Source: Rhodoblastus acidophilus (GTDB lineage: Bacteria > Pseudomonadota > Alphaproteobacteria > Rhizobiales > Beijerinckiaceae). Taken from it: DNA of 64,000 nucleotides. Shown piece after piece: positions 1 through 64,000 of the stretch (position 1 is its first letter; every line of letters starts with the position of its first letter). Below the pieces are notes generated by a model, which worked only from the letters and a program-made list of their open reading frames with translations, was not told where the DNA came from and did no database searches. Made by a program: the position numbers and the translations under genes. The DNA is taken from positions 1-64,000 of the forward strand of contig NZ_JAOQNX010000015.1 in the NCBI RefSeq assembly GCF_025961575.1, given 5' to 3'.

Positions 1-445
1 ACACTCGAGCTTCACAGCTCAAAAGTATCGCGATGAACTTAAGATACGTGATCGTCGGTTTGTTCCTCATGAAAGACCTTCAAGTTTCCTCGAAGATCAA
101 CGCAAGGACTTCCGCCGTCCACGTTTCTCTTTCTTCCGATGCGATTGTCAAACAGCAGGGCCAAAGAATTTAAGCCTCACACCCTAAGGTGTCAACCCGA
201 TCCTTCAGCGACACGTCATCCCCGGCGACCTAGCCGGCCAAACCAAGAAGGTTCAGTTGAAGACGCGTCAGCGTCCGCCGCCAGTGACCGGCAGCGACGC
301 CGTCGATGTCCGGCTTATAGGACCTCCCCGATCGAACCGTCAAGCGCCTTTTTCAAAAAAGTTGCATTATTTCGAAATTTGCAGATTAATGCGTTTGGAA
401 ACATGCACTTACGCACATCATGAAGCCCTTACGCTCCCGCTGCGC
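1..445. other. Left-edge stretch without a recognisable gene
   Basis: No open frame here shows a family signature, a credible ribosome binding site or consistent codon bias; the short frames on the plus strand look random. The part from about 340 to 420 is AT-richer than the rest of the window and could hold promoter sequence, but no specific element can be supported. The stretch ends at the terminator of the DUF1217 operon. Confidence 0.5.
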
Positions 446-472
446 AAAAAAAAACGGCCGCGTCAGCGGCCG
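446..472 (-). terminator. Rho-independent terminator of the DUF1217 operon
   Basis: A perfect 7-bp GC stem (CGGCCGC / GCGGCCG, loop of four) is followed on the minus strand by nine T residues. It lies about 25 bp past the stop codon of the DUF1217 gene and should end that operon. Confidence 0.9.
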
Positions 473-495
473 GATCAATCAGCGATCGGGATCGT

Positions 496-1290
496 TCAGT
501 AACCGCCAAGCCTGAGGTTCTGCAGGCTCATCAGCGTGCTGGAGCTCATCATCGTGCCGGAGGAACTGGAGGAGTCGAACAAGCTGAGCACCAGATTTGC
601 GCTTGAGGTCCCCGCCCCCGGGTTCTGGACGTCATACTGCGCCGTGAAGCGCTCAAGGAATTTCTGCACCTTGGCGCTGTCCTTGAAATCCGAATATTTG
701 AGCAGCTTGTCAAAGCGCGCCGCCTGCGTGTCGACGTTCTGCACCGACGTATAGGACGAAATGCCCAACGTCGTCTGCACGACCTTCAGCAGGTTCGTGT
801 CCGCGAGAATACTGTAGCCATCGGTGATGCTCGACGCATGGTCGCGAAAATAGAGGGCCAACTGCACGCCGGGGTTGGTCTGCCCCTGATTCGTCTCCAG
901 CGTTTGCATGACATATTTGTCGACCACGCCCTGCTGCGCCGCCGTCTGCTGGGTGGTGGCTTTTCCAAGGGTGGCGAAATCGAAAACCTTCACCAGAGCG
1001 GTGATCTTGGGATTGTTAAGCTTGACGGCCAGCGCCTTGGAGCCGGACAAACCCTGCTCAAGCGCGGTCTGGATCATTTTCTTCGCATAGGTCATGTCGC
1101 CAAGGCCGAAGGCGTTCATGACATAATTGAACAGGCGGGTGTTTTTCACCAATTGCTCGGCGCTGGTGACCTTGCCGATATTGGCCTGGTAATATTTGGT
1201 CGCCTGCGACACCACGGGGTCCGCAGCCGTCAGCTTCTGATAGCGGGAAAGATTTTTGGAGATTTGCAGGTAATCTATAAAGGTGCTCAC
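496..1290 (-). CDS. DUF1217 family flagellar-cluster protein
   Basis: A 264-residue protein that begins with GTG (STFIDYLQISKNLSRYQK...) and matches the DUF1217 family, which in Rhizobiales is encoded inside flagellar clusters and is thought to act in flagellar assembly, although its exact role is not settled. No signal peptide or membrane segment is visible. The C-terminus is rich in Ser and ends LRLGGY. The GTG start overlaps the stop of the upstream small gene (GTGA), so translation is coupled, and a strong terminator follows. The unit begins with the shared flagellar box at 2028-2042, which supports a flagellar job. Confidence 0.8.
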   Translation of the reverse strand: MSTFIDYLQISKNLSRYQKLTAADPVVSQATKYYQANIGKVTSAEQLVKNTRLFNYVMNAFGLGDMTYAKKMIQTALEQGLSGSKALAVKLNNPKITALVKVFDFATLGKATTQQTAAQQGVVDKYVMQTLETNQGQTNPGVQLALYFRDHASSITDGYSILADTNLLKVVQTTLGISSYTSVQNVDTQAARFDKLLKYSDFKDSAKVQKFLERFTAQYDVQNPGAGTSSANLVLSLFDSSSSSGTMMSSSTLMSLQNLRLGGY

Positions 1291-1544
1291 GATGGGGTCT
1301 CCGCAACGGGGTCGCGCGAGGTCAAGGACAGACCGAAGGCCTCCTGCGGAACTGGCGTGCAATCGATCAACCGCAGGCTTGGCCCACGCACCCGGTCTCC
1401 CGCAGAGGCCTGCGCCGCTATGGCGTGCAGCTCTCGCAGGCAGAGCGCCACGGAATCGGCCACCTGCATGTCGCGTCGCCCCTGAATCGGCGCATTGCGC
1501 AAGGCTCGGTGGATCGCTTCCAGGCGATTGATGATTTTTTCCAT
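1287..1544 (-). CDS. Small conserved-looking protein in the DUF1217 operon
   Basis: An 85-residue acidic-to-neutral soluble protein starting MEKIINRLEAIHRALRN; the first part looks like an amphipathic helix. I do not recognise the family. A GTG immediately before the ATG is an alternative start. Its stop overlaps the GTG of the DUF1217 gene. Upstream, the TGA of another frame overlaps its start (TGATG), which suggests that something is translated into it. It is probably a partner or chaperone of the DUF1217 protein, but that is inference from position only. Confidence 0.55.
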   Translation of the reverse strand: MEKIINRLEAIHRALRNAPIQGRRDMQVADSVALCLRELHAIAAQASAGDRVRGPSLRLIDCTPVPQEAFGLSLTSRDPVAETPS

Positions 1545-1628
1545 CACGGCGTCCGTCCTGTTCTTCTGGACGGAGCTTCCGCAAGCCCGGTTAATTTCGC
1601 TTCAACTTCCGCGAGAAAATGCGTTCGA

Positions 1629-1985
1629 TCACGCTCCGAGAGCGCGGTGTGTCGGCGGAGCGTAAACGGCCGAGGCGCGGGAGAGATTGCGCTGGTCCAT
1701 CTTGGCCGCCAAGGTTTCGGCGAAGGCGCTGGCGATGCCGCTCGCGCGCGGCTGCGCGACATCCATAGCCTGCGGGGCCGGTGCTGCGACGGGCGCCGGC
1801 GCGGCGGCCGGTTGGGCGTATTCCGCGCGCGGCTGCGGCTGCGGCATGGTGTTCTGCAAGATGTCACAAAGCTCGTTGATGGAGCGATCCAGCGAAACGA
1901 GCGCGCGATATTCAGGAACCTGGAGCAGGCGCTGACGCATTTCCTCCCGAAGCGCGCGCATGGACTCGAGAATTTCGTGGGGCAT
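1629..1985 (-). CDS. Hypothetical protein, first gene of the DUF1217 operon
   Basis: A 118-residue protein starting MPHEILESMRALREEMRQ. The first 50 residues are helical and charged and contain LDRSINELCDIL. A Pro/Ala/Gln-rich linker follows (about 58-85), then a short conserved-looking tail (AFAETLAAKMDQRNLSRAS). The ATG at 1985 is chosen over an upstream start because GGAGG lies nine bases before it. The flagellar box ends 42 bp upstream. Family not recognised. After its stop, another frame continues with coding-like sequence to the start of the next gene, so the C-terminus may be affected by a frameshift. Confidence 0.6.
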   Translation of the reverse strand: MPHEILESMRALREEMRQRLLQVPEYRALVSLDRSINELCDILQNTMPQPQPRAEYAQPAAAPAPVAAPAPQAMDVAQPRASGIASAFAETLAAKMDQRNLSRASAVYAPPTHRALGA

Positions 1986-2027
1986 CGAATCAATCCTCCG
2001 TATCAGACGCCCCAACAATCCGCGTGA

Positions 2028-2042
2028 AAACTGGCGCGAGGC
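2028..2042 (-). promoter_or_regulatory. Flagellar box before the DUF1217 operon
   Basis: Read on the minus strand the sequence is GCCTCGCGCCAGTTT, one of ten similar 15-mers in this window. It ends 42 bp before the ATG at 1985. The same GCCTCGCGCCAG core occurs in front of motA, flgF and the TPR/glycosyltransferase gene. The binding factor is unknown; FtcR is the candidate. Confidence 0.7.
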
Positions 2043-2137
2043 TTTCGTTTCCTACGAAAGCTTCGCAAAAGGATTCGGTTTTTTACTGGAACGGACGGGA
2101 TGAGCCCGTCCAAGCCGCCCAAAGGACCGCCGACCTC

Positions 2138-2476
2138 ATGATCGCCACCTGTTTCTCTGCGTCGGACGACATTTCAGTCGTTGCGAACAGCCCCGCGATT
2201 CTGCGCCTGCGCCTGCTTGAAATGCAATTCGCCGCCGCCGGCCCGCTGCCGGAGTCGCAGCGTCAATCGACCTATGACCTGATCGGCGCGCTGAAGCGCA
2301 CCATTGCGGAAAAGCCCTGCCTCAGCTTCGCCGATGTCGTCGCCAAGCTGAAAACCTGCGACGAGTTGCGGCGCGACGGCATCGGCGAACGGGCGGACGA
2401 TTCGCAACTGGACATGATGCGCAACGCCTTCGCCGACCTTCGCGACCAGGCGCGCCAGCTTCAGCCGGCCGCCTAA
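2138..2476 (+). CDS. Hypothetical protein beside the PilZ gene
   Basis: A 112-residue protein starting MIATCFSASDDISVVANS. The body (AILRLRLLEMQFAAAGPLP...) is predicted helical and has no signal peptide or membrane segment. The start at 2138 is preferred to one at 2024 because AGGA lies about 12 bases upstream and the extra N-terminal residues look non-coding. It is followed after 12 bp by the PilZ-domain gene and is probably cotranscribed with it. Family not recognised. Confidence 0.5.
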   Translation: MIATCFSASDDISVVANSPAILRLRLLEMQFAAAGPLPESQRQSTYDLIGALKRTIAEKPCLSFADVVAKLKTCDELRRDGIGERADDSQLDMMRNAFADLRDQARQLQPAA

Positions 2477-2488
2477 TCCGAGCGCCCC

Positions 2489-2935
2489 ATGGCCCCGCGT
2501 GACCTGACTGCTGAGAAAATCTCGCTCGGCCGCCCCTCCATTTTCGACCTGTTCCGGCGCAAGCCGCGCGGCGAAGTCACGTATAGCGTGCTTTCGAACG
2601 GACCGGCCGCCTTCGCGGACGAGCGCCGCGACGCGCCGCGACGGCGGACGCGCCTGCGCTCCGGCAAGGTTTTGGACCGCGCCAACGCCTTTGTGGTGGA
2701 AACCTCGATCCTCGACCGCTCCGCCGGCGGCCTGCGCCTCCGCCTGGCGCGCGACTGCGAGGCGCCCGAGATCTTTCATCTGTTCGACGACGAAACCGAG
2801 AGCATCTTCGCCTATCGCGTGATCTGGAGACGTCAGAACACGCTGGGCGCCCGCATGCTGCCGGGCGGCCCCATTCCGGCGACGCGCCGGCAGATCATCG
2901 AATTGCGCGGAAAATTCTACGCCATCAAGGATTGA
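2489..2935 (+). CDS. PilZ-domain protein
   Basis: A 148-residue protein with the two sequence marks of a PilZ c-di-GMP-binding domain: an arginine-rich RRRTRLRSGKV segment (about residues 51-61) and DRSAGGLRLRL about 20 residues later, matching the RxxxR and [D/N]xSxxG motifs. Family members bind c-di-GMP and often act on motility or surface polysaccharide. It sits between a flagellar operon and ftcR, so a link between c-di-GMP and the flagellum is plausible. A strong hairpin terminator separates it from the convergent ftcR. Confidence 0.75.
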   Translation: MAPRDLTAEKISLGRPSIFDLFRRKPRGEVTYSVLSNGPAAFADERRDAPRRRTRLRSGKVLDRANAFVVETSILDRSAGGLRLRLARDCEAPEIFHLFDDETESIFAYRVIWRRQNTLGARMLPGGPIPATRRQIIELRGKFYAIKD

Positions 2936-2989
2936 CGGCCCGCGACCTCGCCAGGCGCGGCCAGCGCCACCTGAGCCCGCATCACGCAA

Positions 2990-3018
2990 AAAGGCCGCGC
3001 GGGGGAGGCGCGGCCTTT
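2990..3018. terminator. Bidirectional terminator between the PilZ gene and ftcR
   Basis: Perfect 11-bp arms AAAGGCCGCGC and GCGCGGCCTTT surround a 7-base G-rich loop. The A and T ends let it work for both convergent genes. Confidence 0.85.
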
Positions 3019-3037
3019 CGCAAACGGGATGCCCCGG

Positions 3038-3709
3038 TCAGTTGAGCGTCAGGCAATAGCCGAGGTAACGCTTGGAATCGATGGGGTCGTAACCCAGGCG
3101 GTGGCGCAATTTCTTGCGCAGCTTGCTGATGTGGCTTTCCACCACATCCTCTTCGACCTCATCGTCAAAAAGACCATAGATCGCATTGAAAATCTGGGTT
3201 TTTGTCACCCGCTTCGATTGGTTCTGAACCAAATATTCGAGGATGCGGCGTTCGCGGCGCGGCAGCGGCAGCGCGGTGCCCCCGACCTCGGGGTCGCGGC
3301 CGTCGAAATAGACGCGCATTTCGCCGACGATCTTATATTCGGGCTGGGCCTCCTTGCGGCGGCGGATGGCGCCGACACGGGCCATGATCTCGCGCACATG
3401 AACGGGCTTGCGGACGACATCGTCCATGCCGGCGGCGAACAGCTCAAGAGTCTGCTCTAGCGACGGCGAGTCGTTCAGAGCGATCACGGGCGCGACGCAG
3501 CGTTCGCGGATCAGGCGCGGGAAGGCCTCGCGGTTGGAGCAGTCCCCGATGAGGAAGGCCTCGACCGCCTGGAGATCGGGTTTGTTGGCGCCCGACACCC
3601 ATTCCTCGAATTCGTCCGGGCGCAGGCCCGTCGAAGCCACGCCTTCCCGGTCGAAACTGGTCGCGTAACCCGACTTTACGATCTCGCGATCATCCACAAT
3701 GACGAACAT
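3038..3709 (-). CDS. ftcR: FtcR/Rem-type flagellar transcription regulator
   Basis: A 223-residue OmpR-like regulator that closely follows Brucella FtcR and Sinorhizobium Rem along its whole length, including the landmarks [33 protein letters not shown] and [13 protein letters not shown]. The N-terminal half is a receiver-like fold (about 1-115) and the C-terminal half a winged-helix DNA-binding domain (about 125-223). As in the relatives, the usual phospho-acceptor Asp region is replaced ([10 protein letters not shown]), so it probably works without phosphorylation. FtcR/Rem activates flagellar operons. It is transcribed alone, with a CtrA-type site about 80 bp upstream. Confidence 0.93.
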
Positions 3710-3787
3710 GCCATCCCCCGTTCCCGAAAATCCATTTCAGTCCCGCGTGCGCCGCAGCGAACACACGCTCAAGTTGTGGCAATATGG

Positions 3788-3803
3788 TTAACGAAGGATT
3801 AAC
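3788..3803. promoter_or_regulatory. CtrA-type binding site upstream of ftcR
   Basis: TTAA-N7-TTAAC is present exactly, and because the site is nearly symmetrical the complementary strand also reads TTAA-N7-TTAAC. It lies 79 bp before the ftcR start codon. CtrA is the alphaproteobacterial cell-cycle and motility regulator. Binding here is inferred from the match only. Confidence 0.75.
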
Positions 3804-3934
3804 AATGGCAAAGCTGTCCCATAAAAGGGCACGCTAGGATCGCTCCCTTATGATTTGGTTGATATTTTTTGGAGCATTCTCACCAGGTTTCCGGTGACCG
3901 CCCACGGCGCCACACCTAACTGCCGGTTGTGTTT

Positions 3935-4330
3935 ATGCGTACGCGTTCCGCTTCCTCGCCCCACCAGGGCGATTTCGCGTCGGTTCTGGCCTCGCTGGAG
4001 GGGGAGACGCGCGATTTTTTCCGCCCGGTCGCCGGCGTCGGAGGACTCTGGACCAAGAGCTGCGGCGAGGTCTATGACGCGGCGACCATCGCCAGCGCCT
4101 ATGCCGAGCATCAACCGGCCGTCGCCGAACACAGGCCGGACATTCCCGATTTCGCCGAGATCGCCGCGGAAATCGCCGCCGCCCGAGACGCGGCCGAGCT
4201 GCACCGGTTGCGCAGGGTGATGGCGCGCGCCGCCCATCCGGATCGCGTCCCCAGCGAAAGACGCGCGGAAGCGGAGCGGCTGATGGCGCGGGTCAACGCC
4301 GCCATCGACGAAGCGCTCGCCTGCACTTAA
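3935..4330 (+). CDS. J-domain-like small protein
   Basis: A 131-residue protein whose C-terminal third (RLRRVMARAAHPDRVPSERRAEAERLMARVNAAIDEAL) resembles DnaJ helices II and III, with an HPD tripeptide and the usual following helix ending in NAA(Y/I)D. The N-terminal part is not recognisable. No ribosome binding site is obvious; a GTG two codons upstream is an alternative start. Its TAA overlaps the TAA of the convergent transglycosylase gene in a shared TTAA. A co-chaperone-like role is possible but only weakly supported. Confidence 0.55.
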   Translation: MRTRSASSPHQGDFASVLASLEGETRDFFRPVAGVGGLWTKSCGEVYDAATIASAYAEHQPAVAEHRPDIPDFAEIAAEIAAARDAAELHRLRRVMARAAHPDRVPSERRAEAERLMARVNAAIDEALACT

Positions 4331-4914
4331 GCCCCGCCCATCCCGCAAAACTTGCGCGCATTGTCGGTCCAGCCGCCGAAACCGCTGCGCACCATATTGG
4401 CGATGACGGCGCAGACATATTTCTTCTGCGCGTAATTGTTGTCGGGCCCGGCGTTGTAGCGCGCCACCGCGAGGGTCCAGCTCGTTTCCTTTGCGTAAAG
4501 CTGTTTCAGGAATCGCGCGGCATAGGCGACATTGAGCCGCTCGTCGAACATGGCGGCCAGCGAGGAAAAATTCTGACCGTGATAGCGGTGGTTGATCTGC
4601 ATGCAGCCGATGTCGATGAATTTCGCGCCGCGCGCCTTGGCCTCGCTGAATTTCGCCATGGCCTCCGGCAGGCTCGCGGAGGAGACCGCGACCCCGTCGA
4701 CATTCATCGCATAGGGCTGCAATTGGCCGCGCGCGCCCGTTTCGGTGAGACCCACCGAATAGAGCACGTAGAGCGGAATGTTTTCGGCGCGCGCGGCGCG
4801 CGCCATCTCGCGCTCGCAGGGGCCGAGCTTGGGCTCCGCCGCCGCCACGCTAGAGATAAAGACCGCGATCGCCGGCAGAGCCGCGCGGATCGCGGGAAAC
4901 ATCGCTCGGTTCAT
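4327..4914 (-). CDS. Exported lytic transglycosylase, last gene of the fliF operon
   Basis: A 195-residue protein with an N-terminal signal peptide (cleavage likely after VAAA at about 26) and a soluble lytic transglycosylase fold. The catalytic Glu is E58 in GLTETG, followed by GCMQINHRYHG and the VARYNAGPD motif. It would cut peptidoglycan strands in the periplasm. FlgJ of this cluster has no muramidase domain, so this enzyme is a good candidate to open the wall for the flagellar rod. The start codon lies inside fliK (65-bp overlap in another frame); it is chosen because the signal peptide begins there. Confidence 0.85.
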   Translation of the reverse strand: MNRAMFPAIRAALPAIAVFISSVAAAEPKLGPCEREMARAARAENIPLYVLYSVGLTETGARGQLQPYAMNVDGVAVSSASLPEAMAKFSEAKARGAKFIDIGCMQINHRYHGQNFSSLAAMFDERLNVAYAARFLKQLYAKETSWTLAVARYNAGPDNNYAQKKYVCAVIANMVRSGFGGWTDNARKFCGMGGA

Positions 4915-6727
4915 TCCCACTGTCCTGAGATTGGCGCCCCGAAGAGGTCTGACGCTGCCGGGTCGATTCGGATTCGCCCTGCCCCCCCGAGGCGCCGAAG
5001 GACGAGCCGGACATTTGCGGCGAAGCCCCCTGGCCCGACGGCCCGCCTTGCGCGCCGCTGGACGAGGAGTCGCCGGACATGCCCGCGGCGCTCGAACTGA
5101 TCGCGACGCCGCCGAGGCCGAGGCCGGCGTCATGGAGCTGGCTTTCCAGCGCGACGCTCTTGTCCGAAATCATGCGGGCGGTTTCGCCGCGATCCGCGAC
5201 AAAAGACAGCTCCAACCGGTCGCCGGAGCTTTTCATCTTGACCTGGAGACCGCCGAGGTCCTGCGGCGTCAGCGTGATCTCGAGGTCGCGGCGCAGGGCG
5301 GGCGTGGGCGTCGGCGGCGGATCGCGCAACTGCGTCGCAGCCGAAGAAGCCGAAGCCTGCACGGCCGCGCTCGAAGCGGGCGCTTGCGCCGCCGCGGGGA
5401 GACTGAAGGACGCGACCTGCGCGAAAGACGCAAGCGGCTCGGCCGCCTGCCCCCGGACATTGGCGTTTTGCAACGCCGCCTTTTCAAAAGACGTCTTTTC
5501 AACAGAGGCTTTTTCGCGCGACGCCTTGTCGCCGGACGAATCTTCGCCGGATGCGTTCCCACCAGACGCGCTCCCGCCGGGCGTGTTGTCCCCGGGGCCG
5601 GCGTTCCTGCCGGAAAAGGACGGCGACGAAGCGGCGCCGCTGAGCTTGGCGTCGACCGGAGGCAACCAGCTCTGCTGCGACACCACGTGAACCGACGTCG
5701 TCTCGGCGGGCTCGGGCTCCGAAGCCGTCGCCTCCGTCCGGGGTTTCGCGGGGCTCGCAAGGGCGGCGCCGATGCGCGCGACCGAATCGCTCGCCGAAGG
5801 CGTGGCGGCTGCGCCGGCAAGCGCCGTCGCGGAGCCGGCCGCAGCGGCGGCCGCAACCGAGGAAGCCGGCGCGGCGAGCACTTGCGCGATCTGCGCCGCA
5901 GCCTGCTGAGCCGTCGCGACGGCCGCGTCCGGCGCCTGAACCGGCGGCGCAAGACCTCCGGTGGCGGGGTCCGTGGTCGAAGCCGATGGCGCCGACGCGC
6001 CCGATCCCGAATCGCTGTCGGATATCGCCTTGGCCGGCGCCGCCGTGGGCGTCACAGCCGCGGCAAACGCGTTGGACGGTCGCGCCGAGAAGTCGGCCCG
6101 GAAAGGCGCCTCTTGCTGGACCGCCGCATCCTGGCGGGACGCGGGGACCGAGAATTTTGCCGGCGCATCGGCGCGGGGCGCGGGCTCGGCGCTCGCCGTG
6201 TCCTGCGTCGTCTGAGCCAGCGCCGCGCTCCCCGGCGCCAAAGTCCCGGAAAATATCTGAGGTGAAGCCGCAGCGGCGGTCGAGACCGTCGCCGTTGACG
6301 CCGACGCACTGGCGGACGTCGAGGCGGCGGCGGTTGAGGCGTCGGACGTCGAGGCGGCCGACGCAAGCGTCGGCGCCTCGCTCTGGCCGGCCCCAACGGC
6401 GGGGGACGCGGGCGCCGCCGTCGCATCCAGCCAGGCGACGGCCATGCGGCTGACCAGCCGCCCGCTGGCGGCGAGCGGAGAGGCCTTGGCGTTGTCCTGG
6501 ACGTCGAGCAATTGGGACAGGCATGAGGCTGCGGAGTCGCCGTCCGCCGCCGCGAAGGCTCCGGACTCTCCGGGGTCTGCCGTCGATGTCGAGGCGTCGG
6601 CCTCCTCGGCGGTTTGCGCCAGCGCCGCGTCGAAGGCGGAGACATCGGCAAAAGCGTCGCGTGACGTCTTGCGCGACAACGCCAACGCGCCGGCGTCCTG
6701 CAACATCGTCTCCGCCGTCCTCATCAT
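4850..6727 (-). CDS. fliK: Flagellar hook-length control protein FliK
   Basis: A 625-residue protein that is mostly Ala/Ser/Gly/Pro-rich and low in complexity, with a recognisable FliK C-terminal domain near residues 475-545 (DLEITLTPQDLGGLQVKMK, then ETARMISDKSVALESQLHDAGL). FliK is an exported ruler that sets hook length and switches the export gate through FlhB. The long disordered N-terminal part fits the ruler role. It starts at ATGATG overlapping the stop of motC and is the fifth gene of the fliF operon. The C-terminal tail after the domain is Ser/Gly-rich and overlaps the transglycosylase gene. Confidence 0.88.
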   Translation of the reverse strand: MMRTAETMLQDAGALALSRKTSRDAFADVSAFDAALAQTAEEADASTSTADPGESGAFAAADGDSAASCLSQLLDVQDNAKASPLAASGRLVSRMAVAWLDATAAPASPAVGAGQSEAPTLASAASTSDASTAAASTSASASASTATVSTAAAASPQIFSGTLAPGSAALAQTTQDTASAEPAPRADAPAKFSVPASRQDAAVQQEAPFRADFSARPSNAFAAAVTPTAAPAKAISDSDSGSGASAPSASTTDPATGGLAPPVQAPDAAVATAQQAAAQIAQVLAAPASSVAAAAAAGSATALAGAAATPSASDSVARIGAALASPAKPRTEATASEPEPAETTSVHVVSQQSWLPPVDAKLSGAASSPSFSGRNAGPGDNTPGGSASGGNASGEDSSGDKASREKASVEKTSFEKAALQNANVRGQAAEPLASFAQVASFSLPAAAQAPASSAAVQASASSAATQLRDPPPTPTPALRRDLEITLTPQDLGGLQVKMKSSGDRLELSFVADRGETARMISDKSVALESQLHDAGLGLGGVAISSSAAGMSGDSSSSGAQGGPSGQGASPQMSGSSFGASGGQGESESTRQRQTSSGRQSQDSGNEPSDVSRDPRGSAGDRGLYL

Positions 6728-8484
6728 CTCTGCCTCGTCATGGTCTTCCTGACGCTGGCGATCACCGCGTCACCCTGGGTCAAAAGCTGTTCCGCCCGCG
6801 TCAGATCGGCGTCGACCGCAGTGGCGTCGCCGGGAGGCGCTTCCTTGAATCCCTTGGCCGGCGGGCGATAGATGCGCCCGGACACATAGGCCGCCGCGTC
6901 GTGGAGCGGCTGGTCGCCGGGCGGCAGTTTGGCGCGATCAACCCCGTCGAGGAGCCGCGCGCTGGTCGCCGGATCGGCGTCGCCGACAGCGGCGAGCGCG
7001 CCATAGACGATCGCGCGCTGACGCTCCTGCGAGTCCTCCGGACTCAGGTCGCGGGCGCGGCGCGCCGCCATCCGCGCCAGATCGACATTGCCAACCACCG
7101 AAGCATTCTGCGCCACCGTCAGATAGATGTTGCGCTTGGTTTCTGGCGTGAGGCTTTCGATGAACGCGTCGAGCTGGCTCCATTCCGACAGTTTGATCGA
7201 CACGGCGACGCGGGCGACGCCGAGCATGAACTGCCGCAGGAAATTCTCGGCATAGGGCGAGGCGCGGAACCGCGCCCAATATTGCCGTCCCAACGCGGCG
7301 AATTTTTCATATTGCCGCTCCTCCGCGAGCAGGCCCACTTCGCGGCGCAGCGCCGCCTCCTCCACCAGCCCGCCCGGCGCCAGCAGCCGCGCAATGTCGA
7401 GCTTGGCGATCGCGCCATCGCGGTCGCGCGGCGTCATCAGGACGGATTGCACGAAGGCCACGGATGAGCCCAGGGAGGGATCGAGCGCCAGCGGATCGAG
7501 CGTGAGCATCACGTCGCGGTCCGGCCCCTCGACATTTTCGAGATAGGCCACCGCCGCCTTGACGACCGGCGCGTCCGAGGCGGGGAGTTTTTGCGAGGCC
7601 AGCGCCTTGCGGCCTGCGGTCGGATTGCCGCCGCTGAGAAGATAGACGATCAGCGCGCGCGCATTGTCTTTCTTCTCCCAGGTTTCCGCGGGCGCCTCGA
7701 AGATGACGCGGCCGAGCCGGCGCAAATGCTTGGGCATTTCCTTGAAAGCTTCGCCGTCGCCGGCGGAGACTTTTTCCTGCAGGTCCTGCAGGCGCCGCAC
7801 CATGAGTTCGATTTCGCTGGGCGGCGATATCGGCAGCGGCTCGATCACCACCTTCTGCTTGCCGCCGCCGCCGCCGCCATGCCCGCCGCCTTCCGGGGCT
7901 TTCCCATGCCCGCCCGCGGCGGCTTCGCCGTCCTTCGCTTCCTTCTCGGCGGGTTTGTTGGCCTCGCCATGGGCTTCGCCCTCCTTCGGCGCGGCGCCCG
8001 CCTCGGAATGTTCGCCTTCGGGCTTGGGAGCGGCGCCCTTGTCGGCGCCGCCGCCCTCCGGCGCCGCCGGCTGGGTCCCGTCCGGCTGCGCTCCATTCGC
8101 ATTGGTCCCCGCGACCTGCGTTCCGCCCTGGGGCGGCGCCTGCATCATCCTCCAGAGAAAATAGCCGCCGCCCCCGCCGCCGAGCAGCAGCAGCGCCGCC
8201 GCCGCGGGAACAAGGATGCGGGCCTTGCCCTTCAGCCGCGGAATGAATCGCTTGAGCCCTTTGCGCGGCGCCTCGATGCTCTCCTCGCCCTCCGGCTTCG
8301 CACCCTCGGCCTCCGCCGCCTTCTTCTTCGAAAATTTGGGCAGGGAGAATTTCGGCAGAGAGATTTTCGGCGCGGAGATTTTCGGCAACGCGATCTTGGG
8401 CAACGCGATTTTCGGCAGCGCGACCTTGGGCAGCGAAATCTTCGGCAGCGAAATCTTGGGCAGGGAGAACTTCGGCAGCTTCAT
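6724..8484 (-). CDS. motC: MotC periplasmic motility protein with an unusual repeat N-terminus
   Basis: A 586-residue MotC. In Sinorhizobium MotC is periplasmic, binds MotB and is needed for rotation. Residues 3-52 are ten consecutive five-residue repeats of the type LPKIS. A basic segment follows, then a membrane segment near 90-112, a Gly/Ala/Glu-rich linker to about 215, and the globular MotC domain (from VVIEPLPISPPSEIELM to the end). The repeats would sit in the cytoplasm. The ATG overlaps the motB stop (ATGA) and the 3' end overlaps fliK, so translation is coupled. The upstream in-frame extension is rejected because it lies inside motB. Confidence 0.88.
   Translation of the reverse strand: MKLPKFSLPKISLPKISLPKVALPKIALPKIALPKISAPKISLPKFSLPKFSKKKAAEAEGAKPEGEESIEAPRKGLKRFIPRLKGKARILVPAAAALLLLGGGGGGYFLWRMMQAPPQGGTQVAGTNANGAQPDGTQPAAPEGGGADKGAAPKPEGEHSEAGAAPKEGEAHGEANKPAEKEAKDGEAAAGGHGKAPEGGGHGGGGGGKQKVVIEPLPISPPSEIELMVRRLQDLQEKVSAGDGEAFKEMPKHLRRLGRVIFEAPAETWEKKDNARALIVYLLSGGNPTAGRKALASQKLPASDAPVVKAAVAYLENVEGPDRDVMLTLDPLALDPSLGSSVAFVQSVLMTPRDRDGAIAKLDIARLLAPGGLVEEAALRREVGLLAEERQYEKFAALGRQYWARFRASPYAENFLRQFMLGVARVAVSIKLSEWSQLDAFIESLTPETKRNIYLTVAQNASVVGNVDLARMAARRARDLSPEDSQERQRAIVYGALAAVGDADPATSARLLDGVDRAKLPPGDQPLHDAAAYVSGRIYRPPAKGFKEAPPGDATAVDADLTRAEQLLTQGDAVIASVRKTMTRQR
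8329..8478 (-). repeat. Tandem 15-bp coding repeat in motC
   Basis: Ten tandem 15-bp units encode LPKFS, LPKIS, LPKVA, LPKIA and APKIS variants without interruption. Units differ at single bases, so it is a diverged in-frame minisatellite rather than a recent expansion. Confidence 0.9.
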
Positions 8485-9656
8485 GACGACGCCTTGCGCA
8501 GCAGGATTTCGATGCGGCGGTTCTCCGGCGCCTCGGGCTTGGCGGCGTTCACCGGCTTGCGGTCGGCATAGGCTTCGATCCGCTCCAGGCGCCCGGCGTC
8601 GAGACCGCCGCGAATTAGCATGAATTGGGCCATTTGCGCGCGGGACGCCGAGAGCCGCCAATTGTCCGACGCGCCCGTGCGGAACGGCCGCGAATCCGTG
8701 AACCCGCGCAGGACGACGCCGCCGGGCCGGTTCTTGAGCATGCGCGCGATGCGCTCCATGAGATGAACCATTTTCGGATTGGGCTGCGACGAGCCGAGTT
8801 CGAACATGCCGAACTTGTCATTGTCGGTCAGGCTGATCAGCAGGCCCTCGCGCGTCGCCTTGACCTCGAACCGCGGCTGGTTGTCGCCGATCTCGTCCTT
8901 GGCGGCGACGGCGAGCTGCTTTTGCAGCGCCTCGGCGTCGGCTTTTTCCGCCGCCTCCTGCGCGGCCTCCGCGGCGGCGGCCTGCTGCGCCGGCGTCTGC
9001 GCGGGCGTCTGCGCCGTCTTCTGGCCGGGTTTGGCGCTCTCCGCCTTGACAGGAGACTCCGATTTCCCGCCGGAGGGGGCGGGCGGCGCCGGCGGCGTCT
9101 CGTCCTCGGGCTCCTCGGCGTCGTCGGCGGCGCCCTCGGCGGCGCGGAACGGATCGCGATAGGCGTCGGCCGATCCGGCTTCCGCAGCCGAGCCCGCCTT
9201 GTTCTTTCTTTCCATGGGCGCCTTGCCGGCGATCTGCTCGAGCGCGGCATAGGGGTTCTGGAACAAAGTGTCCTCGTTCATCAGCGCCTTGGCGTTGATG
9301 TCCTTGAGCGGCTCCTTGCCCTTCTGCTCCATCTTGCCCTGCTGCTGCCCCTGGGGCGGCGCCATGTCGGGCTCGCCCTCGTTCACGGGCGGCTTGTCGT
9401 CGGTCGGCTTTTCGTCGCGGATGCCGCGCTTGTTCTTGGCGAAATCCTCCATCTTCACCGGATTGAAATAGCGGGCGATGATGGTCTGGCTGTCCTTGTT
9501 GGTCGAGTTGAGAATCCACAACACCAGGAAGAACGCCATCATCGCCGTCACGAAGTCGGCATAGGCGATCTTCCAGGCGCCGCCGTGATGGCCGTCCTCA
9601 TGCGCGCCGTGGCGGCGAACAATGATGATTTCCTGTTGTTCCGCGTCTTCACTCAC
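8481..9656 (-). CDS. motB: Flagellar motor stator protein MotB
   Basis: A 391-residue protein with one N-terminal membrane helix carrying the proton-binding aspartate (D34 in AYADFVTAMMAFF). A long Pro/Ala/Glu-rich periplasmic linker follows (about 70-250), then an OmpA/MotB peptidoglycan-binding domain (LRGFTDSRPF...NWRLSASRAQ). It forms the ion-driven stator with MotA, which is encoded at 32.2 kb rather than next to it, as in rhizobia. It starts with GTG and overlaps the fliH-like stop by 8 bp. The linker is longer than in enteric MotB, as is usual where MotC binds. Confidence 0.95.
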   Translation of the reverse strand: MSEDAEQQEIIIVRRHGAHEDGHHGGAWKIAYADFVTAMMAFFLVLWILNSTNKDSQTIIARYFNPVKMEDFAKNKRGIRDEKPTDDKPPVNEGEPDMAPPQGQQQGKMEQKGKEPLKDINAKALMNEDTLFQNPYAALEQIAGKAPMERKNKAGSAAEAGSADAYRDPFRAAEGAADDAEEPEDETPPAPPAPSGGKSESPVKAESAKPGQKTAQTPAQTPAQQAAAAEAAQEAAEKADAEALQKQLAVAAKDEIGDNQPRFEVKATREGLLISLTDNDKFGMFELGSSQPNPKMVHLMERIARMLKNRPGGVVLRGFTDSRPFRTGASDNWRLSASRAQMAQFMLIRGGLDAGRLERIEAYADRKPVNAAKPEAPENRRIEILLRKASS

Positions 9657-10470
9657 CCGGCGCGCTCCCGGCGATTTGAGTCACGTCCTGGCTGGCGTCC
9701 GGACTCACGTCCTGGCTCTTGGCGCGGCTCCGGCGCCGGGCCGGCGGCTTTTCCGCGGGCGCGTCGGGATCGGCGGGCAGCGCGCCCAAAGCCTGCATCC
9801 AGGCGCCGAGCTGCGTTTCGATCACCGTGTCGTCGACGCGCACGCGCACGTCGAGCCCGTCGCTCACCGAATAGACGATCGACGCCGGCTGGTCCGCGAA
9901 TTTCTCCTTGAGCGCCTCGAGCAGGTCCTGCGGACCGCTGATTTCGAACAGCGAGCGCCGGCGCGACGAGAACAGAACCTCGATGTTCTGCACGAGCGAA
10001 TCGGTGACCCGCGCGATCACCGCCTGGGTCAGGAACGGCCGCAGAATGTTGGCGACGGCTTGCGCGCACCGGGCCTCGAAATCGGCGATGGCCGCGCGAT
10101 GCGCCTCCGCCAGGCGCTGGCCCTCCTCCAATTGCCATTTCGCCCGCTCGCGCGCGAATTCCAGCGCGCGGCCGCTCTCGAGCCGCGCGCGCTCCTCCGC
10201 CCATTCGCGCCGGGCCGCCTCGCGCCCCTCCTCGAAGGCCTTGAGCATGCTCTGTTCGAGTTTAGGCGAGGCGGCGACGCCGGGGCGCGGCTCGTCCGGC
10301 GGCGCGACCTCAGGCGCCGGCTCCTTCCGGCGCAACAGCGGCGACACCCGCGCCGCCTGTTCGTCCGCCGTGCGCTTGCGCGGCGGCGGCCAGGGCAGAG
10401 ACGGCGCGGTCTCGGCTACGGAGGGCGACTGCTGTCGCGCGAGATATTCGGCGAACGGAACCGGCTTCAT
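9649..10470 (-). CDS. fliH: FliH-like flagellar export protein
   Basis: A 273-residue protein with a Pro-rich N-terminus (KPVPFAEYLA...PWPPP), a long coiled coil of alternating Glu/Arg/Ala (about 80-140) and a helical C-terminal part (CAQAVANILRPFLTQAVIARV). This is the build of FliH, the stator-like regulator of the FliI ATPase. The position between fliF and motB agrees with divergent FliH proteins of rhizobia. A Ser/Asp-rich tail follows. The ATG at 10470 overlaps the fliF stop (ATGA). Sequence similarity to enteric FliH is low, so the name rests on layout and position. Confidence 0.65.
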   Translation of the reverse strand: MKPVPFAEYLARQQSPSVAETAPSLPWPPPRKRTADEQAARVSPLLRRKEPAPEVAPPDEPRPGVAASPKLEQSMLKAFEEGREAARREWAEERARLESGRALEFARERAKWQLEEGQRLAEAHRAAIADFEARCAQAVANILRPFLTQAVIARVTDSLVQNIEVLFSSRRRSLFEISGPQDLLEALKEKFADQPASIVYSVSDGLDVRVRVDDTVIETQLGAWMQALGALPADPDAPAEKPPARRRSRAKSQDVSPDASQDVTQIAGSAPGE

Positions 10471-12110
10471 GCACGCTCTCCGTGACGGATCCACTGTTTG
10501 AGAATTGCGGCCGCCTGGGCCTCATCGAGTTCGATCATCTGTTCCAGCCGCTTCTGCGGACTGCGTCCGCGCTTCAGGTTCAGATCTTCGAGCAACGCCT
10601 GCTCCTCGGCGCTCTCGCCGATCAGATTGGGCTCGATCTTGCCGTCGGGACCGGCGAGTGCGGGGCCGCCCGCCAGCGCCAGCGCGCCCTCGCCGGCGAT
10701 CGGCTCGCGCAGCTCGATCAAGGCGCGCGTGGCCGGACGCAGGCCGACGAACACCACCAGCGCCGCGACGCCGAGCAGAGCGAGCGCCGTCATGATGCTG
10801 CCGAACTGGCGCAGCAGCACGTCGACGATCCCGAGCGGCGGCGAGGGCTCCAGCTCCTTGCCGCTGTCAACGAAATCCACCGCCGAGACTTTGATGACGT
10901 CGCCGCGCTCCTTGCGCAGGCCCGCCGCGGACGACACCAGCTGCTCGATCTCGGCCACCTGCTTGTCGATCGCCTCCGGCGTCGCCTTGTCGCCGAGCGT
11001 CGCGGCGACGCCCTGGCGGTTGATCAGGACGGCGACCGAAAGGTTTTCAATCGCATAGCCGTTGGAGACCGTGTTGGTGACCTTGGAGGAGAGCTCGAAA
11101 TTGGTCAGCTCCTCCTTCTTGTTGCTTTCCTCATTGGCCTGCTTGCCGTCGCCCGAGGAGGAATTCGGCTGCGGCACGTTGCGGCCCACCGAGGTCGGCG
11201 ACTGCGTGGAAGAATTCTGCGAATTCTGCGTTTCCTTGATGGTGCGCACCGAGCGCTCAACCCGCGAATCCGGATCATAGGTCGTCTGCGTCGTCTCCTT
11301 GCGATCCGTGTTCAGCCGCGCGGCGACGCTGATCTGGAAATTGCGCAGCGACAGATAGGGGGCCAGAGTCCGCCGGATGTTGTTCTGGATCTCAGCGGAG
11401 ACGCTTTTTTCCAGCGTGAGCATCTTGCCCGGGCCGGCGTCGGCGCCGTCGGAGCCCGAGGCCAGCAGCGTGCCGTCGACATTGAGCACGGTCACCTGGT
11501 CGACCGTCATGGCGGGAATGGCGGAGGCGACGAGATGGCGGACCGCCTGGGCGATCATCGCATTGTCCTGGCCCTCCGTGCGCAGCACGACGGAGGCCGA
11601 GGGCGGCTGTTTGGCGCGGCGGAACGAGCCTTCGTCGGGCATCACCAGATGCACGCGCGCCGCCTTCACGCCGCGCATGGTCTGGATGGTGCGCGCCAGC
11701 TCGCCCTCCAGCGCGCGCAGCCGCGTCACCTCCTGCATGAACGAGGTGAGGCCGAGCGAGCCGAGCTTGTCGAACAATTCGTAGCCGGTGCCGCCCGAGC
11801 GCGGCAGACCCTGCTCGGCGAGCAGCATGCGGGCGCGGGCGGTGTCGCCATAGGCCACATAGACGGTGGCGCCGTCGGCGGACACGTCGAAATTGACGCC
11901 GGACTCCTTGAGCGCGGCGCCGATGCGGGTGACGTCCTGCTTGTCGAGGCCGGCGTAGAGGATCTCGTTGGTGGGACGGCTGAGATAATAGGCGGCGACG
12001 CCGATGAGCCCGAACACGATCACGCCGATCGCCGCCAGCAGCGACAGGCGGCGCGGCCCGAGCGCAAGCAGGTTCGAAATTAATCGGTCGAATTGTTCGC
12101 GGGCGCTCAT
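10467..12110 (-). CDS. fliF: Flagellar MS-ring protein FliF
   Basis: A 547-residue FliF. It has a first membrane helix near 20-42 (LSLLAAIGVIVFGLIGVAAYYL), ring-building motifs (ILYAGLDKQD, ARVHLVMP), a Ser/Asn/Gln-rich periplasmic region (about 295-335), a second membrane helix near 435-458, and a C-terminal tail (RLEQMIELDEAQAAAILKQWIRHGE) that binds FliG. It forms the membrane platform for the export gate and rotor. It is the first gene of a six-gene unit, with the flagellar box ending 47 bp upstream. Confidence 0.97.
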   Translation of the reverse strand: MSAREQFDRLISNLLALGPRRLSLLAAIGVIVFGLIGVAAYYLSRPTNEILYAGLDKQDVTRIGAALKESGVNFDVSADGATVYVAYGDTARARMLLAEQGLPRSGGTGYELFDKLGSLGLTSFMQEVTRLRALEGELARTIQTMRGVKAARVHLVMPDEGSFRRAKQPPSASVVLRTEGQDNAMIAQAVRHLVASAIPAMTVDQVTVLNVDGTLLASGSDGADAGPGKMLTLEKSVSAEIQNNIRRTLAPYLSLRNFQISVAARLNTDRKETTQTTYDPDSRVERSVRTIKETQNSQNSSTQSPTSVGRNVPQPNSSSGDGKQANEESNKKEELTNFELSSKVTNTVSNGYAIENLSVAVLINRQGVAATLGDKATPEAIDKQVAEIEQLVSSAAGLRKERGDVIKVSAVDFVDSGKELEPSPPLGIVDVLLRQFGSIMTALALLGVAALVVFVGLRPATRALIELREPIAGEGALALAGGPALAGPDGKIEPNLIGESAEEQALLEDLNLKRGRSPQKRLEQMIELDEAQAAAILKQWIRHGERA

Positions 12111-12157
12111 ACCCTATTCCAATGAAAGGTCATTTTCGATCCGCATCATCGGCGGTT

Positions 12158-12172
12158 AAACTTGCGTGGAGG
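12158..12172 (-). promoter_or_regulatory. Flagellar box before fliF
   Basis: On the minus strand the sequence is CCTCCACGCAAGTTT, 47 bp before the fliF ATG. It keeps the CGCAAGTTT right half of the shared element and varies in the left half. Confidence 0.65.
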
Positions 12173-12207
12173 TTTTGCCTCATGTTCCGGGGCGGCCGCG
12201 CCGAGGT

Positions 12208-13830
12208 TCAGCGGCCGAACCCCCGGCCGATTTCGGCGCTGATCGTCGCAAACAGCGCCGTCCAATCGTCGCCGTCGGGGCAGCGGAACAGCCGCATGGT
12301 CGGGTACCAGGGCGAATCCGAGCGCGCATTCATCCAGCGCCATTCGGAAATGTGGCGCAAGGCGACCCAGACCGGACGGCCCAGCGCCCCCGCCAGATGG
12401 GCGATGGAGGTGTCGCAGGTGATGACGAGGTCGAGATTGGCCATCACCGCCGCGGTGTCGATGAACGCATCCGCGCCGGCGTCGAAGGCGTCGCCGAACA
12501 GCTGGACCCGCGTCGCCAGCGCCTGCGGCAATTCCTCCTGGCCCGGGTCTTTCTGCAGGCAGAAGAACTGCGCCGGCGCCGTCGCCAGGGGCGACAGTCT
12601 GCCGGCGGGAATCGACCGGCGCGGATCGACGCGGAAGTCGACATTGCCGCGCCAGCACAGGCCGATCTTCGGCCCGGCGCCGGCCATGCGCTCGCGCCAG
12701 AACGCCACCCGCTCGGGTTCGGCTTGCAGATAGGGGATTGGCGCGGGAATCGAGTCGCGCCGCGTCGCGCAGGCGCGCGGCAGGCTGCTGATGGCGAGCG
12801 TCGCGTCGAAATCCCCCGCGAGATCATGCTCGTCGCGCCAGGCGATCTCGACGCCGCTCGACGCCAGCAGCCGGCGCATTTTCGCCGGTCCCGCGAAGGT
12901 CACGGCGGCGCCGGCGCGGGCGAGCAGCACGATGTAGCGGAAGAACTGGATGGTGTCGCCGAGGCCATGGTCGTTGACGACCAGAATTTTCCGTCCGGCG
13001 AGGCTGCCGGGATCGGCGAGATCGAAATGGGCCGGCGAGCTTGCAACCGGGCGCCGGCCTCTGTCCCAGCGGTATTCATAGCCCTCCCACCCCTCGGCGA
13101 AGTCGCCGAGCAGCAGCTGCAGGCAGCCGCGATTGCTCTGGCCCTCCGCCGACTCAGGCTCCAGCGCCAGCGCCCGGTCGAAAGCCCGCATCGCCTCGTC
13201 GAACAGGCCGAGCTCCTTGTTGACGATGCCGAGCCCGCAATAGGCCAGCACGTAATCCGAGCGCAGCGCCACCGCGCGCAGATAGGCCTGGCGGGCTTCG
13301 CGATAACGCCCCAGGCGCATCAGCGCATTGCCGAGATTGAGATGGGCGTTGGCCATGGCGCCGTCCAAAGCGATGGCGCGCCCGTAGGCCTCGATCGCCT
13401 CCTCGAGCCGTCCCAGCGCGAAATAAGCGGCGCCGCGGTTGCAATGGGCGCCGGCGTGGGTCGGCCGCAGCGCGCAGGCCCGTTCGAGCCGCGCCAGCGC
13501 CTCCTCCACATGCTCATGCTCCAGCAGCAGGACGCCGCTGTTGAACCAGCCCAGCGCGTCGTCGGGCTTCAGCTCCAGAGCGCGATTGTAGAAGGCCAGC
13601 GCGCCCGCGGCGCGCCCCTTGCGCTGCAGAATGCAGCCGCCGGCGAACAGGGCCTCGGGAAAGTCGGGCCGCAGCCTGAGCGCCTGGTCGAGCAGGTCGA
13701 TGGCGGCGTCGAGGCGGCCCGCCGCCTGTTCGGCCATGCCGAGGCGATAGAGATGGTCCGGCGCGCCGATGGCTGCGCCGCGCGGAGAGGAGGGCGACGT
13801 CGCGCGCCGCGATTGGATTTTCGAACGCAT
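12208..13830 (-). CDS. TPR protein with glycosyltransferase-like C-terminus
   Basis: A 540-residue protein. Residues about 25-260 are six or more tetratricopeptide repeats (for example GRLEEAIEAYGRAIALD and GRYREARQAYLRAVAL). The C-terminal half has the GT-B heptosyltransferase-like landmarks seen in TPR/glycosyltransferase proteins: NDHGLGDTIQFFRYI, then CDTSIAHLAGALGRPVWVAL. It stands directly downstream of the flagellin gene but behind a terminator, and it has its own flagellar box. A role in modifying flagellin is inferred from that. No clear ribosome binding site precedes the ATG, so the start is less certain. Confidence 0.75.
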   Translation of the reverse strand: MRSKIQSRRATSPSSPRGAAIGAPDHLYRLGMAEQAAGRLDAAIDLLDQALRLRPDFPEALFAGGCILQRKGRAAGALAFYNRALELKPDDALGWFNSGVLLLEHEHVEEALARLERACALRPTHAGAHCNRGAAYFALGRLEEAIEAYGRAIALDGAMANAHLNLGNALMRLGRYREARQAYLRAVALRSDYVLAYCGLGIVNKELGLFDEAMRAFDRALALEPESAEGQSNRGCLQLLLGDFAEGWEGYEYRWDRGRRPVASSPAHFDLADPGSLAGRKILVVNDHGLGDTIQFFRYIVLLARAGAAVTFAGPAKMRRLLASSGVEIAWRDEHDLAGDFDATLAISSLPRACATRRDSIPAPIPYLQAEPERVAFWRERMAGAGPKIGLCWRGNVDFRVDPRRSIPAGRLSPLATAPAQFFCLQKDPGQEELPQALATRVQLFGDAFDAGADAFIDTAAVMANLDLVITCDTSIAHLAGALGRPVWVALRHISEWRWMNARSDSPWYPTMRLFRCPDGDDWTALFATISAEIGRGFGR

Positions 13831-13850
13831 GCGACGAAAACAACCACGAC

Positions 13851-13865
13851 AAGCTGGCGCGAGGC
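13851..13865 (-). promoter_or_regulatory. Flagellar box before the TPR/glycosyltransferase gene
   Basis: The minus-strand sequence GCCTCGCGCCAGCTT matches the consensus at every position. It ends only 20 bp before the annotated ATG, closer than the 36-48 bp of the other units, so either the leader is short or the start codon lies further in. Confidence 0.65.
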
Positions 13866-13880
13866 TGAGTCGCTTGCCAA

Positions 13881-13912
13881 AAAGAAAGGCCGCGCTCTCG
13901 CGAGCGCGGCCC
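13881..13912 (-). terminator. Flagellin gene terminator
   Basis: The arms GGCCGCGCT and AGCGCGGCC form a perfect stem. On the minus strand TTTCTTTTT follows. It lies about 25 bp past the flagellin stop codon and separates flagellin from the TPR/glycosyltransferase gene. Confidence 0.9.
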
Positions 13913-13937
13913 TGATGTTGGAAGCAAAGGGTCCCGA

Positions 13938-14861
13938 TTACTGGAACAGCTTCAGGATCATCTGGCTCGACTGGTTGGCGATCGACAGCGACTGCACGCC
14001 GAGCTGCTGCTGCGTCTGGAGCGCCTGGAGGCGGGTCGAAACCTGGTTCATGTCGGCCTGCACGAGCGAGGCGACGCCGTTCGACAGGTTGGTCTGCATG
14101 GTCGAGATGAACTGCTGCTGCATCTCGATCGTCTGGGTGTAGGAGCCCAGCGTCGCCGAGGCCGATTCCATCTTGGAAATCACGGCGTTGACTTCGTCGA
14201 GCTTCTCGCTGAGCGTGCCCTTGGTCCGGGTCGAACCGGAATAGGTGTCCTGGGTGTCGCTGGTGCTGACGGTGATGCTCAACAGACCCGCGGTCACCGA
14301 AGCGCCGCCGGATTGGGTGGTGTTGAGGACGCCCGCGGTGCCGGCGGCGCTGTCGGTCATCTGCAGCGTGCCCATCGTGGTGGCGTCGATGGCGATGCCG
14401 GTCACGCCATTGCTGTTGGTATAGGCGTTGGCGATATTGGCGGTGGTGGTGGTGCCGTCGAGCCAGTTCTGGCCGTTGAAGGTCGCGCCGCCGAAGATGG
14501 TCTTCAGCGAGGCCACCTGGTTGGCGACGTCGGTGCCGATCTGGGTCAGGTCAGCGCCGGAGGTCTGGGCCTCGGCAAGGTCGTTCTTGATCTTGTTGAC
14601 GACCGACATGGCCTGGGTCATGGCCGTGGTGAAGGTCGAAACCATCTGGCCGGCGACCTTCAGCGAGGCGCCGACCGCCTCGAGCGCGCCATTGTCGGAA
14701 TCCATGGTCTTGGCGATCGACCAGTAGGACGAATTGTCGGACGCATTCTGGATCGCCAAGCCGGTCGAGAGCTGGCTCTGCGTCGTCGACAGATTCTTCT
14801 GAGTCGAAGCCAGGTTTTGCAGGGCGGTCATCGCCGAGGCGTTGGTGAGCAAATACGACAT
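13938..14861 (-). CDS. fliC: Flagellin
   Basis: A 307-residue flagellin with the conserved N-terminal D0/D1 helices (MSYLLTNASAMTALQNLAS, LSTGLAIQNASDNSSYWSIA) and C-terminal D0 helix (LQALQTQQQLGVQSLSIANQ). The middle (about 140-215) is short and Ser/Thr/Gly-rich, with many possible O-glycosylation sites. It polymerises into the filament after export. It is the only flagellin gene in the window. AGGA lies ten bases before the ATG, a terminator follows, and the shared flagellar box is absent, in line with late-class control. Confidence 0.96.
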   Translation of the reverse strand: MSYLLTNASAMTALQNLASTQKNLSTTQSQLSTGLAIQNASDNSSYWSIAKTMDSDNGALEAVGASLKVAGQMVSTFTTAMTQAMSVVNKIKNDLAEAQTSGADLTQIGTDVANQVASLKTIFGGATFNGQNWLDGTTTTANIANAYTNSNGVTGIAIDATTMGTLQMTDSAAGTAGVLNTTQSGGASVTAGLLSITVSTSDTQDTYSGSTRTKGTLSEKLDEVNAVISKMESASATLGSYTQTIEMQQQFISTMQTNLSNGVASLVQADMNQVSTRLQALQTQQQLGVQSLSIANQSSQMILKLFQ

Positions 14862-15171
14862 TGTGGATTGTTCCTGTACGTTGGTTGAAATTTGCTAGGA
14901 ACATCCCGGGCTGACCGGAACAACAGAGGCGGCCTCATGCCTTCGAGCCTCACATGGGCTCAACTCGTTGTGCATGAGTTGCAACCTAACCGGGAAAAAT
15001 TGCCAAGGCGTTAATGCAGGGAAGGTTTCGCAACTTCCGGCCAAACGCCTGGAAAACCCGCGGTTTTTTGCCGCATGCGCCGTCAGGGCCCGCCGAGCGG
15101 CCCAAAATCGTTAACTCTGCCCGCGCCGTGACCGACGCAGGAGCAGGCGGCGCCTTCCCAAAAGTTGCGCT
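14862..15171. promoter_or_regulatory. Flagellin leader and promoter region
   Basis: This 310-bp gap between fliP and flagellin must hold the flagellin promoter and leader. I see the AGGA ribosome binding site and an inverted repeat CAACTC-N9-GAGTTG at 14961-14981. A copy of the 15-bp flagellar box is not recognisable. No defined sigma-factor promoter can be asserted. Confidence 0.5.
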
Positions 15172-15933
15172 TTAATTCACCGAGCGCACCAGGCTGCCGA
15201 TGAGCATGTTCCAGCCGTCGATCAGCACGAAAAACAACAGCTTCATCGGAAGGGAGATCATCGAGGGCGGCAGCATCATCATGCCCATGGACATGGTGAG
15301 CGTGGCCACGATCATGTCGATGATCAGGAAGGGCAACAGGATGAGAAAACCCATTTCGAAGCCGCGCCGCAGCTCGGAAATCATGAAGGCGGGAATCAGC
15401 ACGCGCAAATCGGCCTTGGTGCGATCGGCGATCTCGAACGAGCCCTTCGACAGATCCTCGAACATGCGCAAATCCTTTTCGCGCGTCTGATTCGCCATGA
15501 ACTGGCGGAACGGCTCGACGATTTTCGGAAAGGCCTGCTCCTCGGTGATCTGGTTGTCCATCATCGGCTTAACGCCATCCTTCCACGCCCGGTCGAAGGT
15601 CGGGGCCATGACGAAGAAGGTCATGAACAAAGCGAGGCTGATCAGCACGAGATTGGCCGGCGCGCTCTGCAAGCCGATGCCGGAGCGCAGAAAGGAGAGC
15701 GCCACGGCGAAGCGGGTGAAACTCGTCACCATCATCAGCAGGCCCGGGGCAAGCGACAGCACGGTGAGCAAAGCGACGAGCTGGATGATCCGGCCGCTGG
15801 CGAGGCCGCCGACGGAATTGAGCGCGGAAGCAAGATCGCTCGGCGGCGTCGCGGCGGGGGCGGCGGCCGGCGCGGCGAGCGCGGTCGCGGCGGAGGCGAG
15901 AAGGACGACAAGCGGCAGGACACGGCGAATCAT
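15172..15933 (-). CDS. fliP: Flagellar export gate protein FliP
   Basis: A 253-residue FliP with a cleavable signal peptide (to about residue 20) and four membrane segments. Conserved family stretches are MMVTSFTRFAVALSFLR, FVMAPTFDRAW and LPPSMISLPMKLLFFVLIDGW. It forms the core of the type III export gate with FliQ and FliR, which are encoded in the 38-42 kb region. Its ATG overlaps the fliL stop (ATGA). It is the last gene of the rod/ring operon. Confidence 0.97.
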   Translation of the reverse strand: MIRRVLPLVVLLASAATALAAPAAAPAATPPSDLASALNSVGGLASGRIIQLVALLTVLSLAPGLLMMVTSFTRFAVALSFLRSGIGLQSAPANLVLISLALFMTFFVMAPTFDRAWKDGVKPMMDNQITEEQAFPKIVEPFRQFMANQTREKDLRMFEDLSKGSFEIADRTKADLRVLIPAFMISELRRGFEMGFLILLPFLIIDMIVATLTMSMGMMMLPPSMISLPMKLLFFVLIDGWNMLIGSLVRSVN

Positions 15934-16436
15934 TGCACCACCAGCGCCTTGATGATGAATTTCTTGACGGCGCCCTGCGAGCGCGTCTGCACGCGTTCGT
16001 TGATGTCGGCGCGCAGATGTTCGAGGCCGGCGACGCCCTGGATCTGCTCGAGCGTCTGCGTGCGCAGGAAGGCGAGGATGTCGGCGGAGATTTCCGCCGC
16101 CAGCGCGTCGCCGCGCGGAAGCGTCTTGCCCTCGAACAGGATCGCCCCTTCGATGCGCACCCAGACCTCCTTGGGCGAGGCCAGATTGGTGACGGCGGGC
16201 GGCACTTCCAGGCTGCCCATCTGCACGAGCGGCGCCGCCTCCTCCTTGCGTTCGACGGGCTTGGCGCCCTCCTTGGCGGCCGGCCCGGGCGGGACGGGCT
16301 TGTTCATCATGCCGACGCCCGCGCCGACGCCGCCGGCGATCACCCCGGCGACGACAAAGCCGATGGCGTTCTGCGCCATGGTCATGCCGCCCTTTTCCTT
16401 GCCGGCGTCTTGCGGCTTCGGCTTTTTTTCGGCCAT
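15930..16436 (-). CDS. fliL: Flagellar basal body protein FliL
   Basis: A 168-residue protein with a short charged cytoplasmic N-terminus, one membrane helix (about 21-45) and a periplasmic FliL domain ending KKFIIKALVVQ. FliL surrounds and stabilises the stator. The neighbours flgH and fliP in the same order are typical of rhizobial clusters. Confidence 0.92.
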   Translation of the reverse strand: MAEKKPKPQDAGKEKGGMTMAQNAIGFVVAGVIAGGVGAGVGMMNKPVPPGPAAKEGAKPVERKEEAAPLVQMGSLEVPPAVTNLASPKEVWVRIEGAILFEGKTLPRGDALAAEISADILAFLRTQTLEQIQGVAGLEHLRADINERVQTRSQGAVKKFIIKALVVQ

Positions 16437-16446
16437 GCGCGCGCCC

Positions 16447-17145
16447 TCAGAACGGTTTTGCGGCGTCGAAGAGCTGCTGCCCCCAGGAGGGCTGCTGGAC
16501 GTCCATGATGCGCCCCTTGCCGCCGTAGGAGATGCGCGCCTCCGCGATCTTCTCGTAGGAGATCATGTTGTTGGCGCTGATGTCGCGGGGACGGACGATG
16601 CCGGCGATCTCCAGCTGGCGCATCTCGAAATTGACCCGCACCTCCTGCGTGCCGCTGATCACCAGATTGCCGTTGGGCAGAATGCGGGTGACGACGGCCG
16701 CGACGGCGAGCTGCATCTTCTCGGAGCGATCGATGGTGCCCTGCCCGTTGGACGAGGAGGACGCATTGAGGTCGCCGGCGGCGTTGACCTTGTGCTTGTT
16801 GGAATCCAGGCCGAACGCCCAGTTGAAGCTTCCGGTCTCCTGGGCGGTCTGCGAGCGCCCGCTGGTGTTGCCGAAGCTCGCCTTGTCGTTGATCAGGATG
16901 CTCACCGTGATGACGTCGCCGATTTTCGAGGCGCGCGAATCGGTGAACAGATTGGCGGCGCCGTCCTGGAACAGCGAGCTGCCGTTGCTGGCCCTGGGCA
17001 TGTCGATGTTCATCACCGAGGGATCGGTGCGCGCGGTGAGACCGCTGCCGACCGGCGACATGCTGGGCTCCTGGAACAGGTCGTATTTTCGGGCGCAGCC
17101 GCTCGCGGCGAGCAGCAGGGTCAAGGCGATGGCGATGCGATTCAC
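16447..17145 (-). CDS. flgH: Flagellar L-ring lipoprotein FlgH
   Basis: A 232-residue FlgH with a lipoprotein signal peptide (lipobox ASGC, Cys17) and family motifs SLFQDGAANLFTDSRASKIGDVITVSI and GNLVISGTQEVRVNFE. It builds the outer-membrane L ring around the rod. The gene starts with GTG overlapping the motE stop (GTGA), so its translation depends on motE. Confidence 0.96.
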   Translation of the reverse strand: MNRIAIALTLLLAASGCARKYDLFQEPSMSPVGSGLTARTDPSVMNIDMPRASNGSSLFQDGAANLFTDSRASKIGDVITVSILINDKASFGNTSGRSQTAQETGSFNWAFGLDSNKHKVNAAGDLNASSSSNGQGTIDRSEKMQLAVAAVVTRILPNGNLVISGTQEVRVNFEMRQLEIAGIVRPRDISANNMISYEKIAEARISYGGKGRIMDVQQPSWGQQLFDAAKPF

Positions 17146-17765
17146 GATTTCTTCTCGTCGGATTTGGCGGCGGCGCCGGACAGCAGATCACTGAGGCGCG
17201 CGGCGCGCTCGGCGTTCATTTCTCCCAGCACGGCGCTGGCGACCGCGGGCTTCAATTTGAGCAGGATGGCGGTGGCGGAATCGTCGTCCATGGCGGAAAT
17301 CTGCGCGGAGGCCGCCTCGGGCTTCATCTTCGAATAGATGGCGGTCAGGCTGTCATTGGCGCGCGCCAAAAGCTCCTCGCGCTTGCGCACCCAGTCGCGC
17401 ACCTCGGCCTCCTTGGCCTCGAGTTCCGCGATCTTGACGACCATCTGCGCCTGCAGCGCCCTGATGCGCTCCTCCTGCCAGGCGAGCCGGGTCGCGGCGG
17501 CCGAGCTGGCGACGGCGCCGCAGAAATTCTCGGCGCCCTTGGGCCCCTCGACGACGGGCGGCTTGGGCTGCGGCGGAACCGGCTTTTTCAGTTGGACTTT
17601 GCGCAGGCCCGGCAGATCGGGATCGGTTTTCGGCGGCTCTTTCTTCTTGTCCTCGCCGCCGGCGCCGCCATGTTCGCCGCCGCCGCCACCGTGCTCGGCG
17701 GCGAGGGCCGGCGCTCCGACGAGGGCGCAGGCGAGAAAGACAGCAAGGAGATTTCTGCAGTTCAT
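17142..17765 (-). CDS. motE: MotE motility chaperone
   Basis: A 207-residue exported protein with a signal peptide to about residue 22, a Gly/His-rich then Pro/Lys-rich linker, a coiled coil (about 90-135) and a C-terminal MgtE-N-like segment (YSKMKPEAASAQISAMDDDSA...). In Sinorhizobium MotE is a periplasmic chaperone for MotC. The order flgI-motE-flgH-fliL-fliP is the rhizobial one. A flagellar box lies 36 bp before the ATG, within the 73-bp gap after flgI, so motE may also be a promoter-proximal gene. Confidence 0.85.
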   Translation of the reverse strand: MNCRNLLAVFLACALVGAPALAAEHGGGGGEHGGAGGEDKKKEPPKTDPDLPGLRKVQLKKPVPPQPKPPVVEGPKGAENFCGAVASSAAATRLAWQEERIRALQAQMVVKIAELEAKEAEVRDWVRKREELLARANDSLTAIYSKMKPEAASAQISAMDDDSATAILLKLKPAVASAVLGEMNAERAARLSDLLSGAAAKSDEKKS

Positions 17766-17801
17766 GGAGCGGGTCTTCCTTCGCCCGCACTTTCGCCTTG
17801 C

Positions 17802-17816
17802 AAGCTTGCGCCGCGC
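17802..17816 (-). promoter_or_regulatory. Flagellar box between flgI and motE
   Basis: The minus-strand sequence is GCGCGGCGCAAGCTT, 36 bp before the motE ATG. Its presence suggests an internal promoter dividing the long flgB-fliP operon. Confidence 0.6.
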
Positions 17817-17838
17817 TGGCGCATCGCCATCCTGTTAA

Positions 17839-18939
17839 CTATTGGATAACGATGTCCGCCTGCAGCGCGCCCGCAGACTTGATCGCCTGGAGAATGGCGA
17901 TGATGCCCTGCGGCTTGACGCCGATCTGGTTGAGGCCGCGCACCAGGCCGCGCAGCGACCGTCCGCCGATCATGGCGACGGAGCCGCCGGACTGGCTGGC
18001 GTCGATCTGCGTCTGCGGCGTCACCACCGTCTTGCCGCGCGAGAACGGCCCGGGCTGCGACACCTGCGGCGTCTCGGTGATGCGCACGGTGAGCGTGCCC
18101 TGGGTGACGGCGACCGGCGTGATCTGCACGTCCTGGCCGATGACGACGGTGCCGGTGCGGGCGTCGACGACGACGCGGGCGGGCGCGTCGGGCTCGACCA
18201 TGAGGTCGCCGATCTCGGCGATGAAATGGGTGGCGCCCACGCCCGGCGGCACCTGCAAGGTCACCGAGCTCGGGCTGTCCTCGCGCGCCGTGCGCCGGCG
18301 GTAGGTCGCGGCGCTATAGGCGTTGATGGCGTCGGCGATGCGCACGGCCGTGCTGTAATCGGGATTGCGCAATTCGAGGCTCAGCGTCGCCTGGTCGCCG
18401 AACCGCGTCATCAGCTCGCGCTCGACCGTTGCGCCGTTGGGCACGCGGCCCGCGGTCGGCACGCCCTGGGTGAGCGATTCCGCCTGCCCCTGCGCGGCGA
18501 AGCCGGTCACCGCCACGGCGCCCTGCGACACGGCGTAGACCTGCCCGTCGGCGGCGGTCAAGGTGGTGAGCAACAGCTGGCCGCCCATCAGCGAAGAGGC
18601 GTCGCCCAGAGACGCAACGGTGACATCGAGCCGCGTGCCCTTGGCGGCGAAGGGCGGCAATTCCGCCGTCACCATCACGGCGGCGACATTGCGGGTGCGC
18701 AGATTGACGCCGCGCACGTTCACGCCCATGCGGTCCATCATCGCCTGCAGGGATTGTCCGGTGAACGGGGAATTCTGCAAGCTGTCGCCGGTGCCCTGCA
18801 GGCCGACGACGAGGCCGTAGCCGACTAGCTGGTTTTCGCGCACGCCCTTGACGGAGGCCACATCTTTGATGCGCACGGCCCCATGGGCGACGCACGACAG
18901 CGACAGGAAAAACGCCAGGAGCGCCGCGTAAAATTTCAT
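17839..18939 (-). CDS. flgI: Flagellar P-ring protein FlgI
   Basis: A 366-residue FlgI with a signal peptide (to about residue 20) and the conserved stretches VRENQLVGYGLVVGLQGTGD and VGVNVRGVNLRTRNVAAVMVTAELP near the N-terminus, ending SAGALQADIVIQ. It forms the periplasmic P ring. It starts one base after the stop of flgA, its chaperone. Confidence 0.97.
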   Translation of the reverse strand: MKFYAALLAFFLSLSCVAHGAVRIKDVASVKGVRENQLVGYGLVVGLQGTGDSLQNSPFTGQSLQAMMDRMGVNVRGVNLRTRNVAAVMVTAELPPFAAKGTRLDVTVASLGDASSLMGGQLLLTTLTAADGQVYAVSQGAVAVTGFAAQGQAESLTQGVPTAGRVPNGATVERELMTRFGDQATLSLELRNPDYSTAVRIADAINAYSAATYRRRTAREDSPSSVTLQVPPGVGATHFIAEIGDLMVEPDAPARVVVDARTGTVVIGQDVQITPVAVTQGTLTVRITETPQVSQPGPFSRGKTVVTPQTQIDASQSGGSVAMIGGRSLRGLVRGLNQIGVKPQGIIAILQAIKSAGALQADIVIQ

Positions 18940-18940
18940 T

Positions 18941-19393
18941 TCAGCCGCCGTTCACCAAAACCGTTCCGTCCGCCTGAATGGCGCCGGACACGACGATTCC
19001 GCTCTCGATGTTGCGCACCTGGACGACCTGGCCGACATAGCCATTTTGCAGCGCCTGCGCGTTGGTGACGATGGTCAGCCCGTCCGCCTGGTAGACGAGC
19101 TGGACCAATCCGCCCATCGACACCGCGCGCGGCTCCTCGACGGCGACGGCGGGAATCGCCTTGCCCGGAAGCAGCGTGCGGCGCGCGACCTTGCCGACGA
19201 GCTGGCCGCGTTCGACAAGAATGCCGGTGAGATCGCCGTTCGGCGCCGGCGTGTCGCTCAGCATGGACTCGGTGATGCGGTCGCCGGGATAGATCACCTG
19301 GGCCGGCACGACCATGTCGCGCGGACCGGCGCCGGCGACGGACGGCGCCGCAAGCGTTGCGGCCAGGACGACGAGCCGCGCGAGGCGAATCAT
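18941..19393 (-). CDS. flgA: P-ring assembly chaperone FlgA
   Basis: A 150-residue protein with a signal peptide and the SAF/FlgA domain (VVPAQVIYPGDRIT, ARRTLLPGKAI, VQVRNIESGIVVSG). It helps FlgI assemble into the P ring. The ATG at 19393 is chosen because GAGGA lies about ten bases upstream; a TTG two codons earlier overlaps the flgG stop. Confidence 0.94.
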   Translation of the reverse strand: MIRLARLVVLAATLAAPSVAGAGPRDMVVPAQVIYPGDRITESMLSDTPAPNGDLTGILVERGQLVGKVARRTLLPGKAIPAVAVEEPRAVSMGGLVQLVYQADGLTIVTNAQALQNGYVGQVVQVRNIESGIVVSGAIQADGTVLVNGG

Positions 19394-19395
19394 GG

Positions 19396-20187
19396 TCAAG
19401 AGGTCCTCAGATTGGCGATGGTTCCGGCCATCGAGCTTGCGGCTTCGAGCACCTTGGAATTCATCTCATAGGCGCGCTGCGCCTGGATCATGGTGGCGAT
19501 TTCCGAGACGGGATCGACGTTGGACGCCTCGAGATAGCCCTGCTTGATCTTGCCGATGCCGGGGTCGCCGGGCACGCCGGTCACCGCCTGGCCCGAGGCC
19601 GCCGTGGGCTGGAACAGATTGCTGCCCAGCGCCATCAGGCCGGGTTCGTTGACGAAGGTCGCGAGGGTCAACTGGCCGATTTGCTGCGGATTGGTCTGGC
19701 CGCCGATGGTCGCGGAAATGATGCCGGTTTCGCTGACCGTGATCGCGGTGGTGTTGTTGGGCACCACCATGTTCGGCATGATCGGATAGCCGTCGGTGTT
19801 GACGATCTGACCCTGCGCGTTGGTCGAAAGCGAACCCGCGCGCGTGTAGAGCGTCTCGCCGCTGGGCGACTGCACCTGGAACCAGCCCCGGCCGGAAATG
19901 GCGAGATCGAGCTGGTTGTTGGTGCTGGTCATCGAGCCCTGGATCTCCAGCGGCCTGATCGCGGCGGTGCGCACGCCCAGGCCGATCTGCGCGCCCTCGG
20001 GCACCACGGAATTGGCGCCGCGATTGGCGACGCCCTGAAGCCGCTCCGCCTGATAGAGCAGATCGGTGAATTCCGCCCGCGACCGCTTGAACGCGGTGGT
20101 GTTGATGTTGGCGATATTGTTGGCGATGACTTCGAGGTTCTGGTTCTGGGCGTTCATGCCGGTGGCGGCGATCACAAGGGCGCGCAT
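19396..20187 (-). CDS. flgG: Distal rod protein FlgG
   Basis: A 263-residue rod protein with the N-terminal basal-body rod motif ([24 protein letters not shown]), the FlgG-type core ([14 protein letters not shown]) and the C-terminal helix ([31 protein letters not shown]). It makes the distal rod inside the L and P rings. It lies 74 bp downstream of fliE. Confidence 0.97.
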
Positions 20188-20261
20188 GAATGACTCCGTA
20201 GCGTTTTCAAGCGAAGTGGATTCCGGTTCGCGTTAAGAAAACGCGTCAGACGTAAAAGCTC

Positions 20262-20570
20262 TCAAATCTGCATCTGGCTGATCTGCTGATAGGCGGAGAC
20301 CGCCTTGTCGCGAATGGCGACGGCGGTTTGCAGGGTGCGCTCCGCCTGCATCACGCTCTCGGTCACCTGCTGCACGCTGACCTTGCCCTGGATGCCCGAC
20401 ATCGACACTGATTCGGCGCCTCTCAAGGTTTTCATTGCGTCGCCGGCGGCGGCGGCCATCGCCTGGCCGAAATCGGCGCCCGCGCTGGCGGAGGCGGCGG
20501 CGGTGACGGGAGAGGACGGGGCGAGACCGCGCGCGACGTCCATGGCGACAGGCAACAAAGCTCCGATCAT
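20262..20570 (-). CDS. fliE: MS-ring/rod junction protein FliE
   Basis: A 102-residue FliE with an Ala/Ser-rich N-terminus and the conserved C-terminal helix (VQQVTESVMQAERTLQTAVAIRDKAVSAYQQI). It joins the MS ring to the rod. Its ATG comes one base after the flgC stop. Confidence 0.95.
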   Translation of the reverse strand: MIGALLPVAMDVARGLAPSSPVTAAASASAGADFGQAMAAAAGDAMKTLRGAESVSMSGIQGKVSVQQVTESVMQAERTLQTAVAIRDKAVSAYQQISQMQI

Positions 20571-20571
20571 G

Positions 20572-20991
20572 TCAGGTCCTCAAGAGATCGATGGTTGCGG
20601 AAAGCATCTGGCGGGATTGCTTCACGATTTGCAGATTGGCCTCGTAAGACCGATTGGCTTCGCGCATGTCGGCCATTTCGAAGAGCAGATCGACATTGGG
20701 CATTTTCACATGGCCGCTGGCGTCGGCGGCGGGATGTCCCGGCAGATGTTCGGTGCGGAACGGGGTGGTGTCCGCGCCGATCGACTTGACCTGCACCAGG
20801 TTCTCGCCGCTGGCGCGATCGAGTTCGCTCTCGAAAGTGATGGTCTTGCGCGAATAGGGGTCGGCGCCGGCGGTCGAGCCGGTCGAATGCGCATTGGCGA
20901 TGTTTTCCGCGACGATGCGCAGACGGGTCGACTGGCTGTGCAGGCCCGAACTGGCGATATGCATGGAGGAGACAAGAGGATCGATCGCCAT
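20572..20991 (-). CDS. flgC: Proximal rod protein FlgC
   Basis: A 139-residue rod protein starting [20 protein letters not shown], with [20 protein letters not shown] and a C-terminal [16 protein letters not shown] helix typical of FlgC. The start at 20991 is fixed by the family N-terminus and follows flgB by two bases. Confidence 0.96.
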
Positions 20992-20993
20992 GG

Positions 20994-21374
20994 TCAGGCC
21001 TTCACCGCATTCATCAGCATCTGGTGGAACGAACGGACGACGCCCACGTCGAGCGCGTGGGCGCTGTTGACTTCGCCGGCCTTGAGCATTTCCTGCTCGA
21101 GGTTGACGGAGTTTCCGGAATAGACGACGTCCCAGCTCTCCGTCGGCTTGACCCGCGATTTCGAGCCCGCCAGCGCATCCGGCTTGATGTGGCCCGGCGC
21201 GGTCGCCGCCATGGGCAATTGCAGATGCGACAGCACCGAGGAGAAGGGCGTCACGTCCTGCGCGCGATAACCGGGCGTATTGGCGTTTGCGACATTCGAG
21301 GCAATGGTCGCCTGCCGTGTCGAAAGCCAGCTCGCCCTTTGCGACGCAAGCGAAAACAGCGCCAGGGTCTCCAC
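20994..21374 (-). CDS. flgB: Proximal rod protein FlgB
   Basis: A 126-residue rod protein with the motif [20 protein letters not shown]. It starts with GTG behind an excellent AGGAGG site six bases away. It is the first gene of the rod/ring operon, and the flagellar box ends 48 bp upstream. Confidence 0.95.
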
Positions 21375-21422
21375 GAACCACCCTCCTGATGTTTGTTAAG
21401 CTGAACAGAAGATTAGGCGCGC

Positions 21423-21437
21423 AATCTTGCCTCAGGC
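21423..21437 (-). promoter_or_regulatory. Flagellar box before flgB
   Basis: The minus-strand sequence is GCCTGAGGCAAGATT, 48 bp before the flgB GTG. It overlaps the last codons of the upstream ATP-grasp-like gene, so that gene's 3' end is part of the flgB promoter. Confidence 0.65.
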
Positions 21438-22643
21438 TGGCTCAGGGGTCTGCTCGTGGTCGGCGCCGCGCGCCGCGACCATGCGGCGGAAGGCGTCGAA
21501 CAGACGGCGCATATGCGCGGATTTGTAGGGGAAGGTGACGGGATTATCGAGATCGTGCGCGATCATGGCGGTGCCGATCTCGAAGATCAGCAGGCGGCCG
21601 TCGGCGGCCTCCGCGCAATCGATCTGCAGATAGTCGAGACCGAGGCGCCGCTTCAGCCCGTCGAGCGCCGCCGCATGCCGCGCGGCAAACGCTTCAAAGT
21701 CGCGCATAAACATCTCTTCCTCGGCGCGATGGGCGGGATTGTGCAGCATGTCGGCGTTGAGATAATGCACCATCCAGCGCGACGACACGGCGTAATGGAT
21801 CGGCCAAGCCTGTCCGTCGACCAGGGCGATTCGAATCTTGCGAAACTTGCCGTCGGCGCCGGAATAATCGACGAAGGGCGCGACATAGAATTCGTCGCCG
21901 GAATGGCCGCGCAGGTAGGCGCCTAGCGCCGCCGCGGTTTCGATCTTTTCCAGCTCTTCGCCGGCATGGGAATCGACGGGGCGGATGATCAGCGGATATG
22001 AACCGCCCTCCCCGGCCGCGAGCGCGGCGCGGGCGATGCGGCGGTTTTCCGGGAAATGCAGCCCCTCGACTTCGCGCAGCAAACGCCAGGCGCCGTCGCG
22101 CGTCAGGCGGGCGATGGCGGCGGGATGGTTGAGGATGGGGCTCGGCCAATAGGGCGCGGCCTCGTCGATCAGGCCCAGGATCTTCTGGTTGGCGCAGGAT
22201 TCCGCCACACCGACCAGGGCGACGTCATGGGGCGGCAGCCGAAGGAAATCCGCCTCGCTCTGGACATAGAGGAAATCGACATTGATCGGCGCGTCCTCCA
22301 GCAGGAATTCCACCGGCGTGTTGGCCATGAAATCGCCGGGGGCGAGCAGGACGAGGAGACGGGTCGCGCCGGGGATGCGCGCGTTTTGCGGGTAGAGCTT
22401 GCGGCGCGCCAGCGCCTCGCCCTGCACGCGCAGCCGCGCCGCGCGCGACCCGCGCAACAGCTCGACCGTGGACAGATCCATCAGCGCATTGGCGTCATCC
22501 GGATTGGCGGCGATTCGCGCCTGCAGCGCCTGCGCGATCGGCGCCAGCGATTCGCCGCGCATGGCGCGGCGCGTCAGCGCGGCCAGGCCGATCAGCGGCG
22601 GTTCGATTGAAACGGAAGACGAGGCGCAAGGCGAGGCGGACAT
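21432..22643 (-). CDS. ATP-grasp-like protein with TPR-like N-terminus
   Basis: A 403-residue soluble protein. Residues about 15-70 look like a short helical repeat ([18 protein letters not shown]). The rest resembles ATP-grasp ligases: an [18 protein letters not shown] stretch, [18 protein letters not shown] in the lysine/nucleotide-loop position, and the metal-binding end [23 protein letters not shown]. The substrate is unknown. It lies between flgB and cheR on the same strand and ends inside the flgB promoter region. It may modify a peptide or protein, perhaps of the motility system, but that is a guess from position. Confidence 0.6.
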
Positions 22644-22688
22644 CAGGAAGCTCCAGAATCGGGCCTCCGACGGTCGCAGCGCCCTCCG

Positions 22689-23555
22689 CTATTTTGCCGC
22701 GCGGGCTTGCTCCAGGCTGGCGCCCGTGCGCAAGGGCTCGTGCTGCGGCGTCGCCGCGCGCCGCGTGAGAATGACCCGATTGTCCGAATGCGGCTTGAAT
22801 TCCGAGGAATAGCCGATCACGCTTTCGGCCGCGCCGAGCACGAGAAAACCGTCGGGCGAGAGCCTTTGCGCCATGCGGTTGAGCACGTCGCGCTTCTGGT
22901 CCGGCGCGAAATAGATCAGCACGTTGCGGCAGAAGATCACGTCGAACTGGCCGAGCGCGGAAAAGTCGGCCATCAGATTCTGCTGGCGGAAGTCCACGCG
23001 GGAGCGGATGTGCTGGCTGATCACCCAATTGTCCTTGCGCTTGGTGAAATAGCGCACGAGATGCTGGGCGGGCAGGCCGCGCTGCGCCTCGAAATGGGTA
23101 TAGACCCCGTCCTTGGCCTTTTTAAGCACGGTTTCGGCGATGTCGGTGGCGACAATGTCCACCGTCCAGCCCGCGAGATTGCGCGCCTCCTCATCGACGA
23201 TCATGGCGAGCGAATAGGGCTCCTGCCCGGTCGAGCACGCCGCCGACCAGATCCGGATCTTTCTCTGCCGGGAGCGGTGCTTCAGCAGTTCCGGCAGGAT
23301 GGCGTTGCGAAATCCATCGAACGGCTGGCGATCGCGAAAGAAGAAGGTTTCGTTGACCGTCATGGCCTCCGTCACCTTTTTCGCGAGCGTCCGGTCGGTC
23401 TCGATCATGGTGACGAGTTCGCCGAGATCGCTCAGGCCGGCCTGCTCGATCACCGGGGTCAACCGCGCCTCGACGAGGTATTTCTTCTCCTTGTCGAGCG
23501 ACAGGCCCGAGGATTTCAGCAGAAAGGCTTGTAACGCTGCAAAGGCCTGGGACAT
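22689..23555 (-). CDS. cheR: Chemotaxis protein methyltransferase CheR
   Basis: A 288-residue CheR with the N-terminal helical domain (1-75), the NETFFFRD motif and the SAM-binding IWSAACSTGQEPYSLAM. CDS landmarks such as DVIFCRNVLIYF are also present. It methylates glutamates of chemoreceptors using S-adenosylmethionine, opposite to CheB. It lies 187 bp downstream of cheY, behind a long palindrome. Confidence 0.96.
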   Translation of the reverse strand: MSQAFAALQAFLLKSSGLSLDKEKKYLVEARLTPVIEQAGLSDLGELVTMIETDRTLAKKVTEAMTVNETFFFRDRQPFDGFRNAILPELLKHRSRQRKIRIWSAACSTGQEPYSLAMIVDEEARNLAGWTVDIVATDIAETVLKKAKDGVYTHFEAQRGLPAQHLVRYFTKRKDNWVISQHIRSRVDFRQQNLMADFSALGQFDVIFCRNVLIYFAPDQKRDVLNRMAQRLSPDGFLVLGAAESVIGYSSEFKPHSDNRVILTRRAATPQHEPLRTGASLEQARAAK

Positions 23556-23704
23556 GACGCATACTCACTCAAGGACACACAAACGCCTGGAACCCATGAC
23601 CGCAGGCGCGATCAATGGGCTCGCCTCTTTCCCCGCTCCAAGCAGGATTTCCGAAAAGTGGCGGCCGGTTCTCGGATCAACAATCCTGCAGGAACACAGG
23701 GAAG

Positions 23705-23746
23705 GCTGAGCATGATTCGTTGGCGAGCCAACGAATCATGCTCAGC
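23705..23746. repeat. 42-bp near-perfect palindrome at the cheY 3' end
   Basis: Two perfect 20-bp arms (each containing CATGATTCGTTGGC or its complement) are separated by only two bases. The distal arm includes the cheY stop codon. No T-run follows on the minus strand, so it is not a classical terminator; it could be an mRNA-stabilising hairpin or a protein-binding site. Confidence 0.85.
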
Positions 23747-24107
23747 ACAGACCGACTTCCTCGAATTTTGATTTCACGATCTGCTTGTTGAAGGGCTTCA
23801 TGATATATTCGTCGGCGCCGGCCTGCATGGCCTTGGTGATGTGCTTCACATCGCTTTCCGTGGTGCAGAACAGCACTTTCGGCGAGCCGCCATTGGGCAG
23901 TTGGCGCAGGTTGATCAGGAATTCCAGACCGTCCATCACCGGCATGTTCCAATCGAGCAGAATGGCGTCGGGCATGTCGGCGTTCACCGCCGCCAACGCC
24001 TTCTGACCGTCCTCGGCCTCGCAGGTCTTGAAGTTCAGCTCTTCCAGGATTTTCTTGGCGATGCGCCGGATCATCGGCGAGTCGTCAACCACCAGCACGT
24101 TCTTCAT
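23742..24107 (-). CDS. cheY: Chemotaxis response regulator CheY
   Basis: A 121-residue single-domain receiver. It has the acidic pocket (VVDDSPMIRR), the phospho-acceptor D52 in LLDWNMPVMDG, the switch Thr in CTTESD and the Lys in MKPFN. Phosphorylated by CheA, it would bind the flagellar switch. The start has GGAG eight bases upstream. A partial match to the flagellar box lies about 27 bp before it, with only the right half (GGCAAGCTT) well kept. Confidence 0.95.
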   Translation of the reverse strand: MKNVLVVDDSPMIRRIAKKILEELNFKTCEAEDGQKALAAVNADMPDAILLDWNMPVMDGLEFLINLRQLPNGGSPKVLFCTTESDVKHITKAMQAGADEYIMKPFNKQIVKSKFEEVGLC

Positions 24108-24189
24108 CGTTCAGCTCCGTTGCAATTCGAAAACAAGCTTGCCTGCATTTTCCGCGCGTCGTCGCGCGAAGCGCCTCTGCTTCGCGCGG

Positions 24190-24675
24190 CTATTTGTCGT
24201 CCGAGAAGTCGAAGACGGCGTCGACATTGAGCAGCGGCAGGATCTGTCCGCCGACCCGGTTGTAGCCCGAGGCGAATTTCGCCCGCTGCCGTCCGATATG
24301 GGGCGGCGGCGCGATGGCGTTGTCCGGCGTCAGCGTCAGCACGTCGCCGACCTCGTCCACGAGAAGGGCGAAGGCCTCCTTGTGATGTTCGATGCCGATG
24401 GCGAGGCTTCCCGGCCCGCCCGCTTCCGGCTCCAGGCCGAGGCGGCGGCGCAGGCTCACCGCGGTGACGATCTTGCCGCGCAGGTTCACCAGCCCGACAA
24501 TGTCGGCCGGACCGCCCGGCGCCGGCGTCACCGAGCCGATGCGGAAGATGGTCTGCACCTGGGTGACCGGCAGGCCAAAGGTGTCTCCGGCCACCTTGAT
24601 CGAGAAATAGCCATCCAGCGCATTCCCGGCGGTCTGGAGACCGTCGCGCAACACTTTCGAGGGTTCGTAGCTCAT
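24190..24675 (-). CDS. cheW: Chemotaxis coupling protein CheW
   Basis: A 161-residue CheW with the expected YFSIKVAGDTFGLPVTQVQTIFR start and the GLVNLRGKIVTAVSLRRRLGL core. It links chemoreceptors to CheA. Its ATG overlaps the cheA stop (ATGA). Confidence 0.95.
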   Translation of the reverse strand: MSYEPSKVLRDGLQTAGNALDGYFSIKVAGDTFGLPVTQVQTIFRIGSVTPAPGGPADIVGLVNLRGKIVTAVSLRRRLGLEPEAGGPGSLAIGIEHHKEAFALLVDEVGDVLTLTPDNAIAPPPHIGRQRAKFASGYNRVGGQILPLLNVDAVFDFSDDK

Positions 24676-27473
24676 GCGGCCGCTCCGGCGAAAAGATCTT
24701 CGTCTTGCATGTCGTTCTGTTGCTCGATGCAGGCGCGGATCAGATCGAGCAACTGATTGCGCTGGAACTTGCCGACCGCGCCGGCCATGCCGGCGGCCGC
24801 CGCCGCGCGCTGGATCTCACGCGTCGCATAGGGCGCGAGCGCGATCATCGGGAAGGCGGCGCCGGCTTCGCGCAGCCGCTCCGCCAGTTCGTAGCCGGCG
24901 ACGTCGGGAAGCTCGACATCGATCAGCGCCGCATCGAAGGGACCGGAATGGCCGACCGCCGAGACGCCCTGCGCGCCCGTCCCGGCCTTGACCACTTCGA
25001 AGCCATGCGCCTGAAGCGTGGAGGCGAGCATGTCGCGGAAGAAGGCGGCGTCGTCGATCAGCAGCAGCCGGCTCTTGCGGTCCTTGGGCCGCTCGGCCTG
25101 CGGACGCACAATGTCGATGAAATGCGCGATGTCGAGCAGTTCGACCACCTTGCCGTTGATCTCTGCGGCGCCGACAATGCCGGGCTGGTCGCCGGCGATC
25201 TCGACGTCGAGCTTCTCCTCGATAATGTCGACGATGGCGTCGATGAGCAGGCCGAAGGGCTCGCCATCCGGGCTGACGACGAACACGGTGTTGTCGCCTT
25301 CCTTGACCATCACGTCCGGCGCGGCGGAGACGATCGGCATCAGGCGGCCCTGGTGCTGCATCAGCATCATGCCGTTCGAGAATTCGATCTTCTCCGAGGA
25401 GACCGTCTCGATGCGGGCGATGTTGGACAAAGGCAGGACCTTGTCCACGCCGGTTCCGGCGCGGAAATAGACCAGCCTCGTCCGGTCGCCGACGCGCAGC
25501 GAGCCGCTTTCGACATGGGCGGCCGAGCCTTCGCGCGACTGCTCGAGTCCGAGCGCCTGGCAGACGCCGTTGGGATCGAGGATCAGCACCACCGAACCGT
25601 CGCCGAGAATGGTGTGGCCGGAGAAGGAGGACAGATGCGACAGCGAGCCGCCCATCGGCTTGACCACGATTTCCTGCACGTCCACCACCGCGTCGACGGT
25701 GATGCCGAAAGCATGGGCGCCGACGCGCATGATCACGGCGAGCTGCTCGGCTTCGGCGGTGCGGTTTTCCGGCGGGGCGAGATGCAGCAGTTCGGCGAGG
25801 CTGCCGATCGGCAGGACCGCTTCGCGCAGCTGCAGGATTTTCGAGCCCTGCACCAGTTCGATCTTGTGTTCGCCGCCGTTGAGGCCGACGGCCTCGACCA
25901 CGGAATGCTGCGGCAAAGCGAAACGCTGGCCGCTGGCCTCGACGATCAGCGCCGGCGCGATGGCGAGCGTCAGCGGAATCTTCAGCGCGAATTTCGCGCC
26001 CTTGCCGGGCGTCGAGGTCAAGGCGACGGAACCGCCGATCGCCTGGATGTTCTCGCGCACCACGTCCATGCCGACGCCGCGCCCGGACACATTGGTGACC
26101 TTTTCGGCGGTGGAGAAACCGGCCGCGAAGATGAAGCGGTAGATCTCCTCGTCGCTCATCCGCTCCAGCTGTTGGGCCGAAGCGACGCCGAGCTGGATCG
26201 CCTTCTTCTTGATCTTGTTGATGTCGAGGCCGCGCCCGTCGTCGGCGATCTCGATGGTGATCTGTCCCGCCTCATGGGCGGCGGAGACGCGCACCGTGCC
26301 GGCGGCGGGCTTGCCCACGCGCAGGCGCTCCTCGGGCGTCTCGATGCCGTGGTCGGCGCAATTGCGCACCAGATGGGTCAGCGGATCGCGGATGAGGTCG
26401 ATGAGCTGGCGGTCGAGTTCGGTGTCGGCGCCCTCGGTGACCAGATTGATCTTCTTGTTCAGATCATTGGCGAGGTCGCGGATCATGCGCGGCAGGTTGG
26501 AGAACACCCGCTCCACCGGCTGCATGCGGGCGCGCATCACCGCGTCCTGCAGGTCGGTCGTCATGGTCGACAGCCGCTGCAGCGGCGATTTCAGCGTCTC
26601 GTCTTCCTTGTGCCGCGTCAGCTCGATGAGCTGGTTGCGGGTCAGGACCAGCTCGGAGACCAGATTCATGATCCGCTCGAGCGTATTCAAATTGATGCGG
26701 ATCGTGTCCGCGCCCTTGGCGCGGCCCTCGCCGGATTCGCCGGCCTTGGCGGCGGCGGGGTGGGCCGCATCCGACGCGCCCTTGGCGGCGGGGGCGGTGG
26801 GCGCGGGCTCCGGCGCCTTGGCGGGTTCGGCTTTCGCCGCAGCCGCCTGTTCGCGGCGGACGTCGAGCTTGGCGGCGCGCAGCGAAGCGACCAGCGCGTC
26901 GAGCGATTCCTGAGTGGCGGGGCGCGTGACGACTTCCGCCGCGGGCTCGGCCGGCCATTCCTCGGGCGCGGCGGCGACCGGCTCCGGTTCGGGTTCCGGT
27001 TCGGGCTCGACAACCTCGTCGACCACCGGCTCCGGCTCGGCTTCCGCCACGAGGGGCGCTTCTGCGGAGGCCGCAGCGTCGGCGGCTTCGCCGCCTTGGC
27101 AGATCGCCACCTGGCGTTCGAGCAGCGCGATCATCTCGCTGTCGTCGCCATCGGGCTCCTGGCCGGTTTCCTCGAGATCGCCCAACAGCACCTTGACCTG
27201 GTCGACGGCGGTGAGAATGGCGGAGACGACATCCGGCGTCGCCGTCGCGCCTTCGCGCAGACAGCCGATCAGGCTTTCGGCGTGATGGGTCAGCCGCTGC
27301 AGACGCTCCAGGCCGAGGAAGCCGCAGGTGCCCTTGATGGTGTGCACCAGCCGGAAGATGCTGGAGATCAGCGCCGCATCTTCCGGATTGCGTTCGAATT
27401 CGACGATCTGCGCCGAGGCCGCTTCAATCTGCTCCGCCGATTCGGCGAGGAATTCCATCAACATTTCATCCAT
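24672..27473 (-). CDS. cheA: Hybrid chemotaxis kinase CheA with C-terminal receiver
   Basis: A 933-residue CheA. It has an HPt domain with the phospho-accepting H44 (RLVHTIKGTCGFL), an acidic Glu/Pro-rich linker (about 130-270), a dimerisation region, and a HATPase domain with the N box (HLVRNCADHGIETPEERL) and G boxes. A CheW-like P5 domain is followed by a second CheW-like stretch (RTRLVYFRAGTGVDKVLPLSNI...). A terminal receiver domain (RLLLIDDAAFFRDM, ALIDVELPDVAG) completes it. Such hybrids are known in alphaproteobacteria; the receiver may act as a phosphate sink. There is no obvious P2 domain for CheY binding. It is cotranscribed with cheW and cheY. Confidence 0.95.
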   Translation of the reverse strand: MDEMLMEFLAESAEQIEAASAQIVEFERNPEDAALISSIFRLVHTIKGTCGFLGLERLQRLTHHAESLIGCLREGATATPDVVSAILTAVDQVKVLLGDLEETGQEPDGDDSEMIALLERQVAICQGGEAADAAASAEAPLVAEAEPEPVVDEVVEPEPEPEPEPVAAAPEEWPAEPAAEVVTRPATQESLDALVASLRAAKLDVRREQAAAAKAEPAKAPEPAPTAPAAKGASDAAHPAAAKAGESGEGRAKGADTIRINLNTLERIMNLVSELVLTRNQLIELTRHKEDETLKSPLQRLSTMTTDLQDAVMRARMQPVERVFSNLPRMIRDLANDLNKKINLVTEGADTELDRQLIDLIRDPLTHLVRNCADHGIETPEERLRVGKPAAGTVRVSAAHEAGQITIEIADDGRGLDINKIKKKAIQLGVASAQQLERMSDEEIYRFIFAAGFSTAEKVTNVSGRGVGMDVVRENIQAIGGSVALTSTPGKGAKFALKIPLTLAIAPALIVEASGQRFALPQHSVVEAVGLNGGEHKIELVQGSKILQLREAVLPIGSLAELLHLAPPENRTAEAEQLAVIMRVGAHAFGITVDAVVDVQEIVVKPMGGSLSHLSSFSGHTILGDGSVVLILDPNGVCQALGLEQSREGSAAHVESGSLRVGDRTRLVYFRAGTGVDKVLPLSNIARIETVSSEKIEFSNGMMLMQHQGRLMPIVSAAPDVMVKEGDNTVFVVSPDGEPFGLLIDAIVDIIEEKLDVEIAGDQPGIVGAAEINGKVVELLDIAHFIDIVRPQAERPKDRKSRLLLIDDAAFFRDMLASTLQAHGFEVVKAGTGAQGVSAVGHSGPFDAALIDVELPDVAGYELAERLREAGAAFPMIALAPYATREIQRAAAAAGMAGAVGKFQRNQLLDLIRACIEQQNDMQDEDLFAGAAA

Positions 27474-27485
27474 GGCGCCAATCCA

Positions 27486-27986
27486 TCAGCTGTTCTTGTT
27501 GCGGGAGCGGGACGCGCCCGCGGATGAGGGGCCGCCCTCGTTGATCAGCCGGTTCACATAGGCCAGGCCGATCCGCATCTGCTCGGCGGTGGCCTCGCAG
27601 GATCCGACGATCGAATCCGGATAGTCGGGCCGGGTGGATTCCTCCGCCAGCGTGCGCTGCGCGTCGACGACGATCTCGTTCAGGCGCATGAGGACGGATT
27701 CGAATTTCTTGCGCAGCGCCGGATCGACCTTTTCATAGGCCTCCAGGGCGTGCTTGGCGTCGGGCAGGGTCGACTGCGCGAAATATTCCGTATAGGTCCG
27801 CGGCTGCCAGGCGAGCGCCTCCTCGGTCATCTCCGGCATGGTCGGCAGGAATTCGAGCAGGAGCAGGATTTCATTGAAAACATTGAGGTAATCGTTCGCG
27901 AGCCCGGTCGTCGGATTGACGATCCCGAGCGCGGGCTCGGCGACCGGGGCAGGCGCTGAAAAGTCGTCGTCCTTCACCTGAAGCAT
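27486..27986 (-). CDS. Unnamed chemotaxis-operon protein upstream of cheA
   Basis: A 166-residue soluble, mostly helical protein starting MLQVKDDDFSAPAP, with the core DYLNVFNEILLLLEFLPTMPEM and KVDPALRKKFESVLMRLNEIV. The tail is Ser/Arg/Asn-rich. I do not recognise a named family, although a gene like this often precedes cheA in rhizobia. It is the first gene of the cheA-cheW-cheY unit, 12 bp before cheA, so it probably acts on the kinase or its localisation. Confidence 0.65.
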   Translation of the reverse strand: MLQVKDDDFSAPAPVAEPALGIVNPTTGLANDYLNVFNEILLLLEFLPTMPEMTEEALAWQPRTYTEYFAQSTLPDAKHALEAYEKVDPALRKKFESVLMRLNEIVVDAQRTLAEESTRPDYPDSIVGSCEATAEQMRIGLAYVNRLINEGGPSSAGASRSRNKNS

Positions 27987-28260
27987 AGCCACTCCGCGAC
28001 ACCCGCATAAGTTGTGTTCAAGATGATTTGCTCGCAAACCGATAATAAACGGTTACCATAGACGCGCCGAACACACCCTCCTGGTTGTAAATTGCAAAAT
28101 TGTTGCAAGACCGCGACCAACACATGCAACTCTGCGTTGAGCATCTGTTAACAAAGTCACGCCAAGATGAAGATGCAGATCAGGCGCGCGACGCCGGCGG
28201 CGCCGGATGAGCGATGGCGGGAGACACGTCAATGAAAATATCAGGAGCGAAGCCGCCAAA

Positions 28261-29301
28261 ATGCTGAAGCAACAGCCGGCCACCCAGCCCATTCGCGTTC
28301 TCGTCGTGGACGATTCCAGCTTCATGCGGAACGCCATCACGCGACACATCCATCGCGACGCCCGCTTCCGCGTGGTGGACACCGCCACCAACGGCCGCGA
28401 GGCCGTCGCCAAGGCGGAGCAGATCAAGCCCGACGTCATCACCATGGACGTCGAAATGCCGGAAATGAACGGCCTGGACGCGCTGAAGCAGATTCTGGCG
28501 AAATCGTCGATTCCCGTGATCATGGTGTCGTCGCAGACCGACGCCGGCGCCAAGACCACGATCCAGGCGCTGCAGCTCGGCGCCATGGATTTCATTCCCA
28601 AGGCCGGCGGCTTCGAGCAATTGCACGAAAAGCTGCACGCCGTGGTGGGCGCCACCCGCGCCCGCCAGCGCCCCATGGTCGCGCCCTCGCCGGCCCCGGC
28701 GCCGCGCCGCGCGCTGCCGATGCGCGTCACGCACAGCAAGCCGAAACTGGTGGTGATCGGCTCCTCGACCGGCGGCCCGCGCGCTTTGTGCCAGGTGCTC
28801 CAGGGCCTGCCGAAAAATTTTCCCGCCCCGATCGTCATCGCCCAGCACATGCCGCCGCAGTTCACGGCGGCCATGGCCAAATGGCTGAGCGACGTCTGCG
28901 CGATCAGCGTGGTGGAGGCCGCCGACGACATGCCGCTCCAACCCGGCGTCGCCTATGTCGGGCCGGGCGGCATGATGTTCCGCATTGTCAACGGCAAGAC
29001 GAAGATTTCGCCCGCGCAGGGCGAGAGCCTTTACAAGCCGAGCGTCGACGTGCTCGCCGAAAGCGCGGCGTCGGGCTATGGCGGCCAGGTGCTCGCCATC
29101 ATGCTGACCGGCATGGGCAATGACGGCGCCAAAGGGTTTGGCAAACTCAAGGACGGCGGCGCCTTCGTGGTGGCGCAGGACCAGGCGACATCGTCGGTCT
29201 GGGGCATGCCGCGCGCCGTGACCGAGAACGGCTGCGCCGACGAGGTTTTGCCGGTGGGCGACATCGGCAAGCGCATCAAGACGATGTTCGGTCTGGCGTG
29301 A
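28261..29301 (+). CDS. cheB: Chemotaxis methylesterase/glutamine deamidase CheB
   Basis: A 346-residue CheB. The receiver has D63 in TMDVEMPEMNG; a Pro/Ala/Arg linker follows (about 135-158). The methylesterase domain has the catalytic Ser (S169, GSSTGGPRAL), His (H196, AQHMPPQF) and Asp (MLTGMGNDG). It removes methyl groups from receptors when phosphorylated by CheA. It is transcribed divergently from the cheA operon. The start at 28261 is chosen over 28207 because AGGAG lies about 13-15 bases upstream and the family N-terminus fits. Confidence 0.95.
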   Translation: MLKQQPATQPIRVLVVDDSSFMRNAITRHIHRDARFRVVDTATNGREAVAKAEQIKPDVITMDVEMPEMNGLDALKQILAKSSIPVIMVSSQTDAGAKTTIQALQLGAMDFIPKAGGFEQLHEKLHAVVGATRARQRPMVAPSPAPAPRRALPMRVTHSKPKLVVIGSSTGGPRALCQVLQGLPKNFPAPIVIAQHMPPQFTAAMAKWLSDVCAISVVEAADDMPLQPGVAYVGPGGMMFRIVNGKTKISPAQGESLYKPSVDVLAESAASGYGGQVLAIMLTGMGNDGAKGFGKLKDGGAFVVAQDQATSSVWGMPRAVTENGCADEVLPVGDIGKRIKTMFGLA

Positions 29302-29310
29302 AGAAAAATC

Positions 29311-29395
29311 CCTTCTCCCCTCGCGGGAGAAGCTGGCCCCGAAGGGCGTCGAAAGGCGCCCGTCTTTCGACGGGCTTTGGCGCTGGATGAGGGGG
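29311..29395. repeat. Dispersed palindromic repeat, family A
   Basis: The block starts CCTTCTCCCCTCGCGGGAG and ends GGATGAGGGGG. Copies with the same start and end occur at 56.7 and 60.2 kb. This copy carries an internal hairpin built on GAAAGGCGCCCGTCTTTCG. Confidence 0.75.
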
Positions 29396-29407
29396 CCGCG
29401 CAGTGAA

Positions 29408-29435
29408 TAAAAAGGGCGTCGTTCGACGCCCTTTT
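29408..29435. terminator. Bidirectional terminator between cheB and the flgF operon
   Basis: The sequence AAAAGGGCGTCG-TT-CGACGCCCTTTT forms a perfect hairpin with A/T tails on both sides, between two convergent units. Confidence 0.85.
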
Positions 29436-29473
29436 GCGCAAGCCGCCTTCGCCCTCGAGGGAAAAGGGCGCCC

Positions 29474-29953
29474 CTATTTCGCGTCCGGCGGCGCCGCCTG
29501 CGCCAGCGAGCGCACGCTCGCCACCACGATCCAATATTCCGCCATGCGCCGGATCGCGATGATCTTGCCGATCTCCGGCATGTCGTCGCCGACCCTGATG
29601 CGGCGATAGCCTTCCGATGTCTCCAGCAGCGCGCTGTCGGGGTTGAGCTCGACAATGCGCAGGTCGCGGCGCGCGGTTTCCGCTTTCGCCGGCGCGCGAA
29701 TCTGCGTCGCGCCGATCGGCGTCATGTCGATCTCCAAAACCTTGCCGGTGCGCTTGGGATCGCTCTGCGCCGGCGCGCCGCGCAGCGCCGCCTCGACGGC
29801 GCGCACCCGGTTGGGCTGCGCGAAGAGAGCGAATTCCTCCATCGCATTGACGCGCGGGGCCTCGCCCTGATGGTTGACCATATAGGCGGCGAACCAGACG
29901 GAACCGGCGGCGCACGCCAATCCCACGCCCTTGAGCGCCAAATCGCTCGTCAT
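29474..29953 (-). CDS. Membrane-anchored protein downstream of fliI
   Basis: A 159-residue protein with one N-terminal membrane helix (ALKGVGLACAAGSVWFAAYMV) and a periplasmic domain ending in a small beta-rich part (IRVGDDMPEIGKIIAIRRMAEYWIVV). The ATG at 29953 is supported by GGAG eight bases upstream; a TTG further up overlaps the fliI stop. Family not recognised. Its place as third gene of flgF-fliI suggests a flagellar accessory role. Confidence 0.65.
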   Translation of the reverse strand: MTSDLALKGVGLACAAGSVWFAAYMVNHQGEAPRVNAMEEFALFAQPNRVRAVEAALRGAPAQSDPKRTGKVLEIDMTPIGATQIRAPAKAETARRDLRIVELNPDSALLETSEGYRRIRVGDDMPEIGKIIAIRRMAEYWIVVASVRSLAQAAPPDAK

Positions 29954-29988
29954 TTCATTGCTCCATCTTCCAAAATTCTCGAAAGGGT

Positions 29989-31326
29989 TCAACCAGCCGG
30001 CTTGTCCGACTGCAGCGCATTGGCCAGTTCGCGGAACGCATCCAGGCTCGGCGGGTCCTCGCGGGACTGGTTCATCGCTTCGTAGATTTTCGGCGTGAAC
30101 CCGACCGCCTGGTCCATCAGCGGGTCCGATCCCGCCTGGTAGCCGCCCATCAGACGCAGATCGCGCGAGGATTCGAACCGCGAAATCATCGCCCGCAGCC
30201 GCATCACCAGCGCGCGCTGGTCCTTGGTCCAGACGTGATGGGCGAGGCGCGACACCGACGACAGCACATTGACGGCGGGATAGCGCGCCTGGTCGGCGAT
30301 GGCGCGGTCGAGCACGATATGGCCGTCGAGCGTGCCGCGAATATTGTCGGCGACGGGATCGTTGTGATCGTCGCCGTCGACCAGCACCGAAAACACGCCG
30401 GTGATGGCGCCGCCGCCAATCTCCCCGGGCCCGGCGCGCTCAAGAAGTTTCGGCAATTCCGTGAACACGCTGGGCGCATAGCCGCGCGCCACCGCCGGTT
30501 CGCCCGCCGCCAGCGCCACGTCGCGCGCCGCATGGGCGAAGCGGGTGATGGAATCCACGATCAACAGGACGGACTCGCCCTCGTCGCGCAAATGCTCCGC
30601 GATGGTCATGGCGGTTTTGGGGGCGAGGCGGCGCATCATGGCGCTTTCGTCCGCCGTGGACACCACGGTGATCGCCAGCCGGCGATTGTCGCCCAGCGCC
30701 TCTTCCAGAAATTCACGCACCTCGCGGCCGCGCTCGCCAACCAGCGCGATCACCACGCTGTCGAAGCCGGGGGAGCCCGCGAGCATGGCGAGCAGCGTCG
30801 ATTTTCCCACGCCCGAGCCGGCGAAAATGCCGACGCGCTGCCCCGCGCAGAGCGGGGTGAAGAAATCGATGACGCGCACGCCGCTGCGGATCGGGTTTTG
30901 CACGCGTTCGCGGCGCATGGCGGCCGGGGGCTCCGCATCGATGGGCAGCGACCGCTCGCCCTCCATGAGAGGCCCCTCGCCGTCGATCGGCGCGCCCAAC
31001 GCATTGATGACGCGCCCCTTCCAGGAATGATGCGGCTTCAGGCGCAAAGGCCGGGTGCGAAAAGCGAGATTGCCCACCCCGCCCTCAACGCGCGCGTCAA
31101 AGGATTTGACGGTCACCCCGTCCATGTCGATCTTCACGACCTCGCCGGGCGAGGTCCGGCCCTCGAGGTCGAGCCCGACGACATCGCCCAGTTTCAGATA
31201 GCGCGACAGGCCCGCGACCCGATAGGCCGACGGGCCGACCTCCGTGACCACGCCGCCGACCCGCACGGGATCGAGGCGGAGATCGGCTTCGAGGACCTCG
31301 CGATGCAAACGCTCCAGGGCTTCCAT
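29989..31326 (-). CDS. fliI: Flagellar export ATPase FliI
   Basis: A 445-residue F1-beta-like ATPase with Walker A GSGVGKST (170-177), Walker B VLLIVDSITRFAHA and the FliI-type PRIP region. It powers or primes export of flagellar subunits, with FliH and FliJ. Its ATG lies four bases after the flgF stop. Confidence 0.97.
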   Translation of the reverse strand: MEALERLHREVLEADLRLDPVRVGGVVTEVGPSAYRVAGLSRYLKLGDVVGLDLEGRTSPGEVVKIDMDGVTVKSFDARVEGGVGNLAFRTRPLRLKPHHSWKGRVINALGAPIDGEGPLMEGERSLPIDAEPPAAMRRERVQNPIRSGVRVIDFFTPLCAGQRVGIFAGSGVGKSTLLAMLAGSPGFDSVVIALVGERGREVREFLEEALGDNRRLAITVVSTADESAMMRRLAPKTAMTIAEHLRDEGESVLLIVDSITRFAHAARDVALAAGEPAVARGYAPSVFTELPKLLERAGPGEIGGGAITGVFSVLVDGDDHNDPVADNIRGTLDGHIVLDRAIADQARYPAVNVLSSVSRLAHHVWTKDQRALVMRLRAMISRFESSRDLRLMGGYQAGSDPLMDQAVGFTPKIYEAMNQSREDPPSLDAFRELANALQSDKPAG

Positions 31327-31330
31327 GCGC

Positions 31331-32062
31331 TCAGCCTCCGTTCGGCGAGCCGAGGCTCTTGATGGCGTCGTTCAGATTGGTCTCGGTGTTTTCGACCGCC
31401 CGGGCGGCGCTTTCGAAGGCGCGCTGGATGTTCACCATCCGGGCGATCTCGAGGATCGGATTGACGTTCGAGCCCTCGGTCGAGCCCTGCAGCACGCCAT
31501 TGTTGTTGAAATCGAGCACCGGCGTTCCCGGCCGGTCCGACTTCACCGCCGAATTGTCGACCCGCGTCAGCTTGGCCTCGGGATCGAGCAGATAAAGGCC
31601 GATGGCGCCGAGCTGGCGGCCGTTCTGGCTGATCATGCCGTCGGAGGCGATCACCGGCGCGCCGGCGGAGCCGTCGAGCGTGATGCCGGCGCCGCCGGCG
31701 TCGAGCACGGGATAATTGTTGACGGTGAGCAGCGCGCCGGTCGCATCCATGTGCATCCGCCCGTCGCGCGTATAGGAGATCCCGTCCGGGGTCTTGATGG
31801 CGAAAAAGCCCTCGCCGCGCACCGCAATGTCGAGCGGATCGCCGGTGCGCTGGATCTCGCCCGTCTTGCGCGAAATATAGCTGTCGCCGGTGACGGCGAA
31901 GGCGACGGGCGTCGGCGCGTGGCGCGACAGATGCGAGGCGAAGCTGATTTCTTCGGCGCGGAAGCCGGCGGTGTTCACGTTGGCGATATTGTGGGCGATC
32001 GTGTCGATGCGCTTTTGCAGCGCCGATTGCCCCGAAAGCGTGACGTAAAGACTCGATTGCAT
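31331..32062 (-). CDS. flgF: Proximal rod protein FlgF
   Basis: A 243-residue rod protein with the N-terminal motif DTIAHNIANVNTAGFRAEE, the FlgF core (LDIAVRGEGFFAIKTPDG) and the C-terminal helix (EGSNVNPILEIARMVNIQRAFESA). The start at 32062 matches the family N-terminus (MQSSLYVTLSGQSALQ); an in-frame upstream ATG would add residues encoded in promoter sequence. It leads the flgF-fliI unit. Confidence 0.96.
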   Translation of the reverse strand: MQSSLYVTLSGQSALQKRIDTIAHNIANVNTAGFRAEEISFASHLSRHAPTPVAFAVTGDSYISRKTGEIQRTGDPLDIAVRGEGFFAIKTPDGISYTRDGRMHMDATGALLTVNNYPVLDAGGAGITLDGSAGAPVIASDGMISQNGRQLGAIGLYLLDPEAKLTRVDNSAVKSDRPGTPVLDFNNNGVLQGSTEGSNVNPILEIARMVNIQRAFESAARAVENTETNLNDAIKSLGSPNGG

Positions 32063-32098
32063 GACGCCGAAGTCCGACCTTGGTGAATGCGAAAACGC

Positions 32099-32113
32099 GT
32101 GCTTGCGCCGAAC
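32099..32113 (-). promoter_or_regulatory. Flagellar box before flgF (proximal copy)
   Basis: The minus-strand sequence is GTTCGGCGCAAGCAC, 36 bp before the flgF ATG. The right half CGCAAGC fits the shared element; the left half is poor. Confidence 0.45.
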
Positions 32114-32123
32114 ATTAACCATG

Positions 32124-32170
32124 GCGCTGGCGCGAGGCTGACTCCCCGGGCGTCAGCCTCGCGCCAGCCC
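32124..32170. promoter_or_regulatory. Divergent pair of flagellar boxes forming a palindrome (flgF/motA)
   Basis: CTGGCGCGAGGCTGAC and its exact complement GTCAGCCTCGCGCCAG are separated by nine bases. Each arm carries one GCCTCGCGCCAG box, one facing flgF (32124-32138) and one facing motA (32156-32170). The motA box ends 43 bp before the motA GTG. Confidence 0.8.
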
Positions 32171-32213
32171 GGGCAGGCACTAATGGAGGCCAAGCTTCAA
32201 GCGGAGAGCCCAC

Positions 32214-33083
32214 GTGAATTTCGTCATCGGTCTGGCCATTTCATTCGGGTGCATGCTCGGCGGCTACGTCGCCATCGGCGGCCATTTGCACACGCTGATG
32301 CAGCCCTATGAGTTCCTGATTCTGGGCGGCGCGGCGCTCGGCATTTTCGTGGTGCAGAACCCGATGCCGGTGATCAAGGATTCCGGCTCCGCCATCATGG
32401 AGGCCATTCTCAGCAAGGGCCCGAAACAGAAGGACTTCTTGGACCTTCTCACCCTTCTGCACGCCCTGATGCGCGAAATGCGCGGCAAGTCGCGCGGCGA
32501 GGTCGAAGCCCATATCGACAATCCCGCGGAATCCCCGATCTTCCAGGCGCACCCCAAAATCCTGGCCAACAAGCTGCTCACGAATTTCATCTGCGACTAC
32601 GCCCGCCTGATCATCATCGGCACGGCCCGCGCCTTCGAGATCGAGGCGCTGATGGACGAGGAAATCCAGACGCTGACCTATGACAAGCTGAAGCCGTACA
32701 ACTCGCTCACCAGCGTCAGCGACGGTTTTCCCGCGCTCGGCATTGTCGCGGCGGTGCTCGGCATCATCCACGCCATGGGCGCGCTGGACCAGGGGCCGGA
32801 AGTGCTCGGCGGCCTGATCGGCGCCTCGCTGGTCGGCACGTTTTCGGGCATTTTCGCCTCTTATGGCATCCTCGGGCCGCTGGCCGCTCTCATCAAGACG
32901 ACGCGAACCAAAATGCTGAGGCAGTTCGTGCTGGTGAAGCAGACCCTGCTCGCCTACATGAACGGCGCCATGCCGCAGATCGCGGTCGAGTTCGGCCGGA
33001 AAACCATCCCCGCCAAGGAGCGCCCCACCATCGACGAGGTGGAGAGCGAGACCACCGGCGGCGGCGAGAAAGCGGCGGCCTGA
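32214..33083 (+). CDS. motA: Flagellar motor stator protein MotA
   Basis: A 289-residue MotA with four membrane helices (about 1-22, 34-50, 170-190 and 200-225) and the large cytoplasmic loop between the second and third. Family stretches FPALGIVAAVLGIIHAMG and LVGTFSGIFASYGILGPLA are present. It starts with GTG (GGAG nine bases before). It conducts ions with MotB, encoded at 8.5 kb. First gene of motA-fliM-fliN-fliG-flhB. Confidence 0.97.
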   Translation: MNFVIGLAISFGCMLGGYVAIGGHLHTLMQPYEFLILGGAALGIFVVQNPMPVIKDSGSAIMEAILSKGPKQKDFLDLLTLLHALMREMRGKSRGEVEAHIDNPAESPIFQAHPKILANKLLTNFICDYARLIIIGTARAFEIEALMDEEIQTLTYDKLKPYNSLTSVSDGFPALGIVAAVLGIIHAMGALDQGPEVLGGLIGASLVGTFSGIFASYGILGPLAALIKTTRTKMLRQFVLVKQTLLAYMNGAMPQIAVEFGRKTIPAKERPTIDEVESETTGGGEKAAA

Positions 33084-33086
33084 TCC

Positions 33087-34034
33087 ATGAACACGACGGA
33101 AACCCGCGGCGCCGCGGACCGGCTGCTCGACAATCCCGGATTGACGGTCGAGCGTCTGCCGATGCTCACCATGATCTTCGACCGGCTGGCGCAATCCTGC
33201 GCCGAGGGCATCCGCCCCTATGCGCCGGCCGTGGTCTCCTGCTTCGTGAATTCGATCTCGACCGATCACGTCTGGGACGCGCTCGACGCCTATGACGGCA
33301 GCATCGCCGCCATCTTCTACTCGCCCGAGCTCGACGCGCGCATCCTGATCGGCCTCGACCGGCGCTGCATCTTCTCGCTGATGGAGGTGCTGCTCGGCGG
33401 CGACGCGCAGGAGGCTCCCTATGACGAGGATCGCGCCTTCTCGACGCTGGAGACGCGCGTCGCCCAGACCGTGTTCGAGATCGCCTCGGAGGCGCTGCGC
33501 TCCGCCTTCGGCCCGGTGATCGACACCACCTTCAGGCTGGAGCGGGTGGAAACGCGCATGGACTTCACCATCATGGGCCGGCGCAACGTGCTGGCGGTGA
33601 TCGCGAAAATCCTGATCCAGGCCATGGACATCGGCGGACAGATGTTCGTCGTCATTCCCCAGCCCGCGCTCACGCCGATCCGCCAGCAGCTTTCGCGAGA
33701 CCTGTCGAGCGACGGCTCGGCCAGCGACCCGCGCTGGCTGAAGATGATGCGCCAGGGCGTGCAGAAGGCGGAAGTCAAGGTGGTCGGCGTGCTCGACGAA
33801 TCCGAGGCGACGCTCGGCGAGATCTCCAACTGGAAGGTCGGCGACGTGCTGCCGCTCAAACCCAGCGCCCTCACCCAGGTGCGCTTCGACTGCAAGAACC
33901 AGCCGCTGTTCTGGTGCGAACTGGGGCAGGCCAAGGGGCTGTACACGTTGAAAATCGCGGACCGCGTCAATGTCGAGGAAATGCCGCTGGCGCAATTCCT
34001 CAAGACGACGGCGGTGACCGAGAATGCAAACTGA
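33087..34034 (+). CDS. fliM: Flagellar switch protein FliM
   Basis: A 315-residue FliM with the CheC-like middle domain and a C-terminal SpoA domain (WKVGDVLPLKPSALTQVRFDCKNQPLFWCELGQ). The N-terminal CheY-binding peptide of enteric FliM is not recognisable, as is common in rhizobia. It is part of the C ring with FliG and FliN. Confidence 0.92.
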   Translation: MNTTETRGAADRLLDNPGLTVERLPMLTMIFDRLAQSCAEGIRPYAPAVVSCFVNSISTDHVWDALDAYDGSIAAIFYSPELDARILIGLDRRCIFSLMEVLLGGDAQEAPYDEDRAFSTLETRVAQTVFEIASEALRSAFGPVIDTTFRLERVETRMDFTIMGRRNVLAVIAKILIQAMDIGGQMFVVIPQPALTPIRQQLSRDLSSDGSASDPRWLKMMRQGVQKAEVKVVGVLDESEATLGEISNWKVGDVLPLKPSALTQVRFDCKNQPLFWCELGQAKGLYTLKIADRVNVEEMPLAQFLKTTAVTENAN

Positions 34035-34061
34035 TTCAAGAAGCAAACGGCGAAACATTCC

Positions 34062-34394
34062 ATGACCGACACTGACGACTTCCAGCAGAGCACGATCGCC
34101 GAAACGCATCAGGGCATGGTCGACGACCTCAGCCGCCATGACACGATCCTGCGCATTCCCGTCACCGTGCAAGTGGTGCTCGGCTCGGCGAAAATGCCGG
34201 TCGCGCATCTGATGAAGCTTGGCCGCGGCGCCGTTGTGGCGCTCGACCAGCGCGTCGGCGAACCGGTCAATGTCGTCGTCAACGGCCGCATTGTCGCGCG
34301 CGGCGAAGTGGTCGTGGTCGACGAGGACAATTCACGCTTCGGCGTTTCCCTAACGGAGATTGTGGGCTCGGCGGATGCAGACGCCTTCAACTGA
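34062..34394 (+). CDS. fliN: Flagellar switch protein FliN
   Basis: A 110-residue SpoA-domain protein (LRIPVTVQVVLGSAKMPVAHLMKLGRGAVVALD). It forms the base of the C ring. Its 3' end overlaps the start of fliG by 20 bp. Confidence 0.95.
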   Translation: MTDTDDFQQSTIAETHQGMVDDLSRHDTILRIPVTVQVVLGSAKMPVAHLMKLGRGAVVALDQRVGEPVNVVVNGRIVARGEVVVVDEDNSRFGVSLTEIVGSADADAFN

Positions 34395-35436
34395 CGATTC
34401 CGGCCGCTATCCGACGCCGCACCGGGCGAGCGGAGTCGCGCGCCCGCTGTTCGGCGCCGAGAAGGTCGCCGCGCTGCTGCTCGCCATGGACAAACAGGTG
34501 GCGGGGCGCCTGCTCAAGCGCTTCGATCCGCTCGAACTGCGCCAGGTCACGCGCGCGGCCGCCGAACTCGGCTCGGTCAATCCCGCGACCATCGAACATC
34601 TGATCGCGGATTTCACCGAACAGTTCACCGCCGGCGCCGAGCTTCTGGGGTCGGCGGGCGAAGCCGAAAGCCTGCTCGCGGGCGCCCTGCCCGAGGACCA
34701 GGCGGCGGAAATCCTCTCCGACGTGCTCGGCAATTCCAACAAGGCGATGTGGGACCGCCTGTCCGCGGCGCCCGAAGCCGCGCTCGCCGCCTATCTGCAA
34801 AAGGAGCACCCGCAGACCTTCGCCTTCGTGCTGTCCAAACTGTCGTCGGGCGCCGCCGCGAAGGTGATGGCGCTGACCCCGCGCGAGATGCGCAACAGCC
34901 TGATGAAGCGCATGCTGTCGCCGCGTCCGGTGATGGACCCGATGATGCGCCTGCTCGAGCGCACCATGCACGAGGACCTGCTGCTCAATGTCGCGCGCAA
35001 CACCGGCGGCGACACCCATTCCAAGATCGCCGACATCATCAACAAAATGGAGCGTGACCAGATCGACGACGTGCTCAACGCGCTCGCCGAGGACCGGCCC
35101 AAGGACGCGGAAACCCTGCGCGGCCTGCTGTTCACCTTCGAGGACATCGCCAAGCTGTCGCAGAAGGCGCGCACCGCCGTGTTCGACAAGGCGCCCGCCG
35201 ACCGCGTGGTGCTCGCGCTCAAGGGCACGGATGCGACGTTCCGCGAGATGATCCTGTCCTCGATGGGCGCGCGCGCCCGGCGCATGGTGGAAAGCGAACT
35301 CAATGGCGGCGGCCCGGCGCAACAGCGCGACGTGCTCAAGGCCCGCCGCGCCATCGCCGACATGGTTCTGGAAATGGCCGAGCGCAACGAGATCGAGATC
35401 AATTCCAGCGGCGAAAGCGACGCCGTGTTTGAGTAA
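34375..35436 (+). CDS. fliG: Flagellar switch protein FliG
   Basis: A 353-residue FliG with all three domains. The N-terminal part binds FliF, the middle contains KEHPQTFAFVLSKL, and the C-terminal torque helix includes AVFDKAPADRVVLALKGTD and SSMGARARRMVESEL with the charged residues that face MotA. The ATG at 34375 lies within fliN and has only a weak ribosome binding site, so expression probably depends on coupling. Confidence 0.96.
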   Translation: MQTPSTDDSGRYPTPHRASGVARPLFGAEKVAALLLAMDKQVAGRLLKRFDPLELRQVTRAAAELGSVNPATIEHLIADFTEQFTAGAELLGSAGEAESLLAGALPEDQAAEILSDVLGNSNKAMWDRLSAAPEAALAAYLQKEHPQTFAFVLSKLSSGAAAKVMALTPREMRNSLMKRMLSPRPVMDPMMRLLERTMHEDLLLNVARNTGGDTHSKIADIINKMERDQIDDVLNALAEDRPKDAETLRGLLFTFEDIAKLSQKARTAVFDKAPADRVVLALKGTDATFREMILSSMGARARRMVESELNGGGPAQQRDVLKARRAIADMVLEMAERNEIEINSSGESDAVFE

Positions 35437-35441
35437 GCGCG

Positions 35442-36521
35442 ATGTCAGACGCGCCCGACAAGGAAAGCCAGACAGAAGAACCGACGGAAAAGCGCATCAG
35501 CGATTCCATCGAGCAGGGCAACACGCCGCATTCGCGTGAAGTGACCTTGTTCGCGGGCCTGCTCGCCAGCCTGCTGTTCTTCACCTTCTTCCTGCGCTCG
35601 GGCGCCGGACCGCTGATCGCCGCGCTGCAAAATCTGCTCGACCAGAGCGGCCAATACCAGGTCGGCGCCGGCCGCAACGCCTTGCACCTGCTCAACGCCT
35701 GCATGCAGGTCGCCGGATTGTTCCTGCTGCCGGCGGTGATCCTCATCATCGCCATGGCGCTGGTCTCGACCTTCGGCCAGAACGTCCCGCGCATCTCGCC
35801 GCAGCGCCTGGCGCCGAAATGGAACCGCGTCTCGCCGATCGCCGGCTGGTCGCGGGTGTTTTCGTTTCGCGGCCTCACGGAACTGCTGAAGAGCGTCCTG
35901 AAACTGCTCGTCGTCGGCGTCATCGCCTTCGTGCTGCTGAAGGCCGAGATCGGCGGCGCCATCGCCACCATCCAGTCCGACCCCGCCGGCCTCGGCGATC
36001 GCCTGCTCGGCCTGGCGCGCAAGCTGCTCGGCGGCGTCACGCTCGCCATTTTCGTCCTCGCCGCCGCCGATCTGGTGTGGACGCGCATCCACTGGCGGCG
36101 CGACCTGCGCATGAGCCGCCAGGACGTGAAGGACGAAATGAAGCAGTTGCAGGGCGACCCGATGGTGAAGGCGCGGCAGCGCTCGGTCGCCATGGAGCGC
36201 TCGCGCAAGCGCATGATGGCGGCGGTGCCCACGGCGACCATGGTGATCGCCAATCCCACCCATTACGCCATCGCGTTACGCTACGTGCGCGAGGAAGGCG
36301 GCGCGCCGAAAGTCGTCGCCAAGGGGCAGGACCTGATCGCGCTCAAGATTCGCGAAATTGCTGAAAAACATGAAATTCCAGTTATTGAAGACAAGGCTCT
36401 CGCAAGGTCCATGTACGACCGTGTCGAAGTAGACATGATGATCCCTGCGGAATTCTACCGCGTCATTGCGGAATTGATTCACTTCCTCAACAGGACCGGC
36501 GCAGCGGCCCGAAAACAGTAA
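35442..36521 (+). CDS. flhB: Flagellar export gate protein FlhB
   Basis: A 359-residue FlhB with four membrane helices in the first 210 residues and the autocleavage motif NPTH at 271-274 (VIANPTHYAIALRY). It switches export from hook to filament proteins together with FliK. It follows fliG after 5 bp. Confidence 0.97.
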   Translation: MSDAPDKESQTEEPTEKRISDSIEQGNTPHSREVTLFAGLLASLLFFTFFLRSGAGPLIAALQNLLDQSGQYQVGAGRNALHLLNACMQVAGLFLLPAVILIIAMALVSTFGQNVPRISPQRLAPKWNRVSPIAGWSRVFSFRGLTELLKSVLKLLVVGVIAFVLLKAEIGGAIATIQSDPAGLGDRLLGLARKLLGGVTLAIFVLAAADLVWTRIHWRRDLRMSRQDVKDEMKQLQGDPMVKARQRSVAMERSRKRMMAAVPTATMVIANPTHYAIALRYVREEGGAPKVVAKGQDLIALKIREIAEKHEIPVIEDKALARSMYDRVEVDMMIPAEFYRVIAELIHFLNRTGAAARKQ

Positions 36522-36531
36522 AGGCAAGCGT

Positions 36532-36954
36532 ATGAAGCCAACCCCCATCCCGCGCGCGTGCGAGCGAGCCCTCGCCGAAGCGCTCGCCGATGTGGCCACG
36601 GAACTGCGGCTGGTGAACGTCATCGACCTGATTGGCTATGTCCATGGCGAACGCACCGCCAATATTGAGGACCTCGTCCATTCCTCGGCCGAACTTTATT
36701 TCAAGCAGGGCGCGCTGCGCTATGCCTGCGCCGCCGAAGCCGACGTCAAATGGAATGCGCCGCCCAGCGTGTCGCTGGGCATGGAATTCCGTTGGCGCGG
36801 CGCCACCGCCTTCTTCCGGCTGCAACTCGACGGCGCCAGCGCGGCGATCGACATCCAGCATCTCGCGCTGGACACGCCGGGCGCGCCGGAGGATTTGCCG
36901 AAGCGCTTCGCCTCGGCGCTGGCTGATGCGCGGCTGCGGCCGCTGCGGCAGTGA
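36532..36954 (+). CDS. Unnamed protein downstream of flhB
   Basis: A 140-residue soluble protein. It has a helical N-terminal part (ACERALAEALADVATELRLVNVIDLIGYV), a middle HSSAELYFKQGALRYACAAEADVKW and a C-terminal beta-rich part (FRLQLDGASAAIDIQHLALD). It is placed ten bases after flhB as last gene of the motA unit. Family not recognised; a flagellar accessory function is inferred from position. Confidence 0.6.
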   Translation: MKPTPIPRACERALAEALADVATELRLVNVIDLIGYVHGERTANIEDLVHSSAELYFKQGALRYACAAEADVKWNAPPSVSLGMEFRWRGATAFFRLQLDGASAAIDIQHLALDTPGAPEDLPKRFASALADARLRPLRQ

Positions 36955-37013
36955 GAGGGCGGCGCAAGTCCGTACGATACGAGAACGCGCGCAGCCCGAT
37001 GTCGAAACCGCTC

Positions 37014-37065
37014 CATGTCGTCATGACCGGACTTGTCCCGGTCATCGACGCGGCGCCGCAGTGGG
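37014..37065. repeat. Dispersed palindromic repeat, family B
   Basis: This copy contains GACCGGACTTGTCCCGGTC, a hairpin, followed by GACGCGGCGCCGCAGTG. A second copy with GGCCGGGCGTCGTCCCGGCC and the same GGCGCCGCA end lies at 51.1 kb. Repeats like this are frequent in rhizobial intergenic regions. Confidence 0.7.
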
Positions 37066-37141
37066 CGCGGCCGCAGGATGATGACCTGTGGCTCGGCGTG
37101 GCATGACGTACTTTATTAATTTTGAGTGATTTAGATCGGCC

Positions 37142-37591
37142 TCAGCGCGGCGTCTCGTTGCGCGGCATGTAGGAAAAATCCTGAATCAAGACATCCTTGA
37201 CCACGCCATCGCCCAGCCGCGCATTGAGGGCGACGGCGAGCTTTTTCGTCAGCCCGTCCATGTCGTATTTTTCCAGATGGCGGAAATCGAGATGGGGGTC
37301 GCCATAGAGCGTGCGGAACGCCTCGTCCATCAGCACCGCGTCGGGGCTGATGGCGATTTTTTCCGCCTTGGAATCGAGCCCGTAGAGGAATTGCACCAGC
37401 ACATAGCCGAGCAGCGCGCCGTCGGCGATGACCGGCACGTTGATCACCTTGGACTTCCGGTATTCATAGGCGTGTTCCGCCGCTTCCGCCTTTTGCGGCG
37501 AGGCCTTGGCCTCCTGCCATTTCGACGCGGCGTTGCCGGCGAGCACCGCGATCGCGCTCGCCCACACCGCCAGGGCCAGCATCTTGATCAT
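37142..37591 (-). CDS. Membrane-anchored protein downstream of the flgN-like gene
   Basis: A 149-residue protein with an N-terminal membrane helix or signal anchor (MLALAVWASAIAVLAGNAA). A periplasmic part follows with the stretch VINVPVIADGALLGYVLVQFLYGLDS and the C-terminal end VVKDVLIQDFSYMP. The end recalls the FliL-like pattern of periplasmic basal-body proteins, but not strongly. It is third in the flgJ-like unit. Function unknown. Confidence 0.6.
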   Translation of the reverse strand: MIKMLALAVWASAIAVLAGNAASKWQEAKASPQKAEAAEHAYEYRKSKVINVPVIADGALLGYVLVQFLYGLDSKAEKIAISPDAVLMDEAFRTLYGDPHLDFRHLEKYDMDGLTKKLAVALNARLGDGVVKDVLIQDFSYMPRNETPR

Positions 37592-37609
37592 CGCATCCGC
37601 TCCCTTCGC

Positions 37610-37990
37610 TCAGACGCCTTCGCGCCCATAGGTCCCGTCGGACTCGGCCTCCTGCAGGGCGCGCGACACCAGAGCCGAGATTTCGTCCATCGCCCGCAAA
37701 TGATGGGCGAGGAACTGGCGGTTTTCCTCCAGCTTGCGCACGAGGCGCTCGACGCCGTCGTGTTCGAGCCGCTTGAGATCGCCTTGGGCGACATTGCGCA
37801 GGACGCGGTTGAGCTCCAGCAGCGCCTGATGCTTGCGCGTGTTGAACTCGGCGAGCTGCACGACGCGGTTCTCGCGCAGCAGCGCGGTCTCCTGATCGAT
37901 CACGGCCTCCACGCGGGCGATGACATCGGCGAAGGCGGCCTGGACATTGATCTGGCCAATGGCGTGACGGGGAAGGTTCGATGGTTTCAC
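37610..37990 (-). CDS. flgN: FlgN-like export chaperone
   Basis: A 126-residue, almost entirely helical protein with a long coiled coil (AAFADVIARVEAVIDQETALLRENRVVQLAEFNTRKHQ and further). Length, helix pattern and place next to a flgJ-like gene match FlgN, the chaperone for FlgK and FlgL. It starts with GTG three bases after the flgJ-like stop. Sequence conservation in this family is low, so the name is provisional. Confidence 0.6.
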   Translation of the reverse strand: MKPSNLPRHAIGQINVQAAFADVIARVEAVIDQETALLRENRVVQLAEFNTRKHQALLELNRVLRNVAQGDLKRLEHDGVERLVRKLEENRQFLAHHLRAMDEISALVSRALQEAESDGTYGREGV

Positions 37991-37993
37991 GGG

Positions 37994-38476
37994 CTAGATC
38001 TTCATCCTGGAATCGACGAACGGAGGGGCCGGCTGGATCTTGTTGACGGTCGAGGGCTGCAACAGGTCCTGATGCGTGGCGAACAGGCGGTCGGCGATGT
38101 GCAGCGATCCGGATTTCGCCACTTCCTCGGCGATCTTCTCCGACATCATCGAACGCCACACGTCGCCCGCCGTGCCGGAGCCGTAGACATCGGGAGCGTC
38201 CTTGGGCAGCATTTCCTCGATCATGCCCTTGAGCAGCACACTCTCCAGCCCCACCGCCGCCTTGCGTTCAGGAGTCATCGCCGGCGTGACGGTGGCGGCC
38301 GGATTGCGGTAAGCGTAGCTGCCGGTGTCGACGGGCGGCGCCGCCTGCCTCAGCGTCGCCGAAAACATCTCGGGCGCGGCGCCTGTTTCCAGGGCGCGGG
38401 AGGCGGCGGAGGCTTTTTGGGGATCGGCCGCGCGCGCCACGTCGACAATGAGATCGGATACCGGTGAAATCGCCAT
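37994..38476 (-). CDS. flgJ: FlgJ-like rod-binding protein without muramidase domain
   Basis: A 160-residue protein. After a low-complexity N-terminus (1-75) it has the rod-binding domain of FlgJ (LESVLLKGMIEEMLPKDAP, then GDVWRSMMSEKIAEEVAKSG). The C-terminal glucosaminidase of enteric FlgJ is missing, as usual in alphaproteobacteria. It would cap the growing rod. The start at 38476 fits the distance to the flagellar box (42 bp). Confidence 0.8.
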   Translation of the reverse strand: MAISPVSDLIVDVARAADPQKASAASRALETGAAPEMFSATLRQAAPPVDTGSYAYRNPAATVTPAMTPERKAAVGLESVLLKGMIEEMLPKDAPDVYGSGTAGDVWRSMMSEKIAEEVAKSGSLHIADRLFATHQDLLQPSTVNKIQPAPPFVDSRMKI

Positions 38477-38518
38477 TTCTTTTCGCGCGCCCTCGAACCT
38501 TGACCAAACTAGCGGCTT

Positions 38519-38533
38519 AAACTTACGGGAGGC
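38519..38533 (-). promoter_or_regulatory. Flagellar box before the flgJ-like gene
   Basis: The minus-strand sequence is GCCTCCCGTAAGTTT, 42 bp before the flgJ ATG. It overlaps the last codons of the fliJ-like gene. Confidence 0.65.
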
Positions 38534-38969
38534 TTGAGCGCAATTTTTGCTTTTGCGCGTTTTCTTCACGCGAACCGGCATCCACGCTTGAAAACGCTTT
38601 GGCCGCGAGACGCTCGCCGATCTCCAGCAACTCCAGCTTCTCGTCCTCGCGCGCGATCCGGCGCGCCGCCTCGTCGACGATCTTCTCCAGCGCCTTCTTC
38701 TGCGCCGTGCGCTTCATCAGCTGCGACTTCTGTTCCTTCTCCCGCTCATTCAGCTCGTGTTCGCGCCGCTGCGTCTGGATGAGGTGGCGGCAGGCGAGGC
38801 CGAGGATGAACGGATCGTCGCGCGCGCCGAGGATTTCGAAGACTTCGCGCCGCTCCGCCTCGATTTCGCTCTTCTTGCGCTGGATTTCGGCCAGCTCGGC
38901 CTCCTCCTTCTGGTGAAGCTGTTTCTTCACCTGCAGCAGGCGGTTGAGGCTTTTGTGTCTCTGTCGCAT
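38523..38969 (-). CDS. fliJ: FliJ-like coiled-coil export protein
   Basis: A 148-residue, highly charged coiled-coil protein (LLQVKKQLHQKEEAELAEIQ... REHELNEREKEQKSQLMKR). This is the layout of FliJ, which connects the FliI ring with FlhA. It follows fliR with a TGATG overlap. FliJ proteins are poorly conserved, so the assignment rests on architecture and position. Confidence 0.65.
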   Translation of the reverse strand: MRQRHKSLNRLLQVKKQLHQKEEAELAEIQRKKSEIEAERREVFEILGARDDPFILGLACRHLIQTQRREHELNEREKEQKSQLMKRTAQKKALEKIVDEAARRIAREDEKLELLEIGERLAAKAFSSVDAGSREENAQKQKLRSSLP

Positions 38970-39721
38970 CAGCTTCCCTTGACGGCCCAGTCGGCGAAAT
39001 CCGCCATGAAGGCGGGGATCATGGAATTGACGATGAAGTAGAGCAGGATCAGGCCGCCGGCGACCAGGAACGGACCGGAGATGAAATAGACCGGAACCTG
39101 CGGCGTCAGCCGGTTGAGCAGACCCACGGCGAAATTGGCGATCACGCCATAGACGATGAAAGGGCTGGTGACGCGCAGCGCCATGACGAAGGTGCGCGCC
39201 AGAGTGTCCGAATAAGAGGCCAAAGCCGCTTGCGGCCGCAGCACGGTCCCCACCGGCATCACCGAATAGGAGGCGACGAGGCCGCGAATCAGCTCCCAAT
39301 GCAGGCCCATGACGAAGATCAGGCAGATCGCGGTCACGCTCACCAGCACGCCGATTCCGGGCAGGGCTTCCGCCTCGTTGATCGGCGCGCCCAGCGGATT
39401 GCTCAGACCGATGTTCATCGAGGCCGACATCATCATGGTCTCGAGCGCGAGAAAGAACAGCCGCCCGAGCAAGCCGATAAAGCCGCCGATCATCAGCTCC
39501 GAGAAAATCGCGCCGACCAGCCCGGCGAGGCCGTTCAGCGCCAAGGGCTTGCCGCCGGTGAGCGCCGGCGCCAGCGCGAGCGTCAGCGTCAGCGCGATGA
39601 ACAATCTGACGCGCACGGGCGTGCGCGGGCTGGAAAATCCCGGCGCCGTCATCAGGCAGGCGCCGATCCGGCAGAACAGCACGAACACCGAAGCGAGCAT
39701 CTCCGGCGCGGTCTCGATCAC
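38969..39721 (-). CDS. fliR: Flagellar export gate protein FliR
   Basis: A 250-residue FliR with six membrane helices and the family stretches [27 protein letters not shown] and [29 protein letters not shown]. It completes the FliPQR gate. It starts with GTG overlapping the flhA stop (GTGA); the family length of about 250 supports this start. Confidence 0.95.
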
Positions 39722-41808
39722 GAAATCGTCCCCAGCGACTTGATCTCGATGCCGCGCGCCAGCTCCAGATGCGACAGCACCGGCAGGGTGGCGAACAGCC
39801 GTTCGATGATCATGCGCACATAGGGGCGCGCTTCCGGCGCAGCCACCAGCGCGAATTGTTCGCCGGCGTCCATGAGCTTGCGAATGGCCTTGGACGCCTG
39901 TTCGCCGAATTCCTCGACAAGCCGCGGATCGATGTCGAATTCGACGACATCCCCCTTGGCGTCGCGCTTGAGACTCTGGTGGAACACCATGTCCCAGCGA
40001 TTGCCGAGCCGCAGGATTTTGAGCACCGTCCCCTGGGCGAGATCGCCGCAAATCTGCTGCGCCATGCGCACCCGCACATGTTCGGCGATCTGTTCGGCCC
40101 GACGCGCATGCGGCGCGATCTCGGCGATGGCTTCGAGGATGAGATGCAGGTTGCGGATCGAAATGCGCTCCTGCAACAGAAGTTTGAGCACAGCCTGCAA
40201 GCCCGAATAGGAAATCTGCGCCGGGCTGATCTCGTCGAGGAGACGCTTGTATTCGGGGCCGAGCCGGTCGAACAGCGCGCGCATGTCCTTGTAGGAGAGG
40301 AGTTGCCCGAGATTGTTGCGCAGCACTTCGGAGAGATGGGTGAGCAGTACCGACATATTGTCGATCGGGTTGAAGCCGAGCCGCTTCGCCTCGGGGACGA
40401 AAGCTTCGGCGATCGACCAGGCGCGCATGCCGAAGGCGGGCTCGCGCACCTCCTCGCCGGGCGTGTCGGGGCGACGGCCGTCGCCGCTGATCACCAGGAA
40501 TTCGCCGATGCGCACCTCCTGCGAGGCCACCACCGCGCCGTGAATCTTGATCTGATAGCTTTTCGGCGGCGCAGTGAGCGAATCCGAAACCTTGATTTCG
40601 GGCACGACAAATCCGTATTGCATGGCGAATTTGCGCCGCATCCGCGCCACACGCGTGGACAGCTCGTTTTGCGACAGCAGCAGGCGGGCGGCGAGCTGTT
40701 TTCCCAGCACCAATTCGATCTCGTGGGTGCGCAGCGATTCCTTGACCGAATTCTTCGCCTCAGCGGCGGCCGCCTCCTCCTGGGCGCGCGCCAGCGCTTC
40801 GTGCGCCGCGCGCTCCTTGGCGAGTTTTTCCGGGATGGTCTTGCCGAGATAGGCGAGCGCGCCCGCGAGCGCCGCGAAGGGCAGGAAGGGCAGCATCGGC
40901 ATCAAGCCGAGGAAGAACAGCAGCGCCGCCGCCACCAGCATGGCGCGCGGATAATTGCCGAGCTGGTTGAGCACGGCCTTTTCGGTCGAACCGCGCGTGC
41001 CGCCCTTGGACACCAGCAGGCCCGCCGCGAGCGAGATGATCAGCGCCGGAATCTGCGACACCAGGCCATCGCCGACCGACAGTTTGGTATAAACGTCCGC
41101 CGCCGCGCCGACCTCGAGATTATGGCGGGTGACGCCGATGACGATGCCGCCGAACACATTGACCGCGAGAATGATCAGGCCGGCGATGGCGTCGCCGCGC
41201 ACGAATTTCGACGCGCCGTCCATCGCGCCGAAGAACGAGCTTTCCTCCTCGAGGTCGCGGCGGCGCTGCTGCGCCTCCTTCTCGTTGATCAGGCCGGCGG
41301 AGAGATCGGCGTCGATGGCCATCTGCTTGCCCGGAATGGCGTCAAGTGTGAAGCGCGCGCCGACTTCGGCGATGCGCGACGCGCCCTTGGTGATGACCAT
41401 GAAATTGATGGTGATGAGGATGGTGAAGACGACAAGGCCGATGACGAAATCGCCGCCCATCATCAGCTTGGCGAAGCCGCCGATGATATAGCCGGCTGCG
41501 TTCACGCCATGGGCGCCGTCGGCGAGAATCAGGCGTGTCGTCGCAATGTTGAGCGACAGCCGCAACATGGTGGAGACCAGCAGGATGGTCGGGAACGAGG
41601 TGAACTCGAGCGGCTTCTCGATCCACAGCGCCACCATGAGAATCAGCACGGACAGGGCGATGGAGAAGGCCAGGCCCATATCGATGAGGAAGGCGGGAAT
41701 TGGCAGGAAGAAGACGCAAAGAATGCAGATGATGGCCGCCGCGAAGGCGATATCGCGCCCGCCCTTCCCGGCGGGTTGAACCGGAGCGATCGCGGCTGCT
41801 TGCGTCAT
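39718..41808 (-). CDS. flhA: Flagellar export gate protein FlhA
   Basis: A 696-residue FlhA with about eight N-terminal membrane helices, the FHIPEP-type signature region ([28 protein letters not shown]) and a large cytoplasmic domain that docks chaperone-substrate complexes. It leads flhA-fliR-fliJ. A flagellar box lies 41 bp upstream. Confidence 0.98.
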
Positions 41809-41849
41809 GTCTCATCCTCGTTGAATCGGTGGACCGAAGATGGACGGGC

Positions 41850-41864
41850 AAGCTTGCGTCAAAC
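41850..41864 (-). promoter_or_regulatory. Flagellar box before flhA
   Basis: The minus-strand sequence is GTTTGACGCAAGCTT, 41 bp before the flhA ATG, in the 62-bp gap after fliQ. The right half is a perfect match. Confidence 0.65.
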
Positions 41865-41870
41865 TTCCGC

Positions 41871-42137
41871 TCAATAACCCTTCTCGACGCGTCCGTAGAC
41901 CTGTTCGGTGAAGGAGAAGACCTGCGCGCCGATCAGCGGGCCGCTGAGCGCCAGCGCCACCAGGACCACGACGATCTTCGGCACGAAGGTCAGCGTGGCT
42001 TCCTGGATTTGCGTGAGGGCCTGGAACAGCGCGATGGCGATGCCGATCACCATGGCCGCGCCGACGGCGGGGCCGGTCGCGACCAGCACCGTCCAGATGG
42101 ACGCGCGCAGCAGATCGAGGGCGTCAGCTTCGTTCAT
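41871..42137 (-). CDS. fliQ: Flagellar export gate protein FliQ
   Basis: An 88-residue protein with two membrane helices and the FliQ pattern (GPAVGAAMVIGIAIALFQALTQIQEATLTFVPKI). It is the last gene of the flgE unit, nine bases after flgD. Confidence 0.96.
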   Translation of the reverse strand: MNEADALDLLRASIWTVLVATGPAVGAAMVIGIAIALFQALTQIQEATLTFVPKIVVVLVALALSGPLIGAQVFSFTEQVYGRVEKGY

Positions 42138-42146
42138 GGCGTTCGA

Positions 42147-42566
42147 TCAGGAAATGGTGACGCCGGTTCCCAGCGTGACCGTCTGGCCGTTGGTCAGCGT
42201 GGCCGTCGAGCCGCTGGAGCTCACCGTGACGGAGGAAATGACGCCGCTGACCGAGCCGTCCGAAGACTGCACCGTGCGCCCGATCGCCGATTCCGCCTGG
42301 TTGATCATCGTGTTGTTCAGCAGCGAGGTGAGCGTGGTGTTGGTCTGCACCTGCTGCTCGACGGCCGAGAACGAGGCGAGTTGCGACAATTGCTGGGTCG
42401 GGTCCATCGGCGAGGTCGGATCCTGATATTTCAGCTCCGTCATCAGCAGTTGCAGGAACTGGTTGTAGTTCATCGTGCTTGAGGCGGCGGCTGTCGTCGC
42501 GGCGCTCGAGGTCGAACTGCTCGTTCCGGTCGTGTTGGTGGTGTTGGAAACGGCGGGTACGGTCAT
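42147..42566 (-). CDS. flgD: Hook assembly scaffold FlgD
   Basis: A 139-residue FlgD, short as in many rhizobia. It has a Thr/Ser-rich N-terminus and the conserved FLQLLMTELKYQDPTSPMDP and QLASFSAVEQQ. The C-terminal part is a short beta segment without the full tudor/Fn3 domains of longer FlgD proteins. It caps the growing hook. Confidence 0.93.
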   Translation of the reverse strand: MTVPAVSNTTNTTGTSSSTSSAATTAAASSTMNYNQFLQLLMTELKYQDPTSPMDPTQQLSQLASFSAVEQQVQTNTTLTSLLNNTMINQAESAIGRTVQSSDGSVSGVISSVTVSSSGSTATLTNGQTVTLGTGVTIS

Positions 42567-42589
42567 GGTGCGGGCTCCTCGACTGCGCT

Positions 42590-42991
42590 TCAGGCCGCGT
42601 TGGCCGGCGCCTTGTCCTTCATCAACTCGGTTTCGAGCGCGAACATGCCTCGGATCGTCTTCATCGCCTCGAAGACCCTCCCTCCATCGACCAGCGCGTC
42701 GGCGCCGCGCAGGCCGTCGGCCAGCGCGCCGCCGCCGATCGCCTCGCGGGTCGCCGCCGACATTTCGTTGAACAGGCGCAGGGTCTCCGGCGAGGAATCC
42801 CGCTCCATCAGCAGGGTTTGCAGCACGAAATAGAGTTGGCGCAACGGCGTGTTGGCGTCGTCGGGCTGGAGCACATGGGCTTCGAGCAGAAAGGTCGCGT
42901 CGTTGAGCAGCTCGATCGTGGCCTTGCGCTCGACCTTGATGACGGCGCCATTGATGTAGAGTTTTTCGCCCGCGCGCAACTTCAGTAGCAT
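42590..42991 (-). CDS. flbT: Flagellin synthesis repressor FlbT
   Basis: A 133-residue FlbT with the family N-terminus (MLLKLRAGEKLYINGAVIKV) and RQLYFVLQTLLMERD. In Caulobacter FlbT binds flagellin mRNA and blocks its translation until hooks are finished. It follows flaF by 7 bp. The start at 42991 matches the family. Confidence 0.95.
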   Translation of the reverse strand: MLLKLRAGEKLYINGAVIKVERKATIELLNDATFLLEAHVLQPDDANTPLRQLYFVLQTLLMERDSSPETLRLFNEMSAATREAIGGGALADGLRGADALVDGGRVFEAMKTIRGMFALETELMKDKAPANAA

Positions 42992-42998
42992 GAGTCCC

Positions 42999-43346
42999 TC
43001 ACAGCAGTCCGTCGCGGATGATCGCGTTGATCTCGATGAGATCGGCAAAACTCTCGGCCGCGCCGATGCGCAGGCGCTCGATCTCCTTGATCGTCCAGAT
43101 GCCGATCGAGATCAGTTGCGCACGCAGCGCCTCCGGCAGGTCGTTGCCATTGCTCGAGAGGTCGTCGAGGAAAATGGTCCAGAGGCGATGGGTGTAGACC
43201 AGCGCATCCTGCGCTTCCGCCGAGCGGACGCCAGCCTCGTCGGCGCGGCGCAGCAACTCGACGGCGCGATCGAGCGCATCGCGTTCGCGCGCGCGCATCT
43301 CCTGGGGAGAATCTTCGACAACTTCTGCATAGGTGAATTGGTACAT
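42999..43346 (-). CDS. flaF: Flagellar regulator FlaF
   Basis: A 115-residue FlaF (YAEVVEDSPQEMRARERDALDRAVELL, WTIFLDDLSSNGNDLPEALRAQLISIGIW). FlaF is needed for flagellin production and secretion and acts opposite to FlbT. The pair just after flgL matches Caulobacter and rhizobia. Confidence 0.95.
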   Translation of the reverse strand: MYQFTYAEVVEDSPQEMRARERDALDRAVELLRRADEAGVRSAEAQDALVYTHRLWTIFLDDLSSNGNDLPEALRAQLISIGIWTIKEIERLRIGAAESFADLIEINAIIRDGLL

Positions 43347-43369
43347 CGATCAGTCCTGCGCCGTTCAAA

Positions 43370-44416
43370 CTATAGGAAGTTGACCAGGCTCAGCTTGTGC
43401 AGCTGCGCGGTCAGCGAAAAGGCGACCTGCAACTGGTTCGAGAGCGCATTGACCTGCGTGCCGACCAGATAGGGGTCGACCGTCTCCTTGGCGTTGATCT
43501 GCGTGGTCAACACATCCTGCTGGAGGCTGATCGAGGAATTCGCCTGCTTGAGCGTGTTCTGCATCGTCCCCAAGGCGGCATTGGCTTCGATCAACTGGTT
43601 GTTGCCGGTGTTCAAAGTCTTCTGCGCCGCGGAGACCAGCGCGGAATAGGTGGTCTGGTTCAGGGCGAGATTGCCGAATTCGGCGAACATCACCAGGCCC
43701 TTGGCCGTGTTCTGGAACGCCGGATCATTGGCGGTGATCGAGGTGGTCACCGTCTGGCTCGTGCTGATCCGGTTGGTCAGCGGCGTCGCCGAGGCCGAGG
43801 ACCAGTCCTGCGACCAGTTGGCGCCGGTGAACAGATTGGCGAACGGGCCATTCAGGAAGTTGGTCATGTCCGTCGCGGTGATCGTGCTGACCTGCGGGTC
43901 GTTGACACTGAAGCCGAACGTGGCCTGGAAAGCCGCGCGCACGGAGGCCTGGGCGCTGTCCGTGTAGGACTTCATCGGCGCCGTATCGGTGTTCTGTCCG
44001 CCGAACGCATAGACCCCGCCGGCGTCCGAATTGGCGCTGGTGGTGAAGCTGTCCAAAGCGCCTTGCGCCGCCTTCTGCAAGGCGTAGGAGCCGGTTGTGG
44101 ACGGCTGGACCGAAGTGGCGTTCACCGACTGCGCCAGCGCGGTCGATGCGACCTGCTGAAGGTTTCCCAGCGCGCTCAGAGCGGTGTCGAGGTGAGTGGA
44201 CACAAGCGCGTTGGATTGCGTCAGCGCATCGAGATCCGCCACCTGCTGGTGCAGCGCCACCACGGCGCCCGATCCCGCGCCCAAGGACAGTCCGATGTCC
44301 GCCAGACGGCCGGTGGAATTCTCCACCTCGAGCACCGTCATCTGGCTTTGCATGCGCGTGACGCTGCTGGCAAGGATGTTCGCCAGGGTGGCGCTAGAAA
44401 CGGAGTTCACGGTCAT
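43370..44416 (-). CDS. flgL: Hook-filament junction protein FlgL
   Basis: A 348-residue flagellin-like protein with an N-terminal helix (ILASSVTRMQSQMTVLEVENSTGRLADIGLSLG) and a C-terminal flagellin-type helix (NALSNQLQVAFSLTAQLHKLSLVNFL). With FlgK it joins hook and filament. It starts one base after the flgK stop. Confidence 0.9.
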   Translation of the reverse strand: MTVNSVSSATLANILASSVTRMQSQMTVLEVENSTGRLADIGLSLGAGSGAVVALHQQVADLDALTQSNALVSTHLDTALSALGNLQQVASTALAQSVNATSVQPSTTGSYALQKAAQGALDSFTTSANSDAGGVYAFGGQNTDTAPMKSYTDSAQASVRAAFQATFGFSVNDPQVSTITATDMTNFLNGPFANLFTGANWSQDWSSASATPLTNRISTSQTVTTSITANDPAFQNTAKGLVMFAEFGNLALNQTTYSALVSAAQKTLNTGNNQLIEANAALGTMQNTLKQANSSISLQQDVLTTQINAKETVDPYLVGTQVNALSNQLQVAFSLTAQLHKLSLVNFL

Positions 44417-44417
44417 G

Positions 44418-45908
44418 TCACGACACCGCCTGGAGAAGCGCGCCGAACATGTTGTTGATCGTGGAAATCAATTTAGCCGACGCTTGATAGGAGTTTTCAT
44501 ATTCGAGCATCATCGACATCTGCGAGTCGATGTTGACGCCGGTCGCGTTGGACAGCGCCTGCGACGCCTGGGACAGCAAGGTCGCCTGATAGGTCGCGTC
44601 ATTGGAGGTCGTCTGATACTGGGCGTTCAGCCAGCTCGCCGATTCCGAGGCATAGGTCTTGACGCTGTTGGCGGTCGAGAGCGCCGTTCCCGAGGGAAAG
44701 GTTTGCGACGCGCTGATCGCCGTGATGTCGGCGAGCAGCGCCGCATTATATCCGGAGGCGCCCGTCGTGTTCTGCACATAGGCGGCGCCGTTGATACCGC
44801 CGTCGCGGATCAGGTTGTAGCTGCCGCCCTGGGCGGGGTCCACCGCGGTGCTGACCGAGATGTCGCCAGCCAGCCCGGGAATGGCCGTCGAACCGGGAAG
44901 CGCCGGGCCGCCGCTGTAGGTGAACAGGCCGGCGAGCTGGCCGCCCGTGCTTTGGTTGGTCTCGGCGAAAGCGTTGATGAGGCCGCCGGCGAGCGCGTCG
45001 AGCTGCGACTGGTAGGTCGGCGCGATCGTGTCGCGCAATTGCGCATAGCCCGCCAGAGCGCCGGATTGAATCGGCATGACGGCGTTTGCGCCGGTCACCG
45101 GCACGCCGTCGACATAGACCGCCGCGCCCGTCGTCGAGGCCGAATAGGCGGTCGTCGCCTGCATCGACACGTCGCGCGGCGTGGTTTCGAACAGGGTGAC
45201 GCCGCTGTCCGTGTAGATCGACATCGAGCCGTTGGAATTGCCCACGGTGGTGATGCCGATTTCCTTCGACAGGCTTTGCAGGATGGTGTCGCGCTCGTCG
45301 AGCGCGTCGGTGATGTCGGCGCCGCTCGCGGTTCCCTGGACGATCACGCTGTTGACCGACTGGAACTGCGTGAGCAGCGTGTTGATGGTCCCCACCGAGG
45401 TGGCCATGTTCTGGTCGGCGGTCTTGCGCACGTTCTGTGTGACGGTGGTGGCGTCGTTGAGCCCGTTGACGAGCCTGTCGGCGGCGGTGACCACGGCCGC
45501 GGCGGCCGACGCATTGCTCGGCGACGACGAATAAGTCTGCAAGGCCGAGGTCAACGCCTGGAGCAGCGTCGAGGGCGATTGCGCCGCCGTGGTCGAGTCC
45601 GTCGTGGTGGTGGCGTCGGCGGCGGTCTTTTGCAGAAGCGTCACGCCGTCGGACAGCGCCTGCGCCGCCGCGCTGCTCGAGGTTCCCGAGAGCATGGCGT
45701 TGAACAGCGAGGCGCTGGTGAGGTTCCTGACCGACTGGATGACCCCCGCGCCGCCATAGACGGTGACCACATTGGCCACTTTCGCGGAGACATAGCCCGT
45801 CTTGTTCTGCGCATTGGAGACATTGCGCGCGACGACCGCCTGCAAGCCCGCATTGGTGGCGAGCGACGTCGTCGCGGTGTTGAGGGCGTTGGTGAGGCCT
45901 CCCCACAT
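44418..45908 (-). CDS. flgK: Hook-associated protein FlgK
   Basis: A 496-residue FlgK. The N-terminal rod-type motif VVARNVSNAQNKTGYVSAKV and the C-terminal helix (LEYENSYQASAKLISTINNMFGALL) are clear, and DALDERDTILQSLSKEIGI is typical of FlgK. It is second in the flgE operon. Confidence 0.95.
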   Translation of the reverse strand: MWGGLTNALNTATTSLATNAGLQAVVARNVSNAQNKTGYVSAKVANVVTVYGGAGVIQSVRNLTSASLFNAMLSGTSSSAAAQALSDGVTLLQKTAADATTTTDSTTAAQSPSTLLQALTSALQTYSSSPSNASAAAAVVTAADRLVNGLNDATTVTQNVRKTADQNMATSVGTINTLLTQFQSVNSVIVQGTASGADITDALDERDTILQSLSKEIGITTVGNSNGSMSIYTDSGVTLFETTPRDVSMQATTAYSASTTGAAVYVDGVPVTGANAVMPIQSGALAGYAQLRDTIAPTYQSQLDALAGGLINAFAETNQSTGGQLAGLFTYSGGPALPGSTAIPGLAGDISVSTAVDPAQGGSYNLIRDGGINGAAYVQNTTGASGYNAALLADITAISASQTFPSGTALSTANSVKTYASESASWLNAQYQTTSNDATYQATLLSQASQALSNATGVNIDSQMSMMLEYENSYQASAKLISTINNMFGALLQAVS

Positions 45909-45930
45909 GGCTTTTCATCCGTCCTTTTTG

Positions 45931-47142
45931 TCAGACCTGCAGGTTGACCAGCGTGTCCATCAATTGCGCGCTGGTCGAGAACACCTTGGAATTGGCCTGG
46001 TAGTTGCGCTGGGCAACGATCATGTTGGTGAGTTCGGTCGCCACATCGACCGTGGATTGCTCGAGCGAACTCGACTTGATCGAGCCGAACTGCCCGGTGC
46101 CCGCGGTGCCGACCGTCGCCTGTCCCGACAGCAGGTTGGGCGAGAACACATTGCCGGAGCCGACCAGAAGGTTTTCCGGGCTCGCGACATTGGCGAGCGG
46201 AATCGTGTAGGCGGGAATGGTCGAGCCATTGGCGAGCTGGTAGGACAAGGTGCCATCCGTGCCGATGTTGACGGACTTGACGGCAGAGGCGGCGTTGCCA
46301 TTGACCTCCGATGTCGACACCGTATAGGCGCCCGCGAGTTGGGTCATGGCGGAGAGGTCCAGCGCCATGGTGTTGCCGCCGGAGCCGGGGACCGAAATGC
46401 TCAGCGAGGCCGCCGCGGACAATTTGCCGGACGCGTTGAAGGACAGCGACGTATTGCCGATCGACGTGGCCAGATTGTTCGCGTCATAGGCCTGGACGTC
46501 CCAGCTGTTCGCGCCCGTCTTCAGGAAATAGACGTTGATCGTCTGCGCAGCGCCCTGGCTGTCGTACATGACGATCGAGGTTTTTTCGTTGTAATTGCTC
46601 GAACTGGCCGTGCCGGTCCCGGCCGTGTCCGTGGACGGCAGGTTGGCGGTGAAGGTCCCTGTCGTGCTCGGCGTCGCCGAGAGGCCGGAGGACGCAATAT
46701 TGACGACCTGCATGCCGTCGAGCGAATTGGACGCCATGGTCGGCGTTCCATTGGCAAGGCTGTAGCCCATCAGGTAATAGCCCGCCGCATTCACCAGATT
46801 GCCGCTGGCATCCGGAACGAAAGAGCCGGCGCGGGTGAGATAGTTCTGTCCCGAGCTGTCGGAAACGACGAAATAGCCCTGGCCCTTGACGGCGAGGTCG
46901 GTCGTCGAGCTCGTCCCGGAAATCGTGCCCTGTCCGGCGGCGGCGACGCGGGTGGTGGTGGTCACGCCGCCGACCTGCGTCTGGCCGACGCCGGCGCTGT
47001 TGACGAGCGTCGAAAACTCAGTGTCCGCCTGCTTGTAGCCGACGGTCGAGGAATTGGAGATGTTCTGACCGATATTGCTCAAATAATTGGATTGCGCATT
47101 CATGCCAGTCACACTGGCGTTCATGGCGTCATAGAGACCCAT
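45931..47142 (-). CDS. flgE: Flagellar hook protein FlgE
   Basis: A 403-residue hook protein with the N-terminal motif YLSNIGQNISNSSTVGYKQADTEF, the FlgE core (DLAVKGQGYFVVSD) and the C-terminal helix (ELTNMIVAQRNYQANSKVF). It forms the hook. The ATG at 47142 has GGAG eight bases upstream. It leads a seven-gene unit, with the flagellar box 43 bp upstream. Confidence 0.97.
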   Translation of the reverse strand: MGLYDAMNASVTGMNAQSNYLSNIGQNISNSSTVGYKQADTEFSTLVNSAGVGQTQVGGVTTTTRVAAAGQGTISGTSSTTDLAVKGQGYFVVSDSSGQNYLTRAGSFVPDASGNLVNAAGYYLMGYSLANGTPTMASNSLDGMQVVNIASSGLSATPSTTGTFTANLPSTDTAGTGTASSSNYNEKTSIVMYDSQGAAQTINVYFLKTGANSWDVQAYDANNLATSIGNTSLSFNASGKLSAAASLSISVPGSGGNTMALDLSAMTQLAGAYTVSTSEVNGNAASAVKSVNIGTDGTLSYQLANGSTIPAYTIPLANVASPENLLVGSGNVFSPNLLSGQATVGTAGTGQFGSIKSSSLEQSTVDVATELTNMIVAQRNYQANSKVFSTSAQLMDTLVNLQV

Positions 47143-47185
47143 TGTGCTGCTCCTGCCCTTTGGCTCCCCCCTTTTTTGCGCTTGC

Positions 47186-47200
47186 ATGCTTGCGCGAAGC
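47186..47200 (-). promoter_or_regulatory. Flagellar box before flgE
   Basis: The minus-strand sequence is GCTTCGCGCAAGCAT, 43 bp before the flgE ATG. It lies in the intergenic region shared with the divergent GGDEF gene. Confidence 0.7.
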
Positions 47201-47330
47201 TGGCATCCGGCGCCCCCCGGGCGAGCCGCCGCATGCTGACGAACGCGTTAACGGCGCGCTCATAATTGTTCATTATTTTCTGCGGCGAAGGCGGTCGCGC
47301 GGACCGCCAGCTTTCCAGGTCCTGCCCCCC

Positions 47331-48278
47331 ATGCAAGTCACTCTCGTCGCGGCTGATCAGGATCTCCAGGCCTCGATCACGTCGATGCTCGAGACGCGCG
47401 GCCATGAGGTGACATCCTTCGCGCAGGCCCGCGAGGGGCTGGACCATCTCGAACGCGACCAGAGCATCAACGCCTTCGTCGTGGTCAACGCCACGGACGC
47501 GAGCGCCGGCGCCGAGATCTGCTGGGACGCGCGGCTGCTGTCGAGCTTCGAGCGGCCGGTCTATGTCTGTCTGGTCGCGCCGCCGCTGTCCTCGCAGGAG
47601 TTCATCGAGGCGCTGGATTGCGGCGCCGACGACGTGCTGCAATTGCCGATCTCCGCCGACGAGCTTTATGCGCGCCTGCGCGCCGCCGAGCGCCTGAACC
47701 AGATGCAGCACAAGCTCATCGAAATGGCGACGCGGGACGGCCTCACCGGCCTCTACAACCGCCCGGCCTTCTTCCAGCGCGCCGCGACATTGTGCGCGGA
47801 GCATGGCGCGCCCTTCGCCGGCGTGATGGCCGACATCGACCATTTCAAGGCGATCAACGACAGCCACGGCCACGCCGCCGGCGACAGGGCGATCCGCGCC
47901 GTCGCCGACTGCCTGAAGAGCCAGAGCGACATTGTCGGGCGGCTCGGCGGCGAGGAATTCGCCGTCCTGCTCGACATCGGCGATCCCGCGGAGGCTTGGC
48001 GCAAGGCGGAGCGGATGCGCCGCCAGATCGCTATGCAGGAGATCGATCTCGACCGCGCCGCCGTCAACCTGTCCTGCTCGTTCGGCATCGCCATCGGCGA
48101 GCCCGGCGAGGAGATCGACGACCTGCTGCGCAAGGCGGACGCCGCGCTCTACGCCGCCAAGCGCGCGGGGCGCAACATGGTCGCGCTCTACGATCCCGAC
48201 ACAATGGCGGTACAACCGCGCGCCAAGAGCGTGGTGCGCAGCGCCAAAACCTCCGCGCAGCGCCGCGCCGCCGGCTGA
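47331..48278 (+). CDS. Receiver-like/GGDEF diguanylate cyclase
   Basis: A 315-residue protein. Residues 1-120 fold like a receiver, but the acceptor position near residue 53 is Asn (FVVVNATD) instead of Asp, so phosphorylation is unlikely. Residues about 140-300 are a GGDEF domain with an intact GGEEF signature (RLGGEEFAVLLD), DIDHFKAIND and DGLTGLYNR. The inhibitory RxxD site is not present (KSQSD). It should make c-di-GMP. It is divergent from flgE, and a PilZ receptor is encoded in the same island. Confidence 0.85.
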   Translation: MQVTLVAADQDLQASITSMLETRGHEVTSFAQAREGLDHLERDQSINAFVVVNATDASAGAEICWDARLLSSFERPVYVCLVAPPLSSQEFIEALDCGADDVLQLPISADELYARLRAAERLNQMQHKLIEMATRDGLTGLYNRPAFFQRAATLCAEHGAPFAGVMADIDHFKAINDSHGHAAGDRAIRAVADCLKSQSDIVGRLGGEEFAVLLDIGDPAEAWRKAERMRRQIAMQEIDLDRAAVNLSCSFGIAIGEPGEEIDDLLRKADAALYAAKRAGRNMVALYDPDTMAVQPRAKSVVRSAKTSAQRRAAG

Positions 48279-48318
48279 GGCCTTGACGCGCGCCGAAAAT
48301 GGCGCCCATCGAAGGGCC

Positions 48319-49791
48319 ATGACCTTCAATCTCTCCGCCTGCTGTCTGCGCGACAACGCCGCGCTGCGCCCGCACAAAACCGCGCTGATCCTCGCCGGCG
48401 CCGACGGATCCCAAACCCTCACTTTCGGCGAATTGGACCTCGCGGTGCGCCGCCTCGCCGCCGGCTTTTCCAGCCTCGGCCTGCCCAGGGGCGCGCGGAT
48501 CGTCATCCGCCGCGGCAACGACCTTTTTTACGTCCTGAGCTTTTTCGCCGCCATCGCCGCCGGCTATGTCGCCCTGCCCTCCTCCGCCCAGCTCACCGTG
48601 GACGAGGTCGGCCATCTCGTCGCGGATTCGCAAGCCGACCTCCTGATCTGTTCGGAGACCCTGCAGGCGGCCGGCGGCGTGCGCGTGATCGGCGACCCCG
48701 AACTTTTGCGCCTCGCCCAACACCCGCCCCGCGACTATGCCGACACCGACCCAGACGACCCGGCCTATCTGATCTACACCTCGGGCACGGCGAGCAAACC
48801 CAAGGGGGTTTTGCACGCCCAGCGCGTCGTGCTCGGACGCGACCCCATGCTCGACGCCTGGGAAGGTTTTGGCGAAGACGATATCGTGCTGCACGCCGGC
48901 GCGATCAACTGGACCTACACGCTCGGCGTCGGGCTCATGGACCCGTTTCGGCGGGGCGCAACATCCGTGCTTTACAACGGTCCCGCCGACGCCAGCCTGT
49001 GGCCAAAACTGATCGCCCGGTTCGGCGCGACGGTTTTCGCCGCTGTCCCCGGCGTCTACCGCCAGATGCTGCGCCACGATGATTTTGTCCCCCAAAACCT
49101 CGCCAGCCTGCGCCATGGCCTTGTCGCCGGCGAAGCCCTTCCACCCGCGCTCGCCCAAACTTTTTGGGAAAAAACCGGCAAGCCGCTCTATGAAGCCTTG
49201 GGCATGAGCGAAATCTCGACCTACATCTCCACCGGGCCTTCCGTCCCCTATCGGCCGGGATCGCCGGGAAAACCGCAGCCTGGGCGACGCGTTGCAATCC
49301 TGCCGCTCGAAAGCGGGGAGACGCCCCTGCCCCCCGGCGAGAGCGGTCTGATCGCCGTGCATCGCTCCGATCCCGGCCTGATGCTCGGCTATTGGCGCAA
49401 TCCCGAGGCCGAGGCCGAGGTCTTTCGCGGCGAATGGTTTGTCGGCGGCGATGTCGCGCATGTCGACGACGACGGCTACGTCTGGCTGCACGGGCGCGCC
49501 GACGATCTCATGAACGCCGGCGGTTTTCGCGTCTCGCCCGCCGAGGTCGAGGCCGTCCTTTGCGCGGCGCCGGGCGTCGCCGATGCGGCCGCAGCCGAAC
49601 GCGAGGTGCGGGCGGACGTGCGGGTGATCTGCGCTTTTGTCGTCCGCGCGCCCGGCGCCACCGTGGACGAGACGGCGCTCAAAATCCATTGCGCGCAAAA
49701 ACTCGCGGGCTACAAGCAGCCGAAGAAATATGTGTTTCTCGACGCGCTGCCGCGCACCCGCAACGGCAAGATCGCCCGCCGCCTGCTCTAG
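48319..49791 (+). CDS. AMP-forming acyl-CoA synthetase
   Basis: A 490-residue adenylate-forming enzyme. The ATP-binding motif is YTSGTASKPKG, followed by the acyl-AMP motifs EALGMSEIS and WFVGGDVAHVDDDGYVWLHGR, and a C-terminal catalytic lysine in TRNGKIARR. It activates a carboxylic acid to its CoA thioester; the sequence recalls benzoate- or medium-chain ligases, but the substrate cannot be told. It starts 40 bp after the GGDEF gene and 8 bp before aroE, so it may form a unit with aroE. Confidence 0.85.
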   Translation: MTFNLSACCLRDNAALRPHKTALILAGADGSQTLTFGELDLAVRRLAAGFSSLGLPRGARIVIRRGNDLFYVLSFFAAIAAGYVALPSSAQLTVDEVGHLVADSQADLLICSETLQAAGGVRVIGDPELLRLAQHPPRDYADTDPDDPAYLIYTSGTASKPKGVLHAQRVVLGRDPMLDAWEGFGEDDIVLHAGAINWTYTLGVGLMDPFRRGATSVLYNGPADASLWPKLIARFGATVFAAVPGVYRQMLRHDDFVPQNLASLRHGLVAGEALPPALAQTFWEKTGKPLYEALGMSEISTYISTGPSVPYRPGSPGKPQPGRRVAILPLESGETPLPPGESGLIAVHRSDPGLMLGYWRNPEAEAEVFRGEWFVGGDVAHVDDDGYVWLHGRADDLMNAGGFRVSPAEVEAVLCAAPGVADAAAAEREVRADVRVICAFVVRAPGATVDETALKIHCAQKLAGYKQPKKYVFLDALPRTRNGKIARRLL

Positions 49792-49799
49792 AGGATTTT

Positions 49800-50618
49800 A
49801 TGACCGAACTTTACGCCGTGATCGGCAACCCGATCTCGCACAGCAAGTCGCCGCTGATCCACAAGGGTTTTGCCGAAGTTTTGGGCCAGGACCTGGATTA
49901 CATCGCCATCGAGGGACCGCTCGGCCGCTTCGCCGAGACCGTGGACGCATGGCGGAAAAAAGGCCTACGCGGACTGAACATCACCGTGCCCTTCAAGATG
50001 GACGCTTTCGCCTACGCCACGCGGCGCGACTCGGCGGCGGAAGAAGCCGGCGCCGTCAACTGCCTGACGTTCGAGGGCGACTCAGCCGAAGGCGCCAATT
50101 ATGACGGGATCGGCCTCGCCCGTGACATCGAGGCCAATCTGGGTTTCGCCGTGGCCGGCAAAAACGTGCTGGTGCTGGGCACGGGCGGGGCGACGCGCGG
50201 CGCGCTCGGTCCGCTGCTGGCGCGAGGGCCAGCGCGCCTGACGGTGGCGTTCCGCACGCCCGGCAAGGAAGCAGAGCTGCGCGCTTTGTTCCCGGAGGCC
50301 AAAGCGCTGGATTTTGCAGCCTATGCCGATTTGCGCGACGCTTACGATCTCGTGCTCAACGCCACCTCGGCGACGCTGAGCGGCGAGGCGCCGCCGGTTG
50401 CGCCGAAAAATTTTGCGCGCGGCGCGCTGGCTTATGATCTGGCCTATGGCAAGGGCCTGACGCCGTTCCTGCGCTTAGCGCGCGAAGCCGGCGTCGAAAA
50501 ATGCGTGGATGGCGTGGGCATGCTGGTCGAGCAGGCGGCGGAGGCTTTTCAAAAATGGCGAGGCGTGCGGCCGGAAACGAAAGCGATGATCGAAAGGATC
50601 ACGGTTCCGCTGGTGTGA
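49800..50618 (+). CDS. aroE: Shikimate dehydrogenase
   Basis: A 272-residue AroE with the substrate motif NPISHSKSPLIH, the catalytic lysine K66 in NITVPFKMD, D102 in NYDGIG (usually NTDG) and the nucleotide loop GTGGATRGAL. It reduces 3-dehydroshikimate to shikimate with NADPH. The Tyr in NYDG is unusual, and a quinate/shikimate dehydrogenase paralogue cannot be excluded. Confidence 0.88.
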   Translation: MTELYAVIGNPISHSKSPLIHKGFAEVLGQDLDYIAIEGPLGRFAETVDAWRKKGLRGLNITVPFKMDAFAYATRRDSAAEEAGAVNCLTFEGDSAEGANYDGIGLARDIEANLGFAVAGKNVLVLGTGGATRGALGPLLARGPARLTVAFRTPGKEAELRALFPEAKALDFAAYADLRDAYDLVLNATSATLSGEAPPVAPKNFARGALAYDLAYGKGLTPFLRLAREAGVEKCVDGVGMLVEQAAEAFQKWRGVRPETKAMIERITVPLV

Positions 50619-50687
50619 AAGTGAAACGCGCGCCCCGCCCGTCACCAAGGTGAAAACGTCAAAGCCACCAGATTTTGTTCATGTTTT

Positions 50688-50703
50688 GTTTTCACGTGAA
50701 ACA
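50688..50703. promoter_or_regulatory. parS-like ParB-binding sequence
   Basis: GTTTTCACGTGAAACA matches the canonical parS 16-mer TGTTTCACGTGAAACA at 14 of 16 positions. The right arm ACGTGAAACA is perfect and the left arm has two mismatches. Confidence 0.45.
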
Positions 50704-50936
50704 TCTTTCGCCGACGATTCCATTCAAGCCGTTGTCGTAAAACGCAAAACGGCTCCCGGCCGCAAAAGCGCGCGCAGGCGCCGCCTCAACATCTCGTGCG
50801 CAACCCTCGGGTTGTGGGCGTGAAAAATGGCCGGTTTTGCGCAGGAATCATCACGATTTTCATAGAATTCGCGCGCTTTTTCACCATTTCGAACGCTCAG
50901 CCTGCAACCACAGATGGAATTCCAGGTGAGCGCCGT

Positions 50937-50985
50937 CCCCTCGCCCCGCTTGCGGGGAGAGGGTTAGGGTGAGGGGCTGGGGCGT
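50937..50985. repeat. Dispersed palindromic repeat, family A variant
   Basis: CCCCTCGCCCCGCTTGCGGGGAGAGGGTTAGGGTGAGGGG-type element; the hairpin CCCCGC-TT-GCGGGG and the GTGAGGGG end resemble the other A copies. Confidence 0.65.
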
Positions 50986-51122
50986 TGGCCTCGATGTCAT
51001 CAGGAAAGCTGTCTCGACGACGTCGAGGATCGCGCCCCTGCCCGTCTCCCCCCAAGCGCACGGCTGTCAGGGGAAATTGTCGGTTCTACAGATAGGCGAA
51101 CGTCCGCATGACGATGCAACTT

Positions 51123-51173
51123 CATGTCGTCCTGGCCGGGCGTCGTCCCGGCCATCCACGCGGCGCCGCAATG
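51123..51173. repeat. Dispersed palindromic repeat, family B
   Basis: This copy contains GGCCGGGCGTCGTCCCGGCC and the GCGGCGCCGCA end shared with the copy at 37.0 kb. Confidence 0.7.
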
Positions 51174-51248
51174 CGAACTGCCGGAGGTTTTCCCCAGCGG
51201 GCCGACGTGGATGCCCGGGACCAGCCGCGCCCCAAGCGGGGGAGTAAA

Positions 51249-51794
51249 TCAAATCCCCCGCCCCTCGACCTCCCGCGAAAGCGCTTCCACCTCATGCGCC
51301 AGCCCGGCATCCTGCGGGTCCAATTCGGCGGCGCGCCGCAAAAGATCGAGCGCCTCCGCCTTCCGGCTGTCGCGCAACAGTTCCGACAATTGCCGCATCG
51401 CCAGAAAATCGCGCGGCTCGATGCTGAGCGCCTTGGACAGGTCGAGCATGGCGGCATCCCGGTCGCCGTCCTCGACCGCCGATTGCGCGCGCCGCCGCCA
51501 AGCCTGCCCCCAGTCGGGATAGAGCGAGACCACCCGATCCAAAAGTTTCGCCGCGACATCGGCGTTCTGCGCCCGCAGGGCGGTCTCCGCGCGCGCCATC
51601 AGCAGGTCGGCGGTCGGCGAGCCTGAACGGCTCCACAGCGCGGCGATCATGCCGCGCAATTGCGCGGCGGTTTGCGGGTCTTCCGCCTGCCGCAGCTTTT
51701 GGAACAGCCCATCGAGGAGGTTTGCGCGCGGCGGCGCGCCGGCCTGCGCCGCGCTCAATCCGAGTGCGAGAAAGGCCACAAGAATGCGTCTCAT
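51249..51794 (-). CDS. Exported TPR protein
   Basis: A 181-residue protein with a signal peptide (MRRILVAFLALGLSAAQAGA) and two or three TPR-like helix pairs (AAKLLDRVVSLYPDWGQAWRRRAQ, DAAMLDLSKALSIEPRDFLAM, KAEALDLLRRAAELDPQDA). It is a periplasmic scaffold of unknown partner. It lies just after the DUF1810 gene on the same strand. Confidence 0.75.
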   Translation of the reverse strand: MRRILVAFLALGLSAAQAGAPPRANLLDGLFQKLRQAEDPQTAAQLRGMIAALWSRSGSPTADLLMARAETALRAQNADVAAKLLDRVVSLYPDWGQAWRRRAQSAVEDGDRDAAMLDLSKALSIEPRDFLAMRQLSELLRDSRKAEALDLLRRAAELDPQDAGLAHEVEALSREVEGRGI

Positions 51795-51802
51795 GAGGGC
51801 AG

Positions 51803-52243
51803 TCAAACAGATTTGCGCGCCCGGGCCAACAGCTCCAGGGTCGCCGGGTCGGGCTGTCCGCCACACAATTTCGCGAGCGCCTCGGCAAAAATCGGCTCCT
51901 GCGGCGCGGCCTGGGCGAACAAGGTCATGGAGGAGCGGAATTTCGCATCGTCCGGCGCGCCGAAAATCTCGCCAAGACCGCGGCCCTCGACGGCGCACAC
52001 CCATTTGGCGCACGCACGCAAGCGCGGCCCGAGACTCGGATGGGCGAGATAGGCGCGCGCCTCCTCCAGCGAGTCCAGCGCATAAAACTGGGCCATCTGG
52101 GAAAAGCCGAGCCCGGCGAGTTGCGGGAAGATGAACCACATCCAATGGCTGCGCTTGCGCCCGGAGCGCAATTCCGCCTCGACCCGGTCGAACACGTCAG
52201 CTTGGGCGTCGACAAACCGCTGGAGATTGAAGGCGTCCGTCAT
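51803..52243 (-). CDS. DUF1810 family protein
   Basis: A 146-residue protein with the DUF1810 signature (HWMWFIFPQLAGLGFSQMAQFYAL, YLAHPSLGPRL). The family's biochemical role is not known to me. Its ATG overlaps the stop of the RelE/ParE-type toxin gene (ATGA), so it is translated with the toxin-antitoxin pair. Confidence 0.85.
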   Translation of the reverse strand: MTDAFNLQRFVDAQADVFDRVEAELRSGRKRSHWMWFIFPQLAGLGFSQMAQFYALDSLEEARAYLAHPSLGPRLRACAKWVCAVEGRGLGEIFGAPDDAKFRSSMTLFAQAAPQEPIFAEALAKLCGGQPDPATLELLARARKSV

Positions 52244-52560
52244 GTCGAAAACCCGCCCCGTTCGGCGAGCGCGCCAATGTCGCGCGCCTCGTGCAGAACG
52301 CGCAGGACAATGACCTCGTTTTCCTTCGGCTGATAGTAGATCGCGTAACGGCTTGAAAAGGCCACGCGCAGATCAAGGCCAAGCTGCAGACGCTTCGGGT
52401 GTCCGAGGGGGAACTCGGAAATGCGAACAAAAGCGTCTGCGATTTTCGCGATCAATCGGTTTGCCGCGGCTTCGGAGCTTTCGCTGGCGACATAAGCCCA
52501 AATTTCCGCAAGATCGGCTTCCGCCGTGTCGGTCAGGCGGAGGTCGAGCGGCCCGCTAAT
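52240..52560 (-). CDS. ParE/RelE-family toxin
   Basis: A toxin of about 106 residues with the ParE layout: DLRLTDTAEADLAEIWAYVA, then FPLGHPKRL, LRVAFSSRYAIYYQPKENEVIVLRVLHEARDI. ParE toxins poison gyrase. No ATG, GTG or TTG is available at the expected place. ATT at 52560 sits five bases behind a strong GGAGG inside the antitoxin gene and is the best start; coupling to the antitoxin would control it. The 3' end overlaps DUF1810. Confidence 0.75.
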   Translation of the reverse strand: MSGPLDLRLTDTAEADLAEIWAYVASESSEAAANRLIAKIADAFVRISEFPLGHPKRLQLGLDLRVAFSSRYAIYYQPKENEVIVLRVLHEARDIGALAERGGFST

Positions 52561-52820
52561 AGCTTCCTCCCGCGTTCGATGATCGCATCGGGATCGAAAG
52601 CCTTCACCCGGCCGGCGGCGACGTCGGACAGCCCCTTGTCGATATCCGCGCGGAGCGCCGCAAGGTCCTGAAGCTGAAGCAAACGCTTGGATTTCCAATC
52701 GCGCAAGGCGTCGCGCACCACCTCGCTGGCCGAGGCGTAATCGCCTTCAGCCACGGCGGCCTTGACCACCGCGGCCATTTCCGCCGGCAGAGTGATCGTG
52801 AGTCGTTCGATTTCCGCCAT
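52533..52820 (-). CDS. ParD-like antitoxin
   Basis: A 95-residue ribbon-helix-helix protein (IERLTITLPAEMAAVVKAAVAEGDYASASEVVRDALRDWKSK) followed by a toxin-binding tail. It should repress its own operon and neutralise the toxin. It overlaps the toxin gene by about 28 bp. Confidence 0.85.
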   Translation of the reverse strand: MAEIERLTITLPAEMAAVVKAAVAEGDYASASEVVRDALRDWKSKRLLQLQDLAALRADIDKGLSDVAAGRVKAFDPDAIIERGRKLLAGRSTSA

Positions 52821-52897
52821 GCCCGAGCGCCTCTGCCCCTCTCACTTCATCACACTTATGATGCGAGGGCGCGCCGGCAATTTCAAGACGCCCAACG

Positions 52898-52923
52898 AAA
52901 AACCCCGGCGCAAGGCCGGGGTT
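52898..52923 (-). terminator. rpmJ terminator
   Basis: The arms AACCCCGGC and GCCGGGGTT are followed by TTTTTC on the minus strand. It lies about 30 bp past the rpmJ stop. Confidence 0.88.
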
Positions 52924-52952
52924 CTCAAAATTCTGTGCGAAGCCCAAAAACC

Positions 52953-53078
52953 TCAGCCCTGGCGGGCCTTGTAGCGCTTCTGGGTCTTGTTGATGATGTA
53001 CACGCGGCCCTTGCGGCGGACCAACTGGTTGTCGCGATGACGCGTACGCAGCGACTTGAGCGAGTTACGGACTTTCAT
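52953..53078 (-). CDS. rpmJ: 50S ribosomal protein L36
   Basis: A 41-residue protein, [16 protein letters not shown] at the N-terminus, then [25 protein letters not shown]. It is the cysteine-free L36 form that lacks the zinc-binding residues. It stands alone with its own terminator, as usual for this form in alphaproteobacteria. Confidence 0.96.
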
Positions 53079-53180
53079 TGTCTACCCCGGATTTGGCCGG
53101 GGTTCTCCCTCAGCCGGAAATTGGAGCCGTGCTTCTGCCAAATTTTTGCGGCGCGATCAAGCCCCCCGCGCTCAGCGCGC

Positions 53181-53366
53181 TCAGCTTTTGTTGCAGGTGT
53201 TCAAGCCGAGCACGGTGTAAAGGCCGCACCAGCCGACAAGGCCGGTGATGAGCGGCAGCACGCCGATCCAGCCCCAGGCCGTCTGCGGGCCGACAAAAAC
53301 CAGTGAAATCAGCGCAAGGCCGATGATGATCCGCACAAGGCGATCGAGCTGGCCGACATTTCTCAT
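53181..53366 (-). CDS. DUF2892 family small membrane protein
   Basis: A 61-residue protein with two membrane helices (LVRIIIGLALISLVFVGP and VLPLITGLVGWCGLYTVLGL) and the C-terminal GLNTC that marks this YgaP-like family. Such proteins often go with sulfurtransferases and a Crp-family regulator, which is encoded 70 bp upstream here. Confidence 0.88.
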   Translation of the reverse strand: MRNVGQLDRLVRIIIGLALISLVFVGPQTAWGWIGVLPLITGLVGWCGLYTVLGLNTCNKS

Positions 53367-53435
53367 GGCGCGTCTCCTCTGTAAAAAGCCATGCGCCTGT
53401 CTAGCCCGGGCGTGACGTTCGGTCGGTGACTTCGG

Positions 53436-54083
53436 TCACGAACTCGACAAATCTTCCAGACCGGCGCGGTCGCCGATCTCGATGCGGCCGCGCGCAAGCC
53501 GCACCAGCCCCGCCCGCTGGAACAGGGCGAGCTGCCGGCTGACCACCTCGCGCGCCGCGCCAATGTCTTCCGCAAGCTCCTGGTGGGTCGCCTCGAAGCA
53601 GGACCCGCTCCCTGCGCGCAAAAGCACGGCGCCGGCCAGCCGCGCATCCACGCGCAAAAAAGCGATGGTTTCGACCAGCCGCGTCATTTCAGCGAGCCGC
53701 GCGCCAAAACGCGCGAACACGAATTCGGAAAACGCCCCGGAGTCGCGCATCAGCCGCTTGAACAGCGGCGGCGGGATCACGACCAGGCGCAAATCGGCTT
53801 CGGCGACGCCCTCGGCGGTATAATCGAGCGCGCCCATCAGGCACAGAGTGGTCTGCACGCAAGTCTCGCCCGGCGCGATCCGGTAGAGCACGAGACGGCG
53901 GCCATTTTCGCCGGTGACGCCAACGCGCACACAGCCTTCGAGCAGGATGACAAAGCCCTGGCAGGGCGAGCCCGCCGAAAACAGGATCTTGCCCTTAGGA
54001 ATCTTAACCTCGGGCAGCCGCGCCAGGTTTTCGCGCGCGAACAGGTCAAGGGCTTGAAAGGGCGCAAAATCGTCAAGCCACAT
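53436..54083 (-). CDS. Crp/Fnr-family transcription regulator
   Basis: A 215-residue regulator with an N-terminal cyclic-nucleotide-binding-type beta barrel (KGKILFSAGSPCQGFVILLEGCVRV) and a C-terminal winged helix (HQELAEDIGAAREVVSRQLALFQRAGLV). It has no FNR-type cluster of four cysteines. It probably controls the adjacent DUF2892 gene; the signal is unknown. Confidence 0.88.
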   Translation of the reverse strand: MWLDDFAPFQALDLFARENLARLPEVKIPKGKILFSAGSPCQGFVILLEGCVRVGVTGENGRRLVLYRIAPGETCVQTTLCLMGALDYTAEGVAEADLRLVVIPPPLFKRLMRDSGAFSEFVFARFGARLAEMTRLVETIAFLRVDARLAGAVLLRAGSGSCFEATHQELAEDIGAAREVVSRQLALFQRAGLVRLARGRIEIGDRAGLEDLSSS

Positions 54084-54086
54084 GGG

Positions 54087-54968
54087 TCACACAGACGCGT
54101 TGGCGACCAAAAAGTCCCGAAAAGCCTGGATGCGCGCGACATTCTTCATTTCGCCGGGATAGGCCAGCCAGCAGTCGAACACCGGCATATCGAGATGCAG
54201 GTCGAGCCGGGTCAACGGCGAGGAGGCGTCGATGACATAATCGGGCAGGATGGCGACGCCGGCGCCGCGCTCCACCGCCTGGCGCACGGCGAACAGATTG
54301 TTGATCGAAATCGAGGGCTCGCGCGGCTTTTTCGCGTCGCGGCCGGCATAGAGCAGCAGGTTGAGATTGTTGAGATAGGCCGGGCCGGAGACGCCGAAGG
54401 CGAGGATGCGGTGGCCGTCGAGATCGGCGGCGCTCTGCGGCTGGCCGAAGCGCTGGATATAGGCCCGCGACGCATAGGCCGAATAGGTCAGCGAAAACAG
54501 TTTTCGGCGAATCAGGTCGCTCTGGGTGGGCTCGCGCAGGCGCAAGGCGACATCGGCCTCGCGCATCGACAGGTCGAGTTCGTCGTCGCTGAGGATCACG
54601 GTGACGGTGATGTCGGGGTAAAGCTCGCGGAATTCGGCGAGGCGCGGGGCGAGCCAGGAGGCGCCAAACCCGGTATTGGCGGTGACGCGCAACTCGCCGC
54701 GCGGTTTTTCGCGCGAATCGGAGAGGCGCAGACGCGCGCCCTCGAGCTTGGCCAAAACCTCCTGAACCGTGCGGTACAGCATCTCGCCCTGTTCGGTGAG
54801 CAGCAGGCCGCGCGCGTGGCGGTGAAACAGCGTGGTCTTGAGATCGTATTCGAGAGCGCTTACCTGACGGCTGACGGCGGACTGGCTCAGATGCAACGCT
54901 TCACCCGCATGGGTGAATGAGCCGGCCGAGGCGGCGGCGTGAAAGATGCGTAGCTTGTCCCAGTCCAT
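54087..54968 (-). CDS. LysR-family transcription regulator
   Basis: A 293-residue LysR regulator with the N-terminal helix-turn-helix (FHAAASAGSFTHAGEALHLSQSAVSRQVSALE) and a periplasmic-binding-like effector domain. It ends 3 bp before the crp-like gene and may be cotranscribed with it. Its divergent neighbour is msrA, 76 bp away, which is a likely target. Confidence 0.9.
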   Translation of the reverse strand: MDWDKLRIFHAAASAGSFTHAGEALHLSQSAVSRQVSALEYDLKTTLFHRHARGLLLTEQGEMLYRTVQEVLAKLEGARLRLSDSREKPRGELRVTANTGFGASWLAPRLAEFRELYPDITVTVILSDDELDLSMREADVALRLREPTQSDLIRRKLFSLTYSAYASRAYIQRFGQPQSAADLDGHRILAFGVSGPAYLNNLNLLLYAGRDAKKPREPSISINNLFAVRQAVERGAGVAILPDYVIDASSPLTRLDLHLDMPVFDCWLAYPGEMKNVARIQAFRDFLVANASV

Positions 54969-55044
54969 AGGTCCGCCCCGTCATGACGCCCCAGCATGGG
55001 AGTCATGCGTTCATTGCAGTCCGGTAACGCTATAGGAGGCGTCG

Positions 55045-55692
55045 ATGTTTGCCTACGGAAAAAAGCTGAAACTGCCCAGCGCAGCGGAGGCGCTTCCGGG
55101 CCGTGCGCAAGCGATAGACCCGGGCCCGCGACATTTTGTCTTGGGGATGCCGCTGCAGCCGCCCTATCCCAGGGACACGCAGATCATCCAGTTTGGTTTG
55201 GGCTGTTTTTGGGGCGCCGAGCGCAAGTTCTGGCAGGCCCGGGGCGTCCATGTCACCGCGGTCGGCTATTCCGGCGGTCACACGCCGAACCCCACCTATG
55301 AGGAGGTCTGTTCCGGCATGACCGGCCATGCGGAGACCGTGCAGGTGGTGTTCGACCCCGAACGAATCTCCCTGGCGCAGCTGCTGAAGATTTTTTGGGA
55401 ATCCCACGACCCCACCCAGGGCATGCGCCAGGGCAATGACATGGGAACGCAATATCGCTCGGCCATCTATTACACCAGCGAGGCGCAGCACGTCGCGGCG
55501 GAAGCCTCGAAGGCGGCCTATCAGTCGGCTCTGTCGCGGCACGGCTACGGGCCGATCACCACGGAGATCGCGGCGGCGGGGCCGTTCTATTTCGCGGAGG
55601 ACTATCATCAGCAATATCTCGCCAAAAATCCCAGCGGCTATTGCGGCCTGGGCGGCAGCGGGGTTTCCTGCCCGATTGGGCTTGAGGCCTGA
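55045..55692 (+). CDS. msrA: Peptide methionine sulfoxide reductase MsrA
   Basis: A 215-residue MsrA with the catalytic Cys54 in GCFWGAE, plus YSGG and the C-terminal CGLGGSG-type resolving cysteine region. It reduces methionine-S-sulfoxide in oxidised proteins. A full AGGAGG site precedes the ATG. The N-terminus is about 40 residues longer than the core family. Confidence 0.96.
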
Positions 55693-55711
55693 ACAAAAAT
55701 CCGAATAGATA

Positions 55712-55729
55712 CGGGCGGGCGACCGCCCG
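55712..55729. terminator. Hairpin downstream of msrA
   Basis: The stem CGGGCGG / CCGCCCG with a four-base loop follows the msrA stop by 20 bp. No T-run is present, so its function as terminator is uncertain. Confidence 0.4.
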
Positions 55730-55766
55730 CTGAATTTCGTCGAAGACGTTTTCGAAAGGTTTGGGC

Positions 55767-56315
55767 ATGAGTTTTGGCAAGGTTGAGAAGGCGCTCGAAA
55801 CGCTGCTGTTTGCCAGCCGCTGGCTGCTGGCGCCCTTCTTCCTGGCGCTGATTCTCTGCCTGCTGGCGCTGCTGGTCCAGGCCGAGATGCATGTCTATCA
55901 TGTCGTCTCGACGGTGTTCCGCGCCACCGAAACCTCGGTGGTGCTCGATTCGCTCAGCCTGATCGACCTGACCTTCACCGGCGCCCTGGTGGTGCTGGTG
56001 ATCTTCGCCGGCTACGAGAATTTCGTCTCCCGCATCGACCACCTCGACGAGCCCGACGGCGGCGCCGAAGCCACCAAACAACAGGCCTCCTGGCCGACAT
56101 GGATGCGCACCATCGATTTCAACGGGCTCAAACTCAAGCTCATGTCGTCGATCGTCGCCATTTCGGCGATCCAGACCCTGCGCGTGCTGCTCGACATGAA
56201 CAACCGCACCAACCAGGAACTGGCCTGGACGGTGGGCATCCACATGACCTTCGTGCTCTCTGCGGTGCTGCTGGCCTGGATGGATCGGATTTCCAGCCAC
56301 GGCGAAGGGCATTGA
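55767..56315 (+). CDS. UPF0114 (YqhA-like) membrane protein
   Basis: A 182-residue protein with four membrane helices and the UPF0114 landmarks (FASRWLLAPFFLALILCLLAL, GYENFVSRID, LKLKLMSSIVAISAIQTLRVLLD). The cellular role is unknown. The ATG at 55767 is chosen over an in-frame TTG two codons upstream. Confidence 0.9.
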   Translation: MSFGKVEKALETLLFASRWLLAPFFLALILCLLALLVQAEMHVYHVVSTVFRATETSVVLDSLSLIDLTFTGALVVLVIFAGYENFVSRIDHLDEPDGGAEATKQQASWPTWMRTIDFNGLKLKLMSSIVAISAIQTLRVLLDMNNRTNQELAWTVGIHMTFVLSAVLLAWMDRISSHGEGH

Positions 56316-56367
56316 CCTTTACGCGCGCCTTGGTCTATCGCCGACCCGATAGATCAAGGAGAATTCC

Positions 56368-56718
56368 ATGAGCCTGAAAAGACTTCACCCTGGCAAGCGC
56401 ATGAGCCAGGGCGTTGCGCGCAGCGACATCGTTTACCTCGCGGGCCAGGTGGCGGAAACCAAGGCGGGCTCCTCCGTCGCGGAGCAGACCAAGGAAATTT
56501 TGGGCCAGATCGACAAGCTGCTCGCCGAGGCCGGCACCGACAAGACCAAGATCATGATGGCGACGATCTATCTCGCCGACATCAAGACCTTCGCCGACAT
56601 GAATCTGGCCTGGGACGCCTGGGTGGCCGAAGGCGCCACGCCGGCCCGCGCCACGGTCGAGGCCAAGCTGGTCGCGCCGGAATACAAGGTCGAAATCGCG
56701 GTGGTCGCGTCGATCTGA
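56368..56718 (+). CDS. RidA-family (YjgF/YER057c) protein
   Basis: A 116-residue RidA-like protein (YLAGQVAETKAGSSVAEQTKEIL) with the catalytic-type arginine in TPARATVEAKL. RidA enzymes hydrolyse reactive enamine/imine intermediates. This one belongs to a subgroup with Val/Ala variants; substrate unknown. Confidence 0.9.
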   Translation: MSLKRLHPGKRMSQGVARSDIVYLAGQVAETKAGSSVAEQTKEILGQIDKLLAEAGTDKTKIMMATIYLADIKTFADMNLAWDAWVAEGATPARATVEAKLVAPEYKVEIAVVASI

Positions 56719-56739
56719 GCGGAACAAGCAGCGGGGCCT

Positions 56740-56857
56740 CTCCTTCTCCCTTGCGGGAGAAGGTGGCCCCGAAGGGGCCGGATGAGGGGTTCGTCCCTGC
56801 GACCGGCGCCCCCTCATCCGGCGCTACGCGCCACCTTCTCCCGCAAGGGGAGAAGGG
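56740..56857. repeat. Inverted pair of family A repeats
   Basis: One copy (56740-56789, TCTCCTTCTCCCTTGCGGG through GGATGAGGGG) is followed by an inverted copy (56808-56857, CCCCTCATCC through GGGAGAAGG). The second copy supplies the last codons of the MoeB-like gene. Confidence 0.85.
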
Positions 56858-57636
56858 CGCGTCCCGTTCAGCGGGTTGTCCTCGTCCCAGCCATAGCTCA
56901 GCGTCTCGAAACGCATATTGGCGAGGTCGAACAAGGCCAGACGCCCCACCATCGAGCGGCCGAAGCCGACAATCTCCCGGATCACCTCCAGCGCCATCAG
57001 CGCCCCGACCATGCCAGTGAGCGCGCCCAGCACCCCGGCTTCGGCGCAGCTCGGAATCGCGCCCGGCGGCGGCTTTTGCGGGAACAGGCAGCGATAGGTC
57101 GGATTCGGCGTCCCGTCCGGCCCCGTCTCGAACGGACGCAAGGTGGTGAGCGACCCGTCGAACTGCCCGACCGCCGCGGTCACCAGCGGCTTTTTCGCGT
57201 AAAAACAGGCGTCCGACACGAGATAGCGCGTGTCAAAATTATCGGAGCCGTCGGCAACAATGTCGCAGTCTTCGATCAGCGCGCCCGCGTTCAACGCGGT
57301 CAGCCTGACGGCCTCGACCTCGCAGGCGACATTGGGATTGAGCCGCTTCACCGCCTCCGCGGCCAACAAAGCCTTGCCCGCGCCGACATCCTCGTCGGCG
57401 AACAGGATTTGCCGTTGCAGGTTGGACAGCGACACCTTGTCGTCGTCGATGATTTTCAGCCGCCCGATCCCCGCCGCCGCAAGATAGAGCAAAAGCGGCG
57501 CGCCGAGTCCGCCCGCGCCGATGACGGCGACCTTCGCCGCCTTGAGCTTGCGCTGACCCGGGCTGCCGACATCGCGCAACAAGATGTGGCGCGCATAGCG
57601 TTCGATTTCCTCGGGCGTGAGTTCCGGCAACGGCAT
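56824..57636 (-). CDS. moeB: MoeB/ThiF-type adenylyltransferase
   Basis: A 270-residue E1-like enzyme with the nucleotide fold GAGGLGAPLLLYLAAAGIGRLKIIDDD, NLQRQILF, VADGSDNFDTR and the Cys in TYRCLFPQ. It adenylates the C-terminal Gly of MoaD or ThiS for cofactor sulfur transfer. No rhodanese domain is fused. The last residues (about PSPLAGEGGA) are encoded by an intergenic repeat, so the natural C-terminus was shorter. Confidence 0.88.
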   Translation of the reverse strand: MPLPELTPEEIERYARHILLRDVGSPGQRKLKAAKVAVIGAGGLGAPLLLYLAAAGIGRLKIIDDDKVSLSNLQRQILFADEDVGAGKALLAAEAVKRLNPNVACEVEAVRLTALNAGALIEDCDIVADGSDNFDTRYLVSDACFYAKKPLVTAAVGQFDGSLTTLRPFETGPDGTPNPTYRCLFPQKPPPGAIPSCAEAGVLGALTGMVGALMALEVIREIVGFGRSMVGRLALFDLANMRFETLSYGWDEDNPLNGTRPSPLAGEGGA

Positions 57637-57703
57637 TATGGGCGTTCCAAAGAGAGCTTGCCGAAACCAAGCATGAATTCCTTGACGAATCCATTCCGGG
57701 CGT

Positions 57704-58294
57704 TCACGCCCGGCCGCGCCAGTCCAGCGCCTGTTCCAGCCGGTCGTCGCCCCAAAAAATCTCTCCGTCCGCCGCGACAAAACTCGGCGCGCCGAACAGG
57801 CCGATTTTCTTGGCCGTTTCGGTCTCCTCGCGCAGCAGCGCGCGAATGGGGTCGGATTTGGACTTTTCCAGCAGATCGGCGGGCAAGTCGAGCTCGGCGA
57901 GAACGCCAGCGAGCAAAGTCTCGTCGGAAATCACTTTGCCGAACCCGAATTGCGCAACAAAAACCGCGCGGGAGAAATCGGGACGGCGCGCCTCGGGCAC
58001 GGCCAGCGCCAGACGCGCCGCATGCAACGAATTCTGCGGAAACCCGGGCGGGCGCGTGAACGGCTGCCCCCGCGCGGCGCAGATGCGTTCGAGATCGCGC
58101 CACATGTAACGGCCCTTGGCGGGATAAAGGTTGAAGGGGGAGTTCAGCCAGCCCTGGGCGGAAAAAATCGGACCGAGCAGGAACGGCCGCCAACGCAGCG
58201 CGACGCCCGCCTCGCGCGCCAGCGCCTCGATCCGTAGAACCGCAAGATAGGAATAAGTGCTCGCAAATTCGTACCAAAAATCCAGGTGGCGCAA
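57704..58294 (-). CDS. DsbA-fold 2-hydroxychromene-2-carboxylate isomerase-like protein
   Basis: A 196-residue protein of the HCCA isomerase/DsbA family (FWYEFASTYSYLAVLRIEALAREAGV, FSRAVFVAQFGFGKVISDE, GAPSFVAADGEIFWGDDRLEQAL). Such enzymes act with glutathione on aromatic-degradation intermediates. No ATG is available. TTG at 58294 has AGGAG six bases upstream and is preferred over TTG at 58300, which touches the AGGAG. Confidence 0.85.
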   Translation of the reverse strand: MRHLDFWYEFASTYSYLAVLRIEALAREAGVALRWRPFLLGPIFSAQGWLNSPFNLYPAKGRYMWRDLERICAARGQPFTRPPGFPQNSLHAARLALAVPEARRPDFSRAVFVAQFGFGKVISDETLLAGVLAELDLPADLLEKSKSDPIRALLREETETAKKIGLFGAPSFVAADGEIFWGDDRLEQALDWRGRA

Positions 58295-58394
58295 TTTCAA
58301 CTCCTCTCAAGGGGTTACGAAGATTTGCGTCTCCAAGGGTGGAACTTGACCTAAAACACGGCTAGAGGCTAGTCGTTCCAAAAGAGGGGAAGAC

Positions 58395-59063
58395 GTGCCG
58401 CCGCCATCGACGAACCGCCTCGTCATCATCCTCACGCTCGTTTGCATGGGACTGTTCGCGTTCGCGCCGGAGCTGGACCTGTCGGTCTCCCGGATGTTTT
58501 TTCGCGACGGCGGCTTTGTCGGCGCCGCCACCGCGACCGGAGACGCCGCGCGGCGCTTGTTCTGGGACGCGCCCTATCTCGTTCTCGCCGGCTTCCTGGT
58601 CGCCTACGCCCTGCGGCGCCTGGGGCGCCTCCGCAGGGGGCCCGACGGCCGCGCGATCGTCTTTCTCGTCGCCACCCTGGCGCTCGGCCCGGGGCTGCTG
58701 CTCAATGGCGCGCTCAAGGAGAATTCGGGCCGCCCGCGCCCGGTGCTGAGCAAAGAGTTCGGCGGCGCCTGGGACTTCCGCCCCTGGTACGATTTCCGCG
58801 GCCAATGCGAGACCAATTGCTCCTTCGCCTCGGGCGAAGCCGGCGCCTCCGCCTGGACGCTCGCGCCCGCCCTGCTGGCGCCGCCGCCGGCGCGCCCTTA
58901 CGCGGTCGCCGCGGCGCTGCTGCTCACCGCCGCGACCGCCGCATTGCGCATCGCCTATGGCGGACACTATCTGTCCGACGTCACGCTCGCCGCGCTGTTC
59001 ACCATTCTGGTCGTGCTCGCGGGCTATCGCTGGTATTCTCGCGGGTCCAAAACCTGGATCTGA
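58395..59063 (+). CDS. PAP2-family membrane phosphatase
   Basis: A 222-residue protein with several membrane helices and three phosphatase motifs: KENSGRPRP (108-116), SFASGEAG (143-150) and RIAYGGHYLSD (185-195). In motif 2 the usual His of SGH is Glu, as in a subgroup of alphaproteobacterial PAP2 proteins. It may act on lipid A or undecaprenyl phosphates. It starts with GTG behind AGGGGA. Confidence 0.85.
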   Translation: MPPPSTNRLVIILTLVCMGLFAFAPELDLSVSRMFFRDGGFVGAATATGDAARRLFWDAPYLVLAGFLVAYALRRLGRLRRGPDGRAIVFLVATLALGPGLLLNGALKENSGRPRPVLSKEFGGAWDFRPWYDFRGQCETNCSFASGEAGASAWTLAPALLAPPPARPYAVAAALLLTAATAALRIAYGGHYLSDVTLAALFTILVVLAGYRWYSRGSKTWI

Positions 59064-59066
59064 CGC

Positions 59067-60240
59067 ATGTTTTTCGACCTGCTGCTCGATGACGCCGCCT
59101 TTTTGTTGCGCTGGCTGCATGTGGTCGCCGCCATGGTCTGGGTGGGCTCGGCCTTCGCCCTGCTGCGGCTCGATCTGGCGCTGCGAAAGGGCGAGGGCGC
59201 GCTGTTCCTCAACGGCGGCGCCTCCTTCCGCCTGTCGCGCACGACGCAGGCCGAGGCGGACGAGCCGGCGCTCACCTTCAAATTCGAGGCCTATGCCACC
59301 TGGTTCAGCGGTTTCGCGCTGATCTGCATGATTTTTTGTGCGGAGCCACGGCTCTATCTGATCGACCCGCAACTCTGGGACGCCGCGCCCTGGGCGGCGA
59401 TCACCGTCGCGCTGGCCATGCTGCCGGCGGTCCTGCTCGTCTATGAACTCTTTTTCCGGCTGACGCGGCTCGAGGGCGACGCCGGGCTTTTCGCTTTGTT
59501 CGGATTTTGCGCGGCGCTCTGCGCGCTGATGTGCCTGCTGTTCGCCGGACGCGCCGCCTTCCCGCTGATCGGCGCGAATCTGGCCACTCTGATGGCCGGC
59601 AACATCGCCCATATCATCGCCCCGGCGCAGCGCCGCCGATTGAAGGCGCTGCGCGCCGGCGAGGCGCCCGACGAGTCCGAGGCGAAAAAGGCGGGCGCGC
59701 GCGCCCTGCACAACCAATATCTGGCGCTGCCCGTCGTCTTCTTCATGCTCGCGGGCCATGCGCCGCTGCTGTTTTCCGGGCCGCATCGCATCGGCGTCGC
59801 GATCTTCGCGCTCGCCGCCGGTTTCTTGGCGCGCCGGTTTTTCCTCAAGCGCGCGCGGCGCCGGCGCCGATTGGGCGCTCGCGGCGGCCGCCACCCTGGC
59901 GCTGGCGGCGCTGCTGGCGCTGGCCTGGCCCAGGGCGCCCGAGGAAAAGACGGCGCTCTCGGCGGGACAGGCGATCTCGCAACTGGTTCGCCCCGGCCCC
60001 GCGGCGGCGCATAGCCTGATCGAAGAGAAATGCGGCTGGTGCCATTCCGCGACGCCCGCCTGGCCCGGCCTGTCGCGGCCTCCCGCCGGCCTGGATTTTT
60101 CCGATCGCGCCACGGTCGAAAAAAACGCCGCCGCGATTCTTCGCGCTGCGGTGCTGACCTCGACCATGCCGCCGCCCGGCGCGGCCGCGCCGCTGGACGA
60201 CGAGGACAAGCTTTTGCTGTGGCGGGCGCTGGGGAAATAA
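59067..60240 (+). pseudogene. PuuD-like membrane urate hydroxylase with cytochrome c domain, frameshifted
   Basis: The first part (59067 to about 59860) encodes about 265 residues with eight membrane helices (LRWLHVVAAMVWVGSAFALLRLDLAL... HNQYLALPVVFFMLAGHAPLLF) matching the membrane domain of PuuD-type urate-oxidising proteins. The expected next membrane helix and cytochrome c tail (ALAAAATLALAALLALAW, then EEKCGWCHSATP) continue in the +1 frame to 60240. The switch lies in the GC-rich stretch near 59845-59875. Either the gene is disrupted or the sequence has an indel error there. Confidence 0.75.
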
Positions 60241-60241
60241 G

Positions 60242-60401
60242 CCCCCTCATCCGTCTCGGCGCTTCGCGCCGATCCACCTTCTCCCGCAAGGGGAGAAGGG
60301 TTCGCCTCCGCAGAGCGCGATTCAATAAAAAGCTCAAGGATTCAGCCTCTTCCCTTCTCCCCTTGCGGGAGAAGGTGGCCGCGCAGCGGCCGGATGAGGG
60401 G
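60242..60401. repeat. Inverted pair of family A repeats
   Basis: An inverted copy (60242-60300, CCCCTCATCC through GGGAGAAGG) and a direct copy (60351-60401, CTTCTCCCCTTGCGGGAG through GATGAGGGG) flank 50 bp of unique sequence between puuD-like and GST genes. Confidence 0.85.
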
Positions 60402-60419
60402 TTCTTCGCGCGACCGGCG

Positions 60420-61076
60420 CTAGAACTCGACGTCGAGCTCTTCCATCTCCTCGGGCTCGACCCGCGCGCCTTCGGCCCATTCGATCATCGGCGCCCAGTT
60501 CAAAATATGGTCGCGATAGCCGGCCGCATCGGAATCCAGCGCCACATGATAGGTGGCGAAGCGCGAGCACACCGGCGCGAACATGGCGTCGGCGACCGTC
60601 GGCTTGGCGCCGAACAGGAACGGGCCGCCATACTGGTCGAGGCATTCGTGGAAAATCTGCGTGATGCGGGCGATATCGGGCTTGGCGCCCGACCAGATGC
60701 GGAAATTGGGGAAATCCCCCTTGATGTTCATCGGCAGGGCCGAGCGCAGATTGGCGAAGCCGGAATGCATTTCGCCCGACACCGAGCGATTGTGGCTGCG
60801 CGCGGCGCGGTCCGCGGGCAGCAGGCCGGCCTTGGGGCGAACCTCCACCAGATATTCGGCGATGGCCAGGGTGTCCCAGACATGCACGCCGTCATGGTCG
60901 AGCGCCGGCGTGCGGAACGAGGGCGACAGCAACAACAATTCGGCGCGCGCGTCGGCGTCGTCGATCGGCACGCGCCGCTCCTCGACCTCGAGCCCGGCGA
61001 TCTTGCACAGAAGCCATCCCCGCAGCGACCAGGACGAATAATTCTTGCTGCTGATGGTCAGGACCGGTTTGGCCAT
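60420..61076 (-). CDS. Glutathione S-transferase family protein
   Basis: A 218-residue GST with an N-terminal thioredoxin-like domain (TISSKNYSSWSLRGWLLCKIAGL, with Ser as likely active-site residue) and a helical C-terminal domain (KPTVADAMFAPVCSRF). The start at 61076 matches the family; its end lies just beside the repeat pair. Substrate unknown. Confidence 0.92.
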   Translation of the reverse strand: MAKPVLTISSKNYSSWSLRGWLLCKIAGLEVEERRVPIDDADARAELLLLSPSFRTPALDHDGVHVWDTLAIAEYLVEVRPKAGLLPADRAARSHNRSVSGEMHSGFANLRSALPMNIKGDFPNFRIWSGAKPDIARITQIFHECLDQYGGPFLFGAKPTVADAMFAPVCSRFATYHVALDSDAAGYRDHILNWAPMIEWAEGARVEPEEMEELDVEF

Positions 61077-61300
61077 TGTCACGCTCCCTGCCCCAGCGAA
61101 GTTAAAGCAGGCGTTCCCGGCAAGCAATGTGCAAATTGCCGGACAGTGCTGGACCCGGCGGTCCGGGAAGACCGCAAGCCCTTGAGGCTTCGCCATTAGC
61201 CATTGGTATGCGACGATCTGTCAATTGTGACGCTTTTGCCCTGCAACAAAGATGTTAAGCTCCCGGTTCTCGGGATCGAGAGAAAGGGAAAAGTCCGCAA

Positions 61301-62509
61301 ATGCTGTATCGCGCTTATCAAGCCCAGTCCGACCTCATGGCGCCGGTCAAGGCCTATGCGCGTATGGCCCTGGGGATGCTCAACGGGCATGCGGACGCCA
61401 ATCCCCTGCTGCGCAACATCACGGCCGCCTATGAAATGGTGGAGCGCGCCGGCCTCACCCACGAGCGCCCGCCCTATGGCGTGCACAGCGTGACCGTCGG
61501 CAATGCCGAGGTGGAGATCGTCGAGGAGGCGGCGCTGGTCACCCCTTTCGCCACCCTGCTGCATTTTCGCAAGGATGTGGCGACGCCGCAGCCCCGGGTG
61601 CTGGTGATCGCGCCGCTGTCGGGCCATTTCGCCACGCTGCTGCGCTCGACCGTGCGCACGCTGCTGTCCGACCATGACGTCTACATCACCGACTGGCACA
61701 ACGCCCGCGACGTGAGCGTCGACGACGGCCGGTTCGGCTTCGACGATTACGTCGCCCATGTGATCCGCTTCCTCGAACATATCGGCCCCGGCGCCCATAT
61801 TGTCGCGGTGTGCCAGCCCTGCGTGCAGGCCATGGTCGCGGCCTCCGTGATGGCGGAGGACGACAATCCGGCCCAGCCGGCGTCGATGACGCTGATGGCC
61901 GGCCCGATCGACACGCGCATCGCCCCGACCAAGGTCAACGACCTCGCCCGGGAAAAGCCGATGTCCTGGTTCGAGAACAATCTCATCGCCCGCGTGCCCT
62001 GGCGCTACAAGGGCGCGCGCCGGCGCGTCTATCCCGGTTTCGTCCAGCTCTCCGCCTTCATGGCGATGAACATCGACCGCCATGTGAAGGCCCATGTCGA
62101 CCTGTTCCACCATCTCGCCGGCGGCGAGGTGGAAAAGGCCAACCAGACCAAGGCGTTCTACGACGAATATTTCGCCGTGCTCGATCTGCCCGCAGAATTC
62201 TACCTGGAAACCGTGCAATGGGTGTTCCAGGACCACCAATTGCCGCTGGGAACGCTGCAATATAAGGGTCGGACGGTGAACCCGAAGGCGATCCGCAAGA
62301 CCGCGCTGCTGACGGTCGAAGGCGAGCGCGACGACATTTGCGCGGTGGGCCAGACCATGGCGGCCCATGATCTCGCCTCGACGCTCAAACCGTTCCGCAA
62401 GCGGCACCACCTCCAGGCCGGCGTCGGGCATTACGGCGTCTTCAGCGGCAAGAGGTGGGAAAATCAGGTTTATCCGATCGTCCGCAACATGATTTTGCAG
62501 AACGATTGA
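61301..62509 (+). CDS. phaZ: Intracellular polyhydroxyalkanoate depolymerase
   Basis: A 402-residue PhaZ of the intracellular type. The nucleophile is a cysteine (Cys171 in VAVCQPCVQAM) rather than serine. Family stretches include VYITDWHNARDV, MAGPIDTRIAPTKVN and the C-terminal HHLQAGVGHYGVFSGKRW. It releases monomers from PHB granules. AGGGA precedes the ATG. Confidence 0.95.
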   Translation: MLYRAYQAQSDLMAPVKAYARMALGMLNGHADANPLLRNITAAYEMVERAGLTHERPPYGVHSVTVGNAEVEIVEEAALVTPFATLLHFRKDVATPQPRVLVIAPLSGHFATLLRSTVRTLLSDHDVYITDWHNARDVSVDDGRFGFDDYVAHVIRFLEHIGPGAHIVAVCQPCVQAMVAASVMAEDDNPAQPASMTLMAGPIDTRIAPTKVNDLAREKPMSWFENNLIARVPWRYKGARRRVYPGFVQLSAFMAMNIDRHVKAHVDLFHHLAGGEVEKANQTKAFYDEYFAVLDLPAEFYLETVQWVFQDHQLPLGTLQYKGRTVNPKAIRKTALLTVEGERDDICAVGQTMAAHDLASTLKPFRKRHHLQAGVGHYGVFSGKRWENQVYPIVRNMILQND

Positions 62510-62510
62510 G

Positions 62511-62532
62511 GCGCGCCGCCCGGGCGGCGCGC
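62511..62532. terminator. GC palindrome between phaZ and the chemoreceptor gene
   Basis: A perfect 22-bp palindrome (GCGCGCCGCCCGGGCGGCGCGC read from the plus strand in two halves of 11) sits between the two convergent stop codons. It has no T-run, so it is a possible but unproven bidirectional terminator. Confidence 0.45.
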
Positions 62533-62547
62533 TGATCACCCGCATCG

Positions 62548-64000
62548 CTACGCCGCGCGCACCGAGGTCAGGAATTTCTGCACTTCCTCTTGGAGTTCCT
62601 CGGACTGTGCGGCGAGCCGCCCCGCCGCGTCCAGCACTTGCATCGAGGCTTCCGAGGAATTGGACGCCGCCTGCGCCACCCCGGCGATATTGTTCGACAC
62701 ATCCGCCGTGCCGGCCGACGCCTGGGAGACGCTGTGGGCGATTTCGTTGGTCGCCGCGCCCTGCTGCTCGACCGCCGTGGCGATGGAGGCGGAAATCTGG
62801 TCCATCCGCTGGATCGTGTCGGTGATGGCGCCGATCGCCTGGGTGGAGTCCGCGGTGGCGCCCTGAATCTGCTCGACCTGGGCTGAAATCTCCGCGGCGG
62901 CTTTGGCCGTCTGCTCGGCGAGCGTCTTCACCTCGTTGGCGACCACCGCAAACCCCTTGCCCGCGTCGCCCGCGCGCGCCGCCTCGATGGTGGCGTTGAG
63001 CGCCAGCAGGTTGGTTTGGCCGGCGATGCTGGTGATCAGCCCGACGAAATCGCCGATATTCCTGGCGCCCTCCGACAGGCGCGACACTTTTGTGGCGGCG
63101 CCCTCGGCGTCGCGCGCCGCCGAAGCCGCGATGGTCGCGGATTCATTGACGCGTTGACCGATCTCGGCCACCGAGGCGGACAGCTCCTCGGCCGCCGAAG
63201 CCGCGGTCTGGACATTGGCGGAGGCCTGCTCGGAGGCCGAGGCCACCGCCAGAGATTGCTGGCTGGTCTGTTCGGCGGCGGCGGACATGGTTTGCGCGGC
63301 GTCCTGCAACTGGGTCGCCGCCGATGAAACAGCGCCGATCGCGCCCTCGGTCACGCGCTCGAAAGCCTGGATCAAGCCTTCGATCCGCTCGGCGCGCTGC
63401 CGGCGCAGCGCCTCCTGCTCGGCATGAGCCTGCTCCAGCTTGCGGCGCTCGACGGCATGCTCTTGAAACACGCTCAGGGCGCGGGCGAGATCGCCGATAT
63501 CGTCGCTGAGGGTGGTGTGGGGAATCGCGACATCCAGTCGATCGTCCGCGAGCAAGGCGACGCTCTTGTTGACGTCGCCCAGCGGCTTGAACAGCCGGTT
63601 GAAGGCGATCGCGCCGATCAGGGACAGGATGACCAAGGTCAAGGTCGCGGCGACGACCATTCCCATCATCAGGCTCTGGCGCGTCTCCACAAAATATTTT
63701 TTCTCGACGCCGACGAAGAGAACCCCGATGACCTTGCCGCCCGGGCCGAACACGGGGTCGTATTGGGTGTAATAAGGCCGCCCGAACAGCGTCGCCTCGC
63801 CGCGGAACATCCGCCCGGCCATCAATGCGGCGAAGGCCGGATGGTCTTTGCCGAGCGTCGTGCCGATGGCGCGCTCGCCCTTTTCGTTGGTGATCGAGGT
63901 CGTGCGCCGGACGAAATCGCCCTGGGCCTCATCCCAGAGGAAAACGGTGGCGACGCCGCCCGTCACCGTCGAAACCTTGTCGACGACATCGTGGCCGTTG
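62548..64000 (-). CDS. Methyl-accepting chemotaxis protein, 5' end outside the window
   Basis: At least 483 residues are visible; the reading frame is open to the window edge. The visible part starts inside a periplasmic Cache domain ([48 protein letters not shown]). A membrane helix ([20 protein letters not shown]), a HAMP domain, a helical linker and the signalling domain with the conserved hairpin ([36 protein letters not shown]) follow. No CheR-docking pentapeptide is seen at the C-terminus. It would feed the che system of this island. Confidence 0.93.

What the first reader, a model, noticed from the sequence alone, without database searches (positions are those of the whole stretch)
2028..47200. 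A shared 15-bp box in front of ten flagellar transcription units
Read toward each gene, aligned 15-mers precede the DUF1217 operon (2028-2042), fliF (12158-12172), the TPR/glycosyltransferase gene (13851-13865), motE (17802-17816), flgB (21423-21437), flgF (32099-32113 and 32124-32138), motA (32156-32170), flgJ-like (38519-38533), flhA (41850-41864) and flgE (47186-47200). The consensus is GCCTCGCGCMAGYTT, with the right half CGCMAG best kept. In nine of ten units the box ends 36-48 bp before the start codon (20 bp for the TPR gene). The position, the orientation and the restriction to flagellar units argue strongly against chance. It is most likely the FtcR/Rem operator or a dedicated promoter element, which I do not know to be described.
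Basis: partly seen in the sequence, partly recalled or inferred. Interest (0 to 1): 0.88.

Follow-up and report, generated by a model that had tools for sequence, protein, structure and literature searches.

The report
Shared operator-promoter for flagella and chemoreceptors
In this purple bacterium, a short repeated DNA address sits just before most of its flagellar gene groups and before about a third of its chemical-sensor genes; it looks like the docking site of the flagellar master switch FtcR, and the same site is found in rhizobia and other relatives.

Summary
The box is real and more than chance. All 11 sites lie where stated. The 15-mer is the middle of a longer element: a tandem direct repeat with an 11-bp period, CMAGCYT-N4-CMAGYTT, followed after 7 bp by a -10-like TAnnnT at fixed spacing: an operator-promoter whose repeats cover the -35 region, as expected for an OmpR/PhoB-type activator. 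Such a regulator, an FtcR/Rem homolog, is encoded in the window (3038-3709, minus). The element recurs before flhA, fliF, flgE and flgJ in FtcR-gene neighbourhoods across Hyphomicrobiales and before orthologous units in four Rhodoblastus relatives; none was seen before the 10 flhA genes of the other flagellar type that I scanned. Corrections: flgF1 is weak; an eleventh unit (box 22703-22717) was missed; the element is not restricted to flagellar units: 11 of 37 chemoreceptor genes carry it, against 5 of 278 control genes. Binding by FtcR is inferred, not shown; a published Brucella FtcR motif differs. Most likely an uncharted operator of a known master regulator.

The parts
3038..3709 (-). FtcR/Rem-type orphan response regulator (P0001, 223 aa), the proposed binder
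   Evidence: Trans_reg_C 55.5 bits, over cut-off; Response_reg 22.6 bits, under its cut-off of 30.2; 57-86% identical to 31 homologs aligned from FtcR neighbourhoods; winged-helix model with helix 188-205
2028..2045 (-). operator of the DUF1217 operon (18-bp tandem repeat); -10-like GATTGT at 2015-2020
   Evidence: same site before the same start in L069-L072 and in G001, G008, G005, G006
12158..12175 (-). operator of the fliF-headed, same-strand gene string that runs towards ftcR; -10-like GATGAT at 12145-12150
   Evidence: score 15.3-19.7 in 6 of 6 relatives with a fliF row; also found by model R1
13851..13868 (-). operator of the TPR gene; TTGTTT in the -10 register at 13838-13843; only 20 nt to the ATG
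   Evidence: G001 22.3, the other three Rhodoblastus rows show none; G006 has a 22.3 site between its motE and fliF boxes, presumably this gene
17802..17819 (-). operator of motE-flgH-fliL-fliP; -10-like GAAAGT at 17789-17794
   Evidence: 18.1-19.1 in 4 of 4
21423..21440 (-). operator of flgB/C-fliE-flgG-flgA-flgI; -10-like TAATCT at 21410-21415
   Evidence: 18.3 in 3 of 3 rows, plus G006 18.7; found by R1
   Evidence: G001 16.6, G008 and G005 14.1 each
   Evidence: G001, G008, G005 17.8 each, G006 14.4
32099..32113 (-). doubtful first flgF box
   Evidence: leave-one-out score 9.0, 169 control positions as high; of four relatives nearly the same letters only in G001
32153..32170 (+). operator of motA-fliM-fliN-fliG-flhB, divergent from the flgF operator; CACTAA in the -10 register at 32178-32183
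   Evidence: 15.2-19.7 in 4 of 4
38519..38536 (-). operator of flgJ; -10-like TAGTTT at 38506-38511
   Evidence: found by model R1, built without Rhodoblastus sites; sites of 16.7-19.5 in G001, G008, G005
41850..41867 (-). operator of flhA; -10-like CATCTT at 41837-41842
   Evidence: found by R1; box before 10 of 20 flhA genes of this type
47186..47203 (-). operator of flgE-flgK-flgL and following genes; CAAAAA in the -10 register at 47173-47178
   Evidence: best window hit of R1; 13.2-21.0 in 6 of 6 rows

Best explanation
The box is the central part of a composite class II operator-promoter of the flagellar master activator FtcR/Rem. Two FtcR protomers bind head to tail to CMAGCYT-N4-CMAGYTT (11-bp repeat). 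If the TAnnnT is a -10 hexamer at -12 to -7, the two half-sites lie at about -37 to -31 and -26 to -20, so the dimer replaces the -35 contact and recruits RNA polymerase with the housekeeping sigma factor to start about 17-28 nt before most of the genes. One switch thereby turns on most basal-body, hook and motor units together with part of the chemoreceptors. In the window the flagellin gene, flgK and flgL have no box of their own. ftcR lies in the same-strand gene string headed by boxed fliF and has no box directly upstream, which predicts positive feedback. Shown: sequence, repeat period, spacing, conservation, gene targets. Inferred: FtcR as binder, activation, sigma factor, start sites, feedback.
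For: Direct repeat: identity at shift 11 is 59/110 in the window, against at most 0.364 at the other shifts from 4 to 15; 264/483 in 69 sites from other genomes, next best 0.364 (shifts 4 to 14). The -10: of 187 hits selected on the 18-mer alone, 126 have A..T at the predicted offset, at most 21 at any of 19 other offsets; in the window 7 of 11 have both letters, P 7e-9 against base composition. Conservation: 80 FtcR-gene loci hold 258 hits of 14 or more, 73 loci with at least one; reversed matrix 19 hits in 18 loci. 133 of the 258 lie before an ORF start, 119 of these before homologs of this window's genes; 60 permuted matrices average 1.2, at most 10. Model R1, built without Rhodoblastus sites, has five flagellar boxes as its top five window hits. 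The regulator: FtcR was found in 21 of 60 genomes, flhA of this type in 20, both in 19. A box was found before 10 of 20 such flhA and 0 of 10 of the other type. Helix 188-205 is nearly invariant in 32 homologs. Chemoreceptors: 11 of 37 genes against 5 of 278 control genes at 12 or more; 8 of 37 against 0 of 278 at 14 or more. Literature: FtcR binds upstream of fliF in B. melitensis, as cited in PMC9456535 (passages); the box lies before fliF in Ochrobactrum and Brucella endophytica loci.
Against: No binding, footprint, start-site or mutant data. The published B. melitensis FtcR ChIP motif TGTGGGCA (PMC9456535) is different; it has no exact copy in the window and 2-3 mismatches at best in 200 nt upstream of 12 starts. 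Ten of 20 FtcR-type flhA genes show no box in the scanned 200 nt. 7 of 80 FtcR loci have no hit and 125 of the 258 hits lie before no called ORF. With model R2, 23 of 34 own-genome matches at E of 3 or less lie outside the window; of 19 of these examined, 16 precede neither a flagellar gene of this window nor a chemoreceptor. flgF1, motA, flgE, TPR and P0002 have only one of the two -10 letters. R1 gave hits in 6 of 39 FtcR-negative genomes as well as in 14 of 21 positive ones; in 3 of those 6 a hit precedes a flagellar gene or fragment (the one in G010 by my reading of the sequence). Two of six relatives have a box 144-211 nt before flagellin, against a strict class II limit.
Confidence: 0.85

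Rival explanations
1. The repeat is bound by a different regulator of the same flagellar lineage (another OmpR-family protein, or the LuxR-type VisNR pair), and FtcR is only co-inherited with the cluster.
For: This genome has 17 Trans_reg_C matches, so 16 other candidates. Co-occurrence with FtcR cannot be separated from co-occurrence with the flagellar type.
Against: Of the 17 matches only FtcR lies in the window, and its helix 188-205 is nearly invariant in 32 homologs. The review PMC8429497 (passages) reports that Azorhizobium and B. diazoefficiens have rem homologs but no visNR. VisNR was not searched for in this genome.
Confidence: 0.1
2. It is a plain promoter of an alternative sigma factor, read without an activator.
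For: There is a fixed spacing between an upstream block and a -10-like block.
Against: The upstream block is a direct repeat with an 11-bp period, which a -35 element would not need. The consensus has no GG-N10-GC as in sigma-54 promoters and no TAAA-N15-GCCGATAA as in FliA promoters (both recalled, judged by eye). The -10 is of the housekeeping TAnnnT kind.
Confidence: 0.04
3. Chance or base composition: the boxes are GC-rich words picked out by eye.
For: The individual box is short, and one site (flgF1) scores like background.
Against: Leave-one-out, reversed-matrix, permuted-matrix, control-gene and ortholog tests all exceed background.
Confidence: 0.01

Closest known systems
FtcR (Brucella), Rem (Sinorhizobium, Agrobacterium) and LafR (Bradyrhizobium) flagellar master regulators
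   Same: An OmpR-type orphan regulator encoded in the same flagellar cluster type. Rem is described as directly activating class II genes and as an aspartate-less response regulator (PMC9812332, passages); FtcR as binding upstream of fliF (PMC9456535, passages). In 32 aligned homologs the residue at the likely phospho-acceptor position 56 is Asp in only 11, P0001 among them (counted by eye).
   Different: The one binding motif seen in print, TGTGGGCA from Brucella ChIP-seq, does not match this element. The original Rem and FtcR papers (PMC1595514, PMC1797214) were not held, so whether they already show such a box is not known to me.
PhoB pho-box promoters (recalled)
   Same: Two direct half-sites at 11-bp spacing lying across the -35 region with a -10 just downstream.
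   Different: Different half-site letters, other target genes, and in the FtcR family a receiver that often lacks the phospho-acceptor.
OmpR/PhoB-family structures bound to DNA: CosR (8uvk), PmrA (4s04), KdpE (4kny), RpaA with the RNAP alpha CTD (9dvt)
   Same: Among the ten best Foldseek matches of the FtcR model.
   Different: 17-25% identity; whole-chain TM-scores are 0.39-0.47 with rmsd of 14-17 A, probably because the two domains are placed differently.

Membership tests
Operator of an OmpR/PhoB-family regulator | two head-to-tail half-sites 10-11 bp apart | tested here: met
   59/110 identity at shift 11 in the window; 264/483 in 69 outside sites
Operator of an OmpR/PhoB-family regulator | fixed distance to a -10 element (class II position) | tested here: met
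   126 of 187 at one offset, at most 21 at 19 others
Operator of an OmpR/PhoB-family regulator | bound by the regulator | not testable with these tools
   needs EMSA, footprint or ChIP
FtcR/Rem/LafR regulator (P0001) | C-terminal OmpR-type winged helix | tested here: met
   PF00486 55.5 bits against cut-off 26.2; model
FtcR/Rem/LafR regulator (P0001) | degenerate receiver without a conserved phospho-acceptor | tested here: inconclusive
   Response_reg under cut-off and position 56 is D in only 11 of 32 homologs, but P0001 itself has D56; the assignment of position 56 is mine
FtcR/Rem/LafR regulator (P0001) | encoded within the class-1 / lateral-type flagellar cluster | tested here: met
   window 3038-3709, on the same strand as fliK, motB and fliF; FtcR and the matching flhA both found in 19 of 60 genomes, one alone in 3
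FtcR/Rem/LafR regulator (P0001) | needed for flagellar gene expression | not testable with these tools
   no mutant data for Rhodoblastus
Published B. melitensis FtcR ChIP motif | TGTGGGCA upstream of targets | tested here: not met
   0 exact in the window; 2-3 mismatches at best upstream of 12 starts
Sigma-54 flagellar promoter | GG-N10-GC (-24/-12; recalled) | tested here: not met
   absent from consensus A1 and A2, judged by eye
CtrA box | TTAA-N7-TTAA (recalled) | tested here: not met
   absent from consensus A1 and A2, judged by eye

The most novel reading that the evidence does not exclude
One composite element, an FtcR tandem operator rigidly joined to a -10, kept across Hyphomicrobiales families, is the general class II promoter of the whole motility programme in these bacteria: basal body, hook, motor and about a third of the chemoreceptors. 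It is driven by a master activator that need not be phosphorylated. The genome-wide motif TGTGGGCA published for Brucella FtcR is then not its flagellar operator.
Probability: 0.55. Interest if true: 0.68.

Novelty: new member of a known kind. Interest (0 to 1): 0.58.

Why it matters
It gives a letter-level, genome-searchable definition of the probable target site of the flagellar master regulator of rhizobia and relatives. It predicts which genes the regulator controls (including chemoreceptors far from the flagellar cluster), predicts start sites to within a few bases, and conflicts with a published binding motif, so it is directly testable. It also offers a case of an aspartate-less type of response regulator at class II promoters.

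Tried and rejected
Rejected: flgF1 as a true site. Rejected: window site 7140-7157 (score 14.9); although kept in three relatives it lies inside an open frame (6724-8661) with no gene start near, so protein conservation explains it. Rejected: sigma-54, FliA and CtrA readings, by consensus. Set aside: the inverted repeat between flgF and motA as a hairpin; it is explained by two divergent operators. Literature: ten searches and passages of PMC9456535, PMC8639532, PMC8429497, PMC8781033, PMC8857273, PMC5996035, PMC6406911 and PMC9812332 showed no such box. These are CC-licensed papers only, seen as listings and passages, and the two founding papers were not held.

Limits of the counts: the 18-column matrix and its scans of other loci are trained on the 11 window sites, flgF1 included. 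Model R1 comes from 69 of 71 non-redundant sites (two left out by me: L075:10738, which overlaps another site, and L114:3308). Model R2 comes from 54 distinct sequences: 12 window sites plus 45 hand-picked of 59 hits in four relatives (14 dropped: inside coding sequence, opposite-strand, or without a gene I wanted, one of them a second site near the DUF1217 gene of G008), 57 before duplicates were removed, so its hits in those clusters are by construction; its chemoreceptor result is not. The FtcR residue counts use 67 of 80 loci caught by a crude filter. Of the flhA genes of the other type only the 10 for which loci were returned were scanned; a further site before flhA of G019, 170 nt upstream, appears only with the wider region and is not counted. 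The R2 matches outside the window were examined for 19 of 23. Chemoreceptor counts use 37 of the genes behind 40 domain matches; one stretch had no usable start. In one search the DUF1217 query start was wrong, so that row is void; the site is covered. In some searches minus-strand loci were read unrotated; corrected.
Full report
What was checked. The window lies in a genome of the genus Rhodoblastus: its FtcR is 98% identical to that of R. acidophilus DSM 142.

Is it more than chance? I built an 18-column matrix and scored each site with itself left out. Against 400 kb of the same genome, 10 of 11 sites are equalled by at most 8 of 799,320 scored positions. The first flgF site fails, with 169 positions as high. 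With the full matrix, hits of 16 or more number 10 in the 64-kb window and 1 in 400 kb elsewhere; at 14 or more, 13 and 6.

Anatomy. The 15-mer is an incomplete view. The sites are tandem direct repeats with an 11-bp period, CMAGCYT-N4-CMAGYTT: identity at shift 11 is 59/110, against at most 0.364 at the other shifts from 4 to 15. In 69 sites from other genomes it is 264/483, next best 0.364. A second block appears downstream at a fixed place. In 144 non-redundant sites of 187, A stands at box position 24 in 85% and T at position 28 in 72%, although neither was used to find the sites. Of the 187, 126 show A..T at that offset and at most 21 at any of 19 other offsets. In the window 9 of 11 have the A, 9 of 11 the T and 7 of 11 both (P 7e-9 against base composition). 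This reads as a TAnnnT -10 hexamer 7 bp after the second half-site.

The regulator. A search for OmpR-type DNA-binding domains in the genome gave 17 matches, one of them inside the window at 3038-3709 on the minus strand. That protein, P0001, passes the Pfam cut-off for the winged-helix domain and falls below it for the receiver. It is 57-86% identical to 31 homologs taken from FtcR-gene neighbourhoods, in which E191, H193 and S195-L201 do not vary, within the model's helix 188-205. Its best structural matches are OmpR/PhoB-type regulators, several bound to DNA. The residue at the likely phospho-acceptor place is Asp in 11 of 32, P0001 among them. This agrees with the description of Rem as an aspartate-less regulator (PMC9812332, passages) and of LafR as not requiring phosphorylation (PMC8429497, passages), though P0001 itself keeps the Asp.

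Conservation. In 80 named FtcR-gene loci the matrix finds 258 hits of 14 or more in 73 loci; the reversed matrix finds 19 in 18 loci. Of the 258, 133 lie before an ORF start and 119 of those before homologs of this window's genes, mainly flhA (37), fliF (30), flgE (26) and flgJ (11); permuted matrices give 1.2 on average and at most 10. The other 125 lie before no called ORF. Model R1, built from 69 of these sites and none from Rhodoblastus, has five flagellar boxes as its top five hits in the window. In up to seven unnamed relatives the box stands before orthologous fliF, motE, flgB, flgF, motA, flhA and flgE, while most genes inside the operons, and ftcR itself (at most 4.1 in seven relatives), lack it. 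An eleventh unit, P0002, has a box at 22703-22717 that is kept in three relatives.

Link to FtcR. Among 60 relatives, FtcR was found in 21 and flhA of the matching type in 20, both in 19. The single flhA-only genome, G010, is a draft in 280 contigs; that ftcR lies in an assembly gap is my guess. A box was found before 10 of 20 flhA genes of this type and 0 of 10 scanned of the other type. With model R1, 14 of 21 FtcR-positive and 6 of 39 FtcR-negative genomes gave a hit. Of 28 loci of such hits that I examined in genomes other than this one, 15 precede a homolog of a window gene or of a chemoreceptor, one of these only a 29% relative of FtcR, and 13 gave no such match. FtcR-less Rhodoblastus genomes G002, G004 and G009 owe 3 of 5, 1 of 2 and 1 of 1 of their R2 hits to what look like remnants of a lost flagellar cluster: shortened flgE and fliF frames, DUF1217, and a flgE-motC fusion that still follow a box; the two R2 hits of FtcR-less G007 show no such gene.

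Beyond the flagellar cluster. Model R2 ranks eight window sites first in the genome; 23 of its 34 matches at E of 3 or less lie outside the window. Of 19 of these examined, 3 precede chemoreceptor genes (two of them paralogs) and 16 do not. I therefore fetched upstream regions of the chemoreceptors: 39 stretches, 38 with a usable start, 37 different genes. Eleven of 37 have a box of 12 or more, against 5 of 278 control genes; 8 against 0 at 14 or more; 13 against 0 with R2 at 12 or more (Fisher P 4e-8, 2e-8 and 1e-13). Of 11 chosen on the 18-mer alone, 8 have the A, 9 the T and 6 both. So the element is not restricted to flagellar units; it marks motility and chemotaxis genes together.

How it most likely works. 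FtcR binds as a head-to-tail dimer over the -35 region and recruits the housekeeping polymerase to the adjacent -10. The box on fliF heads the same-strand gene string that runs to ftcR, which predicts positive feedback; a 138-nt gap before ftcR leaves room for a further promoter. The flagellin gene (13938-14861) has no hit of 9.5 or more upstream in the window, in line with a class II to class III order, but 2 of 6 relatives have one 144-211 nt upstream. Binding, activation, sigma factor and feedback are inferred.

What is known. Rem, FtcR and LafR are established flagellar regulators. The only binding motif I saw in print, TGTGGGCA (PMC9456535, passages), is not this element. Ten literature searches of CC-licensed papers showed no such box, but the two founding papers were not held, so priority is open. 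The kind of thing, an OmpR-type tandem operator, is known; this operator, its rigid promoter context and the chemoreceptor targets appear new as far as those searches reach.

Noticed in passing
unnamed relatives G002 (C4:121367-125322), G004 (C21:3254), G009 (C155:1467): What look like remnants of a deleted flagellar cluster in Rhodoblastus relatives without FtcR or matching flhA: shortened flgE and fliF frames, DUF1217 and a flgE-motC fusion, each still following a box.
   Followed up: partly
window 20572-21381, minus: FlgB and FlgC appear to be one 269-aa open frame; the Pfam rod domain is matched at residue 140 and the C-terminal domain at 222.
   Followed up: no
window 21432-22643, minus: A 403-aa protein without a confident Pfam match (weak TPR hit, E 0.0065) sits behind its own box between flgB and cheR, so it is probably a motility gene of unknown role.
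   Followed up: partly
window 13938-14861 and 43370-45908, minus: The flagellin gene and flgL/flgK have no box of their own in the window, but two of six relatives have one 144-211 nt before flagellin.
   Followed up: partly
window 12208-13830, minus: A TPR plus glycosyltransferase-9 gene beside flagellin carries the box only 20 nt before its ATG, so either the transcript is nearly leaderless or the true start lies further in.
   Followed up: no
G001:C62:14081: A second box in front of a start that resembles the beginning of fliF, beside the real fliF in G001.
   Followed up: no
G000:C21:72846: A strong match to the element about 100 nt before a bacteriohemerythrin-like gene (my reading of the sequence), possibly a further motility-linked target.
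   Followed up: no
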